Positions 1 through 55,841 of a stretch of 55,841 nucleotides of DNA are shown here, in pieces. The notes beneath the pieces are model-generated. The model had not been told where the DNA came from, made no database searches, and was given only the letters and a program-made list of their open reading frames with translations. A program made the position numbers and the translations under genes. Source of the stretch: an uncultured Bacteroides sp. (GTDB lineage Bacteria > Bacteroidota > Bacteroidia > Bacteroidales > Bacteroidaceae); NCBI GenBank assembly GCA_945965395.1, contig CAMFND010000044.1, forward strand, positions 71,223 to 127,063, read 5' to 3'. How positions within the stretch are numbered: the stretch's first letter is position 1; every line of letters starts with the position of its first letter.

Positions 1-1
1 G

Positions 2-1132
2 AACGGTAGTGCCTCTCACTCTTTCAACTTCGGACGAAGCTTGCAGGCCAACAATACGTACCAGAGTATCAACACACAGAACACCGGCCTCAACCTGAGT
101 ACGAGCGTACCCTTGTTCACCGGTATGCAGATACCCAACAACATTGCGCTCTCCAAACTGAACCTGAAAGCGGCCACCGAAGATTTGAACAAGGCCAAAG
201 AAGACATCAGCATTGAGGTAGCCTCTGCTTACTTGCAGGTGTTGTTCAACGAAGAACTGGTCAAGATAGCCCGGCAGCAGGTAGAGTTAAGTCAGGAAAT
301 GCTGACACAGAAGGAAGCCTATTTCAAGAATGGAAAGGCATCTGAAGCGGAATGGTATGAAGCCAAGTCGCGCGTGGCACAAGACCAGTTGTCACTGGTG
401 CAGACTGAAAACGACTACCGTCTGTCTCTGCTCGATTTAAGCCAGTTGCTGGAACTGCCCTCTCCCGACAATTTCCGGATTGTCTCTCCCGACATCCAGC
501 CTGAGCAGTTGTTCGGAACACTGACTCCTCCTGCCGAAATCTACAGTCAGGCCTTGCTGACCAAGCCGTCCATCAAGGCTGCACAATACCGTCTGGAAGG
601 AGCTGCACGCAGCATCCGCATTGCACAAAGTGCCTATTATCCGCAACTAAACTTTGGAGCTGGACTTGGAACAAGCTATTATAATGTATCGGGAAGAGAA
701 AATCCGAGCTTCCACTCTCAGCTGAAAGATAATTTCAGCCAGTATGTAGGACTCTCGTTAAGCATTCCCATCTTCAACCGACTGAGTACACGCAACCGGG
801 TACGTACGGCACGCCTTGAACAGACTACCTTAAACTGGCAACTGGAAGAAACCAAGAAGAAACTTTACAAGGAAATCCAGCAAGCCTACTACAATGCTGT
901 CAATGCAGAAAGCAAATACCAGAGCAGCCAGGTGGCAAATGAAGCAGCAGAAGCCTCTTTCAAGCTGATGAAAGAAAAATACATGTACGGAAAAGCAAAC
1001 GCTACGGAATACAACGAGGCACGAACCAACTGGATGAAAGCGGTGTCCGACTGCGTACAAGCTAAATACGACTACCTGTTCCGTACCAAAATACTGGATT
1101 TTTATAAAGGAATCCCCCTCACATTGAAATAG
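2..1132 (+). CDS. TolC-family outer membrane efflux protein, 5'-truncated by the window
   Basis: The reading frame is open from base 2, so the true start lies left of the window; the TTG at 41 is an internal codon. The visible 376 residues are the second part of a TolC-like channel: long amphipathic helices rich in Ala, Glu, Gln and Lys, a repeated module with paired motifs PLFTG and SIPIF, and a C-terminal YDYLFRTKILDFYKG stretch typical of Bacteroidetes TolC proteins. Such proteins form the trimeric outer-membrane exit duct of RND or ABC efflux systems. Its inner-membrane and adaptor partners would be expected just upstream, outside the window. It is followed by the 22-bp repeat array and then by a convergent gene. 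The family call is firm; the substrate is unknown. Confidence 0.9.
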   Translation, partial: NGSASHSFNFGRSLQANNTYQSINTQNTGLNLSTSVPLFTGMQIPNNIALSKLNLKAATEDLNKAKEDISIEVASAYLQVLFNEELVKIARQQVELSQEMLTQKEAYFKNGKASEAEWYEAKSRVAQDQLSLVQTENDYRLSLLDLSQLLELPSPDNFRIVSPDIQPEQLFGTLTPPAEIYSQALLTKPSIKAAQYRLEGAARSIRIAQSAYYPQLNFGAGLGTSYYNVSGRENPSFHSQLKDNFSQYVGLSLSIPIFNRLSTRNRVRTARLEQTTLNWQLEETKKKLYKEIQQAYYNAVNAESKYQSSQVANEAAEASFKLMKEKYMYGKANATEYNEARTNWMKAVSDCVQAKYDYLFRTKILDFYKGIPLTLK

Positions 1133-1172
1133 AATAATATTCTATATATCAGCAAGTTGCAGACTTTTAATC

Positions 1173-1326
1173 AAAACGCTTGAATTCCTCCTGAAAAACG
1201 CACTTGCGTTTGAAGGAAAACGTACTTGCGTTTTGATTAAAATGCACTTGCGTTTCAAGTAAAACGTACTTGCGTTTGAATCGAAACGTACTTGCGTTTT
1301 AGCGTAAACGTAAAGGCGTTTTTTAT
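1173..1326. repeat. Array 1: seven tandem 22-bp units with an imperfect palindromic core
   Basis: Seven units start at 1173, 1195, 1217, 1239, 1261, 1283 and 1305, each exactly 22 bp. The core of the five central units is AAACGYACTTGCGTTT or a one-base variant (AAATG in the unit at 1239), a dyad centred on the CT dinucleotide, followed by a variable 6-bp spacer. The first and last units are degenerate. The array lies between two convergent genes and its last unit overlaps the stop codon of the rRNA methyltransferase. Its ends, AAAACGC at 1173 and GCGTTTT at 1316, are inverted relative to each other. Function unknown; no spacer diversity of the CRISPR kind. Confidence 0.9.
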
Positions 1327-2735
1327 CCGAATAAATCCGGAATAATTTCCGGCAAATATCCGCTTCGGATTCGCCACTCCTGCGGGTACAAGTTATTGGC
1401 CCGGTTACCGATATTCTTGGCAAATCCTAATACCTGACCTTGATAAGTAAGTGTCACATACCCTCTCGACACTTCCGGTGAAAGTACTACCGCTTCTTTC
1501 CGCAAATAAGCAATGGCCTGTGAGTAAGTCAGTTCAGCCATCGGAAACGACTCTCTCTCAAAAACAGTGCTCATAGCCAGGGCATGCGAAGGCTGCCAGT
1601 CCTTTCCCTTTAACTCTCCTAAAGAAATTCCGGCATGCAATATGCGCAACTGGCTCTTCAGCAGGTCATACGTATCTTTATAGGCAGCAGGAAAGGCCAT
1701 CGCTTCACTGTCATTTACTTCAAACACATAGTCTCCGGCTCCCTGCACCCAGGCTTTCATTTCCTTTGGCACTTGAAGCGCAACCACCTTACCTCCTCTT
1801 CCTTTTTTGGAAGCCTTCCCACCGGTCTTTGTCCGCACACTCACCGCGGGTTCATCCGCTGTTTTCCGCAGCACTGCCATAAACAGACCTTCACCCGTAG
1901 TCTTATGAGGCAGGAAACGGTAAACCGGAAACTCCGTACTGGTCAGATTTCCCGTAATGCGCCAGCCCGGCTGCGTCTCCAAAGGAAGTACCTCTGCCCC
2001 AAGTTCTTGAGCAATCCATGCCACATTGTCCTCATTTTCCTCCCGATTGTATGTACATGTGCTATAAATCAATAAGCCTCCGGTCTTCAGGCAAGGCCAT
2101 ATATCCCGTAAAATACGGCGCTGACGCTGCCAGCAGGTATCCACATTCTCTATGCTCCACTCCTGTACGGCCACTTCATCCTTGCGGAACATTCCTTCAC
2201 CCGAACAGGGCACATCTGTCAGAATCACATCGAACAGCGGTCCTAATTCTGTAAAATCAGCCGGATTATTATTGGTTACAATCACCCCCGGATTTCCCCA
2301 TTTTATCAGATTCTCAGCCAGTACCTGCGAACGGTTGCGCATCACCTCATTGGCCACCAGCAAGCTGCCTTCCGGAAGTACGCTACGGGCCAAGGTAGAT
2401 TTTCCTCCCGGAGCTGCGCACAAATCGAGCATCGTGACCGGCTCGTGCACATACTGACGCAACGCCTGTTCAAGGAACATGGACGAAGCTTCCTGCACAT
2501 AATAGCAGCCCGCATGAAACAAGGGGTCGAACGTAAACGACGGACGACCGGACAGGTAATATCCTTCGCGACACCAGGGCACAGAGGTGCTTTCCTGCGG
2601 AACAAGGTCACATTTATCGGTATTCATACGAATACTGACAGGCGTATCTTTTTCCAAAGCTTCGGTCAAAGCAGCAAACTCCGCATTTCCCAGCAACTCA
2701 CGCGTACGGAGGATAAAATCAGAAGGTAAATTCAT
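1323..2735 (-). CDS. rsmF: RsmF/RsmB-type rRNA (cytosine-C5)-methyltransferase
   Basis: This 470-residue protein has the NOL1/NOP2/Sun fold that methylates cytosine C5 in rRNA using S-adenosylmethionine. Visible motifs are the SAM-binding DLCAAPGGKS near residue 104, motif IV DVPCSGEGMFRKD with the product-release cysteine, and motif VI STCTYNREENE with the catalytic cysteine. A basic linker (KTGGKASKKGRGGK) leads into a roughly 170-residue C-terminal region like the RsmF C-terminal/PUA-like domain, which argues for RsmF over the shorter RsmB. The ATG at 2735 has a -7 element 25 bp upstream and is divergent from thyA. The family is certain; the exact target cytosine cannot be read from sequence, so the symbol is a best guess. 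Confidence 0.85.
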   Translation of the reverse strand: MNLPSDFILRTRELLGNAEFAALTEALEKDTPVSIRMNTDKCDLVPQESTSVPWCREGYYLSGRPSFTFDPLFHAGCYYVQEASSMFLEQALRQYVHEPVTMLDLCAAPGGKSTLARSVLPEGSLLVANEVMRNRSQVLAENLIKWGNPGVIVTNNNPADFTELGPLFDVILTDVPCSGEGMFRKDEVAVQEWSIENVDTCWQRQRRILRDIWPCLKTGGLLIYSTCTYNREENEDNVAWIAQELGAEVLPLETQPGWRITGNLTSTEFPVYRFLPHKTTGEGLFMAVLRKTADEPAVSVRTKTGGKASKKGRGGKVVALQVPKEMKAWVQGAGDYVFEVNDSEAMAFPAAYKDTYDLLKSQLRILHAGISLGELKGKDWQPSHALAMSTVFERESFPMAELTYSQAIAYLRKEAVVLSPEVSRGYVTLTYQGQVLGFAKNIGNRANNLYPQEWRIRSGYLPEIIPDLFG

Positions 2736-2759
2736 GTTTCCAGCAATTGATTACGGCGG

Positions 2760-2767
2760 CAAAAATA
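2760..2767 (-). promoter_or_regulatory. Bacteroides -7 element for the rRNA methyltransferase gene
   Basis: On the minus strand this reads TATTTTTG, matching TAnnTTTG, 24 nt from the ATG at 2735. It is back to back with the thyA promoter. Confidence 0.6.
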
Positions 2768-2780
2768 CAAAAAAATTAGC

Positions 2781-2788
2781 TACCTTTG
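2781..2788 (+). promoter_or_regulatory. Bacteroides -7 element for thyA
   Basis: TACCTTTG matches TAnnTTTG. Transcription should begin near 2794-2796, so a start codon at 2786 would lie upstream of the mRNA 5' end. This fixes the thyA start at 2810. Confidence 0.7.
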
Positions 2789-2809
2789 CACAAACAAAAA
2801 AATCCAATC

Positions 2810-3604
2810 ATGAAACAATATCTCGATTTGTTGCACCGCATCCGTACGGAAGGAGTACGAAAAGAAGACCGTACCGGAACGGGCACCATCAGCGTGTTCG
2901 GACATCAGATGCGCTTCAACCTGGAAGAGGGCTTCCCGCTTGTCACGACCAAGAAACTTCACTTGAAATCCATCATCCATGAACTGCTCTGGTTCTTACA
3001 AGGAGATACCAACGTGAAATACCTGCAAGAAAACGGAGTCAGAATCTGGAACGAATGGGCAGATGAAAACGGCGATTTAGGACACATCTACGGTTACCAG
3101 TGGCGTTCATGGCCGGGTTATGACGGCAAGTTCATCGATCAGATTTCGGAAGCCGTGGAAACCATCAAGCATAATCCCGACTCACGACGCATCATTGTCA
3201 GTGCATGGAACGTGGGCGACCTGAACAACATGAATCTTCCGCCGTGTCATGCATTCTTCCAGTTTTATGTAGCCAACGGCCGTCTCAGCCTGCAAATGTA
3301 CCAGCGCAGTGCCGATACCTTCTTAGGGGTACCTTTTAATATTGCATCGTATGCCCTGCTGCTGCAGATGATGGCACAGGTAACCGGCTTGAAAGCGGGC
3401 GACTTTATTCATACACTCGGCGACGCTCATATTTACCTGAATCACCTGGAACAGGTAGACCTGCAGCTCACCCGTACCCCGCGCCCCCTGCCTACCATGA
3501 AAATCAATCCGGACGTGAAAGATATTTTCAGCTTCCACTATGAAGATTTTCAGTTAGAGAATTATGACCCCTGGCCTCACATTGCCGGAAAAGTATCTGT
3601 ATAA
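2810..3604 (+). CDS. thyA: Thymidylate synthase
   Basis: ThyA methylates dUMP to dTMP using methylenetetrahydrofolate and releases dihydrofolate. The 264-residue length equals that of E. coli ThyA, and the catalytic cysteine sits in [10 protein letters not shown] at residue 146, the same number as in E. coli. The substrate-binding stretch [20 protein letters not shown] is present. I chose the ATG at 2810 (MKQYLDLL) because the -7 element at 2781 makes the upstream in-frame start untranscribed and because it matches family length. It is followed after 18 bp by folA, which regenerates tetrahydrofolate from the dihydrofolate made here, so the two form a functional operon. Confidence 0.97.
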
Positions 3605-3622
3605 ACATTAAAACCCTCAGAC

Positions 3623-4117
3623 ATGACACTATCCATCATTGCAGCCATCAACCAGAAAAGAGGAATAGGCTATCAGAACAAGTTGCTCTACTGGCTGCCT
3701 AACGACTTAAAACGCTTCAAGGCACTGACCACCGGACATACCATCATTATGGGACGCCACACGTTTGAATCACTTCCGAAAGGAGCTCTCCCCAACCGGA
3801 GAAACGTGGTACTCAGCCGCCAGGAACTGCACTTTGAAGGTGCGGAATGTTTCCACACACTGGCCGATGCCCTGCATACCTGCAAGGAAGACGAGGAGGT
3901 ATTTATCATCGGAGGAGCTACTCTCTACACGGAAGCACTCCCATTGGCCGACCGCCTGTATCTTACGGAAGTAGACGATGAGCAGGCACCCGCCGATGCC
4001 TTCTTCCCAGAAGTAAGTCCGGAGTTATGGAAAGAAAAAAGTAGAGAATGCCATCCGACAGACGAAAAGCATCTCTACTCCTATAGTTTCGTAGATTACG
4101 AACGTACGCAAAAATAA
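3623..4117 (+). CDS. folA: Dihydrofolate reductase
   Basis: FolA reduces dihydrofolate to tetrahydrofolate with NADPH. The 164 residues carry the family signature: IAAINQKRGIGYQNKLLYWLP at the N-terminus, the substrate-binding acid in LPNDLKRFK, the NADPH-binding MGRHTFESLPKGALPNRRNVVLSR segment, and FIIGGATLY. It is the target enzyme of trimethoprim. It sits 18 bp after thyA with no terminator between, so the two are probably cotranscribed. The 11-bp gap to the convergent Lrp-family gene leaves little room for a terminator. Confidence 0.96.
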   Translation: MTLSIIAAINQKRGIGYQNKLLYWLPNDLKRFKALTTGHTIIMGRHTFESLPKGALPNRRNVVLSRQELHFEGAECFHTLADALHTCKEDEEVFIIGGATLYTEALPLADRLYLTEVDDEQAPADAFFPEVSPELWKEKSRECHPTDEKHLYSYSFVDYERTQK

Positions 4118-4128
4118 GCGTCGCGATT

Positions 4129-4608
4129 TTAATCCTCATCATTCGCCAGATCCATTATCGGCATCTGGCGCTTGATAGCTTCACGGAAAGAAATAATTGT
4201 TTCCGAACGCGACAAGCCCAACGGTTGAAGTTTATCGTGGATAATTTCCAGCAAGTGATGATTGTTCTTTGCATAAATCTTGATGAACATGTCATACTGC
4301 CCTGTCGTAAAATGACATTCCACTACTTCCGGAATAAACTTCAAAGCTTCCGTTACAGTGTCAAACTGTTCCGGATCCTTCAAATACAAACCGATGTAAG
4401 CACAGGTTTCATAACCTATCTTTTCCGGATCAATGATAAATTCTGAACCCTTCAGAATTCCCAGGTTCGTCAACTTCTGAATTCGCTGATGAATAGCGGC
4501 TCCCGATACATTACAAGCACGTGCTACTTCCAAGAAAGGAATACGTGCATTGCCTGCAATCATACGCAAAATTTGTTCGTCTAAACTGTCTAATTGATGA
4601 TGTCCCAT
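4129..4608 (-). CDS. Lrp/AsnC-family transcriptional regulator
   Basis: This 159-residue protein has the Lrp/AsnC layout: an N-terminal winged helix-turn-helix (LDEQILRMIAGNARIPFLEVA, then VSGAAIHQRIQKL) and a C-terminal RAM effector-binding domain (from about residue 65) with the glycine-containing turn GQYDMFIKIYAKN. The family forms dimers and octamers that sense amino acids. It has its own -7 element at 4631-4638 and is convergent with folA. The porin and CstA genes lie to its right on the same strand but behind a terminator. Ligand and regulon cannot be inferred. Confidence 0.92.
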   Translation of the reverse strand: MGHHQLDSLDEQILRMIAGNARIPFLEVARACNVSGAAIHQRIQKLTNLGILKGSEFIIDPEKIGYETCAYIGLYLKDPEQFDTVTEALKFIPEVVECHFTTGQYDMFIKIYAKNNHHLLEIIHDKLQPLGLSRSETIISFREAIKRQMPIMDLANDED

Positions 4609-4630
4609 CTTCTATGTTTTTGTATTCGTG

Positions 4631-4638
4631 CAAAGATA
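4631..4638 (-). promoter_or_regulatory. -7 element for the Lrp-family gene
   Basis: The minus strand reads TATCTTTG, an exact TAnnTTTG match, 22 nt upstream of the ATG at 4608. Confidence 0.7.
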
Positions 4639-4754
4639 ATACTTTTTCTTCATATAATTTCAACATTTATTACTTTTACATGCCTTTAATCATGAACTTT
4701 ACAGAATATCCATCATTTTTCATCAAATATTTACAATATCAGCCATGCATTTTT

Positions 4755-4762
4755 TAATTTTG
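4755..4762 (+). promoter_or_regulatory. Orphan plus-strand -7 element
   Basis: TAATTTTG matches TAnnTTTG, with TTTA about 21 bp upstream as a weak -33 box. No annotated plus-strand gene follows; a 22-codon ORF begins at 4794. See the finding on this region. Confidence 0.35.
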
Positions 4763-4793
4763 CAATTTCCAAATAGCAAAGAAAGAGTAAAAA

Positions 4794-4862
4794 ATGACTA
4801 CAAAAATAGCGAGAAGCGGCATTCCTCACCGATGCATCTTCTCGCTATTTCATTATAACTGA
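4794..4862 (+). CDS. Candidate 22-residue mini-ORF (weak)
   Basis: ATG at 4794 opens a 22-codon frame (MTTKIARSGIPHRCIFSLFHYN) ending in TGA at 4860-4862. A purine-rich AAGAAAGAG lies just upstream and a TAnnTTTG element lies 31 bp upstream. The ORF spans the terminator hairpin of the convergent porin gene, so it may be a chance frame. I see no homologue by eye. It is listed because promoter, Shine-Dalgarno-like sequence and ORF occur in the right order and spacing. Confidence 0.2.
   Translation: MTTKIARSGIPHRCIFSLFHYN
4804..4850 (-). terminator. Rho-independent terminator of the porin gene
   Basis: A perfect 13-bp stem pairs AAATAGCGAGAAG (4804-4816) with CTTCTCGCTATTT (4838-4850) around a 21-nt loop. 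Read on the minus strand it is followed by a short T tract and lies 18 bp past the porin stop. Confidence 0.75.
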
Positions 4863-4868
4863 TACGAA

Positions 4869-6110
4869 TTAAAACTGGAACAAAGCAGTCAGTACGATGC
4901 GGTTATTCTTTACCAGATGGGTGTTGGTCACCCGTGCCTTGTCGGTATAATCGCCATACCACGCGCCGGTCCAAGTATATTCTGCTCCGAACTTCCAGTT
5001 CGGGCGATTGTAAGTCAATTCGGCCCCCAGTGTATTCAACTGGTCGATATTTGTTCCTGTACCCAATACTCCAGTCACATTTTTCGATGCTCCCAAGTTT
5101 TTGAGATACCCGGCAAACACTCCGCCACGGAACTTACTTCCATACATCATATTTACCCAAGTATGCGATACACGCAAAGGAGTGTACTCCTGTTCACCCG
5201 TGCGAGAGTCGGTACACGTAATGCCATACCCGCCAATTGTACTGGTTTGCGTCAGGTTTGACCCTAACACGCTCTTGGCTGCCAGCAAGAAACGACGGTG
5301 CACATATTTCACATGCGCCTCAGCTGAAACTCCTGTCACGCGTTCGCTTACCTTGTATATATTGTCATTGTATTTCGATTCTGTACGGGGAGACATGGAA
5401 GACACATGCACACCCGCTCCGGCAAGCAACCCGGGACGATTGTAATCCATGCCCAAATAAAATTCGGGCAAGCAACCGTTCTTCATAAAGCTCTGACTCT
5501 TAGTCGTAGTAACGGCTCCTGCCTCGTTTGAAGAAGGACCTACCGACAAATATTGAGACTGCCATATAGCAGCAGCGGTCAGTTTGAAATTTTTGTTTGT
5601 AAACCGATAGCGAACCTGCGGTGCACGGCTGAACGGCTGGTAAGGTGCTCCCATGTTCAAGTTCAGAATTTCAGGAGCCACATCTCCATACAGAGGATGC
5701 CATGTTTGTCCGACCAGCAGGGCTGACTTTCCCCAATCAAGGTTGAAATACACGTGACGAATACGGAACAAAGAATAAGTGGTACCCGAACCACGGAAAT
5801 CGACTTCCACCTTTGCCGAAGTCTTTGCCTTTCCCAAGGCAGGTCCGGTCACATCCACTCCCAATCTGGTGTACAATGTATAGAAGTTACCATCCGGTTT
5901 GGCATTCAAATCCTTTCCATCCGCATCAGGAGCTACATCCTTAGGATACATGTAAAAAAGTCCGTCGACAGTTTCTGAGTTGGAACGGCTGTTATAGAAT
6001 AAGTCGGTCCGCACCTGTCCATAAAATTTATAACCAAAACCTTCTTTCTGAGCCATTACCCCTGCCGAAGCGGCCATCATGACCCACATTAAAAAGCATC
6101 TTTTTTTCAT
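4869..6110 (-). CDS. Outer-membrane beta-barrel porin, DcaP-like
   Basis: The 413-residue protein has a signal peptide (MKKRCFLMWVMMAASAGVMA, cut before QKEG) and ends in the beta-barrel signature LTALFQF with a terminal Phe. The body alternates polar and aromatic residues as in 16- to 18-strand porins, with segments such as YGQVRTDLFYNS, HVYFNLDWGKSALLVGQTWHP and QVRYRF, which resemble the DcaP-like porins of Bacteroidetes and Proteobacteria. DcaP-type porins admit anionic solutes. It has its own -7 element (6139-6146) but lies directly downstream of the CstA gene on the same strand, so it may supply that transporter's substrate. Family assignment is moderately confident; substrate is unknown. 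Confidence 0.75.
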   Translation of the reverse strand: MKKRCFLMWVMMAASAGVMAQKEGFGYKFYGQVRTDLFYNSRSNSETVDGLFYMYPKDVAPDADGKDLNAKPDGNFYTLYTRLGVDVTGPALGKAKTSAKVEVDFRGSGTTYSLFRIRHVYFNLDWGKSALLVGQTWHPLYGDVAPEILNLNMGAPYQPFSRAPQVRYRFTNKNFKLTAAAIWQSQYLSVGPSSNEAGAVTTTKSQSFMKNGCLPEFYLGMDYNRPGLLAGAGVHVSSMSPRTESKYNDNIYKVSERVTGVSAEAHVKYVHRRFLLAAKSVLGSNLTQTSTIGGYGITCTDSRTGEQEYTPLRVSHTWVNMMYGSKFRGGVFAGYLKNLGASKNVTGVLGTGTNIDQLNTLGAELTYNRPNWKFGAEYTWTGAWYGDYTDKARVTNTHLVKNNRIVLTALFQF

Positions 6111-6138
6111 TTGAAATTACTTTTACCTTTACAGCCCG

Positions 6139-6146
6139 CAAAATTA
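6139..6146 (-). promoter_or_regulatory. -7 element for the porin gene
   Basis: The minus strand reads TAATTTTG, matching TAnnTTTG, 28 nt upstream of the porin ATG. The porin can therefore be transcribed apart from the upstream CstA gene. Confidence 0.6.
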
Positions 6147-6177
6147 TACATAATCTATAGAACAGCCAAACAATTCT

Positions 6178-7608
6178 TTATAAGGAACGTATCCGGCGGA
6201 ACCAGCATACAAACCAGACCGCAGCCACCAGTGCACAACACAATCCGACAGGATAAGCCACTTCGGCCGACAAGGCCAGCCCTTCGGGAGCAATGAGAAT
6301 ATATGTGGCACAAACACAAGTCATAAACAGAGCCGGTATCAAAGTTACCCAATAGTTTTTCCGTGCACAAACCAGCCAGACCGTAATGGCCCACAAAGTA
6401 AAGACAGACAAAGTCTGATTACACCAGGCAAAATATCGCCAGATAATCTTGAATCCTTCCGCATCTCCAAAGCTGTACACCAACAACAAGATAGTAACCA
6501 AGAATATGGGGATACAAATGAAGAGACGTTTAGCGATAGAGCGCTGCTCTACATGAAAAAAGTCAGCCACAATCAGACGTGCCGAACGCAAGGCGGTATC
6601 ACCACTCGTAATAGGAGCTGCCACAATTCCCAATATGGCCAAAATGCCACCGAATGCCCCTAACCAGTCTTTTGAGATATCTGTAGCAACCTTGGCTCCG
6701 GAATAAGCCACTCCGGTCACTTTATCCACGATACCGTTCTCCTGAAAGAAATAAGTCGCCGCAGCAGCCCAGATAAGTGCCACAATTCCTTCCGTTACCA
6801 TCGCTCCATAAAAAATCGGACGACAGTGCTTTTCATTCATAATGCAACGCGCCATTAAAGGTGACTGAGTTGCATGAAAACCGCTGATGGCTCCACATGC
6901 AATGGAGATAAACATCATTGGGAAAATCGGGTTCTTCTCATACTTCGTACCAAATCCCTCCCATATTTCAGGTAAGGCCGGACTTTTGACATACAGCATA
7001 ACAAGAATGCCTACAGCCATAAACAACAAGGCAAAGGCAAATAAAGGATAAATGCGCCCGATGATTTTATCAATGGGAAGCATGGTCGCCAAAATGTAAT
7101 ACAAAAAAATCACGACCATCCAGAAATACACATCCAGCGCAGAAGGAGTCATACCGGCCAGCAGCTCTGCAGGTCCTGAAACAAATACCGCACCGACCAA
7201 AATCATCAGCAAGACAGTAAACACGCAGGCCACCTTTTTAGTCCGGCTTCCTAAATAACGACCAATAATTTCCGGAAGGCTTTCTCCATTGTTACGCAAC
7301 GATAAGGTACCGGACAAAAAATCGTGTACGGCTCCGGCGAAAATCGTACCGAACACAATCCACAAATAAGAAGCCGTACCAAACTGCGCCCCCATTATCG
7401 CTCCGAAAATAGGTCCGAGCCCGGCTATGTTCAAAAACTGAATCATAAAAATTTTCCATGTGGGAAGGGGAATAAAATCCACCCCGTCGGCCATCGTCAA
7501 AGCCGGCGTTTTACGTGTAGAATCAGGAGCAAACAAGGAATTGACGTAGTTTCCATAAACCCAATATCCCACCACCAATAATACCAATGCGAGAGTAAAT
7601 GTTATCAT
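6178..7608 (-). CDS. cstA: CstA-family carbon starvation transporter (short form)
   Basis: CstA-family proteins are inner-membrane carriers for pyruvate or peptides, induced on carbon starvation. The 476 residues are almost wholly hydrophobic helices and carry family landmarks: FIPLPTWKIFMIQFLNIAGLGPIFGAIMGA near residue 50, HDFLSGTLSLRNNGESLPEIIGRYLG, SGFHATQSPLMARC and the ITSGDTALRSARL stretch. E. coli CstA is about 700 residues, so this is the short form lacking the extended C-terminal part. I start at the ATG at 7608, not the in-frame TTG at 7617. A -7 element lies at 7637-7644. The porin follows 67 bp downstream. Confidence 0.88.
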   Translation of the reverse strand: MITFTLALVLLVVGYWVYGNYVNSLFAPDSTRKTPALTMADGVDFIPLPTWKIFMIQFLNIAGLGPIFGAIMGAQFGTASYLWIVFGTIFAGAVHDFLSGTLSLRNNGESLPEIIGRYLGSRTKKVACVFTVLLMILVGAVFVSGPAELLAGMTPSALDVYFWMVVIFLYYILATMLPIDKIIGRIYPLFAFALLFMAVGILVMLYVKSPALPEIWEGFGTKYEKNPIFPMMFISIACGAISGFHATQSPLMARCIMNEKHCRPIFYGAMVTEGIVALIWAAAATYFFQENGIVDKVTGVAYSGAKVATDISKDWLGAFGGILAILGIVAAPITSGDTALRSARLIVADFFHVEQRSIAKRLFICIPIFLVTILLLVYSFGDAEGFKIIWRYFAWCNQTLSVFTLWAITVWLVCARKNYWVTLIPALFMTCVCATYILIAPEGLALSAEVAYPVGLCCALVAAVWFVCWFRRIRSL

Positions 7609-7636
7609 ATCTATCAATTTATCTTTTATTATCGCG

Positions 7637-7644
7637 CAAAAGTA
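7637..7644 (-). promoter_or_regulatory. -7 element for cstA
   Basis: The minus strand reads TACTTTTG, matching TAnnTTTG, 28 nt upstream of the ATG at 7608. Confidence 0.65.
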
Positions 7645-7759
7645 ATAAAAAGAAACAAACCGTTACTGTTTTCAAGAAAAATTTACTCCGAAGCCCTCAT
7701 TCTTTCACCTCTTCTTCCGGCTTATTATCTTCTTTCTCTACATATCCGTAATTTATATG

Positions 7760-7767
7760 TATATTTG
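7760..7767 (+). promoter_or_regulatory. -7 element for the GHL10 gene
   Basis: TATATTTG matches TAnnTTTG. The TTG inside it would be an in-frame start codon, but it lies upstream of the transcription start, which places the real start at 7786. Confidence 0.65.
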
Positions 7768-7785
7768 CACAAACATTTAAAAGAT

Positions 7786-9444
7786 ATGCGCATACTATTA
7801 ATCGGTCTTCTATTTATAAGCAGCTTGCTTTCCTTACAAGCTCAGCCTAAAGAGGAAATACGCGCCACCTGGCTGACCACTCTTGGAGGAATGGACTGGC
7901 CTACACGGAAAGCGAATTCGGCCAAGGGAATTGAAGCACAGAAAAATGAGCTGATCCGGCAACTTGATGCCTTAAAGGCAGCCAATTTCAATACCGTACT
8001 TTTTCAAACCCGTCTTCGGGGAGACGTTATCTACCCTTCTGCAATTGAGACCTTTGCAGAAAGTCTTACAGGACATACCGGCAAGAACCCCGGATATGAC
8101 CCACTGCAATTTGCAATAGAAGAATGCCACAAACGAGGACTGGAACTTCATGCATGGCTGGTATGTATTCCTATCGGGAACAAGCGCCAAGTAACGCTGT
8201 TGGGAAAGAACTGTGTAGTAAAAAAACAACCAGCGCTCTGCAAGCAGTTCAACGGGAGCTGGTACCTTGACCCCGGAAATCCAGGAACAGCCGATTACCT
8301 GAGCCGGATAGCCAGGGAAATCACAAGTCGCTATGACATTGACGGCATCCACCTGGATTATATCCGCTATCCAGAGCAGGGAGAAAAGTTTCCGGACAAA
8401 GATACCTATCGGAAATATGGGAAAAAACAGGAGCTCAAGCAATGGAGACGGGATAACATTACGCGTATTGTCGCACGAATTTACGCGGAGGTAAAACAAC
8501 TGAAGCCGTGGGTGAAAGTCAGCAGTTCCCCCATCGGGAAGTTCAACGACACACGACGTTATTCATCCTTTGGCTGGAACGCATACAGCACAGTATATCA
8601 GGATGCACAAAAATGGCTGAATGACGGTATTCAGGATGCGCTTTTCCCCATGATGTATTTCCAGGGAAATCACTTCTACCCTTTTGCACTCGACTGGAAA
8701 GAAAACAAGAATGATCGTTGGGTCGTGCCCGGACTGGGAATCTATTTTCTTCACCCTAAAGAGCAGAACTGGAAAATAGATGAAATCATACGCCAGATTT
8801 ATTTCTCCCGAAGAATTGGATTGGATGGACAGGCTTATTTCCGTAACAAATTCATGCTGGAGAATACCAAAGGAATACTGGACGAACTGACGAACCATTT
8901 TTACGCCTACCCGGCAGTAGTGCCTCCCATGCGATGGACAAAAGGCAATCCTCCTTCTCAGCCGACTTCGCCTTCTTTGGTATTAAAAGGAAACAATATC
9001 GAAATGAGCTGGAAGGCATCCCCATTTTTGCCGGGAGGAATCTATTACCGGATTTATGCATCTGCCACTTATCCGGTAGATACAGAGAAGGCTCAAAACC
9101 TGATTATTACACGTACGGACAGCTGTCAATATACCTTTGTGTCGGATTTGTCTACAAAGGGAGGTATCTACTGGGCAGTTACAGCCGTAAACCGTTTTGG
9201 ATATGAAAGCACCCCACTGGCTTTAAACGTACCGGCTAAAGACAATCCTGTGATTTATTACGGAAGCTTTCCGGCTATCCCAAGCGGATATATACTCATT
9301 GTGAGTGACGCCACAGGCATGGAGATTCTACGTACAGTCCAGCCGGAGAAAGACATTCCTCAGAAAACGGGAAAAGGCTTTTTCCGATTCAGCCTGTTAG
9401 CTCCTGACGGCACAATTACCCCTGCCGGAGTGACGGTGTACTGA
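7786..9444 (+). CDS. GHL10-type glycoside hydrolase-like exported protein
   Basis: The 552-residue protein starts with a signal peptide (MRILLIGLLFISSLLSLQAQ). Residues about 25-340 match the glycosyl-hydrolase-like GHL10 (DUF187-type) TIM barrel: EIRATWLTTLGGMDWPT, a QTRLRGDVIYPS strand, HAWLV, GIHLDYIRYP with two acidic residues on adjacent strands, and ALFPMMYFQ. The C-terminal part (about 380-552) looks like a fibronectin type III-like domain followed by a short beta domain. Family members are outer-envelope or periplasmic; one branch cuts peptide-free peptidoglycan glycan strands, but most Bacteroides members are uncharacterised. It precedes purM with a separate promoter. The fold is fairly sure; the substrate is not known. 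Confidence 0.82.
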   Translation: MRILLIGLLFISSLLSLQAQPKEEIRATWLTTLGGMDWPTRKANSAKGIEAQKNELIRQLDALKAANFNTVLFQTRLRGDVIYPSAIETFAESLTGHTGKNPGYDPLQFAIEECHKRGLELHAWLVCIPIGNKRQVTLLGKNCVVKKQPALCKQFNGSWYLDPGNPGTADYLSRIAREITSRYDIDGIHLDYIRYPEQGEKFPDKDTYRKYGKKQELKQWRRDNITRIVARIYAEVKQLKPWVKVSSSPIGKFNDTRRYSSFGWNAYSTVYQDAQKWLNDGIQDALFPMMYFQGNHFYPFALDWKENKNDRWVVPGLGIYFLHPKEQNWKIDEIIRQIYFSRRIGLDGQAYFRNKFMLENTKGILDELTNHFYAYPAVVPPMRWTKGNPPSQPTSPSLVLKGNNIEMSWKASPFLPGGIYYRIYASATYPVDTEKAQNLIITRTDSCQYTFVSDLSTKGGIYWAVTAVNRFGYESTPLALNVPAKDNPVIYYGSFPAIPSGYILIVSDATGMEILRTVQPEKDIPQKTGKGFFRFSLLAPDGTITPAGVTVY

Positions 9445-9483
9445 TTTTATCCCGAAACGCATGGTAATAAAAGGAATAATCAC

Positions 9484-9491
9484 TAAATTTG
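9484..9491 (+). promoter_or_regulatory. -7 element for purM
   Basis: TAAATTTG matches TAnnTTTG. It lies inside the ORF extension that begins at 9461, so the functional start must be the ATG at 9527. Confidence 0.65.
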
Positions 9492-9526
9492 CACATTCAA
9501 TTGAAACAAACAAACTTACTATACTC

Positions 9527-10696
9527 ATGAGCAATCAACGATACATGCAGCGCGGCGTATCTGCATCTAAAGAAGATGTACATAACGCTATCAAGAACAT
9601 TGACAAAGGTATTTTCCCCAAAGCATTCTGTAAAATCATTCCTGATATTTTAGGAGGTGACCCGGAGTACTGCAACATCATGCATGCCGACGGAGCCGGA
9701 ACGAAGTCTTCACTGGCTTATTTGTACTGGAAAGAAACCGGTGACTTGTCTGTATGGAAGGGTATCGCACAGGATGCATTGATTATGAACATCGATGACT
9801 TGTTGTGCGTAGGAGCGGTAGATAACATCTTAGTATCTTCTACCATCGGCCGTAACAAGCTGCTTGTACCGGGAGAAGTGATTTCTGCCATCATCAACGG
9901 AACAGATGAGTTGCTGGCTGAACTTCGCGAAATGGGTGTCGGCGTATATGCTACAGGTGGAGAAACTGCCGATGTAGGCGACCTGGTTCGTACGATTATT
10001 GTAGACAGTACGGTAACTTGCCGTATGAAACGTGCCGATGTCATCGACAATGCCAATATCCGTCCGGGTGACGTAATCGTCGGTCTGGCTTCTTATGGTC
10101 AAGCTACTTATGAAAAAGAATACAACGGTGGCATGGGAAGCAATGGTCTGACCAGTGCCCGTCATGATGTATTCAGTAAATACCTGGCTGAGAAATATCC
10201 GGAAAGCTACGACAAGGCTGTACCAGAAGAATTGGTCTATAGCGGTAAACTAAAACTGACGGATGCCGTAGAAGGCTCTCCACTGGATGCCGGTAAGCTG
10301 GTTCTTTCTCCGACACGTACTTATGCTCCTGTGGTTAAGAAATTGCTGGATGCCCTGCGCCCGGAAATCCACGGTATGGTTCACTGCTCAGGTGGTGCAC
10401 AGACAAAAGTGTTGCACTTCGTAGGCGACAATTGCCGTGTCATCAAAGACAATCTCTTCCCTGTTCCTCCTTTGTTCCGTACAATTAAAGAACAAAGCGG
10501 CACCGAATGGGACGAAATGTACAAGGTATTCAACATGGGACACCGTCTGGAAGTTTACCTATCACCGGAACATGCGGAACAAGTAATTGAAATCAGCAAA
10601 TCGTTCAACATCGACGCACAGATTATCGGACGCATCGAAGAAAGTGACCACAAGGAACTGATTATCCGTTCTGAATTTGGAGAATTCAAATATTAA
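9527..10696 (+). CDS. purM: Phosphoribosylformylglycinamidine cyclo-ligase (AIR synthase), Bacteroidetes type
   Basis: PurM closes the imidazole ring of FGAM with ATP to give aminoimidazole ribotide, the fifth step of purine synthesis. Visible features are the ATP/substrate core IMHADGAGTKSSLAY, QDALIMNIDDLLCVGA, GTDELLAEL, the ATGGETADVGDLVRTI signature and the C-terminal FNMGHRLEVY. At 389 residues it is longer than the roughly 345-residue E. coli enzyme, as is common in Bacteroidetes. The start at 9527 (MSNQRYMQRGV) is fixed by the -7 element at 9484. A terminator follows before prfA. The AIR-synthase fold is certain; purM is the best assignment. Confidence 0.87.
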   Translation: MSNQRYMQRGVSASKEDVHNAIKNIDKGIFPKAFCKIIPDILGGDPEYCNIMHADGAGTKSSLAYLYWKETGDLSVWKGIAQDALIMNIDDLLCVGAVDNILVSSTIGRNKLLVPGEVISAIINGTDELLAELREMGVGVYATGGETADVGDLVRTIIVDSTVTCRMKRADVIDNANIRPGDVIVGLASYGQATYEKEYNGGMGSNGLTSARHDVFSKYLAEKYPESYDKAVPEELVYSGKLKLTDAVEGSPLDAGKLVLSPTRTYAPVVKKLLDALRPEIHGMVHCSGGAQTKVLHFVGDNCRVIKDNLFPVPPLFRTIKEQSGTEWDEMYKVFNMGHRLEVYLSPEHAEQVIEISKSFNIDAQIIGRIEESDHKELIIRSEFGEFKY

Positions 10697-10710
10697 TCGC
10701 TTATAAATTT

Positions 10711-10743
10711 AGGTGGAAAGCATATCAGACTATCTTTCCACCT
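10711..10743 (+). terminator. Hairpin terminator after purM
   Basis: AGGTGGAAAG (10711-10720) pairs perfectly with CTTTCCACCT (10734-10743) around a 13-nt loop. The following T tract is poor, so termination may be partial. Confidence 0.6.
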
Positions 10744-10820
10744 ATTTCTATGCTTATACAAAAGAGAAAACATCTTTTCCCTATAGATTCAACCGCGGTA
10801 TAAACCCTAATAATGCATAA

Positions 10821-11930
10821 ATGGCAGAAAACAACACCTTATTAGAAAAACTGGACGGACTTGTAGCCCGTTTTGAAGAGGTATCTACCCTCATCACGGA
10901 TCCTAATGTAATTTCTGACCAGAAACGATACGTCAAACTGACCAAAGAATACAAAGAGCTGGGCGACCTGATGACTGCCCGCAAGGAGTATCTTCAATGT
11001 CTCAACGGCTTGGAAGAAGCCAAAATGATGATGAGCGAAAACGATCCGGAGATGAAAGAAATGGCTCGTGAAGAAGCGGCTGCTTGTGAAGCTCGCATTC
11101 CGGAACTGGAAGAAGAAATAAAATTATTGTTAGTACCGGCAGACCCGCAAGATGACCGAAATGCCATTCTGGAAATTCGTGGTGGTACAGGAGGGGATGA
11201 AGCTGCCATCTTTGCCGGCGATCTGTTCCGCATGTATTCTAAATACTGCGAATCGAAAGGATGGAGACTGGAAGTTTCCAGTGCCAACGAAGGAGCTGCG
11301 GGTGGTTTTAAAGAAATCATCTGTTCGGTGACAGGTGAAAAAGTGTATGGTACACTGAAATATGAATCAGGTGTACACCGCGTACAGCGAGTTCCTGCCA
11401 CCGAAACACAGGGACGCGTACATACCTCGGCTGCATCGGTAGCCGTACTTCCTGAAGCCAAACCTTTCGACGTAGAAATCAACGAAGGTGAAATCAAATG
11501 GGATACTTTCCGAAGTGGCGGTGCCGGAGGTCAGAACGTCAATAAGGTAGAATCTGGCGTACGCTTGCGTTATAACTGGAAGAATCCGAATACCGACGTC
11601 GTAGAAGAAATCCTTATAGAATGTACGGAAACTCGTGACCAGCCAAAGAACAAGGAACGTGCCCTCAGCCGTTTGCGTACCTTTATCTACGACAAGGAGC
11701 ACCAAAAATACATTGACGACATCGCTTCCAAACGTAAGACAATGGTAAGTACCGGTGACCGCTCGGCCAAGATACGTACCTACAACTATCCACAAGGACG
11801 TATCACCGACCACCGCATCAACTACACCATCTACAACCTGGCGGCCTTCATGGACGGTGATATTCAGGACTGCATTGACCACCTGATTGTGGCTGAAAAT
11901 GCAGAACGATTGAAAGAAAGTGAATTATAA
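10821..11930 (+). CDS. prfA: Peptide chain release factor 1
   Basis: RF1 recognises UAA and UAG in the ribosomal A site and triggers peptide release. The 369-residue protein contains the stop-codon-reading PxT motif in RVQRVPATETQGRVHTS near residue 193 and the catalytic GGQ loop in RSGGAGGQNVNKVESG near residue 235, the glutamine of which is the methylation site in this family. The PAT tripeptide marks it as RF1, since RF2 would have SPF. It lies between purM and pyrF, with 71 bp to pyrF, which contains a possible two-unit 22-bp repeat. Confidence 0.97.
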   Translation: MAENNTLLEKLDGLVARFEEVSTLITDPNVISDQKRYVKLTKEYKELGDLMTARKEYLQCLNGLEEAKMMMSENDPEMKEMAREEAAACEARIPELEEEIKLLLVPADPQDDRNAILEIRGGTGGDEAAIFAGDLFRMYSKYCESKGWRLEVSSANEGAAGGFKEIICSVTGEKVYGTLKYESGVHRVQRVPATETQGRVHTSAASVAVLPEAKPFDVEINEGEIKWDTFRSGGAGGQNVNKVESGVRLRYNWKNPNTDVVEEILIECTETRDQPKNKERALSRLRTFIYDKEHQKYIDDIASKRKTMVSTGDRSAKIRTYNYPQGRITDHRINYTIYNLAAFMDGDIQDCIDHLIVAENAERLKESEL

Positions 11931-11931
11931 A

Positions 11932-11975
11932 TACGCGTGTACCATTTTATCCCTACGCGCGCACCAAAGGAATAC
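11932..11975. repeat. Possible two-unit remnant of a 22-bp array
   Basis: TACGCGTGTACC at 11932 recurs as TACGCGCGCACC at 11954, exactly 22 bp later, in the prfA-pyrF gap. Ten of the twelve bases agree. Each copy is part of an imperfect dyad (TACGC/GTGTA). With two copies only, chance cannot be excluded. Confidence 0.4.
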
Positions 11976-12001
11976 ATTATTATCATTAAAATAAACGTGT
12001 C

Positions 12002-12826
12002 ATGAACAAACAAGAATTATTTGAAAACATCAAAAAGAAAAAATCTTTTTTGTGTGTAGGACTTGATACTGATATAAAGAAAATTCCGGAACACCTTCTG
12101 AAAGAAGAGGATCCGATTTTCGCATTCAATAAAGCAATCATCGATGCAACAGCTCCCTACTGTATCGCTTATAAACCCAACCTGGCTTTTTATGAAAGCA
12201 TGGGCGTGAAAGGTTGGGTTGCATTCGAAAAAACGGTTGAATATATTAAGAAAAACTATCCAGACCAGTTCATCATCGCTGATGCAAAACGTGGAGACAT
12301 CGGCAACACTTCTGCCATGTATGCCCGCACTTTCTTTGAAGAACTAAATATTGATTCTGTCACTGTAGCTCCTTACATGGGAGAAGACAGCGTGACTCCG
12401 TTCCTTACTTATGAAGGGAAATGGGTTATCCTGCTGGCTCTGACTTCCAACAAAGGCTCACACGATTTTCAATTGACTACCAATACGGAAGGTGAACGTC
12501 TGTTCGAAAAAGTATTGCGTAAATCACAGGAATGGGCTAACGACCAGAACATGATGTATGTAGTAGGTGCTACTCAGGGACGTATGTTCGAAGACATCCG
12601 TAAAATCGTTCCCAACCACTTCCTGCTGGTACCAGGTATCGGTGCACAGGGTGGTTCACTGGAAGAAGTCTGCAAATATGGTATGACTAAGGAATGTGGA
12701 TTGATTGTCAATTCAAGCCGCGCCATTATCTATGCAGACAAAACAGAAAACTTTGCCAATGTAGCTGCGGAAGAAGCCAAAAAGGTACAGCAGCAAATGG
12801 AAAAAGAACTCGCTGCTATTCTCTAA
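12002..12826 (+). CDS. pyrF: Orotidine 5'-phosphate decarboxylase, type 2
   Basis: PyrF decarboxylates OMP to UMP, the last step of pyrimidine synthesis. The 274-residue length and the catalytic [11 protein letters not shown] motif near residue 96, with the Asp-Lys-Asp arrangement, mark the longer type-2 subfamily. FLCVGLDTD at the N-terminus and the phosphate-binding [11 protein letters not shown] near residue 217 complete the TIM-barrel active site. A strong terminator follows. No TAnnTTTG element was seen in the 71-bp gap upstream, so it may be read through from prfA. Confidence 0.95.
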
Positions 12827-12848
12827 GAAACAATTAATTTCCATATAC

Positions 12849-12894
12849 AAAGAAGTACAAAGATTCTCAACAGGAATTTTTGTACTTCTTTTTT
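12849..12894 (+). terminator. Strong rho-independent terminator after pyrF
   Basis: AAAGAAGTACAAA (12849-12861) pairs with TTTGTACTTCTTT (12879-12891), followed by further T residues. It lies 22 bp past the pyrF stop. Confidence 0.85.
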
Positions 12895-13098
12895 ATTGTA
12901 CAAAAAAACAAGTTCCAAACGCACTTGTATACGATACCAATGAAAATTAATGGTCGTTTCAGGCAAATAATTGTTTTTTTTCACGGATATGTAAAAAAAA
13001 AATACGTAATTTGCATAATTAAGTAGTAAGTATGCTTTTTCAGGCAACTAAATATTGAAGAACAACCAAGGAAAACCAAGGAATTAAAGATAACTAAT

Positions 13099-14139
13099 AT
13101 GGAGTTCTCAGCTAAGCAAATTGCGGAATACATCCAGGGAATTATAGTTGGTGATGAAAATGCCACAGTACACACCTTTGCAAAAATAGAAGAGGGTGTA
13201 CCGGGAGCATTATCCTTTCTATCCAATCCTAAGTACACTCATTACATCTACGACACGAAATCTTCCATTGTACTGGTAAATAAAGATTTCGAACCTGAAC
13301 ATGAGATTCAGACCACACTTATCAAAGTGGATAATGCATACGAAAGTCTGGCCAAACTTATGGCGTTATATGAAATGAGTATCCCCAAGAAACAAGGTGT
13401 AAGTCCGTTAGCATCCATTGCAGAAAGTGCCAAGATTGGAAAGAATGTGTACATCGGTCCATTTGCGTGCATCGAAGACGGGGCTGAAATTGGAGACAAT
13501 GTATGCATACATCCTCAGGCTACCATCGGAAGCAATGTGAAAATAGGTATGAACACTATTATTTATCCTCATGTAACCATCTATCAGGATTGCAGAATTG
13601 GGAACAATTGTATTCTTCACGCCGGAGCCGTAATCGGAGCCGATGGATTTGGTTTTGCTCCGGGAGCAGATGGCTATGAAAAGATTCCACAAATAGGAAT
13701 TGTGGAGGTGGAAGACAATGTAGAAATTGGTGCCAACACTTGTATTGACCGTGCTACAATGGGGCATACACTTATCAAACAGGGAGTGAAGCTGGATAAT
13801 TTGATTCAGGTTGCCCACAATGTGGAAATTGGGAAACACACCGTTATGGCATCACAAGTAGGAATTGCCGGTTCTGCCAAAATTGGCGAATGGTGTATGT
13901 TCGGAGGCCAGGTGGGAGTTGCCGGACACATCAAGGTAGGAGACCATGTCAATGTAGGAGCACAGTCTGGTATTCCAGGAAATACAAAATCAAACACTAC
14001 ATTAATGGGCTATCCAGCAATAGACCCGAAACAGTTCGCACGTTCTGCAGCTATCTATAAGAAACTACCGGATATGTACGTAGAACTCGGACGCCTGCAA
14101 AAGGAAATTGAAGAATTAAAAAAACAACTAAATAAATAA
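13099..14139 (+). CDS. lpxD: UDP-3-O-(3-hydroxyacyl)glucosamine N-acyltransferase
   Basis: LpxD adds the second 3-hydroxyacyl chain to UDP-3-O-acyl-glucosamine in lipid A synthesis. The 346-residue protein has the N-terminal uridine-binding domain (about 1-100), then a left-handed beta-helix of hexapeptide repeats ([16 protein letters not shown] and so on), with the catalytic histidine at residue 240 in [11 protein letters not shown], and a C-terminal helix. It is the first gene of lpxD-lpxC/fabZ-lpxA; 4 bp separate it from lpxC/fabZ. The 200-bp upstream gap has a TAATTTG sequence but no exact TAnnTTTG element, so the promoter is uncertain. Confidence 0.96.
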
Positions 14140-14143
14140 ACCC

Positions 14144-15529
14144 ATGTTGAAACAACAAACCTTAAAAGGCAGCTTTTCACTCAATGGAAAGGGACTCCAT
14201 ACGGGAGTTAAACTGACCGTTACGTTCAATCCTGCCCCAGAGCACTACGGGTATAAGATACAGCGAATCGATTTGGACGACCAGCCCATATTGGATGCTG
14301 TAGCAGAAAATGTGGTAGACACAACCCGTGGAACAGTTTTAGCAAAAAACGGGGTAAAAGTTAGTACCGTAGAACATGCGTTGGCTGCATTATACGCAGC
14401 AGGTATAGATAACTGCTTGATTCAAGTTGACGGACCGGAATTTCCTATTTTGGATGGAAGTGCCAAAGCATACGTAGAATGCATCAAGCGTGTAGGCATC
14501 GAAGAACAAGCTGCTCCGAAAGATTATTACATCATCAAGTCAAAGATTGAGTTCCGTGATGAAGAAACAGGTTCTTCTATCATTGTGCTTCCTGATGACA
14601 AGTTCAGCGTCAATACACTGATTTCATACGACTCCAAAATATTGACCAACCAATATGCTACGTTGGAAAATATGGAATGCTTCCCTACAGAAATTGCTTC
14701 TGCACGTACATTCGTATTTGTCCGTGAAATCGAGCCGTTGCTGAATGCCGGACTCATCAAAGGAGGTGATTTGGATAATGCTATCGTTATCTACGAAAGA
14801 CAGATGACCCAGGAAAACTTCGATAAGTTAGCAGACGTGATGGGAGTTCCTCACATGGATGCCAGTCATTTAGGATATATCAACCATATTCCATTGGTAT
14901 GGCCTAATGAACCTGCACGCCATAAACTGCTGGACATCATCGGTGATTTGGCCTTAGTAGGCAAACCTATTAAAGGTCGCATCATTGCTACACGTCCGGG
15001 ACATACCATCAACAACAAATTTGCCCGTCAGCTTCGGAAGGAAATCCGTATGCACGAAATACAAGCTCCGGTTTACAACTGCAACGAAGAGCCTTTGATG
15101 GATGTAAACCGCATTCGGGAATTACTTCCTCATCGTTATCCATTCCAGTTGGTAGATAAAGTAATTGCTATTGGAGCCAATTATATCGTAGGAATTAAAA
15201 ATGTAACAGCTAACGAACCATTCTTCCAAGGCCATTTCCCGCAAGAACCTGTAATGCCAGGTGTGTTACAGATTGAAGCAATGGCTCAAGTGGGAGGTTT
15301 GCTGGTTCTGAATTCAGTAGACGAACCGGAAAAATACTCTACCTACTTTCTGAAGATAGACAATGTGAAATTCCGTCAGAAAGTAGTTCCAGGTGATACT
15401 TTAATTTTCAGGGTCGAACTGATGGCACCTATCCGTCGAGGCATATCTACCATGAAAGGATATGTTTTCGTAGGTGAAAAGATTGTCTGCGAAGCTGAAT
15501 TTATGGCACAAATTGTAAAAAACAAGTAA
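14144..15529 (+). CDS. lpxC/fabZ: Fused LpxC deacetylase and FabZ 3-hydroxyacyl-ACP dehydratase
   Basis: Two enzymes are joined in one 461-residue chain. Residues about 1-300 are LpxC, the zinc deacetylase that commits UDP-3-O-acyl-GlcNAc to lipid A; the zinc-binding histidine in [12 protein letters not shown] and the [12 protein letters not shown] segment are visible. Residues about 320-461 are FabZ, the 3-hydroxyacyl-ACP dehydratase of fatty acid synthesis, with its [11 protein letters not shown] and [23 protein letters not shown] hot-dog-fold signatures. The two draw on the same 3-hydroxyacyl-ACP pool. The fusion is known in Bacteroidetes. lpxA starts 1 bp after its stop. Confidence 0.96.
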
Positions 15530-15530
15530 C

Positions 15531-16298
15531 ATGATCAGTCCTTTAGCATATATAGACCCAGAAGCTAAAATCGGGAAGAATGTAGAAATCGGTCCTTTTG
15601 TTTTTATTGACAAGAATGTAATCATTGGTGATAATAATGTTATTATGCCCAATGCCAACATCTTGTATGGTTCCCGTATCGGAAATGGAAACCGTATTTT
15701 CCCCGGAGCGGTAATTGGAGCCATTCCACAAGACCTGAAATTTCATGGAGAAGAAACTACTGCTGAAGTTGGAGATAACAATACCATCCGTGAAAATGTA
15801 ACCATCAACCGTGGTACAGCAGCCAAAGGTAAAACCGTAGTAGGGAATAACAACCTGCTGATGGAAGGTGTACACGTGGCTCATGATACGATTGTGGGAA
15901 ACGGATGTATTATTGGTAACCAGACCAAGATGGCCGGAGAAGTGATTATCGATGACAACGCCATCGTAAGTGCTTCTGTACTGATGCATCAGTTCTGCCG
16001 TGTAGGAGGCTATGTGATGATTCAAGGAGGATGCCGTTTTAGTAAGGATATTCCGCCTTTCATCATTGCCGGACGCGACCCGATTGCTTATTGTGGTATT
16101 AATATCGTAGGCTTGCGACGCAGAGGGTTCTCCAACGAATTAATCGAAAACATCCACAATGCCTACCGCATTATTTATAATAGCGGTAAAATTGTAGCAG
16201 ATGCCATAGAAGAAATCAAGCGAGAAGTTCCCATGAGCAAAGAAATTGAATACATCATTTCGTTCGTGGAAAACTCACAGCGCGGTATCATTCGATAA
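15531..16298 (+). CDS. lpxA: UDP-N-acetylglucosamine acyltransferase
   Basis: LpxA transfers a 3-hydroxyacyl chain from ACP to UDP-GlcNAc, the first lipid A step. The 255 residues form the hexapeptide left-handed beta-helix (AKIGKNVEIGPFVFID and later turns) with the catalytic histidine at residue 118 in HVAHDTIVGNG, and the C-terminal helical domain beginning near GLRRRGFSNELI. It directly follows lpxC/fabZ, so the three lipid A enzymes are translated from one message in the order lpxD, lpxC/fabZ, lpxA. Confidence 0.96.
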   Translation: MISPLAYIDPEAKIGKNVEIGPFVFIDKNVIIGDNNVIMPNANILYGSRIGNGNRIFPGAVIGAIPQDLKFHGEETTAEVGDNNTIRENVTINRGTAAKGKTVVGNNNLLMEGVHVAHDTIVGNGCIIGNQTKMAGEVIIDDNAIVSASVLMHQFCRVGGYVMIQGGCRFSKDIPPFIIAGRDPIAYCGINIVGLRRRGFSNELIENIHNAYRIIYNSGKIVADAIEEIKREVPMSKEIEYIISFVENSQRGIIR

Positions 16299-16343
16299 AA
16301 AAGATTTTGTATATTTACCCCATCAACAAAAGACTAAAAGAAA

Positions 16344-16901
16344 ATGGTATACAAATTTAGAATCATATCTGACGAAGTTGATGATTTCTTAAGAGAAATC
16401 CAAATCGACTCTGAAGCTTCTTTCTACGACCTGCACGAAGCTATTCTGAAATCAACCGGATACAAAGATGACCAGATGACTTCTTTCTTCATCTGTGATG
16501 ATGACTGGGAAAAAGAAACAGAAATAACGCTGGAAGACATGGGAAGTGGCAACTCTGAGGAAGATACTTACATCATGAGAGAAACTCCTCTAAGCGAATT
16601 GCTGGAAGATGAAAAACAGAAAATGATATATGTGTTTGACCCGCTTGCTGAACGTGTATTCTTCATCGAACTTTCAGAAATCATCACTGGAAAAGATTTG
16701 GACAAGGCAGTATGCACTCGTAAAAACGGAGAAGCTCCTCAACAGACCATCGATTTTGATGAACAGATGAATACAAACGCATCGCTCGACCTTGACGAAA
16801 ACTTCTATGGCGATCAAGACTACGACATGGAAGACTTTGACCCGGAAGGTTTTGACATCAACGAAGGAAGCGGAAATCCTTATGATGAAGATAAATATTA
16901 A
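16344..16901 (+). CDS. pRiA4b ORF-3-like acidic protein
   Basis: The 185-residue protein resembles the plasmid pRiA4b ORF-3-like family (also called IS1096 TnpR-like): VYKFRIISDEVDDFLREIQID, ASFYDLHEAILKSTGY and a FFICDDDWEKETEITLEDMG segment match its core strands and helix. The C-terminal third is very acidic (DYDMEDFDPEGFDINEGSG). No catalytic motif is visible and no signal peptide, so it is probably cytoplasmic. The family is common in chromosomes without any transposon nearby, as here. It lies between lpxA and miaA and is followed by a terminator. Its function is unknown. Confidence 0.7.
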   Translation: MVYKFRIISDEVDDFLREIQIDSEASFYDLHEAILKSTGYKDDQMTSFFICDDDWEKETEITLEDMGSGNSEEDTYIMRETPLSELLEDEKQKMIYVFDPLAERVFFIELSEIITGKDLDKAVCTRKNGEAPQQTIDFDEQMNTNASLDLDENFYGDQDYDMEDFDPEGFDINEGSGNPYDEDKY

Positions 16902-16943
16902 AAAGAGCTGACACGTAGTTACATCAGTTTGAAACAATATAAG

Positions 16944-16985
16944 AAATGTCATCCTGGGTCTGACTCAGAATGACATTTTCTTTTT
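16944..16985 (+). terminator. Rho-independent terminator
   Basis: AAATGTCAT (16944-16952) pairs with ATGACATTT (16970-16978), extended by CTG/CAG after a one-base bulge, and is followed by TTCTTTTTT. It closes the transcript ending with the pRiA4b-like gene. Confidence 0.8.
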
Positions 16986-17012
16986 TCCCTACCGACCTAT
17001 CCCCACATACAA

Positions 17013-17924
17013 ATGAAAAAGCCCGTCCTTATCGTACTTATTGGTCCTACCGGTGTAGGAAAAACAGAATTGAGTCTTTCCATTGCCGAAAAGTACCACA
17101 CTTCTATCATCTCTTCAGACTCCCGTCAGCTGTATAAAGACCTGAAAATCGGTACAGCAGCTCCGACTCCTGAGCAGTTAAAGAGAGTGCCTCACCATTT
17201 TGTAGGTACTCTTGAACTGACTGATTACTACAGCGCAGCCCAATTCGAGGCGGAAGTACTAAAGAAGCTGGAAGAGTTATTCAGGACTCATCCGGTAGTA
17301 GTGATGACCGGAGGCTCCATGATGTACGTTGACGCCGTCTGCAAGGGTATAGACGATATTCCTACGGTGGACAAAGAAACACGCGAACTGATGTTGCGCC
17401 GTTACGAAAGTGAAGGTCTGGAGCAACTTTGTGCAGAACTGAGGGTGCTTGATCCGGAATATTACCGTATTGTAGACCTGAAAAACCCCAAGCGAGTGAT
17501 TCACGCACTGGAAATTTGTTATATGACGGGAAAAACCTACACTTCATTCCGCACCCGCAACACCAAAGAACGTCCGTTTCAAATCATCAAAATTGGCCTT
17601 ACACGGGACCGTGAGGAACTATACCAGCGCATTAACCAGCGCGTGGATGAAATGATGAAAGAAGGATTGCTGGAGGAAGTCAAAAGCGTATATGCCTATA
17701 AGCACCTCAATTCACTCAATACCGTAGGCTACAAAGAGATATTCAACTACCTGGATGGAGAATGGGAGCTCTCCTTTGCGATAGAAAAAATCAAGCAAAA
17801 CTCACGCATTTATTCCCGAAAACAAATGACTTGGTTCAAGAGAGACCCGGGAATCACGTGGTTCCACCCTGCACAAGCGGAAGAAATTATGAAATTTCTG
17901 GAAGAACGAATCAATCAGGCGTAG
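17013..17924 (+). CDS. miaA: tRNA dimethylallyltransferase
   Basis: MiaA transfers a dimethylallyl group to A37 of tRNAs reading UNN codons. The 303 residues carry the P-loop [10 protein letters not shown] near residue 11, the conserved [17 protein letters not shown], the DYYSAAQFE helix and the Thr-containing [12 protein letters not shown] segment. It starts 28 bp beyond a terminator, so it has its own promoter, though no exact TAnnTTTG is visible. Its 3' end overlaps the convergent AI-2E-family gene by 14 bp. Confidence 0.95.
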
Positions 17925-18927
17925 CCGGTTGATTATCTTCCAGCAAGAATTCTTTCCGGAACATATCCATAAACAGAAGAAACAATGACACGAGCAACGG
18001 GCCGAATATCACTCCCATAAAGCCAAATAAGGGAAGACCAGCCACTACACCGAAAATTGTAATCAACGGATGTACATCCGCCATTTTCTTTTGAAGCAGG
18101 AAACGAATCAGATTATCGCATTGTGATACAATGATAGCTCCATATCCCAACATCATCAGAGCGTTCACCCAGCTTCCTACAATCAGGAAGTAGATGGTAA
18201 TCGGTACCCATACCAAAGCGGTACCCACCAAAGGAATTACCGAAGCAAAAGCTGTCAGCATGGCACTTAGAAATGGGTTAGGAGCATCACAAATCAAATA
18301 GCCTCCTAACGATATAAATCCTTGGATAATGGCCAGCAAAGGAATACCAATAGCATTGGAACGTACCATCAGCTGCACTTTCTTCAACACTTCAATCTTA
18401 TTCTCGGCCTTAAAAGGTAACAGTGTGGATATATAGTGCTCCATGGATTTCCCTTCGTAAAGCATAAAGAACAACAGCATAATAGCCACGCACAGATTAA
18501 CCAGCAAGTCGCTCACCCCCGTCATTACCGACTGACCAATGGAGGAAGCCTGTGACACAAAGAACGAAAGACTCTTCTCCGACAAAATATCGAAGCCCGT
18601 ACGGTCTTTGATAAAATCAATTACATGCCATGCCGGACGAATGATGGCCTCCGTATCAAAATGCATCTTCGAAACTTGGCTCACCAAAGCCCAGCTAAAC
18701 AGAGAAAGTGGTATCAGAATAAAAAGTGTCACTCCAATTGTCACCAGCCATACAGCCAATGCCGGCTTCATCTTGGTCTGAAGCCAGAAAGTGAAGTTAC
18801 GCAACAGCAAATAAAGCGTAAATCCTCCCAAAATACCGTTCATAAACGGCTGTGCCTGGCGGAACAACAGATAACCCAGTCCAAGGATAAAAACAATCAG
18901 TGAATATTTCCAATACCTTTCTTTCAT
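17911..18927 (-). CDS. AI-2E/YdiK-family membrane permease
   Basis: The 338-residue protein belongs to the UPF0118/AI-2E transporter family: about seven transmembrane helices, beginning with two near residues 8-50, a soluble segment (about 90-150), and the conserved glycine- and proline-rich helices [22 protein letters not shown] and [31 protein letters not shown] near the C-terminus. Members export varied solutes, including ions and possibly autoinducer 2; the substrate here is unknown. It is the last gene of a minus-strand cluster after a DivIC/FtsB-like gene and a small membrane protein, 24 bp downstream of the latter. Confidence 0.88.
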
Positions 18928-18951
18928 AATTTTTTAATTTATACTGTCACA

Positions 18952-19293
18952 CTAATTCTCCTTTGCTTCTTCTTGCGGAATACGGAAAGCCGTGTAAAGT
19001 TCTAGCACTGCAGCCACTGTCAGGCATACAATCCATTCGTTTCGTTTCCACAGCAGCATGATTACCCCTGTCAACACCAGCAACATAGCTCCCAAAAGCT
19101 GCTGACGGCGCAAACGACGGATAATGACATTCTTTCCTTTATAATCGGAAACCAGCTGTACGTAGGCAAACAAGCAAGCTCCTGCCAGATACACATACGG
19201 AGCCCATACCAGTCTTACGAACTGTAATGCCAGACCAATGAACAATACAATAGCCCCTACTGCAGCCAGTTTATCCTTCATCTTCGATTCCAT
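18952..19293 (-). CDS. Small membrane protein of unknown function
   Basis: This 113-residue protein has about four predicted transmembrane helices (roughly 9-29, 32-50, 67-84 and 88-104), with a basic loop NVIIRRLRRQQ between the second and third and an acidic tail. I recognise no family motif. The ATG at 19293 overlaps the TGA stop of the DivIC/FtsB-like gene by one base (TGATG), so translation is probably coupled; the GTG three bases earlier is a less likely start. Its place between a cell-division-type gene and a permease gives no clear function. Confidence 0.75.
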   Translation of the reverse strand: MESKMKDKLAAVGAIVLFIGLALQFVRLVWAPYVYLAGACLFAYVQLVSDYKGKNVIIRRLRRQQLLGAMLLVLTGVIMLLWKRNEWIVCLTVAAVLELYTAFRIPQEEAKEN

Positions 19294-19595
19294 CACTTAT
19301 CTTCTTCAAAAATAAAAATATCCTCATTCTCTTTCTTCATCAGGTACTTCTCACGAGCCACCTTCTCCAGTGCTTCTTTATTCGAGGTAATCTCCTTCAG
19401 CAATTTGCTGTCCTCCTCGTACTGCTTCCGGTAACGCTCTATTTCTGCATTCAGCTGATGAATCTCACGCTTATGCGCAATGCGGCGTATCAGACTATTT
19501 TCATCCAACACTCCGATAATCAACAGAAAAGCACCGATGGTTACCCAATACTTATGCCTTCCTATAAAAACCCATATATTAGCCAATTTACCCAT
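19293..19595 (-). CDS. DivIC/FtsB-family septum formation initiator
   Basis: The 100-residue protein has the bitopic layout of FtsB/DivIC: a short N-terminus, one transmembrane helix (about 16-34), then a coiled coil (IHQLNAEIERYRKQYEEDSKLLKEI) and the end motif EKVAREKYLMKKENEDIFI, typical of the family. Such proteins join FtsL and FtsQ in the divisome. I start at ATG 19595 (MGKLANIW); the GTG at 19604 would add three residues. A -7 element lies at 19621-19628, back to back with the dnaX promoter. Confidence 0.85.
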   Translation of the reverse strand: MGKLANIWVFIGRHKYWVTIGAFLLIIGVLDENSLIRRIAHKREIHQLNAEIERYRKQYEEDSKLLKEITSNKEALEKVAREKYLMKKENEDIFIFEEDK

Positions 19596-19620
19596 AAAAT
19601 ACACACTTTATTGCCCCTTG

Positions 19621-19628
19621 CAAAGATA
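19621..19628 (-). promoter_or_regulatory. -7 element for the DivIC/FtsB-like gene cluster
   Basis: The minus strand reads TATCTTTG, matching TAnnTTTG, 25 nt upstream of the ATG at 19595. Confidence 0.7.
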
Positions 19629-19672
19629 GAAAATATTTCCTAGCAAGCCCATGACAAGAAAGAGATTTTATG

Positions 19673-19680
19673 TACATTTG
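19673..19680 (+). promoter_or_regulatory. -7 element for dnaX
   Basis: TACATTTG matches TAnnTTTG and lies inside the ORF extension that begins at 19651, so it sets the dnaX start at ATG 19717. Confidence 0.7.
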
Positions 19681-19716
19681 CAGAAATATCAAGGAATCAA
19701 ACAAAAGAATCGACAC

Positions 19717-21555
19717 ATGGAAAATTATATCGTATCGGCACGCAAATATCGTCCCTCTACTTTCGATACCGTAGTGGGGCAACGTGCATTGACCACGACC
19801 CTGAAAAATGCCATTGCCAATCATAAACTGGCGCATGCCTACCTGTTCTGCGGTCCGCGAGGAGTAGGAAAGACCACCTGTGCACGTATCTTTGCCAAGA
19901 CCATCAACTGTCTTCACCCGACCAGTGAAGGAGAGGCATGCAACGAATGTGAATCATGCAAGGCTTTCAACGAACAGCGTTCCTATAATATCCATGAGCT
20001 GGATGCAGCCTCCAACAACTCAGTCGAAGACATCCGTTCCTTGATTGAGCAAGTACGTATCCCGCCCCAAATCGGCAAGTACAAGGTGTACATCATCGAC
20101 GAGGTGCACATGCTCTCTACCGCCGCTTTCAATGCCTTTCTGAAGACACTGGAAGAACCACCCCAGCATGCCATTTTCATTCTGGCCACCACTGAGAAGC
20201 ATAAAATTCTTCCCACCATCCTGAGCCGGTGCCAGATTTACGACTTCAGCCGCATCACAGTCAACGATACAGTAGAGCATCTGGAGAACGTAGCCCGCAA
20301 GGAGCATATTGAAGCCGAACCGGAAGCCCTGAATGTCATTGCACAGAAAGCCGACGGGGGTATGCGTGATGCCCTCTCCATCTTCGACCAGGTAGTGAGC
20401 TTCACCAACGGGCACATCACCTACCAAAGTGTGATTGAGAACCTGAACGTACTGGACTACGAATATTATTTCAAGCTGACCGATTTCTTCCTGGAAAATA
20501 AAGTAGCCGAATGCCTGCTCACGTTCAATGATATTCTTCGAAAAGGATTTGACGGCAACCATTTCATCACGGGGCTGACTTCGCATTTCCGAAACCTGCT
20601 GGTAAGCCGCGACCCGTCTACCCTGCAACTGCTGGAAGCCGGTGCTTCTATCCGGGATCGATACCAGGCTCAAGCGCAGAAATGTACGCCACAGTTTTTG
20701 TACAAAGCCATGAAACTGTGCAACGACTGCGACCTGAGTTACCGGCAAAGCAAGAACAAACGCCTGCTGGTAGAGCTCACCCTTATTCAGGTGGCACAAC
20801 TCACAGCCGAACCGGAAGATGCCGGAAGTGGGCATGGCCCTAAGAAACAGTTATCCCCCGTCTTCCATACGGCACAAGCCAGTCAGCCTGTAGCACCAAC
20901 CGCACAAGCGACTCCGGCAGCTACAGCTCCGGTCTCTCAGCCGACTCCTCAGCCTCAACCGGCGGCAGCAAATGCACAACCTTATACAAGTACCTTGCAG
21001 CAACCGGAGGTACCCTACACCAAAAGCAGTCCACTGCCCAAAGTCAGTACGGAAAGAAAGGCACCGGTCATCAAAGCCGGCAGTTTAGGCATGTCTATCC
21101 GTAAGACACAGACGGCCTCTGCAGAGCCGGCTGCACGAACAGCATCCAATGCGCCCGTGCAACAGCCCGTGGCAGAGACATGGGAGGATTACATGTTCAA
21201 TGAAAAAGACTTAGGCTATTACTGGCGTGAGTTTGCCAGTCTGCTACCTAAAGAAGAGGCTGCCAATGCCGGACGCATGATGAACATGCACCCTCACCTG
21301 CTGGCCGACCAACAGACATTTGAAGTAGCGGTGGACAATGACATGGTTCAGAAATACATGCAGCAACTGGCACCGAAAATAGAAGCCCACCTGCAAGAAA
21401 AATTGCATAACCGCAAAATCAGAATGACTACACGGGTAAGCGAAGCCAACGAAAACGTGCGTGCCTATAGCCACGTAGAGCGTTTTCAGATGATGAGCAA
21501 AAAAAACCCCAGTCTGCTGAAACTCAAGGAAGCCCTCGGTTTGGAACTTTCCTGA
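19717..21555 (+). CDS. dnaX: DNA polymerase III subunit gamma/tau
   Basis: DnaX is the clamp-loader ATPase that organises the replisome. The 612 residues start MENYIVSARKYRPSTFDTVVGQ, with Walker A GPRGVGKT at 46-53, a four-cysteine zinc module (CLHPTSEGEACNECESC), Walker B YIIDEVHML and sensor-1 ILATTEKHKILPTILSRC. Domains II and III follow to about residue 380, then a Pro/Ala/Gln-rich linker (about 390-480) and a tau-type C-terminal domain. The start at 19717 is set by the -7 element at 19673. A near-perfect terminator follows. A run of eight A residues at 21499-21506 lies too close to the C-terminus to generate a separate gamma form. Confidence 0.96.
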   Translation: MENYIVSARKYRPSTFDTVVGQRALTTTLKNAIANHKLAHAYLFCGPRGVGKTTCARIFAKTINCLHPTSEGEACNECESCKAFNEQRSYNIHELDAASNNSVEDIRSLIEQVRIPPQIGKYKVYIIDEVHMLSTAAFNAFLKTLEEPPQHAIFILATTEKHKILPTILSRCQIYDFSRITVNDTVEHLENVARKEHIEAEPEALNVIAQKADGGMRDALSIFDQVVSFTNGHITYQSVIENLNVLDYEYYFKLTDFFLENKVAECLLTFNDILRKGFDGNHFITGLTSHFRNLLVSRDPSTLQLLEAGASIRDRYQAQAQKCTPQFLYKAMKLCNDCDLSYRQSKNKRLLVELTLIQVAQLTAEPEDAGSGHGPKKQLSPVFHTAQASQPVAPTAQATPAATAPVSQPTPQPQPAAANAQPYTSTLQQPEVPYTKSSPLPKVSTERKAPVIKAGSLGMSIRKTQTASAEPAARTASNAPVQQPVAETWEDYMFNEKDLGYYWREFASLLPKEEAANAGRMMNMHPHLLADQQTFEVAVDNDMVQKYMQQLAPKIEAHLQEKLHNRKIRMTTRVSEANENVRAYSHVERFQMMSKKNPSLLKLKEALGLELS

Positions 21556-21573
21556 TACCGGAGTATCCATAAA

Positions 21574-21618
21574 AATACGGGCGGAGAAACATTCACATGC
21601 TGTTTCTCCGCCCGTATT
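21574..21618. terminator. Strong bidirectional terminator between dnaX and queF
   Basis: A perfect 18-bp stem pairs 21574-21591 with 21601-21618 around a 9-nt loop. A/T runs on both flanks suit termination of dnaX (plus) and queF (minus), which converge here. Confidence 0.9.
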
Positions 21619-21643
21619 CTTTTATATTTCGGCAAACTCCGGC

Positions 21644-22102
21644 TTACAAATCATGATTCTTCATCCGATACTCAGCCAGTTCCTCGTACTTTGTTCCCGG
21701 ACGACCGTAATTACAATACGGATAAATGGAAATACCGCCACGTGGAGTAAAGATACCCGTCACCTCAATGTATTTCGGATCCATCAGTTTAATCAAGTCT
21801 TTCATGATGATGTTCACACAGTCTTCATGAAAATCGCCGTGATTACGGAAACTGAACAAATACAGCTTCAAGCTCTTGCTTTCCACCATCTTCACATCCG
21901 GCAGGTAGCTGATACGAATTTCCGCAAAATCCGGCTGCCCCGTAATCGGGCAAAGACTGGTAAACTCCGGACAGTTGAAACGTACCCAGTAATCATTCTC
22001 CGGATGTTTGTTTACAAACGATTCCAGCACCTCAGGTGCATAATCCTGCTTATATACTGTTTTCTTATTACCCAACAAAGTGAGTTCGTCTTTTCTTTCC
22101 AT
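21644..22102 (-). CDS. queF: NADPH-dependent 7-cyano-7-deazaguanine reductase
   Basis: QueF reduces the nitrile of preQ0 to the amine of preQ1 with two NADPH. The 152-residue unimodular form shows the nucleophilic cysteine in [14 protein letters not shown], the QueF motif [16 protein letters not shown] with the NADPH-contact residues, and the HEDCVN helix. It is the last gene of the queuosine operon, 2 bp after queC, and is closed by the bidirectional terminator at 21574. Confidence 0.96.
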
Positions 22103-22104
22103 AC

Positions 22105-22770
22105 TTACTTATTTTGTTTTGAAGCCAAATATTTTTCCAATCCCTCACGGCGCAATTTACAAGCCGGACAATGTCCGCACCCGTCACCCGGAATTCCATT
22201 ATAACAAGTCAGTGTCTCATTTCGAACCAAGTCAAGCACTCCCAGTTCATCGGCCAGCGCCCAAGTCTGTGCCTTGTCAATCCACATCAGCGGTGTATGA
22301 ATCACAAACTGTTCTTCCATGGCCAGATTCAGTGTCACGTTCAGCGACTTAATAAATGAGTCCCGACAATCGGGATACCCGCTGAAATCCGTCTGCGACA
22401 CCCCCGTCACCATGTGATGGATGCCTTTCTCACGCGCATAAACTGCTGCAATGCTCAGGAAAAACAAGTTTCTTCCCGGAACGAACGTATTCGGGAATGA
22501 ATCTTTCGGCTTTTCCTCATCCATGTGAATAGACGTATCCGTCAGAGAGTTTTTTCCCAAATGCCCGATAAACGACACATCCATGACTTCAAACTCCACC
22601 CCGGCTTTCCGTGCAATTTCACGCGCCAGCTCCACTTCCTTTTCATGCTTCTGTCCGTACAGAAAACTCAGTGCATATACTTTCTCAAAATGCTTTTTTG
22701 CCCAGAAAAGACAGGTCGTAGAATCCTGCCCGCCGCTAAATACGACGAGGGCTTCCTTATTATCCGCCAT
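22105..22770 (-). CDS. queC: 7-cyano-7-deazaguanine synthase
   Basis: QueC converts 7-carboxy-7-deazaguanine to preQ0 with ATP and ammonia. The 221 residues carry the PP-loop [11 protein letters not shown] at about 10-20 and a C-terminal four-cysteine zinc site in [19 protein letters not shown]. It is the middle gene of the operon, 5 bp after the precursor transporter and 2 bp before queF. queD and queE, which make its substrate, are not in the window. Confidence 0.96.
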
Positions 22771-22775
22771 ATTCC

Positions 22776-23462
22776 TTAAATTTCTTTAATTCTTAACACA
22801 TTATACGAGATATGCTCGTCATATACATCTGTATCATCCACCCGTTTGATGTACTTCACTACACGAACAGTTACTGGCAGTACAATCACTTCATACAAAG
22901 TCTTGAGTACCACCTGCACCAGCATCATCTTGGCCAGTTCACTCACCGACATCAGTCCGCCAAAAGCCAGCGGGAAGAAAATCAGCGAGTCGGCTCCCTC
23001 TCCGGCTATGGTCGACAATACGGCACGGGCAGAGAAGTTCTTTCCGTGTGAAGCCACTTTCATGCGGCTCATCACATACGCATTGATAAACGAACCAACC
23101 AGAAAGGCTGTCAGACTGGCCACCGCAATACGGGGAGCCATGCCGAATACGAAATTGAAGCTTTCTTCTCCCTCCCAGAACGGAGCAGCGGGAAGAGCCA
23201 CTGCCAACTGTCCCATGGCCACTACCATGAAATTCATGAGGAAGCCCATCCAGATAATCAGACGCGCCTTACGGAAGCCCCACACTTCGGCAATACAGTC
23301 ATTAATAATGTAAGAAATCGGGAAAACAATGAGTCCGGCAGTTACGGAAATCGGACCCAGCTGTACGACTTTGGTTTCTAACAAATTGGCCGCCACCAGG
23401 CAGACACAAAACACAATGCCCAAAACCATAAAAGGCACTGATACGAGATTTTCTTTCTTCAT
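22776..23462 (-). CDS. Queuosine precursor transporter, YhhQ/QPTR family
   Basis: The 228-residue membrane protein has about six helices and the QPTR (DUF165) signatures: [41 protein letters not shown] and [13 protein letters not shown]. YhhQ of E. coli imports preQ0 and preQ1; other members salvage queuine or queuosine. It heads the operon with queC and queF, so the cell can both take up and make precursors. Its leader carries a candidate preQ1 riboswitch whose tail includes the AGGAG Shine-Dalgarno sequence 4 nt before the ATG, which suggests translational control by preQ1. Confidence 0.92.
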
Positions 23463-23464
23463 CG

Positions 23465-23498
23465 CTCCTGTTTTTTACGTGGTGTTCTAGAATACACG
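23465..23498 (-). promoter_or_regulatory. Candidate preQ1-I riboswitch in the leader of the queuosine operon
   Basis: On the minus strand from 23498, CGUG is followed by a loop containing UUCUAG, then ACAC, CACG, UAAAAAAC and AGGAG. CGUG (23495-23498) pairs with CACG (23478-23481). The loop word UUCUAG, the ACAC just before the 3' stem strand, and the A-rich tail UAAAAAAC each match the B. subtilis queC preQ1-I aptamer at the same relative positions. The tail merges into the Shine-Dalgarno sequence of the precursor transporter. P1 is one pair shorter than in B. subtilis. The call rests on motif matching and context only. Confidence 0.65.
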
Positions 23499-23546
23499 AC
23501 CGCTATTCACGGCATCGCATGTAAATGTTCTCTTTTTAATCGGGCG

Positions 23547-23554
23547 CAAAGATA
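23547..23554 (-). promoter_or_regulatory. -7 element of the queuosine operon
   Basis: The minus strand reads TATCTTTG. Transcription should start near 23540, giving a leader of about 78 nt that contains the candidate riboswitch. Confidence 0.7.
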
Positions 23555-23640
23555 CAAAGAAATTTCGGGATTAAACTCCATTCCTCTCCAATTATCTTAC
23601 AAACCTGCGGCAAATATGTGGCAGACATTTGTTTCTTTTT

Positions 23641-23730
23641 TATGTTTCCCGATGCAGAACCCTATGTTTTCCTTACGAGAACCCTATGTTTCCCGGTGCG
23701 GAAACATAGGGTTCGCATAAAGGAAACATA
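23641..23730. repeat. Array 2: 22-bp-phased palindromic repeats with inversion
   Basis: The word GAACCCTATGTTTCC, or a one-base variant, occurs twice forward (from 23657 and 23679) and once inverted (23700-23714), with half-copies at both ends. Its central TA falls at 23641, 23663, 23685, 23707 and 23729, exactly 22 bp apart, and the phase holds across the inversion. The centre forms a perfect 15-bp inverted repeat (23679-23693 with 23700-23714, 6-nt loop), extended imperfectly to about 31 bp. This array is the main content of the 396-bp gap 23463-23858 apart from the two promoters and the candidate riboswitch. Confidence 0.9.
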
Positions 23731-23820
23731 AAAAGAAGAACAACACCCCAAAAACATCACCAGTTCAATCCTCAAATACCGTTTTCTTCTCACACTTACA
23801 GAAAAAACAAATAAAAATCG

Positions 23821-23828
23821 TACCTTTG
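23821..23828 (+). promoter_or_regulatory. -7 element for the ferredoxin-nitroreductase gene
   Basis: TACCTTTG matches TAnnTTTG. The predicted transcription start near 23835 excludes the ORF start at 23835 and supports ATG 23859. Confidence 0.7.
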
Positions 23829-23858
23829 TGAATAATGTATCTAAATTTATTCCACACT

Positions 23859-24716
23859 ATGGCTCAAATACATATCAATCAGAATACATGCATACGCTGT
23901 AAGAAATGCGTCAGAATATGCCCATCTGCTCTGTTTACCCTTCAGGAAGATAAAGGTATTGAAGTGAATGCCGATGACTGCATCAGTTGCGGACACTGCG
24001 TGGCCGTTTGCCCGACCAACTCCATTGAGCACGCTGATTTTCCACCCGAAAAGGTTCATACCATCGACCGTAGCCAACTTCCCACTGCCGACCAGGTGGA
24101 ACTGCTCATCCGGTCCCGCCGCTCGAACCGCGCATTCTCCACAGAAAAAGTTTCGGAAGAGTTGTTACAGCGCATCATAGAGGCTGCCCACCGGGCCCCG
24201 ACGGCAACCAATGCACAAGAAGTCAAAATGGTATTGGTCACCCGCCCGGAAACCTTGAAGGAGGTCAGCCGTGTCACCATCGGCACTTTTATGTCGATAG
24301 TAAACTTGGTGGAAAATCCGTTACTGAAATTAATACTGAAACCGCTCATGCCCTCTGCCTATCGCTACGTGCCGGTGTTCAAAAGGCTGCATGAAGAATT
24401 TGAACGTGGCAACGACGGAATTTTAAGAGGAACCACGGCTGCCATCTTTTTCTATACCGATAAAAAAGAACGTTTCGGATGTCAGGACTGCAATCTTGCC
24501 TACCAGAATGCTTCGCTCATGGCAGAAGCAGAAGGAGTCTCACAGTTCTATACCGGATTCGTGTGTAGTGCAGCAGGAATGGACCGGAAAGGAAAGCTAC
24601 AAAAGCTGTTAGGTATTGAAGGTACCGTTCATGCCGGTATTGCATTAGGTATGCCGTCTTTCCGCTTCAATAAATACATCGACAAAAAAGAGATGGTATT
24701 GAAACGTATTGATTAA
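23859..24716 (+). CDS. Ferredoxin-nitroreductase fusion oxidoreductase
   Basis: The 285-residue protein joins an N-terminal bacterial ferredoxin domain with two [4Fe-4S] motifs (CIRCKKCVRICP from about residue 11 and CISCGHCVAVCP from about 41) to a nitroreductase fold from about 75 onward, with the FMN-binding signature RRSNRAFSTEKVSEELLQRI and APTATNAQEVK. The clusters probably pass electrons to FMN, allowing ferredoxin- rather than NAD(P)H-dependent reduction in an anaerobe. Such fusions are frequent in gut Bacteroides; the substrate is unknown. The start at 23859 (MAQIHINQ) follows from the promoter. corA begins 12 bp after its stop. Confidence 0.9.
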   Translation: MAQIHINQNTCIRCKKCVRICPSALFTLQEDKGIEVNADDCISCGHCVAVCPTNSIEHADFPPEKVHTIDRSQLPTADQVELLIRSRRSNRAFSTEKVSEELLQRIIEAAHRAPTATNAQEVKMVLVTRPETLKEVSRVTIGTFMSIVNLVENPLLKLILKPLMPSAYRYVPVFKRLHEEFERGNDGILRGTTAAIFFYTDKKERFGCQDCNLAYQNASLMAEAEGVSQFYTGFVCSAAGMDRKGKLQKLLGIEGTVHAGIALGMPSFRFNKYIDKKEMVLKRID

Positions 24717-24728
24717 ACCGAAAATCCC

Positions 24729-25769
24729 ATGACAAGAAACAACCTGCTAAGCGAAAAGCTGAATTATACGGGAGCCAGCCATACGCCGACTCACCTGTAT
24801 TTCTGTACATACAACACAGAAATTCTGGAATATCATCAGGGAGCTTCCATCAAAGAGTTTTCTCCTTTCATTCGGCCGGATGCCATCAACTGGGTACAGA
24901 TTCACGGATTGCAGAATACAGAAATCGTGCAGGAAGTCTGCGATTTCTTCCACATCGACTTTCTTACCACCCAAGATATTCTCAATGCAGAGCATCTGAC
25001 AAAAATTGAAGAGCATGACACCTACAATGTGGTCATCCTGAAGCAGTTGTCGGTAGACGAAGAAAACACGTACACTCCCCAGCAGCTTTGCATTGTGCAG
25101 GGAAGTAATTTCGTACTTACCTTCATGGAACACGACAGCGATTTCTTCAATGAGATTCACACGGCACTGAAAAACAATACCCTGAAAATCAGAAACCGCC
25201 AGTCAGATTTTCTGCTGAGCGTCATGCTGAACAGTGTTATGGCCAGCTTTATGTCTATCATATCCCGAATGGAAGACCAGCTGGAAGACATGGAGGAATC
25301 ATTGCTGTCGCCGGAAACCAGAAGCGGACTGACATTAGAGGATATACAGCCCTATCGAAAGGACGCTCGCCTCATCAAGAAATGCATCCTTCCGCTTAAA
25401 GAGCAGATGAGCAAGCTGTTTCATGCCGACAACGTACTGCTTCATAAAGCCAACCGTCCGTTCTTTAACGATGTAAACGACCATCTGCAATTCGTACTAC
25501 AGACTCTCGACGGCTGCCGCGACATGATTTCGGCCCTGGTAGACCTTTATCTGTCGAACAATGACCAGCGGATGAACAACATCATGAAACAACTCACCAT
25601 CGTATCGACTATCTTCATTCCGCTGACATTCCTGGCAGGTATCTGGGGAATGAATTTCGAATGGATGCCCGAACTGGGATGGAAATACGGTTACCTGATG
25701 GCCTGGGGACTGATGCTGGTTACCGGCATTGGAGTATACCTGTTTTTCAAGCGGAAGAAATGGTATTAA
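24729..25769 (+). CDS. corA: CorA-family magnesium/cobalt transporter
   Basis: CorA proteins form pentameric Mg2+ channels in the inner membrane. The 346 residues have a large cytoplasmic N-terminal domain, a long helix (about 165-285), and two C-terminal transmembrane helices; the first ends with the signature GIWGMN of the pore mouth (residues about 306-311), and the chain ends in a basic FFKRKKWY. It lies 12 bp after the nitroreductase gene and 34 bp before nth, with no terminator seen, so the three may be cotranscribed. Confidence 0.94.
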   Translation: MTRNNLLSEKLNYTGASHTPTHLYFCTYNTEILEYHQGASIKEFSPFIRPDAINWVQIHGLQNTEIVQEVCDFFHIDFLTTQDILNAEHLTKIEEHDTYNVVILKQLSVDEENTYTPQQLCIVQGSNFVLTFMEHDSDFFNEIHTALKNNTLKIRNRQSDFLLSVMLNSVMASFMSIISRMEDQLEDMEESLLSPETRSGLTLEDIQPYRKDARLIKKCILPLKEQMSKLFHADNVLLHKANRPFFNDVNDHLQFVLQTLDGCRDMISALVDLYLSNNDQRMNNIMKQLTIVSTIFIPLTFLAGIWGMNFEWMPELGWKYGYLMAWGLMLVTGIGVYLFFKRKKWY

Positions 25770-25803
25770 TCACAAACTATTCACCTAAATTATTCTACAC
25801 AGT

Positions 25804-26451
25804 ATGCGAAAAAAAGAACTTTATCAGAAAGTCATCGAATATTTTCAAACGGCCATGCCCGTAGCCGAAACGGAACTACACTATAGCAACCCGTTTGAAC
25901 TGCTGATAGCTGTCATCCTCAGCGCACAATGTACCGACAAGCGGGTCAACATGATTACCCCTCCCCTGTTCAGGGATTTCCCTACTCCCGAAGCTTTGGC
26001 TGCTACCACTCCGGAAGTAGTATTCGAATACATCCGCAGCGTGAGCTATCCCAACAACAAGGCCAAGCATCTGGTAGGAATGGCGCAGATGCTGGTACGC
26101 GATTTCCAAAGTACCGTGCCCGACACACTGGAGGAGCTGATTAAATTACCCGGTGTAGGACGCAAAACGGCAAATGTAATCCAGAGCGTAGTATTCAATA
26201 AGGCTGCCATGGCAGTCGATACCCACGTGTTTCGCGTAAGCCATCGCATCGGACTGGTTCCCCGCACGTGTACCACTCCGCTGGCTACTGAAAAACAACT
26301 GGTAAAATACATCCCTGAAGCACTTATCCCGACCGCACACCACTGGCTGATTCTCCACGGACGTTACGTCTGTACGGCACGTAGCCCTAAATGTGAGAAG
26401 TGCGGACTGAACGGGATTTGTAAAAAGTCTTTGAGAAGCAACAAACTCTAA
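25804..26451 (+). CDS. nth: Endonuclease III
   Basis: Nth is a DNA glycosylase and AP lyase that removes oxidised pyrimidines. The 215 residues show the helix-hairpin-helix LPGVGRKTANVI with catalytic Lys121, the catalytic Asp139 in AVDTHVFRVSHRIG, and the C-terminal [4Fe-4S] loop CTARSPKCEKCGLNGIC with spacing C-x6-C-x2-C-x5-C. Both catalytic positions are within one residue of the E. coli numbering. It marks the left border of the polysaccharide utilisation locus. Confidence 0.97.
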   Translation: MRKKELYQKVIEYFQTAMPVAETELHYSNPFELLIAVILSAQCTDKRVNMITPPLFRDFPTPEALAATTPEVVFEYIRSVSYPNNKAKHLVGMAQMLVRDFQSTVPDTLEELIKLPGVGRKTANVIQSVVFNKAAMAVDTHVFRVSHRIGLVPRTCTTPLATEKQLVKYIPEALIPTAHHWLILHGRYVCTARSPKCEKCGLNGICKKSLRSNKL

Positions 26452-26510
26452 TATAAAACAATTACATAACCCCAATCGAATCACTTTCTCTACATAACAT
26501 TCACAAAAAA

Positions 26511-26518
26511 TATATTTG
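26511..26518 (+). promoter_or_regulatory. Distal -7 element upstream of susC
   Basis: TATATTTG, an exact TAnnTTTG match, 83 bp upstream of the proximal element at 26594. It could be a second start for susCD or chance in an AT-rich region. Confidence 0.4.
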
Positions 26519-26593
26519 CATTTTCTACTCCCATTTTATATGTTATAAATATATAAAAACATCCAATATTCTGTTTTTTAAAATAGTTATTTA

Positions 26594-26601
26594 TATATTT
26601 G
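26594..26601 (+). promoter_or_regulatory. Proximal -7 element for susC
   Basis: TATATTTG matches TAnnTTTG and would give a leader of about 45-50 nt before the ATG at 26655. No clear operator repeat is visible beside it. Confidence 0.55.
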
Positions 26602-26654
26602 TATTAACTTATTAAAAACTTAAGTCAATTTATGTTTAACCAAATATATTAACT

Positions 26655-29600
26655 ATGAAACTTCACATTGGAGGAGTAAGTCTATTCCTAGCTCTAAGTG
26701 GACTACCATCAGGAATAGCAAACGCCCTAGACACAGGCGTACAAAATCTAAGTATCTCACAACAAGAAAGTATTTGTAAAGGAGTCGTAAAAGACAGCAA
26801 AGGAGAGACTATTATTGGTGCTTCCGTTGTAGTAAAAGGAACCTCGAATGGTACCATTACCGACTTCGATGGTAATTTCTCTTTGTCAAACGTAAAAAAA
26901 GGAGCCACTATTCAGATTTCTTTTGTAGGATTCAAATCACAAGAAATCGTATGGGATGGTTCTTCTATTTCCGTAACATTAAAAGAAGATACTGAAGTGC
27001 TGGATGAAGTAGTAGTAATCGGATATGGTGTACAGAAAAAAGCGGATCTTACCGGTTCTGTAGCCAATGTCAGCGCTGAAAAACTGAATACACAGAGTAA
27101 TGCTACTATCGGGCAAGCACTACAAGGAAAAATCGCTGGTGTAGATATTGTTTCACAAGGTGGGGCCCCAGGTGGTAGCACACGTGTCATGGTCCGTGGT
27201 ATCGGTACTTTGAACAATTCCGCCCCTTTGTATATTGTGGATGGCATGTACATGTCTGGAATCGACCATATCAATCCAGGAGACATTGAGAGCATTGACG
27301 TTTTAAAGGATGCTTCTTCCGCAGCAATTTACGGTTCACGCGCTGCCAACGGTGTAGTAATTATCACCACAAAAAGCGGTACAAATACTGATGGAAAGCC
27401 TATTATTGATTTGTCTGCAAACGTGGGTGTTACAGCACCTTCCAAATATCTGGACATGCTTGACGCCGCTGGATGGGCAGAAGTTACCACCATTGCTCGT
27501 AAAGCAGCAGACTTACCCCCACTAGAAATGGCTACCGATTTAGCTTCCAAACCAAACAATGACTGGCAAGATATCATGCTCAACCCAGCATTAATGCAAA
27601 ACTATAACCTTTCAGTAAAAGGAGGAGGAAAATACGCAACTTATTATAACAGTATAGGATACACTAATCAAGACGGTGTAGTAAAAGGAACCAATTTCCA
27701 GCGTTATACTATGCAAAGTAAAGTTGATTTCAAAAAAGGTATCTTCCAAGCTGGAACAAACATCATCTTATCATACGACCAAGATAAACCTTTGATGTCG
27801 GATATCCGTGGGGGAATGATTGGTCACATTATACAATCTGTACCAACCCTGGAAAAATACAATCCAGACAATATAGGAGGATATGGCAGCATGTATGGTG
27901 ATGTAACCAATCTTACTCATCCTCTTGTAATGGTAGATGAAAATCTGATGGATAGAAATCAAGATAACATAAAGGTTTTTGCTAACGCTTATGTATCGGT
28001 AGAGCCAATAAAAGGTTTAAAATACAAATTAAACTTTACCCCTGATTTTCAGTTCTATAGAAATAGCAGTTATACCGGTTTATTTGACTGTGGATTAAGT
28101 AAAAAAGAACTAACGTCTATTTCTGACCAACAAAGACGTACTCGTAACATCCTTGTCGAGCACTTGTTGACATTCGACCGTACATTTGGAAAACATAAAG
28201 TATCATTATTGGCAGGATATTCTTACCAAGACACACAAGTGCGTTGGTTAGAAGGTTCAGCCCAAGGCATGCCGGAAGGTATCAAAGAAATTGATGCAGC
28301 TTCTCAGGGTTTTGCAACTAAGGGAAACCTGACAAGAAGCGTACTAACCTCTGTCTTGGGGCGAGCCTTCTATTCATACGACAACCGTTATCTTATCACC
28401 GCAACGATACGTCGAGACGGCTCTTCAAAATTTGCTTCGTCCAACCGCTACGGTAACTTCCCGTCAATTTCTTTAGGTTGGAACATTGCTGAAGAAAAAT
28501 TTATGAAAAACAATGTACCTTGGCTTGAACAATTGAAGCTTAGAGGAGGTTACGGTGTATTAGGTAATCAGGAAATTTCAGATTATCAATTTGTTTCAGT
28601 TGTAACTTCTGGAATCAATTATCCTGATGGAGATGGCGGGCTTATTTTAGGAGCTTTCCCTAAAGACTTTGCCAACCCGAATATCAAATGGGAAGAAACA
28701 TCCATGACCAATATCGGTATTGACTTCCTGGCCTTACACAACCGGCTAAGCTTGACTGCCGACTGGTATGTAAAAAATACTAAGGATATCTTACTGAGTG
28801 TGCCTATTCCTATTTCCACAGGTGGTGCCAATGACCCAGTTCGTAACGCAGGAAAAATTCAAAACAAAGGTTTTGAATTTAACATCGGATGGAATGATTA
28901 TATCAATAAAGATTTGTCATACGGTATAAACTTTATCGGCAGCTTTAACAAGAATGAAGTTATCAATATGGGTACCGACTCACAGGTTATCAACAGTGGC
29001 GCAACCAATCAAAACATTAATACTTGTAAAACTCTTGCAGGTTATCCAATTGGCGGTTTCTGGTTAATTCCTGCTTTAGGATACTTCAATAACGCAGAAG
29101 AAGTACAAGCATATCAGAAAGACGGTCAATTAATTCAGCCGAGTGCTGAACCTGGAGATATTAAATTCCAAGATACCAATAATGATGGGAGTATTACAGA
29201 TGATGACCGTGTTTACTGCGGAAGTCCTTTCCCCAAATTTACCTATTCTATCAATGCCAATTTAACATATAAGAATTTTGACTTTTCTATAGGGCTTCAG
29301 GGGGTAACCGGAAATAAAATTTACAACGCTACCCGCCAGACACTTGAAGATGTAACGAAAGGTACTAACTTCCTGGCAAGCTGTCTGGATTATTGGACAC
29401 CGGATAACAAGGATGCTGCACATCCACGTTTAATCTGGACAGACCCGAACCGTAACACACGTGCCGAATCAAACCGTTATCTGGAAGATGGTTCTTACTT
29501 CCGTCTCAGAAATATCCAGATTGGATATACCTTCCCCAATTCATGGTTCAAGGGAGTGGTACAAAAAGCACGTATATACGTGAATGCTGAAAACTTGTTT

Positions 29601-29726
29601 ACCATCACTTCGTACACAGGCTACACTCCTGACGTAAATGCAACTAGCGTTTACTCACGTGGATTTGACGAATTTATCTATCCATCTAATCGAACTTTCA
29701 TGTTAGGATTAAATGTTACATTTTAA
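26655..29726 (+). CDS. SusC/RagA-family TonB-dependent glycan importer
   Basis: The 1023-residue protein is the outer-membrane barrel of a SusCD glycan importer. After a signal peptide comes a carboxypeptidase-regulatory-like domain (about 38-115; GVVKDSKGETIIGASVVVKG), the plug domain with the SusC signature DEVVVIGYGVQKKADLTGSV, IVDGMYMSGIDHINPGDIESIDVLKDASSAAIYGSRAANGVV and ITTKSG split over residues about 120-245, then the 22-strand barrel ending in FMLGLNVTF with the terminal Phe. No FecR-interacting N-terminal STN domain is evident, so control by an ECF sigma/anti-sigma pair is less likely. susD follows 12 bp downstream. Confidence 0.96.
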   Translation: MKLHIGGVSLFLALSGLPSGIANALDTGVQNLSISQQESICKGVVKDSKGETIIGASVVVKGTSNGTITDFDGNFSLSNVKKGATIQISFVGFKSQEIVWDGSSISVTLKEDTEVLDEVVVIGYGVQKKADLTGSVANVSAEKLNTQSNATIGQALQGKIAGVDIVSQGGAPGGSTRVMVRGIGTLNNSAPLYIVDGMYMSGIDHINPGDIESIDVLKDASSAAIYGSRAANGVVIITTKSGTNTDGKPIIDLSANVGVTAPSKYLDMLDAAGWAEVTTIARKAADLPPLEMATDLASKPNNDWQDIMLNPALMQNYNLSVKGGGKYATYYNSIGYTNQDGVVKGTNFQRYTMQSKVDFKKGIFQAGTNIILSYDQDKPLMSDIRGGMIGHIIQSVPTLEKYNPDNIGGYGSMYGDVTNLTHPLVMVDENLMDRNQDNIKVFANAYVSVEPIKGLKYKLNFTPDFQFYRNSSYTGLFDCGLSKKELTSISDQQRRTRNILVEHLLTFDRTFGKHKVSLLAGYSYQDTQVRWLEGSAQGMPEGIKEIDAASQGFATKGNLTRSVLTSVLGRAFYSYDNRYLITATIRRDGSSKFASSNRYGNFPSISLGWNIAEEKFMKNNVPWLEQLKLRGGYGVLGNQEISDYQFVSVVTSGINYPDGDGGLILGAFPKDFANPNIKWEETSMTNIGIDFLALHNRLSLTADWYVKNTKDILLSVPIPISTGGANDPVRNAGKIQNKGFEFNIGWNDYINKDLSYGINFIGSFNKNEVINMGTDSQVINSGATNQNINTCKTLAGYPIGGFWLIPALGYFNNAEEVQAYQKDGQLIQPSAEPGDIKFQDTNNDGSITDDDRVYCGSPFPKFTYSINANLTYKNFDFSIGLQGVTGNKIYNATRQTLEDVTKGTNFLASCLDYWTPDNKDAAHPRLIWTDPNRNTRAESNRYLEDGSYFRLRNIQIGYTFPNSWFKGVVQKARIYVNAENLFTITSYTGYTPDVNATSVYSRGFDEFIYPSNRTFMLGLNVTF

Positions 29727-29738
29727 ATAAAAATATTT

Positions 29739-31298
29739 ATGAAAAAGCTATATACATTAATAACCTGTACATTACTCTCAGCAGGTTTAACCTTCACCTC
29801 ATGTGAAGACATGCTTGATCAGGTTAATCCCAACAAGCAAACAGAAGATACTTTCTGGAGAAATGAAACCGATTTTGAGCTAGCATTAACCTCTTGTTAT
29901 ACTCCACTAAAAAATGCATTGGGAGGAGGATATTATGGAACACGTGGAGTGATGTTAAGGATATGCCGTGCTGATGAAGTAGAATTCCGCAATGACATCA
30001 GCGAAATATTCCAGGCTATGAACTTTACGAATACAACCTCCAATTCATTGACACAAGGTATGTTCTACCAGTTCTATAATGCATTATATAGAACCAATTC
30101 TATCATGCAGAAATTGGAAGAAAAAAAAGGAGATTTCTCTGAAGATTTTATTAACAAAGTAAAAGGAGAATGTCTTTTTATCCGTGGTTTCTATCTTTTC
30201 CAATTAGGCAAAGAATTTAAAGATGCTCCACTGCGAATGACAGCCTCACAAGAACCTTCTACATTTCCGTTGGCCAAATCCAGCCAAGCGGATATTTGGG
30301 CACAAGCGATTGCTGATTTGACAGAGGCAGGCAGACTTCTTCCTCTTAAAAATGATGTAATAGGAAAACCAACCAGAGGGGCAGCTTATGCTACTATTGG
30401 AAAAATCTTGGTATATCAAGAAAAATTTGATGAAGCTATTGATGTATTAGAACCGCTTACCAAATCTCCGTACACATATAAATTGGTTGACGATTTTTCC
30501 TGGAATTTTGATGAAGCACATGAACATAACGAAGAAAGTATTTTCGAACTACTTATGGAACAAGTGGGTGGAACCGACATTTGGGGAAATGGCGAACTGG
30601 CTAATTCTACCCAAACCAATACACGCCCACGAGAATATGCAGCATCAGAAGTCAGTGGATGGTACGAAGCCAATCCTACGCAACAAATGATGGATATATT
30701 CAGGAAAGAGCCAGACAAAAATGGCAATGTAGACATTCGTGCACGAGAATCTGTAGCATGGAACTATCCTGGCTGTATGTATTACCAAAAAACGTTCCAG
30801 GAAGTCTTTGGACCAAATAACAAACTGGATACTTACTGGATTTTAAAATACCAAAATTCAAAAACGATGACAGCCGAGTCTGATCCTCCAAAATCTTCTA
30901 TCAATGAAAGAGCCATCCGCTATGCTGACGTTATCTTATTGTTAGCTGAATCTTATTTAAAAGGAAGCACTAAGAAGAACTTAGATACGGCTATTGGATA
31001 CTTAAATGATATCAGAAGACGAGCTAATTTGAACGACTACTCCGGACCAAAGACAGACGAAGGAGTATTTGCAGATTTGGAACATCAGCGTGCTATAGAA
31101 TTCTTTGTAGAAGGTGAACGTTTCTATGACCTGCGCCGCTGGGGTTTACTGGAAGAACGTATAAAGACTTGCAACGAAGTGAGATACAGACAGCTCATAA
31201 CCGGTCAGACTGGTAATACCAACAGATACTACTATTATCCGATTCCGGCAAAAGAAATTGAAACAAACGATTTATGTACGCCGAACGAAGGATGGTAA
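29739..31298 (+). CDS. SusD/RagB-family surface glycan-binding lipoprotein
   Basis: The 519-residue SusD-like lipoprotein forms the lid over the SusC barrel. The signal ends at a lipobox with Cys22 (TFTSCEDMLDQ), and the family's helical (TPR-like) core is visible through KGECLFIRGFYLFQLGKEF, RGAAYATIGKILVYQEKFDEA, ERAIRYADVILLLAESYLKG, AIGYLNDIRRRANL and the C-terminal HQRAIEFFVEGERFYDLRRW. It is paired with the upstream susC gene, and a terminator follows. Ligand identity cannot be read from SusD sequence. Confidence 0.95.
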   Translation: MKKLYTLITCTLLSAGLTFTSCEDMLDQVNPNKQTEDTFWRNETDFELALTSCYTPLKNALGGGYYGTRGVMLRICRADEVEFRNDISEIFQAMNFTNTTSNSLTQGMFYQFYNALYRTNSIMQKLEEKKGDFSEDFINKVKGECLFIRGFYLFQLGKEFKDAPLRMTASQEPSTFPLAKSSQADIWAQAIADLTEAGRLLPLKNDVIGKPTRGAAYATIGKILVYQEKFDEAIDVLEPLTKSPYTYKLVDDFSWNFDEAHEHNEESIFELLMEQVGGTDIWGNGELANSTQTNTRPREYAASEVSGWYEANPTQQMMDIFRKEPDKNGNVDIRARESVAWNYPGCMYYQKTFQEVFGPNNKLDTYWILKYQNSKTMTAESDPPKSSINERAIRYADVILLLAESYLKGSTKKNLDTAIGYLNDIRRRANLNDYSGPKTDEGVFADLEHQRAIEFFVEGERFYDLRRWGLLEERIKTCNEVRYRQLITGQTGNTNRYYYYPIPAKEIETNDLCTPNEGW

Positions 31299-31302
31299 TC
31301 TT

Positions 31303-31337
31303 AAAAAGTGCTGTACGATAATGTACAGCACTTTTTT
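31303..31337 (+). terminator. Rho-independent terminator after susCD
   Basis: AAAAAGTGCTGTAC (31303-31316) pairs with GTACAGCACTTTTT (31323-31336), 6-nt loop, T run at 31332-31337. It separates susCD from the enzyme genes. Confidence 0.9.
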
Positions 31338-31342
31338 AATCT

Positions 31343-31350
31343 TATATTTG
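31343..31350 (+). promoter_or_regulatory. -7 element for the sulfatase gene
   Basis: TATATTTG matches TAnnTTTG, immediately after the susCD terminator and 28 nt before the ATG, so sulfatase and GH2 form their own transcription unit. Confidence 0.65.
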
Positions 31351-31378
31351 TCAGACAAAATAAAACCTCAGATTCACC

Positions 31379-32950
31379 ATGAACAAAATATCGCTTATCC
31401 CATTTTTGTTGTGTGTCCCCCCCTTTTCATCACATGCCCAAAATACACAGCAACCCCACATCGTGCTTATTCTATGCGATGACATGGGATTCTCCGATTT
31501 AGGATGCTACGGCAGTGAAATCTGTACCCCCAATATTGATAAGTTGGCTCAAGATGGCATACGCTTCAGTCAATTCAAAAATACGGGAAGAAGTTGTCCA
31601 AGCAGGGCAGCCCTACTTACCGGCAGATATCAGCACCAAGTGGGAATGGGATGGATGGCAGAAGTGGACGAGCACCGCCCGGGATACAGAGGACAAATAG
31701 ATAAAGAATACCCGACCATCGCTGAAATTATGAAAGCAGGAGGATATCATACTTACATGAGCGGGAAATGGCATGTCACTACCACTGGAGGATATGATGC
31801 TCCCAACGGCAGTTATCCTGTGCAAAAAGGATTCGACAGGTATTACGGTTGTCTGCACGGGGGAGGAAGTTACTATAAACCTGACCCGGTATACAATGAT
31901 TTAAAAAGAATCACTCAACTGCCCGACGATTATTACTACACAAAAGCCATTACCGATTCTGCAGTAAGTTTTATCCATACCCATGATACCGACAAGCCCA
32001 TGTTCTTGTATCTGGCCCATTATGCACCTCATCTGCCTCTTCAGGCTCCAGCAGAGTATGTTGAAAAATGTATGGACCGATATAAAGTAGGATACGATGT
32101 GCTACGAAAACAGAGATTTGAAAAACAAAAGAGCCTGGAACTTATTCCTGCCAATATGGAATTGCCTATCTTCAACAAAGAATTCAACGGTAAACGTCCG
32201 TCATGGAATGAATTGACACCAGAACAGCAAGAGAAATGGATAAAGGACATGGCTACGTATGCTGCCATGATTGAAATCATGGACGAAGGTATCGGACAAG
32301 TCATAAAAGAACTCAAAAAGAAAAACATGTATGAAAACACAGTGTTTCTCTTCATGAGCGACAATGGAGCTACCAACGAAGGAGGATTTATTGGGCAGCT
32401 GATGTCTGACCTGTCAAACACTCCCTATAGAAGCTATAAGAAATGGGTATTTCAAGGTGGAACCAGCAGTCCGCTGATTCTTTGTTATGGCAGTAAAAAC
32501 AAGAATCTACAAAAAGGAAAAGTATGCAATCAGCCTGCCCATATCATTGATATAATGCCTACTTGTATGGCATTGGGAAACGTAGCATATCCCAAAACAT
32601 TCTCACATGCAGACCTACCAGGGACAAACCTGCTTCCGGCTATAACCGGCCAATCCATTCACAAGCGAACGCTGTACTTTGAACACCAGAGTTCATGCGC
32701 TATCATAGAAGGCAACTGGAAACTGGTAAGGGCCGACAGAAACAGTCAATGGGAACTGATAGAACTTGACAAAGATCCATTTGAAACACATGACCTCTCT
32801 GCCACATATCCAGAAAAGGTAGAGGAACTGGAAAGTAAATGGATTGAATGGGCAAATACTCATAAAGTTTTCCCCCTAGAAGATAAGCCATGGACAGAAA
32901 GAATTAATTTCTATCATAAAAAGAATTCCTTTCAAAGAGGAGATTATTAA
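31379..32950 (+). CDS. S1-family sulfatase with a serine-type active-site motif
   Basis: Exported type I sulfatase of 523 residues; signal peptide MNKISLIPFLLCVPPFSSHA. Metal-binding motif ILCDDMG lies near residue 32. The formylglycine signature reads S72-C73-P74-S75-R76, with L80-T81-G82 in place, so the residue to be oxidised is serine, with cysteine next to it. Further landmarks are SGKWH and FMSDNGA, the second metal site. Such enzymes hydrolyse sulfate esters from glycans in the periplasm after activation by a radical-SAM maturase, which is not in the window. The GH2 gene follows 29 bp downstream, suggesting that desulfation and glycosidic cleavage act on the same glycan. Confidence 0.93.
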   Translation: MNKISLIPFLLCVPPFSSHAQNTQQPHIVLILCDDMGFSDLGCYGSEICTPNIDKLAQDGIRFSQFKNTGRSCPSRAALLTGRYQHQVGMGWMAEVDEHRPGYRGQIDKEYPTIAEIMKAGGYHTYMSGKWHVTTTGGYDAPNGSYPVQKGFDRYYGCLHGGGSYYKPDPVYNDLKRITQLPDDYYYTKAITDSAVSFIHTHDTDKPMFLYLAHYAPHLPLQAPAEYVEKCMDRYKVGYDVLRKQRFEKQKSLELIPANMELPIFNKEFNGKRPSWNELTPEQQEKWIKDMATYAAMIEIMDEGIGQVIKELKKKNMYENTVFLFMSDNGATNEGGFIGQLMSDLSNTPYRSYKKWVFQGGTSSPLILCYGSKNKNLQKGKVCNQPAHIIDIMPTCMALGNVAYPKTFSHADLPGTNLLPAITGQSIHKRTLYFEHQSSCAIIEGNWKLVRADRNSQWELIELDKDPFETHDLSATYPEKVEELESKWIEWANTHKVFPLEDKPWTERINFYHKKNSFQRGDY

Positions 32951-32979
32951 TTATTAACCTTAAAAACAAGTCATATCGT

Positions 32980-35643
32980 ATGAAGAAACCATTTTTGAAC
33001 ATTCGAACTGCCCTATGTAGTTTGATACTCATGGTTGCCCAACTAGGATTTGCCCATCAACCGGAATTTTCTACGGCCGGTTTCTTTGAGCTTCCTAACA
33101 CCGGAAGAACCGTTTACAGCATGAACCCCGCATGGCGTTTGCATAAAGGCAGTGCGGATGGAGCCGAACGTCCGGATTTCAATGACAAGGAATGGAATCT
33201 GGTCTCTCTCCCTGACGGCATAGAATATGTGCCTTCCGAAGCCAGTGGCTGCATCAATTATCAAGGCGAGGTATGGTATAGAAAACACTTTACCCCGGAA
33301 GAAGCATGGAAAGGTAAACAACTCTTTCTGCATTTTGAAGCCATTATGGGAAAATCCAAGGTATGGGTTAACGGACAACTGGTAAAAGAACACTTCGGTG
33401 GCTTCTTGCCTGTCATCGCAAACATTACTGAATACCTGCGCTACGGACAAGACAATGTGATAGCAGTATGGGCCGACAACAGTAATGACCCGTCTTATCC
33501 TCCCGGAAAGCCACAGGAAGCACTTGATTTTACCTATTTTGGGGGAATTTACAGAGACTGCTGGCTCATTGCACACAACGACATATTCCTTACCGATCCT
33601 AATTATGAAAATGAGACTGCCGGCGGAGGATTGTTTGTCTCCTTCAACCAGGTATCTGAGCAGTCTGCCGATGTAAAACTGGATGCACACATCCGGAACA
33701 TGTCCGGAAAATCATTCTCAGGAAAGGTAGAATACCAACTGTTTGACACCGCACAGAAGCTGGTTGCTCAGGCGGAAAAAGCATTCTCTGTAAGCAAAGG
33801 AAAAGGACGGCAGACATCCCTTGTTCTACATGTGAACCAACCTGAATTATGGGAACCTGACTCTCCTACATTATACCAGCTTCACGTCATGATAAAGGAT
33901 AAAGCAGGAAACATCATCGACGGATACCGCCGCCGTATTGGAATCAGAAGCATTGAGTTCAAGGGGAAAGACGGTTTCTGGCTGAATGGAAAACCTTACC
34001 CTTACCCATTAATTGGTGCCAACAGACATCAGGATTTTGCCATTATCGGTAACGCCCTGTCAAACAGTCTTCACTGGAGAGATGCCAAAAAGCTTCGTGA
34101 TGCAGGATTAAGGGTCATCCGCAACGCACATTATCCACAAGACCCGGCATTTATGGATGCTTGTGATGAGCTGGGACTGTTTGTCATTGTCAACACACCT
34201 GGATGGCAGTTCTGGAACGATGAACCCATCTTTGCACAAAGAGTATACAGTGACATCCGCAACATGGTCAGACGCGATCGAAATCACCCTTCTGTCTGGA
34301 TGTGGGAGCCGATTCTCAACGAAACATGGTATCCGGAAGATTTTGCCAAGAATGTAGTAAGCATTCTCCATGAAGAATATCCCTATCCTTATTGCTATGC
34401 AGGCTGCGATGTGACCGCTAAAGGACATGAATATTTTCCCATTCATTTTACACATCCTGTCAATGGGGCTGGAGGGGCATTTAACACATCAGACTTAGAC
34501 CCTAACATCTCGTATTTCACCCGTGAATGGGGAGACAACGTAGACGACTGGAATTCTCATAACTCTCCCAGCCGGGTAAACCGCTCCTGGGGAGAAGTTC
34601 CGATGCTGATACAAGCTCAGGGATATGCTAAAACAGATTACCAGTACACTTGTTACGATGCGTTATATCGTAATCCACGCCAGCACATGGGAGGATGTTT
34701 ATGGCATTCTTTTGACCATCAGCGCGGGTATCACCCAGACCCGTTCTATGGAGGTATCATGGATGCGTTCCGCCAGCCCAAGCTGTCCTACTACATGTTT
34801 TGCTCACAGCGCCCGGCCGAAAAAAATGAAAAACTGATTGCCGAAAACGGGCCAATGGTTTTCATTGCCAACGCCATGACTCCGTTCTCTCCCAAAGATG
34901 TAACCGTATATAGTAATTGTGAGGAAGTACGCCTTACCTGTTGCAAAGGAGGAAAACAATCTATCTACAAAAAGGAAATCAAAGGAGAAGGTATGCCTTC
35001 ACCCGTCATTACTTTCAACAATGTATGGGACGTAATGCACGACAAAGCGTTGGCCAGAGCCAATAAACATGAAGAATCATATCTGCTGGCAGAAGGTTTT
35101 GTCAACGAGAAACTGGTAGCAACTCATAAAGTTGTTCCTACCCGACGTCCTTCTAAAGTAATTCTTTGGGTAGACAACGAGCAGACAGAAACCACGGCAG
35201 ACGGTTCTGATCTGATTACCGTAGTAGCAGCAATTGCTGATGACAACGGAAACATCAAGCGGCTAAACAACTATCATATTCAGTTTGAGATTGAGGGACC
35301 GGGTGAACTGGTAGCCAATAATGAAACCTTTACAAATCCTCGTGTTATCCAATGGGGAACTGCTCCGGTATTGGTTCGTGCCAAAACACAGGCTGGAGAA
35401 ATAAAGGTAAAGGCATCGGTTGTATATAACGGTATACATACTCCTGCACCGGCTGAAATCACTATTCAAACGGTAGAAGCCACACATCCGCTTATTGCTG
35501 ACTCTAATGAGCTGAAGCTTTTACAAAATCAGTCAAAGAACGGCAAAAGATTTATGCCACTCAATAAGGTAAGCCAGGAAGCACAACAGCAAAGCCGACT
35601 AAAACTGAAAGAAGTAGAAAAACAACAAAGCGATTTTGAATAA
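32980..35643 (+). CDS. Glycoside hydrolase family 2 enzyme
   Basis: The 887-residue exported enzyme (signal peptide about 1-25) has the GH2 order: sugar-binding jelly roll (about 50-215), immunoglobulin-like sandwich (about 220-325), TIM barrel (about 330-600), then C-terminal immunoglobulin-like domains of which DGSDLITVVAAIADDNGN is typical. The predicted acid/base is Glu448 in ILNETW and the nucleophile Glu516 in TREWGD. GH2 includes beta-galactosidases, beta-mannosidases and beta-glucuronidases; the subfamily is not clear, but beta-galactosidase activity would fit the neighbouring sulfatase and hexosaminidase. A lysine- and glutamine-rich tail ends the protein. Confidence 0.92.
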   Translation: MKKPFLNIRTALCSLILMVAQLGFAHQPEFSTAGFFELPNTGRTVYSMNPAWRLHKGSADGAERPDFNDKEWNLVSLPDGIEYVPSEASGCINYQGEVWYRKHFTPEEAWKGKQLFLHFEAIMGKSKVWVNGQLVKEHFGGFLPVIANITEYLRYGQDNVIAVWADNSNDPSYPPGKPQEALDFTYFGGIYRDCWLIAHNDIFLTDPNYENETAGGGLFVSFNQVSEQSADVKLDAHIRNMSGKSFSGKVEYQLFDTAQKLVAQAEKAFSVSKGKGRQTSLVLHVNQPELWEPDSPTLYQLHVMIKDKAGNIIDGYRRRIGIRSIEFKGKDGFWLNGKPYPYPLIGANRHQDFAIIGNALSNSLHWRDAKKLRDAGLRVIRNAHYPQDPAFMDACDELGLFVIVNTPGWQFWNDEPIFAQRVYSDIRNMVRRDRNHPSVWMWEPILNETWYPEDFAKNVVSILHEEYPYPYCYAGCDVTAKGHEYFPIHFTHPVNGAGGAFNTSDLDPNISYFTREWGDNVDDWNSHNSPSRVNRSWGEVPMLIQAQGYAKTDYQYTCYDALYRNPRQHMGGCLWHSFDHQRGYHPDPFYGGIMDAFRQPKLSYYMFCSQRPAEKNEKLIAENGPMVFIANAMTPFSPKDVTVYSNCEEVRLTCCKGGKQSIYKKEIKGEGMPSPVITFNNVWDVMHDKALARANKHEESYLLAEGFVNEKLVATHKVVPTRRPSKVILWVDNEQTETTADGSDLITVVAAIADDNGNIKRLNNYHIQFEIEGPGELVANNETFTNPRVIQWGTAPVLVRAKTQAGEIKVKASVVYNGIHTPAPAEITIQTVEATHPLIADSNELKLLQNQSKNGKRFMPLNKVSQEAQQQSRLKLKEVEKQQSDFE

Positions 35644-35664
35644 ACAGTATTTTCAATAGGATGA

Positions 35665-35672
35665 TACTTTTG
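35665..35672 (+). promoter_or_regulatory. Orphan -7 element between GH2 and esterase genes
   Basis: TACTTTTG matches TAnnTTTG; no ORF follows before the terminator at 35751. No good -33 box is visible. Confidence 0.35.
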
Positions 35673-35678
35673 CAGACT

Positions 35679-35801
35679 TTTATCAAAATAAGTATCAATA
35701 TTTTAAGTAACAAGATAAAATTCTGTAGTATCTAATGCAAGATAATATATAACCAATTTATTTGTGCAATAAAAAATTATTACACAAATAAATTGGTTTT
35801 T
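35679..35801 (+). ncRNA. Candidate small RNA in the utilisation locus
   Basis: A TAnnTTTG element at 35665 and a strong terminator ending at 35801 bracket about 120 nt with no ORF of note, the layout of an intergenic small RNA. Small RNAs near utilisation loci are known in Bacteroides. The end points are inferred from promoter and terminator positions only; the transcript could instead just be the GH2 3' end. Confidence 0.3.
35751..35801 (+). terminator. Rho-independent terminator after the GH2 gene
   Basis: AACCAATTTATTTGTG (35751-35766) pairs perfectly with CACAAATAAATTGGTT (35783-35798), 16-nt loop, followed by TTTTT at 35797-35801. Confidence 0.85.
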
Positions 35802-35804
35802 CAA

Positions 35805-35821
35805 ATGAATATTTTATTCAT
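35805..35821. promoter_or_regulatory. 17-bp perfect dyad upstream of the esterase gene
   Basis: ATGAATA and TATTCAT flank TTT, 27 bp before the esterase ATG. It could be an operator for the esterase-GH20 unit, though AT-rich dyads also arise by chance. Confidence 0.3.
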
Positions 35822-35847
35822 GCCAATCAAATCTATATTCAATAAAG

Positions 35848-36684
35848 ATGAAAAGAATTACAGTTATTTTATTTCTTATTTTTATATTCACTAAATCATT
35901 CTGTAATAACAAATTACATTATGATACGATATGCTATGCCAAACGTAGTGGTATTGAGTTGAATATAGAATTAATATCCTCTTACAAATTTAACCATAAA
36001 ATGCCCGCCATAATATTTTTTTATGGAGGAGGCTGGATAAAAGGAAATAGAGAGCAATTTAGACCTCACGCAAGATATCTGGCCCACAAAGGCATTATAG
36101 CTATTCTCGCAGATTACAGAACTAAAGAACAGTGTAATGCAACCCCCTTTAATTGCGTGGAAGATGCAAAATCAGTAATACGTTTCGTAAAAAATAATGC
36201 TGATAAATTTAATGTCGACACCACTAAAATAGTAGCAGCAGGAGGTTCTGCCGGTGGACATTTAGCTGCATCATGTGCTTATATTTCCAATTATAATCAT
36301 CTTAAAGATGATCTTTCAATCTCTCCTCGACCAACAGCATTAGTACTATTTAATCCCGTTATTGATAATGGGAAAAACGGATTTGGCTCTGATACTATCA
36401 AAAAAAACTATATGACATTTTCTCCACTACATAATATCAAAAAAAACAATGCACTACCGACATTATTTATGGTGGGAGATAATGATAAACTTGTTCCCTT
36501 AAAAACTGCTCAAAAATTTAAAGATTTAACAGAAGAAAATGGCGCTATCTGCATACTAAAAGTATATAAAAAACAAGAGCATGGTTTTTTTAATTATAAA
36601 CCTAATAGTAATAATAAATACTATAAAATCACACTGAAAGAACTGGAATCTTTCCTTTGCAAATTAGGCTATTTACAAAAATAA
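35848..36684 (+). CDS. Alpha/beta-hydrolase, probable carbohydrate esterase
   Basis: This 278-residue hydrolase has a signal peptide (MKRITVILFLIFIFTKSFC), an oxyanion-hole motif FFYGGGW, the nucleophile elbow GGSAGGH with Ser134, Asp213 in GDNDKLVP and His245 in EHGFF. The layout is that of BD-FAE/acetyl-xylan-esterase-like enzymes that remove acyl groups from glycans; a sialate or other O-acetyl esterase role would suit the context, but the substrate is not known. Base composition is much more AT-rich than sulfatase and GH2. GH20 starts 13 bp after its stop, so the pair is one transcription unit after the terminator at 35751. Confidence 0.85.
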   Translation: MKRITVILFLIFIFTKSFCNNKLHYDTICYAKRSGIELNIELISSYKFNHKMPAIIFFYGGGWIKGNREQFRPHARYLAHKGIIAILADYRTKEQCNATPFNCVEDAKSVIRFVKNNADKFNVDTTKIVAAGGSAGGHLAASCAYISNYNHLKDDLSISPRPTALVLFNPVIDNGKNGFGSDTIKKNYMTFSPLHNIKKNNALPTLFMVGDNDKLVPLKTAQKFKDLTEENGAICILKVYKKQEHGFFNYKPNSNNKYYKITLKELESFLCKLGYLQK

Positions 36685-36697
36685 ATTTACACGCTAT

Positions 36698-38272
36698 ATG
36701 ATCAGGTTTAAACGCTATAATATCTATAAAATAATCATTGTATATACATATTTAATTACCCAAGTTCTTTGCATAGAAGCACAGATATTACCTTTTCCCA
36801 ATTCATATTCCAACTATTCTGATACTTTAAAGATTAACAATATAGTAAGAATCTCAGGTCATATCCCCAACAACTACATAAAAAATGTCTTAGAACAAGA
36901 TATCTTTAAAGGTATTAAAGTTACCTATACAACTTCTCATGGAAATATATCTTTTCAAAATGACAATCTATTACCAGCGGAAGCATACAATATTGACATT
37001 AACAATAAAGGTATTATCATTAAATCATCATCATTAAATGGATACATATATGCTATCCAGTCACTTCGACAAATTGTAATCCATTCATCACCCAATACTA
37101 GAAGTTTTCAGTTCACATCAATAAAAGACAAACCTCGCTGTAAATATAGATCTTTCATGTTAGATTCAGGACGCCAATATCAAAAGATTGAAACCATCAA
37201 AAAATATATTGACTTAATGAGTTTACTAAAAATGAATTATTTTCACTGGCACCTAACTGAAGGATTAGGATGGAGAATAGAAATTAAACGCTACCCTAAA
37301 CTAACCTCAATAGGCTCTAATGTCGCCCGTGGAAAAGAACAACAAGGATACTATTCTCAAGCAGAAGTAAAAGAACTCATTATTTATGCAAAAGAAAGAG
37401 GCATTACAATCATACCTGAAATAGACATTCCAGGACATTCAGAAGCGGCATTAGCATCTTATCCTTCTTTAGGCTGTACCCAAGATAGCATTATCATACT
37501 AGAAAATGGATTTACAGATCAATTGTTTTGTGCTGGAAATGACTCTACTCTTCTTTTTTTAAAAAACGTATTCCTAGAAATATGTAACTTATTTCCATCT
37601 CAATATATTCACATAGGAGGAGATGAAGCCCCAAAAGGAAAATGGAATACATGCTCGCTCTGTCAAAGTAAAATACAAGAACTAGGCTTAAAAAACAGTA
37701 ATCAGCTACAGTTATGGCTTATGATACAAATTGCAGAATATCTAAAAACTCAAGGGAAATATGCCATCTGCTGGGAAGACGTTATACATCATGATTTTAC
37801 AAAAGAACTACCTAACAATCTTATCATTCACTGGTGGAATTGGAGAGGGCATAAGGATGAAGCCTTTAATAAAGCTTGTACACTGGGAATTCCTGTAATA
37901 TGCGGGACAAATTATTATACCTATCTAAACTTCCCGGAAAAACCTTGGAAAGGATATGCACAAGATAGAACTTCCAGCGTATATGACGTATATTATAGAA
38001 ATGAATCTATATCAAAATTAAATCATAAGAACACTTTAGGAATGAGCTGTTGCTTGTGGACTGATTATGGTTTAACCGAGGACTTATTAGATCAAAGATT
38101 ATTTCCTAAAATATTCATATTAGCAAACCAAATGTGGAGTAATTCCACCATAACCTTAAATGATTTTCTTACAGTTCTTATTAAAAAGAAGAAATTTTAT
38201 TCTCCATTAGGATATACATACACCATAAATCGTTACTCAAAAAGTGATTTCAATAAATCAACAACGCCATAA
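36698..38272 (+). CDS. Glycoside hydrolase family 20 beta-N-acetylhexosaminidase
   Basis: GH20 enzymes release terminal GlcNAc or GalNAc by substrate-assisted catalysis. The 524 residues have a signal segment, the GH20b N-terminal domain (about 30-145), and the TIM barrel from about 150: KYRSFMLDSGRQYQ, NYFHWHLTEGLGWRIEIKRYP, IIPEIDIPGHSEAALASYP, and the catalytic Asp309-Glu310 pair in HIGGDEAPKGKW, then IHWWNWRG. The chain lacks the extra C-terminal modules found in longer relatives. In the 60 bases at 36721 only 14 are G or C, against 31 in 60 at 34261 within GH2, which indicates a separate origin. It ends the utilisation locus. Confidence 0.93.
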   Translation: MIRFKRYNIYKIIIVYTYLITQVLCIEAQILPFPNSYSNYSDTLKINNIVRISGHIPNNYIKNVLEQDIFKGIKVTYTTSHGNISFQNDNLLPAEAYNIDINNKGIIIKSSSLNGYIYAIQSLRQIVIHSSPNTRSFQFTSIKDKPRCKYRSFMLDSGRQYQKIETIKKYIDLMSLLKMNYFHWHLTEGLGWRIEIKRYPKLTSIGSNVARGKEQQGYYSQAEVKELIIYAKERGITIIPEIDIPGHSEAALASYPSLGCTQDSIIILENGFTDQLFCAGNDSTLLFLKNVFLEICNLFPSQYIHIGGDEAPKGKWNTCSLCQSKIQELGLKNSNQLQLWLMIQIAEYLKTQGKYAICWEDVIHHDFTKELPNNLIIHWWNWRGHKDEAFNKACTLGIPVICGTNYYTYLNFPEKPWKGYAQDRTSSVYDVYYRNESISKLNHKNTLGMSCCLWTDYGLTEDLLDQRLFPKIFILANQMWSNSTITLNDFLTVLIKKKKFYSPLGYTYTINRYSKSDFNKSTTP

Positions 38273-38281
38273 CTTAAAAAA

Positions 38282-38335
38282 AATAATGGCATGCAAAGCA
38301 GCTTACCCAAAAGCTTTACATGCCATTATTCTATT
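38282..38335. terminator. Bidirectional terminator closing the utilisation locus
   Basis: AATAATGGCATG (38282-38293) pairs with CATGCCATTATT (38319-38330), extended by AAAGC/GCTTT inside the loop. It lies between the convergent GH20 and MerR-family genes. Confidence 0.85.
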
Positions 38336-38348
38336 ATACTACAAAAAC

Positions 38349-38696
38349 TCAAGTCAGATAATCCAGTTCATTCCGCATGCTCACCAGCTCCTTGCGGATA
38401 CGCTTCAAACGCTCTACCACATTGGCCGTCTGCATGGTTCCTTCCTTGTTCTGCCGTAACCGCTGCCTGGCGCCAGATAGCGTCAACCCCTTTTCTTTCA
38501 CCAGATGATACACCAGGCGAATGTTCTCAATATCTTCTTTACGGTACTGACGTACATTTCCCCCTGTTTTCTTAGGAGAAATCATCGGAAACTCTTTTTC
38601 CCAATAGCGCAGCAACGATTCATTCACATCAAACATTTTTGCCACTTCGCTGATGGAATAATAGAGTTTCAATTCTTTATCTGTTTTCAAAGCCAT
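38349..38696 (-). CDS. MerR-family transcriptional regulator
   Basis: The 115-residue protein has a MerR-type winged helix (LKLYYSISEVAKMFDVNESLLRYWEKEFP, then GGNVRQYRKEDIENI) followed by a coiled-coil dimerisation helix; no effector-binding domain remains, so it probably belongs to the short MerR group common in Bacteroidetes. I start at ATG 38696 (MALKTDKE), since the longer frame would overlap the upstream peptidase gene. It lies 16 bp after that gene and is probably cotranscribed with it. Its target is unknown; nearness to the utilisation locus is likely incidental. Confidence 0.88.
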   Translation of the reverse strand: MALKTDKELKLYYSISEVAKMFDVNESLLRYWEKEFPMISPKKTGGNVRQYRKEDIENIRLVYHLVKEKGLTLSGARQRLRQNKEGTMQTANVVERLKRIRKELVSMRNELDYLT

Positions 38697-38712
38697 AACA
38701 AGCAATTCTTTT

Positions 38713-39678
38713 TTAATCAAATACACGACCGTGGTTGGCAGCCAGTTCAATCATCTTTTCGTAATCGTCAGCATTCAAATCCATAAAATAATAGTTCACC
38801 GGATTGACAATCTTTCCCTTTACACGCACTTCATAATGTAAATGCGGACCGGTACTCTTTCCCGTAGAGCCTACCTGACCAATCACTTCTCCACGTGCCA
38901 CATTCTGTCCCACTTTCACTTCAATCTTATTCAAATGAGCGTAACGGGTCACATAACCAAACCCATGGTCAATGATGATACAATTCCCATACAGTCCATC
39001 CCATCCGGCCTGTTTTACCCTACCGTTTCCTGTAGCATATACCGGCGTACCGATATTGGCAGAGAAATCCATCCCTGCATGAAACTTCACGGTTTTATAA
39101 ATCGGGTCAACACGCATGCCGTACCCCGAAGCAGTCTGTTTCAGATTCTTGTTTGAAACCGGCTGGATGGCGGGAATACAGGCCAGCATCTTGTCATGCT
39201 GTTTACAGAGCCCCACCACTTCGTCGAAAGATTTGGACTGGGCATAAATCCTCTTCTCCAAATCATCCATTTTCTGTAGTGTATGGATAACCAGACGGCT
39301 GTTGGCCATGTCCATCAGTTCATTATAACGTGCATTATTTGCGGTAGCCGAACGCTGCTCATCCGGTAACGGGTCGGCCTGCATCATTACGCGATAGATG
39401 TTGTCGTCACGTTGCTGCAGGCGTTGCATCACTCCTTCCGCCTCATCCAGGCGAGAAGAAAGAATGGCATATTGCGACAAAAGTCGGGAGTTTTCCGTAC
39501 GAAGGTCTTTTTCCGAAGGAGAACCGAAAATCCACAACAGCAGGATAAAGCTGCCGGCCCCCAGTCCCATACCGACAAAGAGTTGACGCAGGTAACTCAA
39601 AGCCCGCTGGCGCACGGTGGGATAAATACGGTCGTAAGTACGAGTTTTCGGATTGTAGATATAATAGACTTTACGCAT
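38713..39678 (-). CDS. M23-family (LytM-type) metallopeptidase
   Basis: The 321-residue protein has a short cytoplasmic tail, one transmembrane helix (about 35-52), a coiled-coil stretch (about 58-165), and a C-terminal LytM domain with zinc ligands in HAGMDF and HLHYEV. Such proteins cut peptide crosslinks in peptidoglycan, or activate amidases when ligands are missing; here both zinc motifs are present, so it is probably catalytic. It is divergent from alaS and leads the MerR gene. Membrane-anchored coiled-coil LytM proteins often work at the division site or in elongation. Confidence 0.92.
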   Translation of the reverse strand: MRKVYYIYNPKTRTYDRIYPTVRQRALSYLRQLFVGMGLGAGSFILLLWIFGSPSEKDLRTENSRLLSQYAILSSRLDEAEGVMQRLQQRDDNIYRVMMQADPLPDEQRSATANNARYNELMDMANSRLVIHTLQKMDDLEKRIYAQSKSFDEVVGLCKQHDKMLACIPAIQPVSNKNLKQTASGYGMRVDPIYKTVKFHAGMDFSANIGTPVYATGNGRVKQAGWDGLYGNCIIIDHGFGYVTRYAHLNKIEVKVGQNVARGEVIGQVGSTGKSTGPHLHYEVRVKGKIVNPVNYYFMDLNADDYEKMIELAANHGRVFD

Positions 39679-39728
39679 GTGGTTCGATTTTGGAAATTTT
39701 TAAGCAACAAAACATCAAGTTTTTGCAC

Positions 39729-39736
39729 CAAACATA
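39729..39736 (-). promoter_or_regulatory. -7 element for the M23 peptidase gene
   Basis: The minus strand reads TATGTTTG, matching TAnnTTTG, 50 nt upstream of the ATG at 39678. Confidence 0.5.
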
Positions 39737-39759
39737 CAGACAAAAATAATAAAACCAAT

Positions 39760-39767
39760 TATCTTTG
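39760..39767 (+). promoter_or_regulatory. -7 element for alaS
   Basis: TATCTTTG matches TAnnTTTG, 44 nt upstream of the ATG at 39812. Confidence 0.7.
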
Positions 39768-39811
39768 CAAATCAATTTTGAGAATATTAACTACAAGACA
39801 ATATAACGATT

Positions 39812-42430
39812 ATGTTGACAGCAAATGAAATCCGCGACTCATTCGTGAAATTTTTTGAGTCGAAAGGACATCAGATTGTGCCTTCTGCACCAATGGTTAT
39901 CAAAGATGACCCTACCCTGATGTTCACTAATGCCGGTATGAACCAGTTCAAGGATATCATACTTGGAAACCACCCTGCTAAATACAAACGCGTAACTGAC
40001 TCACAGAAATGTCTTCGTGTGAGCGGAAAACATAATGACTTGGAAGAAGTAGGCCACGATACCTATCACCACACCATGTTCGAAATGTTGGGTAACTGGT
40101 CATTCGGCGACTATTTCAAGAAAGAAGCTATCAGCTGGGCATACGAATACCTGGTAAGCGTACTGAAGCTTGACCCGAAAGATTTATATGTGACTGTGTT
40201 CGAAGGTAGTCCAAGCGAAGGCATCTCACGTGATGACGAAGCTGCAAGCTACTGGGGACAGTTCTTCCCTGAAGACCACATCATCAACGGAAACAAGCAT
40301 GACAATTTCTGGGAAATGGGTGATACAGGTCCTTGTGGTCCGTGCTCTGAGATCCACATCGACTCTCGTTCTGCAGAAGAAAAAGCAGCTGTTCCGGGAC
40401 GCGAACTGGTAAACAAGGATCATCCGCAGGTTATCGAAATCTGGAACCTGGTATTCATGCAATACAACCGTAAGGCAGACGGAACTCTGGAACCGCTTCC
40501 TGCGAAAGTAATTGATACCGGTATGGGATTTGAACGTCTGGTACGTACACTACAAGGAAAAACATCCAACTATGATACAGACGTATTCCAGCCTATCATC
40601 AAAGTGATTGGTGATTTGTCCGGTAAGAAATACGGAGATGATGAAAAGACAGACGTGGCTATGCGTGTAGTTGCTGATCACATCCGTACCATTGCTTTCT
40701 CTATCACTGACGGCCAGTTGCCTTCAAATGCAAAGGCTGGTTATGTTATCCGCCGTATCCTGCGTCGTGCTGTTCGTTACGCTTATACATTCCTCGGACA
40801 GAAACAGGCATTCATGTACAAGCTGGTTCCGGTGTTGATTGAAAACATGGGTGGTGCTTATCCTGAACTGAAAGCTCAGCAGGCTTTGATTGAAAAAGTA
40901 ATGAAGGAAGAAGAAGAATCATTCCTCCGTACACTGGAAACAGGTATCCGTCTGCTCGAAAAGACAATAAACGAAACCAAAGCTGCCGGCAAGACAGAAA
41001 TCAGTGGAGTGGATGCCTTTACACTGTATGATACATTCGGATTCCCATTCGACTTGACAGAACTGATTTTGCGTGAAAACGGTCTGACTGCCGACGTAAA
41101 AGGCTTCGAAGCTGAAATGCAGAAACAGAAAGAACGTGCCCGCAATGCTGCTGCAGTAGAAACCAGCGACTGGGTTACACTGAAAGAAGGTGAAACAGCT
41201 TTCGTTGGTTACGATTATACAGAATATGAAACCAGTATCCTGCGTTACCGCCAGATCAAACAAAAGAACCAGACTCTCTACCAGATTGTATTGAGCGAGA
41301 CTCCGTTCTATGCAGAAAGTGGTGGTCAGGTAGGTGATACCGGTGTATTGGTAAGCGAATTTGAAACTATCGATATCATTGATACAAAGAAGGAAAACAA
41401 CCTTCCAATTCACATTGCCAAGAAACTTCCGGAACATCTGGAAGCTCCGATGATGGCATGTGTAGATACAGACAAGCGTGCTGCTTGTGCTGCCAACCAC
41501 TCTTGTACGCACCTGCTGGACGAAGCTTTGCGTCAGGTATTAGGTACTCACGTAGAACAGAAGGGTTCTCTGGTAACTCCTGATTCACTGCGTTTCGACT
41601 TCTCTCACTTCCAGAAAGTGACTCCGGAACAGATTCGTGAAGTAGAACACCTGGTAAATGCCAAGATTCGTGAAAACGTACCTTTAACTGAATACCGTAA
41701 CCTGCCGATTGAAAAGGCTAAGGAACTGGGTGCTATCGCCCTGTTCGGTGAAAAATACGGTGACGAAGTACGTGTCGTACAGTTCGGTTCATCTATCGAA
41801 TTCTGTGGAGGTACACATGTATCGGCTACTGGAAAAATCGGTATGGTAAAAATCATTTCTGAAAGCTCTGTTGCTGCAGGTGTACGCCGTATTGAAGCTG
41901 TAACTGGTGCGAAGGTAGAGGAAATGTTCGATACCGTACAAGATACAATCAACGATTTGAAAGCACTGTTTAACAATGCACCCGATTTGAAGGCTGCTAT
42001 CTCCAAATACATTGAAGAAAATGCCGGCTTGAAAAAGCAGGTGGAAGAATTCATGAAGGAGAAAGAGATTGCCGTCAAGAACAAGCTGATTGAAGGTGCT
42101 AAAGAAATCAATGGCGTAAAGGTTATCAAAGCTGTACTTCCAATACCAGCTGATGCGGTAAAAAACATTGCTTTCCAGTTGAAAGGACAGTTCACGGAAA
42201 ATCTGTTTGTAGTCATCGGTAGTGTATTCGAAAACAAACCATTGCTTACTGTAACCATGAGCGAAGACCTGGTGAAAACCGGCTTGAATGCAGGTCAACT
42301 GGTACGTGAAGCTGCTAAACAGATTCAAGGCGGCGGCGGTGGTCAGCCTCATTTTGCCACTGCTGGCGGCAAGAATCCAGATGGATTGAATGCTGCAGTT
42401 GACAAAGTAATTGAACTGGCTGGATTCTAA
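39812..42430 (+). CDS. alaS: Alanyl-tRNA synthetase
   Basis: AlaRS charges tRNA-Ala. The 872-residue length is standard. The class II catalytic core occupies the first 270 residues or so ([23 protein letters not shown] motif region), the tRNA-recognition domain follows, the editing domain carries zinc ligands in [11 protein letters not shown] and [10 protein letters not shown], and the C-Ala domain ends in [19 protein letters not shown]. It has its own promoter and a very strong terminator. Confidence 0.98.
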
Positions 42431-42462
42431 TTTTCAGCAGACTATATCAGTACTTTTTTTAC

Positions 42463-42508
42463 ATCCCCCTTATTTGCCTAAAAATGGGCAAATAAGGGGG
42501 ATTTTTTT
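42463..42508 (+). terminator. Strong rho-independent terminator after alaS
   Basis: ATCCCCCTTATTTGCC (42463-42478) pairs perfectly with GGCAAATAAGGGGGAT (42487-42502), followed by seven T residues. Confidence 0.95.
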
Positions 42509-42510
42509 CG

Positions 42511-42518
42511 TACTTTTG
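42511..42518 (+). promoter_or_regulatory. -7 element for the MATE gene
   Basis: TACTTTTG, only 3 bp past the T run of the alaS terminator and 25 nt before the MATE ATG. Confidence 0.65.
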
Positions 42519-42543
42519 CCCACATTCTACAAGTATACAGTTT

Positions 42544-43908
42544 ATGCCTCAAGATAAATATACGCTTATGACCACGACACCAGTGCCTCGCCTTATCCGG
42601 GGACTGGCCGTTCCAACCATCATCAGTATGCTGGTCACTTCTTTCTATGTCATGGCCGACACCTATTTTGTCGGGAAAATCAATACCCAGTCTACTGCGG
42701 CTGTAGGCATTTCTTTTTCCATCATGGCCATCATTCAGGCATTCGGTTTTTTTTGCGGACACGGTTCGGGTAATTTTATTTCCAGAAGATTAGGTGCACG
42801 CGACTACCGCAGTGCGGAAAAGATGGCGGCTACAGGCTTCTTTAGTGCATTCCTCATCGGTTGTGCCATTGCGCTTGTCGGTCTGCTTTTTCTGGACCCT
42901 ATCTGCCGGGCATTGGGTTCTACCCCAACCATTCTTCCATACGCCAAAACCTATTTAGGAATTATCCTGTTGGGAGCCCCTTTTATGGCCTCCTCTCTGG
43001 TACTCAACAACCAGATGCGATTCCAAGGGAACGCCGTTTATGCCATGATTGGCATCATTGTGGGAGCCGTGCTCAACATCGGACTTGACCCGTTATTAAT
43101 ATTCGTATTCAACATGGGAATTGCAGGAGCCGCCTGGTCGACCTTCATCAGTCAAGTATGCAGCTTCACCATCCTGCTTTTCATGGACCGGAAAGGAGAA
43201 AATATCCGTATCCATTACCGGCACTTTACTCCGACTCCCGCCTATCTGAAAGAAATCGTATACGGAGGAAGTCCTTCTCTCTGCCGTCAAGGACTGGCCA
43301 GCGTGTCAACCATTCTACTGAATGTAGCAGCCGGAAACTTTGGAGATGCCGCCATTGCCGGAATGTCCATTGTAACTCGCATCTGCATGTTCATCAATTC
43401 CTTTGTCATCGGTTTCGGACAGGGATTTCAGCCGGTATGCGGATACAACTATGGAGCAGGGTTAAACCAACGGGTCCGTCAGGGATTCTGGTACTGTGTG
43501 AAAGTAGGCGTTATCTTTTTAGCCATCTGTTCCCTCATCGGATACATTTATGCCCCAGGAATAGTCTCCTGGTTCCGGAAAGAAGACCCGCAAGTTATCG
43601 CTGTAGGAGCCGAAGCCCTGCGCTGGCAACTCATCACGCTCCCATTAGGAGCCTGGGTGATACTGTGTAACATGCTGCTACAAACTATCCGCCAGCCTCG
43701 TCGGGCCGTCATTCTTTCCTCCTCTCGCCAAGGTTTGTTCTTCATCCCCTTGATACTAATTCTACCTTACTTTCTGCAGTTGCAAGGTGTGGAAATGTGT
43801 CAAGCCGCAGCCGACCTATGCTCTTTTCTGCTGGCTCTTCCTCTTACCATTCCGGTACTGAAATCACTGCGCATAGACAGAACTTCCATAAAAGAAGGAG
43901 ACGCATGA
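42544..43908 (+). CDS. MATE-family efflux transporter
   Basis: The 454-residue protein has 12 predicted transmembrane helices in two MatE repeats (about 15-175 and 235-400). Family features include LIRGLAVPTIISMLVTSFYVMADTYFVG at the start, the GHGSGNFISRRLGARD loop of the first repeat, and GFGQGFQPVCGYNYGAG of the second. MATE pumps export cationic drugs or metabolites with Na+ or H+. It is convergent with the AraC-family gene, with 15 bp between their stops. Confidence 0.93.
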   Translation: MPQDKYTLMTTTPVPRLIRGLAVPTIISMLVTSFYVMADTYFVGKINTQSTAAVGISFSIMAIIQAFGFFCGHGSGNFISRRLGARDYRSAEKMAATGFFSAFLIGCAIALVGLLFLDPICRALGSTPTILPYAKTYLGIILLGAPFMASSLVLNNQMRFQGNAVYAMIGIIVGAVLNIGLDPLLIFVFNMGIAGAAWSTFISQVCSFTILLFMDRKGENIRIHYRHFTPTPAYLKEIVYGGSPSLCRQGLASVSTILLNVAAGNFGDAAIAGMSIVTRICMFINSFVIGFGQGFQPVCGYNYGAGLNQRVRQGFWYCVKVGVIFLAICSLIGYIYAPGIVSWFRKEDPQVIAVGAEALRWQLITLPLGAWVILCNMLLQTIRQPRRAVILSSSRQGLFFIPLILILPYFLQLQGVEMCQAAADLCSFLLALPLTIPVLKSLRIDRTSIKEGDA

Positions 43909-43923
43909 TATACACAACCTTCC

Positions 43924-44832
43924 CTATTCGTCTTTTCTTCGATAATCATTAGGAGTCATTCCTGCCATGCGTCGGAAATACTTGCTGAAAAATGACGCAT
44001 TGGGAAAATTCAACTCATCGGCAATCTGATAAACCAACTTATCCGTGTGACGCAACATCAGCTTGGCTTCCTGCATTACCGCCTCATTTACCCAGTTCAT
44101 CACCGTGCGTCCGCTAGCCTGACGGACCAGTGTACTCAAATAACGCGGTGTCAGAAAAAGCCGGTCGGCATAAAACGTAATGCTCCGCTCACGAGCCGCA
44201 TATTTATTGACCAACTCTAAAAAACGAATGAAAACGTCCTCCTGCCGCGTGTGTTGCTGCCTTTCAGTAGATTGACTGCTTTTCCTGACAAAATCCAGTT
44301 GATGAAAGCACAGAGAAATCAGACTCTGCACGGAAGCTCTCGGAAAAGGCCGATCGTGCACCACTTCCCATAACAAGGCAAACAACTGCTCCATGCGCTG
44401 CACTTCCTTCGCAGTTAAAGACAGATGCAAAAACAATCGCCCCTGCAAATAAGTCTGCAACAAATCCTCTTTCTGCCAATTCTCCATCAAACTGTTTGAA
44501 AAAGCCAGCATAGCCAAATCTAAATCGGGAGATACATAAAGAAACTCAAACACCGTCCCGGGAGACACCGCCAGCAAATCGCCCGCCTTAAATTCCACTT
44601 CACGAAGATTGATACGTAGCCGAAGCGTCCCCGCACGAAAAAACACCACTCGTCCCTCGGTCAACCGATAGGGCTGCCCTTCCATCGGGATAAAATGAAT
44701 TACGTCGGCTATTCCCTGAATGGAACGAAGCAATCCCAATTCGGAAGTAAGAAAGCGGGAGGTGTTCGTTCCTTCCCCCACATGTTCACGCACTTTTTTC
44801 AACGCCAGCAGCAACAGATGATTCGATTTCAT
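43924..44832 (-). CDS. AraC-family transcriptional regulator
   Basis: The 302-residue protein has an N-terminal cupin-like sensor domain (about 55-140) and a C-terminal double helix-turn-helix of the AraC/XylS type (about 195-300): FYADRLFLTPRYLSTLVRQASGRTVMNWVNE and the second motif VYQIADELNFPNASFFSKYFRRMAGMTPNDYR. The -7 element at 44857 covers the upstream TTG, so I start at ATG 44832 (MKSNHLLL). It is divergent from the efflux operon at 45001, with 168 bp between, and is the obvious candidate regulator of it; the ligand is unknown. Confidence 0.92.
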   Translation of the reverse strand: MKSNHLLLLALKKVREHVGEGTNTSRFLTSELGLLRSIQGIADVIHFIPMEGQPYRLTEGRVVFFRAGTLRLRINLREVEFKAGDLLAVSPGTVFEFLYVSPDLDLAMLAFSNSLMENWQKEDLLQTYLQGRLFLHLSLTAKEVQRMEQLFALLWEVVHDRPFPRASVQSLISLCFHQLDFVRKSSQSTERQQHTRQEDVFIRFLELVNKYAARERSITFYADRLFLTPRYLSTLVRQASGRTVMNWVNEAVMQEAKLMLRHTDKLVYQIADELNFPNASFFSKYFRRMAGMTPNDYRRKDE

Positions 44833-44856
44833 TTGACACAGTGTGTTATTTTCCCG

Positions 44857-44864
44857 CAAAGATA
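44857..44864 (-). promoter_or_regulatory. -7 element for the AraC-family gene
   Basis: The minus strand reads TATCTTTG, 24 nt upstream of ATG 44832. It overlaps the in-frame TTG, which rules that start out. Confidence 0.65.
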
Positions 44865-44960
44865 ATATTTCAGGCCTTTTTTACGATATAAACAAGTATT
44901 TATCGAACAAAAAGAACATTCCGTCACACATATAGGACCGAAAGATTACCCCAAACCCTC

Positions 44961-44968
44961 TATCTTTG
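44961..44968 (+). promoter_or_regulatory. -7 element for the efflux operon
   Basis: TATCTTTG matches TAnnTTTG, 32 nt before the first gene of the operon. The region 44865-44960 between the divergent promoters should hold any AraC operator, but I see no clear direct repeat. Confidence 0.7.
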
Positions 44969-45000
44969 CCATACAACCTTTTAATAAATACCCAACGCCT

Positions 45001-46251
45001 ATGATACGAACATTTCTCCTTTTGTGTGCATGGAGCCTGAGTGTGATAAGTCAGGCACAAATCACCTTGGAAAGTTGCAAGCAGCAGGCCCGTGAAAACT
45101 ATCCGCTGGTACGACAATACGACTTGATTCAACTGTCCGAACAATATACGCTCTCAAATGTGGCAAAAGGCAATCTGCCCCAAATCAGCATAAGTGGAAA
45201 AATATCTTATCAAAGTGAAGCTACTACCTTTCCTTTCGAGATTCCAGGATTGGGCATGAAGGGACTACCCAAAGACCAATATCAGGCATTGATTGAAATC
45301 AAACAGAATATATGGGACGGAGGAAAAATCCGCAACCAGAAAGCTCAGGTCAAAGCCGAAGCCGAAGAACACGAGCGACAGCTTGATACCAGCTTGTATG
45401 CACTGGAGGAAAGGGTGAATCAGGTGTTCTTCGGTATCCTGTTACTGGACGAGCAACTGGCACAAAATGTATTATTGGAAGAAGAGCTCGCACGCAACCA
45501 GAAAACGGTGGAGGCTTACCGGATAAACGGCACAGCCAATGAGGCCGACGTAGACGCGGTAAAGGTAGAGATTCTTCAAACCAAGCAGCAACGTATCCAG
45601 TTGGAGAACAACCGTATGGCCTATCTGCGTATGCTGTCTTTACTTACAAGAAATGAATTTCCGGCACAAACCCGGTTAGTACGTCCAACCCTTGTGGAAA
45701 CGAATACATCTGAATTCAACCGTCCTGAACTACGGTGGTATGAAGCACAAGAACAGACTGCCGCTGTACAACGAAAGGGATTGCAAACGGGTTATCTTCC
45801 AGCTTTTAGTCTTTTTGCGCAAGGAGCCTACGGCAATCCGGGACTGGATATATTGAAAGATAAATTCAGAACCTACTACTTGGTCGGAGCCCGGTTTACC
45901 TGGAATTTCGGAAGCCTGTACACTCTGAAGAACGACCGGAAAAACCTGGACAACCGTATCCAGCAAATTAGAAATGAACGCGACTTATTCTTATTCAACA
46001 CACACTTACAACTGGCAGAAGAAGACGGCACCATCCAAAGTCTTCGCCAGCAAATGAAAGAAGACGAGGAGATTATCCGATTACGGGAAAACATCCGACG
46101 GTCTGCCCAGGCCAAAGTAGCAAACGGCACGATGAGCGTCAGTGACATGCTGAAAGAAATTACAGCCGAGAATCTCGCGCGCCAAACCAAAGCCGCACAT
46201 GAAGTGCAATTGCTCATGCATCTACACCAAAGAAAACACCTGACCAACTAA
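45001..46251 (+). CDS. TolC-family outer membrane efflux protein
   Basis: The 416-residue exported protein (signal peptide ending SQAQ) is the outer-membrane duct of the efflux operon. Two TolC-type repeats of long helices are visible, for example ITLESCKQQARENYPLVRQYD at the N-terminus, IKQNIWDGGKIRNQKAQVKAE mid-chain and the second half around FTWNFGSLYTLKNDRKNLDNR. It starts an operon with the membrane-fusion protein, a dual ATPase and two permeases. This protein is distinct from the partial TolC homologue at the start of the window. Confidence 0.9.
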   Translation: MIRTFLLLCAWSLSVISQAQITLESCKQQARENYPLVRQYDLIQLSEQYTLSNVAKGNLPQISISGKISYQSEATTFPFEIPGLGMKGLPKDQYQALIEIKQNIWDGGKIRNQKAQVKAEAEEHERQLDTSLYALEERVNQVFFGILLLDEQLAQNVLLEEELARNQKTVEAYRINGTANEADVDAVKVEILQTKQQRIQLENNRMAYLRMLSLLTRNEFPAQTRLVRPTLVETNTSEFNRPELRWYEAQEQTAAVQRKGLQTGYLPAFSLFAQGAYGNPGLDILKDKFRTYYLVGARFTWNFGSLYTLKNDRKNLDNRIQQIRNERDLFLFNTHLQLAEEDGTIQSLRQQMKEDEEIIRLRENIRRSAQAKVANGTMSVSDMLKEITAENLARQTKAAHEVQLLMHLHQRKHLTN

Positions 46252-46279
46252 CCCGTTTCACACTAAAATACTCAAGCGT

Positions 46280-47170
46280 ATGAAAAAAAGATATGTATTT
46301 CAAACTCTGCTGCTGATTTGCCTGACTGCCTGTGGGTCCAAAGACGAATTTGATGCTACCGGCACCTTCGAAGCGACAGAAATCGTAGTATCTTCCGAGG
46401 CTAGCGGGAAACTTTTTTACCTGAATGCGGAAGAAGGTATGCACTTTACACAAGGAACCGAAGTCGGACTGATTGATACGGTGCAGCTTTATTTGAAGAA
46501 ACGACAGCTGGAAGCGCAGATGAAATCGGTAGAGAGCCAGCGCCCCGACATCCACCGGCAAATAGCTGCCACAAAAGTACAGATTGCCACGGCACAGCGG
46601 GAACGCGACCGGGTGGAGAATCTACTTAAAGCACAGGCTGCCAACCGTAAACAACTGGATGACTGGGATTCACAATTGGCGGTACTCAACCGACAACTGG
46701 AAGCGCAACTTTCTTCGCTAGGGAATACCACCGCCAGCCTGACAGAACAAAGTTCATCAGTCGCCATCCAGGTGGCACAAGTGGAAGATCAATTAAAAAA
46801 ATGTCACATCACCGTTCCCATCAACGGAACCATCTTAGCAAAGTATGCCGAACCCAGTGAACTGGCTACAGTAGGAAAACCGCTGTTCAAGATAGCCGAT
46901 ATGGAGTATATCTTCCTGCGGGCATACCTCACCTCTTCACAGTTGGAGTCGGTGAAATTAGGCAACGAAGTCACCGTTTTTGCCGATTTCGGCAATGCAC
47001 AACTCAGGAATTACCCCGGCAAGATAGTCTGGATTTCCGAAGAAGCGGAATTTACGCCCAAAACTATCCTGACCAACGATGAACGGGCCAACCAGGTATA
47101 TGCCGTCAAAATAGCCGTAGAAAACGACGGACACATCAAACTGGGCATGTACGGGAAAGTCAAATTCTGA
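46280..47170 (+). CDS. HlyD-family membrane-fusion lipoprotein (YbhG-like)
   Basis: The 296-residue adaptor has a lipoprotein signal with Cys18 (ICLTACGSKDEF), the N-terminal half of the lipoyl domain (GTFEATEIVVSSEASGKLFYL), a long coiled-coil hairpin (about 70-165), the second half of the lipoyl domain (ITVPINGTILAKYAEPSELA) and a beta-barrel C-terminal domain. It bridges the inner-membrane ABC-2 permeases and the TolC-like duct in the periplasm. The order with YbhF/YbhS/YbhR-like genes matches E. coli ybhGFSR. Confidence 0.92.
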   Translation: MKKRYVFQTLLLICLTACGSKDEFDATGTFEATEIVVSSEASGKLFYLNAEEGMHFTQGTEVGLIDTVQLYLKKRQLEAQMKSVESQRPDIHRQIAATKVQIATAQRERDRVENLLKAQAANRKQLDDWDSQLAVLNRQLEAQLSSLGNTTASLTEQSSSVAIQVAQVEDQLKKCHITVPINGTILAKYAEPSELATVGKPLFKIADMEYIFLRAYLTSSQLESVKLGNEVTVFADFGNAQLRNYPGKIVWISEEAEFTPKTILTNDERANQVYAVKIAVENDGHIKLGMYGKVKF

Positions 47171-47184
47171 AAACCGAGAGTGAC

Positions 47185-48675
47185 ATGAAAAACCTTATCG
47201 AAGTCAGTTATGTAAGCAAAAGCTACGGAAAGGTGCAAGCCCTGCGCGATGTATCCTTTAGCGTAAAGCAAGGAGAACTGTTCGGCCTCATCGGTCCAGA
47301 CGGAGCCGGGAAAAGTACCCTGTTCCGCATCCTGACCACCTTGCTGCTGCCGGACCAGGGAAGTGCCCGGGTACTGGATGCAAATGTACGGGCCGATTTC
47401 CGGACGATACGGCAGAGCGTAGGTTACATGCCGGGGCGCTTCTCCTTGTATCAGGACCTCACGGTAGAAGAAAACCTGCGTTTCTTTGCCACCATATTTC
47501 ATACGACTGTTGAAGAAAACTACGAGCGGATACGCGCCATTTATGAACAGATTGCCCCCTTCAAGCAGCGTCGGGCAGGTGCATTGTCGGGAGGAATGAA
47601 GCAGAAACTGGCTTTATGCTGTGCACTGGTTCATGCGCCGAAAGTCCTCTTTCTGGACGAACCAACTACCGGAGTAGACCCCGTTTCACGCCGGGAGTTC
47701 TGGGAGATGTTAGCACATCTCCGACAGGAAGGCATTACCCTTGTCGTATCCACTCCTTTCATGGACGAAGCCTTGCGGTGCGACCGGGTGGCGTTTCTTT
47801 ATGAAGGAGAAATTAAAGGCATCGACCGTCCGGAAGCCATACTGAAGCAGTTCAGCGAGATTCTATGCCCTCCCGGCCTGCAACGAAAAGCCGTCAATAA
47901 ACATACTCCGCCCATTATCCAGGTGGACAACCTCGTCAAACGATTCGGCTCGTTCACGGCCGTCGACCATATTTCATTTTCGGTACAACGGGGAGAAATC
48001 TTCGGTTTCTTAGGAGCTAACGGGGCCGGAAAGACTACTGCCATGCGCATCCTGTGCGGGCTCAGTCTTCCCTCCGAAGGAAAGGCTGAAGTGATGGGTT
48101 TTGACGTACGGACACAAAGCGAGGAAATCAAAAAACAAATCGGCTACATGAGCCAGAAATTTTCACTTTATGAAGACCTGACCGTACGTGAAAACCTCCG
48201 TCTGTTCGGAGGTATCTACGGTGTCAATGCCAAAGAAATCAGCAAGCGTACGGAAGAAACCTTACAGCGTATCGGACTTTACGAGGAACAGCATACCCTG
48301 GTCCGTTCGCTGCCTTTAGGATGGAAGCAACGGCTGGCCTTTTCTGTAGCTATCTTCCACCATCCGGAACTGGTTTTTCTGGACGAACCGACCGGAGGAG
48401 TCGACCCGGCTACCCGCCGTCAGTTCTGGGAACTGATTTATCAGGCTGCCGACCAGGGGATTACCATTTTTGTCACGACGCACTACATGGACGAAGCTGA
48501 ATATTGCGACCGTATCTCCATGATGGTGGACGGACATATTCGGGCACTGGATACTCCCGACGGACTGAAACACCGTTTTGATGCCCGAAACATGGACGAA
48601 GTCTTCCAGAAATTAGCACGTGAAGCCCAACGAGGAAAACATGCTTTTACTCACATGCAAACGGAACAGCCATGA
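47185..48675 (+). CDS. Tandem ABC-type ATPase (YbhF-like)
   Basis: Two nucleotide-binding domains are fused in 496 residues. The first (about 4-215) has Walker A GPDGAGKST at 37-45, signature LSGGMKQ and Walker B LFLDEPTTGVDP, but proline (P191) replaces the H-loop histidine in STPFMDEA. The second (about 245-470) has Walker A GANGAGKTT, a degenerate signature L376-P-L-G-W, and an intact H-loop with H433 in TTHYMDEA. Thus one composite site is canonical and the other degenerate, as in the YbhF family. It powers the two ABC-2 permeases that follow; its stop overlaps the next start (ATGA). Confidence 0.94.
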   Translation: MKNLIEVSYVSKSYGKVQALRDVSFSVKQGELFGLIGPDGAGKSTLFRILTTLLLPDQGSARVLDANVRADFRTIRQSVGYMPGRFSLYQDLTVEENLRFFATIFHTTVEENYERIRAIYEQIAPFKQRRAGALSGGMKQKLALCCALVHAPKVLFLDEPTTGVDPVSRREFWEMLAHLRQEGITLVVSTPFMDEALRCDRVAFLYEGEIKGIDRPEAILKQFSEILCPPGLQRKAVNKHTPPIIQVDNLVKRFGSFTAVDHISFSVQRGEIFGFLGANGAGKTTAMRILCGLSLPSEGKAEVMGFDVRTQSEEIKKQIGYMSQKFSLYEDLTVRENLRLFGGIYGVNAKEISKRTEETLQRIGLYEEQHTLVRSLPLGWKQRLAFSVAIFHHPELVFLDEPTGGVDPATRRQFWELIYQAADQGITIFVTTHYMDEAEYCDRISMMVDGHIRALDTPDGLKHRFDARNMDEVFQKLAREAQRGKHAFTHMQTEQP

Positions 48676-49793
48676 AACAGTTTATCGCTTTTGTCAAAAA
48701 AGAATTTCACCATATCCTGCGCGACCGACGTACCATGCTGATATTGATAGGCATGCCGATTGTACAGATTATCCTTTTCGGCTTTGCCATCTCGACCGAA
48801 GTGCGCAATGTACAGACTGCCATCCTTGCACCTTCCCTCCAGACGGATATACGGAAAGTGATGGAACAACTGGATGCCAGCGAGTATTTCACGGTGAAAT
48901 ATGTCGTCCAGTCACCCGACGAAATCGAACGGCTGTTCCGGCGCAACCTCATAGAACTGGCCATAGTCTTTCCCTCCGACCTGCATCGCCTGCGTTTCGA
49001 TTCGGAAGATATACAGATTTTAGCTGATGCCACCGACCCGAATCTGGCCGTCACACGGAGTACGTATGCCCAGACAATTCTGAGACAAGCCCTACAAACC
49101 ATCCGGCAAGCTACAACCACCCCAGCCTATTCACAACCGGATAAGCAGCCTGTCATGGTGTACAATAAACTGCTCTATAACCCGCAGATGAAGAGCGCCT
49201 ATAACTTTGTACCGGGAGTTATGGGATTGATTCTGATGCTGATTTGTGCCATGATGACCTCCATCTCTATCGTACGCGAAAAGGAAACAGGCACGATGGA
49301 AGTCCTGCTGGTCTCTCCCGTCAACCCGCTGTTCATCATTCTGTCGAAGGCAGTTCCCTATTTCGTGCTTTCCCTGCTGAACCTGACGACCATCCTGCTG
49401 CTCTCCGTCTTCGTGCTCGACGTACCAATAGCCGGAAGCCTGCCTGCCCTGTTAGGCGTATCCCTATTGTTCATTTTCGTATCCCTGGCATTGGGACTGC
49501 TTATCTCCTGCATCACCCATACGCAAGTAGCTGCCCTGTTAGTGTCGGCCATGGTACTGATGATACCCACCATCATCCTGTCGGGCATTATCTTCCCGAT
49601 AGAAAGTATGCCGGGCATTCTGCAGGTTCTCTCCTGCCTTATTCCCGCACGCTGGTACGTAGAAACCGTCCGCCGGCTGATGATTGAGGGTGTACCACTG
49701 GTATATGTATGGAAAGAAGTGACAGTGATGTGCCTCATGGCAGTGGTACTGATTACGGCTACTGCCCGCAAGTTTAAGAACCGACTGGAATAA
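48672..49793 (+). CDS. ABC-2-type transporter permease (YbhS-like)
   Basis: The 373-residue inner-membrane protein has the ABC-2 layout: one N-terminal helix (about 22-43), a large periplasmic domain (about 45-170), and five helices at the C-terminus. The SIVREKETGTMEVLLVSPV motif, typical of ABC-2 permeases, precedes the second helix. It overlaps the ATPase gene by 4 bp, so they are translationally coupled, and lies 12 bp before a second, related permease, with which it should form a heterodimer. Confidence 0.93.
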   Translation: MKQFIAFVKKEFHHILRDRRTMLILIGMPIVQIILFGFAISTEVRNVQTAILAPSLQTDIRKVMEQLDASEYFTVKYVVQSPDEIERLFRRNLIELAIVFPSDLHRLRFDSEDIQILADATDPNLAVTRSTYAQTILRQALQTIRQATTTPAYSQPDKQPVMVYNKLLYNPQMKSAYNFVPGVMGLILMLICAMMTSISIVREKETGTMEVLLVSPVNPLFIILSKAVPYFVLSLLNLTTILLLSVFVLDVPIAGSLPALLGVSLLFIFVSLALGLLISCITHTQVAALLVSAMVLMIPTIILSGIIFPIESMPGILQVLSCLIPARWYVETVRRLMIEGVPLVYVWKEVTVMCLMAVVLITATARKFKNRLE

Positions 49794-49805
49794 ACCGCCA
49801 AGCCT

Positions 49806-50867
49806 ATGATGTTACGTTACCTGATAGAAAAAGAATTCAAGCAGTTGAAACGCAACAGTTTCCTGCCCCGCCTCATCCTGCTTTTCCCCTGCATGATGAT
49901 GCTGGTTATGCCCTGGGCTGCCACATTGGAAATAGAGAACCTGCGCATTGCCGTCATCGATAACGACCGCAGCCCTTCTTCCGAAAGACTGGTACACCGC
50001 ATCGAAGCTTCCCGTTATTTTCAACTGACGGCACTTCCTCCGTCCTACGCACAAGGCCTGAAAGCCATCGAGAAAGACCAGACCGACATGCTGCTGGAAA
50101 TTCCACGCGGCTTTGAGAAAGCGCAAGCCAACGGACAAAGTCCAGCGGCACTCATTGCAGTTAATACCGTCAACGGCACGAAAGGCGGACTGGGCAGCGC
50201 TTACCTGCAACAGATACTCAACCCGTCTTCTTCGCAAGATTCTGTCCGCTACCGGTTCAATCCTTACCTGAACTATAAAGTATTCATGGTTCCTGCACTG
50301 ATGACTATGCTATTGATTACACTTTGTGGATTTCTGCCAGCTCTAAACATTGTAAGTGAAAAGGAAGCGGGTACCATCGAACAAATCAACGTGAGTCCGG
50401 TCAGCCGCTTTACCTTCACCCTTGCCAAACTGTTGCCTTATTGGGCCATCGGGTTTGTGGTACTGAACCTGTGCATACTGTTGGCCTGGCTGGTGTACGG
50501 ATTAACTCCGGTAGGAAACGTGCTGACCATCTACCTGGCCACCCTGATTTTCGCACTGGTCATGTCGGGACTGGGGCTGGTCATATCCAATTACTCTTCT
50601 ACCATGCAGCAGGCCATGTTCGTCATGTGGTTCTGCATGCTGATTTTCATCCTGATGAGCGGACTGTTTACCCCCATCAGCAGCATGCCGGAATGGGCAC
50701 AAGGCATCACCTATCTCAATCCGTTGCGCTACTTTATGGAAATCATGCGCATGGTCTACCTGAAGGGAAGCAGCATCTGCGATATCGGCTTCCAACTTTC
50801 CGTACTTTCGTCCTTTGCCCTTCTGCTCTACGCATGGGCCATACGCAGCTACCGCAAGCAGCAATAA
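49806..50867 (+). CDS. ABC-2-type transporter permease (YbhR-like)
   Basis: The 353-residue protein shares the layout of the preceding permease: an N-terminal helix, a periplasmic domain (about 45-165), the NIVSEKEAGTIEQINVSPVS motif and five C-terminal helices. It starts with two ATG codons at 49806 and 49809 and the choice is open. It is the last gene of the operon for a TolC-dependent efflux machine; E. coli YbhFSR exports cationic drugs and Na+, but the substrate here is unknown. No hairpin terminator follows; instead array 3 begins 24 bp downstream. Confidence 0.93.
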   Translation: MMLRYLIEKEFKQLKRNSFLPRLILLFPCMMMLVMPWAATLEIENLRIAVIDNDRSPSSERLVHRIEASRYFQLTALPPSYAQGLKAIEKDQTDMLLEIPRGFEKAQANGQSPAALIAVNTVNGTKGGLGSAYLQQILNPSSSQDSVRYRFNPYLNYKVFMVPALMTMLLITLCGFLPALNIVSEKEAGTIEQINVSPVSRFTFTLAKLLPYWAIGFVVLNLCILLAWLVYGLTPVGNVLTIYLATLIFALVMSGLGLVISNYSSTMQQAMFVMWFCMLIFILMSGLFTPISSMPEWAQGITYLNPLRYFMEIMRMVYLKGSSICDIGFQLSVLSSFALLLYAWAIRSYRKQQ

Positions 50868-50890
50868 GCCCAAATGTGCTTGCCATCTTA

Positions 50891-50978
50891 CCTCGACACG
50901 TACGTGCGGATCCCTCATCACGTTCGTGTCAAGGTCTCGTCACCTTCGTGTCAATATCTCGTCACGTACGTGTCGAGG
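50891..50978. repeat. Array 3: four 22-bp palindromic units
   Basis: Four units start at 50891, 50913, 50935 and 50957. Their cores are CACGTACGTG, CACGTTCGTG, CACCTTCGTG and CACGTACGTG, perfect or near-perfect dyads whose centres fall at 50901/2, 50923/4, 50945/6 and 50967/8. The whole array is bounded by a perfect 16-bp inverted repeat, CCTCGACACGTACGTG (50891-50906) and its complement (50963-50978). It lies between two co-directional genes. Confidence 0.92.
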
Positions 50979-51065
50979 TATTTACGATAAGAAATTTTTT
51001 CAAAAATGCCCTTTTCGTGGGTAAGAATTGTAAGTCAATTATTTCCACCACACAGAATTATTCAG

Positions 51066-51073
51066 TAACTTTG
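51066..51073 (+). promoter_or_regulatory. -7 element for parC
   Basis: TAACTTTG matches TAnnTTTG, 32 nt upstream of the ATG at 51106 and 88 bp downstream of array 3. Confidence 0.65.
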
Positions 51074-51105
51074 CCCGAATCTCTTTACATAGGAACCATT
51101 TTAAT

Positions 51106-53751
51106 ATGAGCGAAGATACTTTTGACAAGGACGAAAAGGAAATGGCAAACTTGCCCGAGAAAGAAGAACACTCTGACTACAAACCGGTATCGACCACTGA
51201 CGAAGCAGTAAAGCACCAGTTGAGTGGCATGTACCAGAACTGGTTTCTGGACTATGCTTCGTACGTTATCCTGGAGCGTGCCGTACCGCATATCAACGAC
51301 GGATTGAAACCGGTGCAGCGACGTATTCTCCACTCCATGAAACGGCTGGATGACGGACGCTACAACAAGGTGGCCAACATTGTGGGACACACCATGCAGT
51401 TCCACCCTCACGGAGATGCTTCTATCGGAGATGCCCTTGTACAATTGGGACAAAAAGACCTACTCATTGACTGCCAGGGAAACTGGGGTAACATCCTGAC
51501 GGGCGACAGTGCGGCTGCTCCCCGTTACATCGAAGCCCGGCTTTCCAAGTTTGCGCTGGATGTGGTGTTCAACCCGAAAACGACCGAATGGCAGGCTTCC
51601 TATGACGGTAGAAACCGGGAGCCGGTCACACTTCCAGTCAAGTTCCCGCTGCTGCTGGCCCAGGGGGTAGAAGGTATTGCCGTGGGACTTTCCTCCAAGA
51701 TTCTTCCACATAACTTCAATGAACTGTGCGATGCGGCCATCGCTTACCTGCACGGAGAAGAGTTTCAGCTTTATCCGGATTTCCAGACAGGTGGTTCGAT
51801 TGACGTGTCACGCTACAACGACGGCGAGCGAGGGGGCGTAGTGCGCGTGCGTGCCAAAATCTCCAAGATAGACAACAAGACCCTTTGCATCAGTGAAATC
51901 CCCTATGGAAAAACTACGTCTTCGTTGATTGACTCCATCCTGAAAGCCATCGAGAAAGGAAAAATCAAGGTAAGAAAGGTGGACGACAACACGGCTGGAA
52001 AGGTAGAAATCTTAGTACACCTTACTCCTGGTGTATCGTCCGACAAGACACTAGATGCCTTGTATGCCTTTACTGACTGCGAGGTGAACATCTCGCCCAA
52101 CTGCTGCGTCATCGACAACAAGAAACCGCATTTTCTTTCAGTAAGTAAGGTGCTGAAGAAGTCGGTCGACAATACGCTGGCACTGTTACGCAAGGAACTG
52201 GAGATACAACGGGACGAAACACTGGAAACTCTGCACTTTGCTTCGCTGGAAAAAATCTTCATCGAGGAACGTATCTATAAAGACAAGCAGTTCGAACAGG
52301 CTGACTCCATGGATGCGGCTTGCGAGCACATTGACGAACGCCTGACGCCTTACTATCCACAGTTCGTACGCGAAGTGACCAAGGAAGACATTCTCCGACT
52401 GATGGAAATCAAAATGGCGCGTATCCTGAAGTTCAACAAGGACAAGGCGGATGAGTTCATCGCACGCCTGAAAGCGGAACTGGAAGAGATAGACAATCAC
52501 CTGGCACACATCACGGAATATACCATCGACTGGTATCAGCGCCTGAAAGAAAAGTATGGTAAAAACTTCCCGCGCCGCACGGAAATACGCAACTTCGATA
52601 CCATTGTGGCTACCAAGGTGGCTGAAGCCAACGAAAAACTATACATCAACCGTGAGGAAGGTTTCATCGGTACCGGACTGAAGAAAGACGAATATGTATG
52701 TAACTGTTCCGACATCGACGATGTAATCATCTTCTACAAAGACGGTAAATACAAGATTGTCCGCGTGTCCGACAAATTGTTCGTCGGAAAGAACATCTTG
52801 TACGTCAACGTATTCAAGAAAAACGACAAGCGTACCATCTACAACGTCATCTACCGTGACGGAAAGGAAGGTTATTATTATATCAAACGTTTCAATGTCA
52901 CTTCCATCATTCGTGACAGGGAATACGACGTAACGCAGGGCACTCCAGGTTCTAAAATCGTGTACTTCACCGCCAATCCGAATGGAGAAGCAGAAGTCAT
53001 CCGTGTAGTGCTGCGTCCTACGCCCCGCATCAAGAAGCCTACGTTTGAAAGGGATTTCAGTACCATCAATATCAAGGGAAAGCAATCCATGGGTAACTTG
53101 CTGACCAAGGCTGAGGTACACAAGATTTCTTTGAAACAGCGAGGAGGTTCTACACTCGGAGGCAGAAAGGTGTGGTTCGACCACGATGTGCTCCGACTCA
53201 ATTACGACGGAAGAGGACAATACCTGGGAGAATTCCAGAGTGAGGACAGTATCTTAGTGGTACACAAGAATGGAGAGTTCTATACTACCAACTTTGACCT
53301 GAGCAACCATTACGATCCGGATATTCTCTGCATTGAGAAATTCAATCCTGACAAGGTATGGACAGCTGTGCTCTATGACGCCGACCAGCAGAACTATCCG
53401 TACCTGAAACGCTTCACCTTCGAAGCAACCACCAAGAAACAAAATTTCTTAGGTGATAACAAGCATACACAACTTATCCTGCTGACCTGTCAGGTGTACC
53501 CGCGTATCCAAGTGGACTTTGGTGGACACGACAGCTTCCGCGAAGCACTCATTCTGGAGGCAAGCGACTTTGTAGGCGTGAAGAGCTTCAAGGCAAAGGG
53601 TAAGCGACTGACCACTTATACCGTCGGCCAAATTACGGAGCTGGAACCAACCCGCATGCCGGAACCGGAGCCGGAAGAGCCTGAAAAGGAAGAAGACGGC
53701 ATGGAGGAAGATGAAAGCCAGGAAGACGACGGACAAATGAAACTCTTTTAA
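51106..53751 (+). CDS. parC: DNA topoisomerase IV subunit A
   Basis: ParC cuts and rejoins DNA in the decatenating topoisomerase. The 881-residue protein has the type IIA breakage domain (about 35-490): DYASYVILERAVPHINDGLKPVQRRILHSM, the QRD-like region HPHGDASIGDALVQLGQ, and the catalytic Tyr141 in APRYIEARLSKF. A beta-pinwheel-like C-terminal domain and a very acidic tail ending DDGQMKLF follow. The sequence departs from the more conserved GyrA start and lacks a GyrA box, so topoisomerase IV is the better call. parE is not adjacent. The next gene starts 6 bp later. Confidence 0.88.
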   Translation: MSEDTFDKDEKEMANLPEKEEHSDYKPVSTTDEAVKHQLSGMYQNWFLDYASYVILERAVPHINDGLKPVQRRILHSMKRLDDGRYNKVANIVGHTMQFHPHGDASIGDALVQLGQKDLLIDCQGNWGNILTGDSAAAPRYIEARLSKFALDVVFNPKTTEWQASYDGRNREPVTLPVKFPLLLAQGVEGIAVGLSSKILPHNFNELCDAAIAYLHGEEFQLYPDFQTGGSIDVSRYNDGERGGVVRVRAKISKIDNKTLCISEIPYGKTTSSLIDSILKAIEKGKIKVRKVDDNTAGKVEILVHLTPGVSSDKTLDALYAFTDCEVNISPNCCVIDNKKPHFLSVSKVLKKSVDNTLALLRKELEIQRDETLETLHFASLEKIFIEERIYKDKQFEQADSMDAACEHIDERLTPYYPQFVREVTKEDILRLMEIKMARILKFNKDKADEFIARLKAELEEIDNHLAHITEYTIDWYQRLKEKYGKNFPRRTEIRNFDTIVATKVAEANEKLYINREEGFIGTGLKKDEYVCNCSDIDDVIIFYKDGKYKIVRVSDKLFVGKNILYVNVFKKNDKRTIYNVIYRDGKEGYYYIKRFNVTSIIRDREYDVTQGTPGSKIVYFTANPNGEAEVIRVVLRPTPRIKKPTFERDFSTINIKGKQSMGNLLTKAEVHKISLKQRGGSTLGGRKVWFDHDVLRLNYDGRGQYLGEFQSEDSILVVHKNGEFYTTNFDLSNHYDPDILCIEKFNPDKVWTAVLYDADQQNYPYLKRFTFEATTKKQNFLGDNKHTQLILLTCQVYPRIQVDFGGHDSFREALILEASDFVGVKSFKAKGKRLTTYTVGQITELEPTRMPEPEPEEPEKEEDGMEEDESQEDDGQMKLF

Positions 53752-53757
53752 AACCGT

Positions 53758-54606
53758 ATGAAACTACGAATTTACCTTATACTTTGCGCATGCTGGGCTG
53801 TTTTTTCGCTTTACGCACAAGAAGACAGCCTGCGTGCCACACGTTACGTAATGCGTTCCGTGCTCTATGGAGCGGGAATGAGCAACGTGCTCGATACGTA
53901 CCTTTCCCCTTTGGAATACAAAGGACCGGAGATTCGTATCCTGCGCGAAAACATGCGTATGACTCGGTTAATGAACGGAAACGTTTCGGCACAGAATCTG
54001 TTGCAGGCCAATGTGTCGTACACGCATAATCCGAGCCAGACCGCCAATATGTATGCCGGACTTGTGAACTGGACCTATGCACTGCACTATCAGTTTCGCC
54101 TGAACGAGCAACTGAAACTGCTGGCAGGCCCGATGATTGACCTGAACGGGGGATTCGTGTACAACACACGCAATTCCAACAATCCGGCACAGGCAAAAGC
54201 ATACGGAAGTGTAGGTATATCCGGAATGGCCATCTACAAGTTCCGTATCGGAAACTATCCGCTGGTAGCACGCTATCAGGCCAATCTTCCGCTGTTGGGA
54301 GCCATGTTCTCTCCGGAATTCGGACAGTCATACTACGAAATGTTTTCCTTGGGATACAAAGGAAAGAACGTGCTGTTCACTTCGCTTCACAACAACCCGT
54401 CGCTCCGACAGATGTTGACGCTTGATTTTCCCATCCGGAAAGTCACCATGCGCGTGGGGTACATCTGCGACCTCCAGCAAGCGAAAGTCAACCACCTGAA
54501 ATACCATACTTATTCACACGATTTCATGATTGGCATCGTGAAAAACTTCTACCTGCTGAAAGGGAAGAACCGTATTTCCATGCCTTCAAACGTTACGCCT
54601 TATTGA
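53758..54606 (+). CDS. DUF3316-family exported protein
   Basis: The 282-residue protein has a signal peptide ending near LYAQ and repeating beta-strand-like stretches rich in Tyr, Asn and Leu (ALHYQFRLNEQLKLLAGPMIDL, GNYPLVARYQANLPLLGAMFS), consistent with DUF3316, a Bacteroidetes family of probable small outer-membrane barrels. It does not end in a typical Phe barrel signature. Function is unknown. It is tightly spaced between parC (6 bp) and the S41 peptidase (1 bp), so the three are probably cotranscribed. Confidence 0.75.
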   Translation: MKLRIYLILCACWAVFSLYAQEDSLRATRYVMRSVLYGAGMSNVLDTYLSPLEYKGPEIRILRENMRMTRLMNGNVSAQNLLQANVSYTHNPSQTANMYAGLVNWTYALHYQFRLNEQLKLLAGPMIDLNGGFVYNTRNSNNPAQAKAYGSVGISGMAIYKFRIGNYPLVARYQANLPLLGAMFSPEFGQSYYEMFSLGYKGKNVLFTSLHNNPSLRQMLTLDFPIRKVTMRVGYICDLQQAKVNHLKYHTYSHDFMIGIVKNFYLLKGKNRISMPSNVTPY

Positions 54607-54607
54607 T

Positions 54608-55633
54608 ATGAAACGGATTTATCATTGCTACTTATATAGCCTTCTGCTGACACTGTCCTGCTGCATGTTCTCTTCCTGCATACGGGAAGACATTCAGGGC
54701 AATTCTCCGGAAGCCAACTTTGAATCGCTCTGGAAAATCATCGATGAGCAATATTGCTTTTTGGACTATAAGCACGAGACGTATGGACTGGACTGGGATG
54801 AAGTGCATACCCGCTATGGCAAACGTATTTCTTCCTCCATGAGCTGGGAGTCACTTTTCGAAGTCTTGTCGGAAATGGTCAATGAATTAAGAGACGGACA
54901 CGTCAACCTGAGCAGTTCACTGGGTACATCGCAATACCGGGAATGGTTCGATGCTTATCCACGGAATTTCAGCGACAGCATCCAGAGCAACTACCTGAAA
55001 AAGGATTACATCATTACTTCCGGACTGACCTACCAGATTCTGGGAAACAACATCGGTTACATCTATTGTGAAAGTTTCTCCGACGGTATCGGCGACGGAA
55101 ACCTGGACCAGATGCTGAAGAAACTGGAGATTTGTGACGGACTGATTATCGACGTACGTAACAACGGAGGAGGTAACCTGACTACGGCACAGAAACTGGC
55201 TGCACGGTTTACAAATGAGAAAGTACTGGTCGGCTACATCCGCCATAAAACAGGCCCGGGTCATAATGATTTCTCGGACCCTGAACCAGTATATCAGGAA
55301 CCGTCCAACAGTATCCGCTGGCAGAAGAAGGCAGTGGTATTAACCAATCGCCGTTCTTACAGTGCCACAAACGACTTTGTGAATACCATGCGTCAATTCC
55401 CCAATGTAACGACTATGGGAGATACCACCGGAGGAGGATCAGGTCTCCCCTTCAGCTCGGAGATTCCCAACGGATGGTCCATCCGTTTCTCTGCCAGCCC
55501 GATGTTCGACCCCGACATGAACCAATTGGAATTCGGTATCGAACCAGACGTAAAAGTAGATATGACCAGCGAAGACATGCAGCAAGGAAAAGATACTATC
55601 ATCGAAACCGCCATCAAAAAGTTAAAGAATTAA
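54608..55633 (+). CDS. S41-family peptidase lipoprotein, tricorn-like type
   Basis: The 341-residue lipoprotein (lipobox Cys24 in MFSSCIRED) has the S41 architecture: a helical N-terminus with WKIIDEQYCFLD, the ELRDGHVNLS motif with a conserved histidine, IGYIYCESF, LIIDVRNNGGGN, and the nucleophile segment NRRSYSATNDF with Ser252. The lysine of CtpA/Tsp enzymes is replaced by glycine in GDTTGGGSG, so the catalytic arrangement is more like the tricorn/IRBP group (S41B), using the DGH histidine. No PDZ domain is evident. It ends the parC transcript and precedes tRNA-Leu. Confidence 0.88.
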   Translation: MKRIYHCYLYSLLLTLSCCMFSSCIREDIQGNSPEANFESLWKIIDEQYCFLDYKHETYGLDWDEVHTRYGKRISSSMSWESLFEVLSEMVNELRDGHVNLSSSLGTSQYREWFDAYPRNFSDSIQSNYLKKDYIITSGLTYQILGNNIGYIYCESFSDGIGDGNLDQMLKKLEICDGLIIDVRNNGGGNLTTAQKLAARFTNEKVLVGYIRHKTGPGHNDFSDPEPVYQEPSNSIRWQKKAVVLTNRRSYSATNDFVNTMRQFPNVTTMGDTTGGGSGLPFSSEIPNGWSIRFSASPMFDPDMNQLEFGIEPDVKVDMTSEDMQQGKDTIIETAIKKLKN

Positions 55634-55666
55634 GGTGCAGTATTTGGAGAATATGAAAATTCTTCC

Positions 55667-55674
55667 TATCTTTG
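55667..55674 (+). promoter_or_regulatory. Promoter of tRNA-Leu
   Basis: TATCTTTG is the -7 element, with TTTG at 55643-55646 as the -33 box 20 bp upstream, the standard Bacteroides spacing. Confidence 0.75.
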
Positions 55675-55706
55675 CCCTCGCAAAACAGAAATACATATTT
55701 CTGCAT

Positions 55707-55788
55707 GCGCCTGTGGCGTAATTGGTAGCCGCGCCAGACTTAGGATCTGGTGTCGTGAGACGTGTAGGTTCGAGTCCTATCAGGCGCA
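55707..55788 (+). tRNA. tRNA-Leu, anticodon UAG
   Basis: GCGCCTG (55707-55713) pairs with CAGGCGC (55781-55787). The anticodon stem CCAGA/TCTGG encloses the loop CTTAGGA, with anticodon TAG at 55741-55743. A long variable arm (about 55751-55764, GTCGTGAGAC) gives the class II form of leucine tRNA, and the T arm contains GGTTCGAGTCC. The discriminator is A and the following bases are CA, so the CCA end is not encoded. It reads CUN-type codons. Confidence 0.97.
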
Positions 55789-55794
55789 CACGAG

Positions 55795-55841
55795 AATGGA
55801 TTTAATAAAACCGAAAAAGAGGTTTATTAAATCCATTTTTA
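55795..55841 (+). terminator. Terminator after tRNA-Leu
   Basis: AATGGATTTAATAAA (55795-55809) pairs with TTTATTAAATCCATT (55823-55837), extended by CC/GG at the loop, then TTTT. It runs to the window end. Confidence 0.85.

Follow-up and report, generated by a model that had tools for sequence, protein, structure and literature searches.

Intergenic arrays of dyads phased at 21 to 22 bp form dispersed, probably REP/BIME-like repeat families in a Bacteroides genome and its relatives

Intergenic arrays of short dyads, repeated at a pitch of 21 to 22 bp, occur as several dispersed sequence families in the Bacteroides genome studied here, and the surprising part is that distinct families share one pitch. 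We give slightly better than even chances to the reading that these arrays are REP/BIME-like, non-autonomous intergenic repeats, composed of dyads that are phased at two helical turns for a dimeric DNA-binding protein. The window (the whole stretch of DNA analyzed, 55,841 nucleotides; G000:C44:71223-127063) is part of a 3.72-Mb draft genome in 161 contigs (G000, below the own genome) and contains three arrays, one from each of the families F1 to F3:

1173..1326, no strand: F1 array (AAACGYACTTGCGTTT); within 1196-1321, six quasi-palindromes of 16 bp with a pitch of 22 bp, of which the final one is inverted; near 1173, a degenerate outer unit
Neighbors of the F1 array: convergent, a gene ending at 1132 (+) and a gene at 1323-2735 (-)
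23636..23734, no strand: F2 array (GRAAMCRTAVGKTTYC); a half unit, three full units (the third inverted) and another half unit, with T and A runs as borders
Neighbors of the F2 array: divergent, genes at 22776-23462 (-) and 23835-24716 (+)
50890..50979, no strand: F3 array (TGACACGTWCGTGTCR); four units with a pitch of 22 bp between the borders ACCTCG and CGAGGT
Neighbors of the F3 array: co-directional, genes at 49806-50867 (+) and 51106-53751 (+)

An earlier note on this DNA had described exact 22-bp units at all three loci, and TRF indeed reported period 22 at each of them (1195-1299, with 1195-1321 given as period 66; 23641-23703; and 50914-50979); the dyad in every unit, the variable spacers, and the inverted outer words of that description are directly visible in the sequence. 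An Rfam search over the window gave no match at the arrays, its only match being a tRNA at 55707-55788. The note had also assigned a different word to each locus, which proved wrong: each word represents a dispersed, multilocus family. In the own genome, F1 has 76 exact matches at 43 places (tallied by hand; control, 0), F2 has 21 matches with no more than one mismatch (control, 2), distributed over 15 places, the three exact ones all lying at the window locus, and F3 has 27 matches with at most one mismatch (control, 9), including 11 exact ones at 9 places. Two families beyond the three of the window were found in the same genome, AGTACTNNAGTACT with a pitch of 22 bp and YYCACASTGTGRR with a pitch of 21 bp. 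F4 (AGTACTRYAGTACT), first picked up by TRF on stretches chosen for other families, has 58 sites with at most one mismatch (control, 1), and F5 (YYCACASTGTGRR), first detected at the orthologous counterpart of the second window locus, also has copies in the own genome. The arrays seem to break assemblies, with contig ends no more than 100 bp away from five F3 sites.

The pitch holds with few exceptions. Same-family units at most 100 bp apart are spaced at 22, 44, 66, and 88 bp (F1), at 22 and 44 bp (F2 and F4), at 22, 44, and 66 bp (F3), or at 21 and 42 bp (F5), the off-pitch pairs being nine of F1 (eight one base short and one at 23 bp) and two of F5 at 2 bp. Across 1,234,752 bases from the own genome, about half of which had been selected for containing a family word, 60 arrays were found, versus none in one first-order simulated copy. 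When TRF was applied to 40 stretches (509 kb), picked by contig number from contigs not taken before, 14 of the 50 rows had period 22 or 44, compared with 7 for period 21 (two of which were F5), 3 for period 20, and 1 for period 23; 12 of those 14 rows fall in known families and correspond to 10 arrays. A word-blind dyad scan returned, at its strictest threshold, 11 hits at period 22 versus 0 to 7 at other periods (simulation, 0.5 at period 22 and 0 to 4.5 elsewhere), while period 22 was unexceptional at looser thresholds; a separate, stricter dyad scan, too strict to be useful, gave 3 hits at period 22 and likewise 3 at period 33. We regard the word-blind scan as weakly informative support for period 22. 

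The shared geometry without shared sequence that the note had pointed out is nonetheless real and extends beyond the window: besides the five families of the own genome, relatives have no fewer than four additional words, of which two were established as dispersed families by whole-genome search, all with a pitch of 21 to 22 bp except for one of 22 to 23 bp. F1 pairs (at most two mismatches) occur in 6 of 60 genomes, the own one included (135 pairs), the others being G007 (130), G023 (145), G090 (36), G087 (2), and G008 (1); the named records with F1 word pairs are two Bacteroides mediterraneensis genomes, with 18 stretches. F5 pairs occur in 7 genomes, and the F4 word was found in 6 genomes out of 80, again including the own genome, with a single occurrence in two of them. 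Among the words of relatives, a TACGTA family is present in 10 genomes (forward pairs: 286 in G005, 75 in G016, and 52 in G002; G030 and G031 have one or two matches only) and a GAAAC-NNNN-GTTTC family is present in 10 genomes, three of which have one or two matches. Reversed-pattern controls gave 0 for both, and since both patterns fix the 22-bp pitch, these counts speak for dispersal at that pitch and not for the absence of other pitches. TRF on 60- to 100-kb samples detected dyad arrays at 22 bp in G042 and G002 and at 22 to 23 bp in G017 and none in the samples of G011, G084, and G030. A viral origin was rejected, as viral contigs contained no exact match to the pair patterns of three words.

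Within a family, the number of units is typical: in the own genome, five units were counted in 15 of 25 F1 arrays, three in 13 of 18 F2 arrays, four in 6 of 9 F3 arrays, and three in all five F4 and all three F5 arrays, with F2 and F4 typically adding two half units to the three full ones and F5 having four or two units in G007 and G023. Units measure 13 to 16 bp and spacers about 6 to 8 bp. Copies of F3 resemble each other, with best matches that are 74 to 95% identical over 71 to 121 bp, several of which extend into flanking sequence (comparison of 16 stretches, including 5 with chance matches only; matches of at least 70 bp considered), and the second unit and spacer of F5 are common to most copies among those listed for G007 and G023. 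F3 and F5 have plainly been copied, as their copies are alike position by position and their words recur at many loci, and copying explains why each word has many loci, with these two families as the clearest cases. Copying of one element cannot, however, account for different words with the same pitch, which requires a constraint common to all of them.

One rival explanation is local building, in which quasi-palindrome template switching, together with slippage, would make 22-bp dyad arrays from any sequence. Some units at the first window locus do differ symmetrically between the own genome and G090 (AAACGC..GCGTTT versus AAACAT..ATGTTT), which speaks for this process. We nevertheless consider it very improbable: the recurrence of words at many unlinked places largely refutes it, copies are alike by position, and template switching should perfect palindromes, yet the center of F1 is never paired. 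The note's suggestion that dyads are made from whatever sequence is there therefore finds no support in the position-by-position agreement of F3 and F5 copies and the recurrence of words. Its other suggestion, a protein that reads spacing with a different specificity at each locus, survives in part, in that spacing is shared across words, while specificity, with every word present at multiple loci, would belong to the family.

Returning to the reading that we favor, each copy would be a cassette of about 90 to 150 bp with a family-typical number of 13- to 16-bp dyads at two helical turns, and each dyad would be the putative site of a dimeric DNA-binding protein. The 21- to 22-bp pitch would align neighboring dimers along the same face of the double helix, a placement suggested by the two-turn pitch in combination with dyads that have at most one weak half-site and one that might explain why geometry is kept even though different families and species have come to differ in their words. 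Copies would be spread by a putative trans-acting machinery and then inherited vertically in intergenic DNA. In F1, adjacent units of an array point in the same direction in 61 pairs and in opposite directions in 32; the unit center is asymmetric, with an invariant T at position 9 in 119 oriented units, and the central pair is paired in 0 of 118 units, so that no unit is perfectly self-complementary. Furthermore, the pairing-restoring combination of T6 and A11 was found in 0 of 119 oriented units, even though T6 occurs in 40 and A11 in 21. This absence is more in keeping with a protein able to accept a weak site in one half of the dyad than with selection for hairpin formation, and it may partly stem from common descent of the units. 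No covariation of pairing was detected within units, departures from shuffling going below the shuffled level.

These observations also bear on the alternative, which we judge unlikely, of an RNA function, with the dyads folding into hairpins within untranslated RNA and serving as terminators or stabilizers. By inspection, F1 units could form 6-bp stems, and F2 spacers located two apart are complementary at a mean of 3.06 of 6 positions versus 2.05 (z = 4.3), perfectly so in 4 of 32 cases; given this complementarity and the long inverted repeats that some F2 copies form (by eye), structure may matter for F2. The gene context, scored with a home-made gene caller for 44 of the 60 arrays (the other 16 being at sequence edges), includes some convergent excess: 20 arrays are co-directional, 14 convergent, and 10 divergent, versus 108, 35, and 60 among 203 background intergenic regions of at least 150 bp. 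The mixture of convergent, divergent, and co-directional flanks correctly reported for the window thus holds for the larger set, and one of the 44 overlaps a (crude) gene call. However, the 10 arrays between divergent genes are not downstream of genes, where intrinsic terminators belong, F1 lacks pairing-restoring combinations, and the GAAAC-NNNN-GTTTC word of relatives gives only 5-bp, A+T-rich stems (by inspection). Additionally, an F4 locus has a separate terminator-like hairpin ahead of the array (by eye), and the window arrays are without an Rfam match. Array direction followed no rule relative to gene direction by eye.

Comparison of 15 loci in the own genome, G090, G023, and G007 (grouped by the analyst, several having been included for containing exact F1 pairs) revealed that arrays are retained vertically and that they also change. 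Eight loci keep one family throughout the genomes compared, including an F3 locus recognized in G007 by TRF only; four vary by presence or absence; and three carry different families. G023 has no array at the first window locus or at an F2 locus, the latter with poorly aligning flanks; G007 lacks one at an F4 locus and the own genome at an F5 locus. At the third window locus, F3 is present in all four genomes, with four units in three of them and two in G007, where 44 bp, that is, whole units, are missing; copy number at one locus therefore varies, as the note had anticipated. The family differs between species at 3 of the 15 loci, in line with the change of word at one locus that the note had named as support. 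The second window locus, an orthologous intergenic region, carries F2 in the own genome and G090 and F5 in G023 and G007 (the two F5 units of G007 being detected under one search setting only), the L220/L227 locus carries F1 in G023 and F2 in G007, and the L086 locus carries F2 in the own genome, G090, and G023 and F5 in G007. At L086, the alignment places both families at the same position with nearly equal cassette lengths, making it the one exact in-place swap among the three, as position differs or is ambiguous at the other two. Although G090 is the closest of the relatives examined (96% in two proteins), its F1 words are weaker than those of the more distant G007 and G023, both by the pair counts given above (36 versus 130 and 145) and locus by locus, with 2.0 to 2.6 mismatches per unit (three loci) versus 0.2 in the own genome, 1.8 and 1.4 in G007 (the former including one stretch outside the array), and 1.4 in G023. 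It looks as if the cognate factor had been lost there; the single-locus difference is small, and a lower number of loci in G090 would be an alternative.

Another alternative is that the arrays are MITEs, mobilized by at least one undiscovered transposase for which the phased dyads would provide internal sites. Like MITEs, they include short copied cassettes with inverted ends at start and finish (F2, F4, and F5, by eye), F3 and F5 have been copied as units, and the outer ends of F2 and F5 are alike (TTYTNTGTTTC, by eye) at the locus of mutual replacement. No full-length parent transposon was seen in the sampled stretches of four genomes, where the only two neighboring arrays within 6 kb belong to different families. 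Target duplication could not be established from empty sites, which are too diverged, although a repeated CAGA at the first locus in G007 is a candidate by eye. In addition, families share the pitch and mostly not the ends, and we consider a MITE origin quite improbable.

Among known systems, REP, BIME, and REPIN elements come closest, being dispersed intergenic palindromic repeats that form several families in each genome and clusters in which some members are inverted, with words that vary from species to species; the arrays are likewise dispersed, intergenic, palindromic, and present in many copies, and they differ in their fixed 21- to 22-bp phasing and family-typical unit number. REP elements are described as carrying the tetranucleotide GTAG or CGTC as a tag on one of their ends (PMC3733652). 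No such end tag was seen by eye in the inspected arrays, with some F1 units containing CGTC inside the dyad. A search for Y1_Tnp (PF01797), the RAYT-type transposase, gave 0 matches in the own genome (94.3% complete) and was positive in 5 of 14 control genomes, on which basis a RAYT/IS200 origin was rejected for the own genome. No gene in the sampled stretches was closely bracketed by two arrays of a single family, as is the case in REPtrons. Because the end tag was sought by inspection and the RAYT gene in the own genome, and neither was found, the arrays are filed as a REP/BIME-like variant outside the REP family proper. Plasmid iterons are direct repeats at about two helical turns that are read by a protein; the arrays share this spacing, whereas they are dyadic and lie at many loci on chromosomal contigs. 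CRISPR arrays also combine short, partly palindromic repeats with variable spacers, but CRISPR repeats are given as 24 to 48 bp (PMC3733652), longer than the 13- to 16-bp units here, which come with spacers of about 6 to 8 bp in many small arrays per genome; identity with the orphan CRISPR of B. fragilis was rejected in view of the 24-bp repeats and 39-bp spacers described there (PMC5704556). A limited search of open-licence literature (titles and abstract starts) returned no description of 22-bp-phased dyad arrays in Bacteroidales, a result that only weakly indicates that none exists.

The last alternative is that the arrays are chromosome addresses: spread over the chromosome and kept from the terminus, they would be bound by a Noc- or SlmA-type protein that acts on the nucleoid or in division control. 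On the one-contig chromosome of G007, the 54 places mapped (F1, F4, and F5, without F2, F3, and 2-mismatch places) are uneven (Rayleigh P = 0.0042), and the largest gap, from 1.89 to 2.73 Mb, covers 0.209 of the circle (P = 0.0002 versus uniform). The terminus is probably in or near this gap, because GC skew, sampled coarsely in six 8-kb pieces and a 240-kb region, changes sign there (three pieces at 1.26 to 1.82 Mb are positive, the value at 1.83 Mb is -0.036, and the pieces at 3.12 Mb and at 3.2 to 3.44 Mb are negative). Similarly, 1 of 19 places in G017 lies between 0.21 and 1.42 Mb, around a skew change (positive at 0.1 Mb and negative at 1.1 Mb), while the largest-gap test alone was not significant (P = 0.55). 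The likeness to Noc (NBS) and SlmA (SBS) sites, scattered palindromes of which those of Noc are described as absent from the B. subtilis terminus (PMC4331003), may extend to terminus-poor maps in two near-complete chromosomes, for intervals chosen post hoc after the data had been viewed. We nonetheless hold the address function to be unlikely: five families per genome and clade-specific words, arranged in arrays with several unrelated words in one genome, are unlike Noc or SlmA, the G007 map leaves out F2, F3, and 2-mismatch places, and a terminus rich in acquired DNA, as terminus regions often are, would lack old core arrays anyway. With equally low confidence, we speculate that genus-wide, terminus-excluded arrays might carry their geometry as the conserved signal, each family being read by its own fast-diverging dimeric protein that builds ordered chromosome filaments, with words decaying upon loss of the protein (F1 in G090) and loci being re-equipped in place (F2 to F5).

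If the reading favored here is true, an abundant gut genus carries a class of phased repeats with spacing conserved across unrelated words, and it becomes testable whether spacing alone is read and by which protein. Such repeats would also bear on the old question of whether REP elements are selfish passengers or chromosome-organizing sites.

In the intergenic region orthologous to the second window locus, units of dyad family F5 (21-bp pitch) number four in G023 versus two in G007 (stretches L120 and L121). F5-like words with differing spacers also occur, among the matches listed, in other species of the genus:
G091, contig 2, 27255; contig 4, 80346
G032, contig 86, 589; contig 87, 4433
A further dyad family in relatives, TACGTA, reached 286 forward pairs (at the fixed 22-bp pitch) in the 3.3-Mb genome G005, the highest count among the 60 genomes searched.

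Tandem Repeats Finder (TRF) also reported, in the window's own genome (G000), a 21-bp tandem repeat, TTGTCCCAAGTTGTCCTAAGT (L092:5772-5834, contig 23), which matched none of families F1 to F5, and an 85-bp unit in 4.9 tandem copies, lying at a contig end (L098:5368-5778, contig 29). In the window itself, Rfam gave a single match:
55707-55788, tRNA gene

Several F3 sites of G000 lie near contig ends, each at most about 100 bp away:
contig 51, 7
contig 58, 9
contig 77, 11101
contig 81, 15593
contig 135, 6472
The assembly probably breaks at these repeats.
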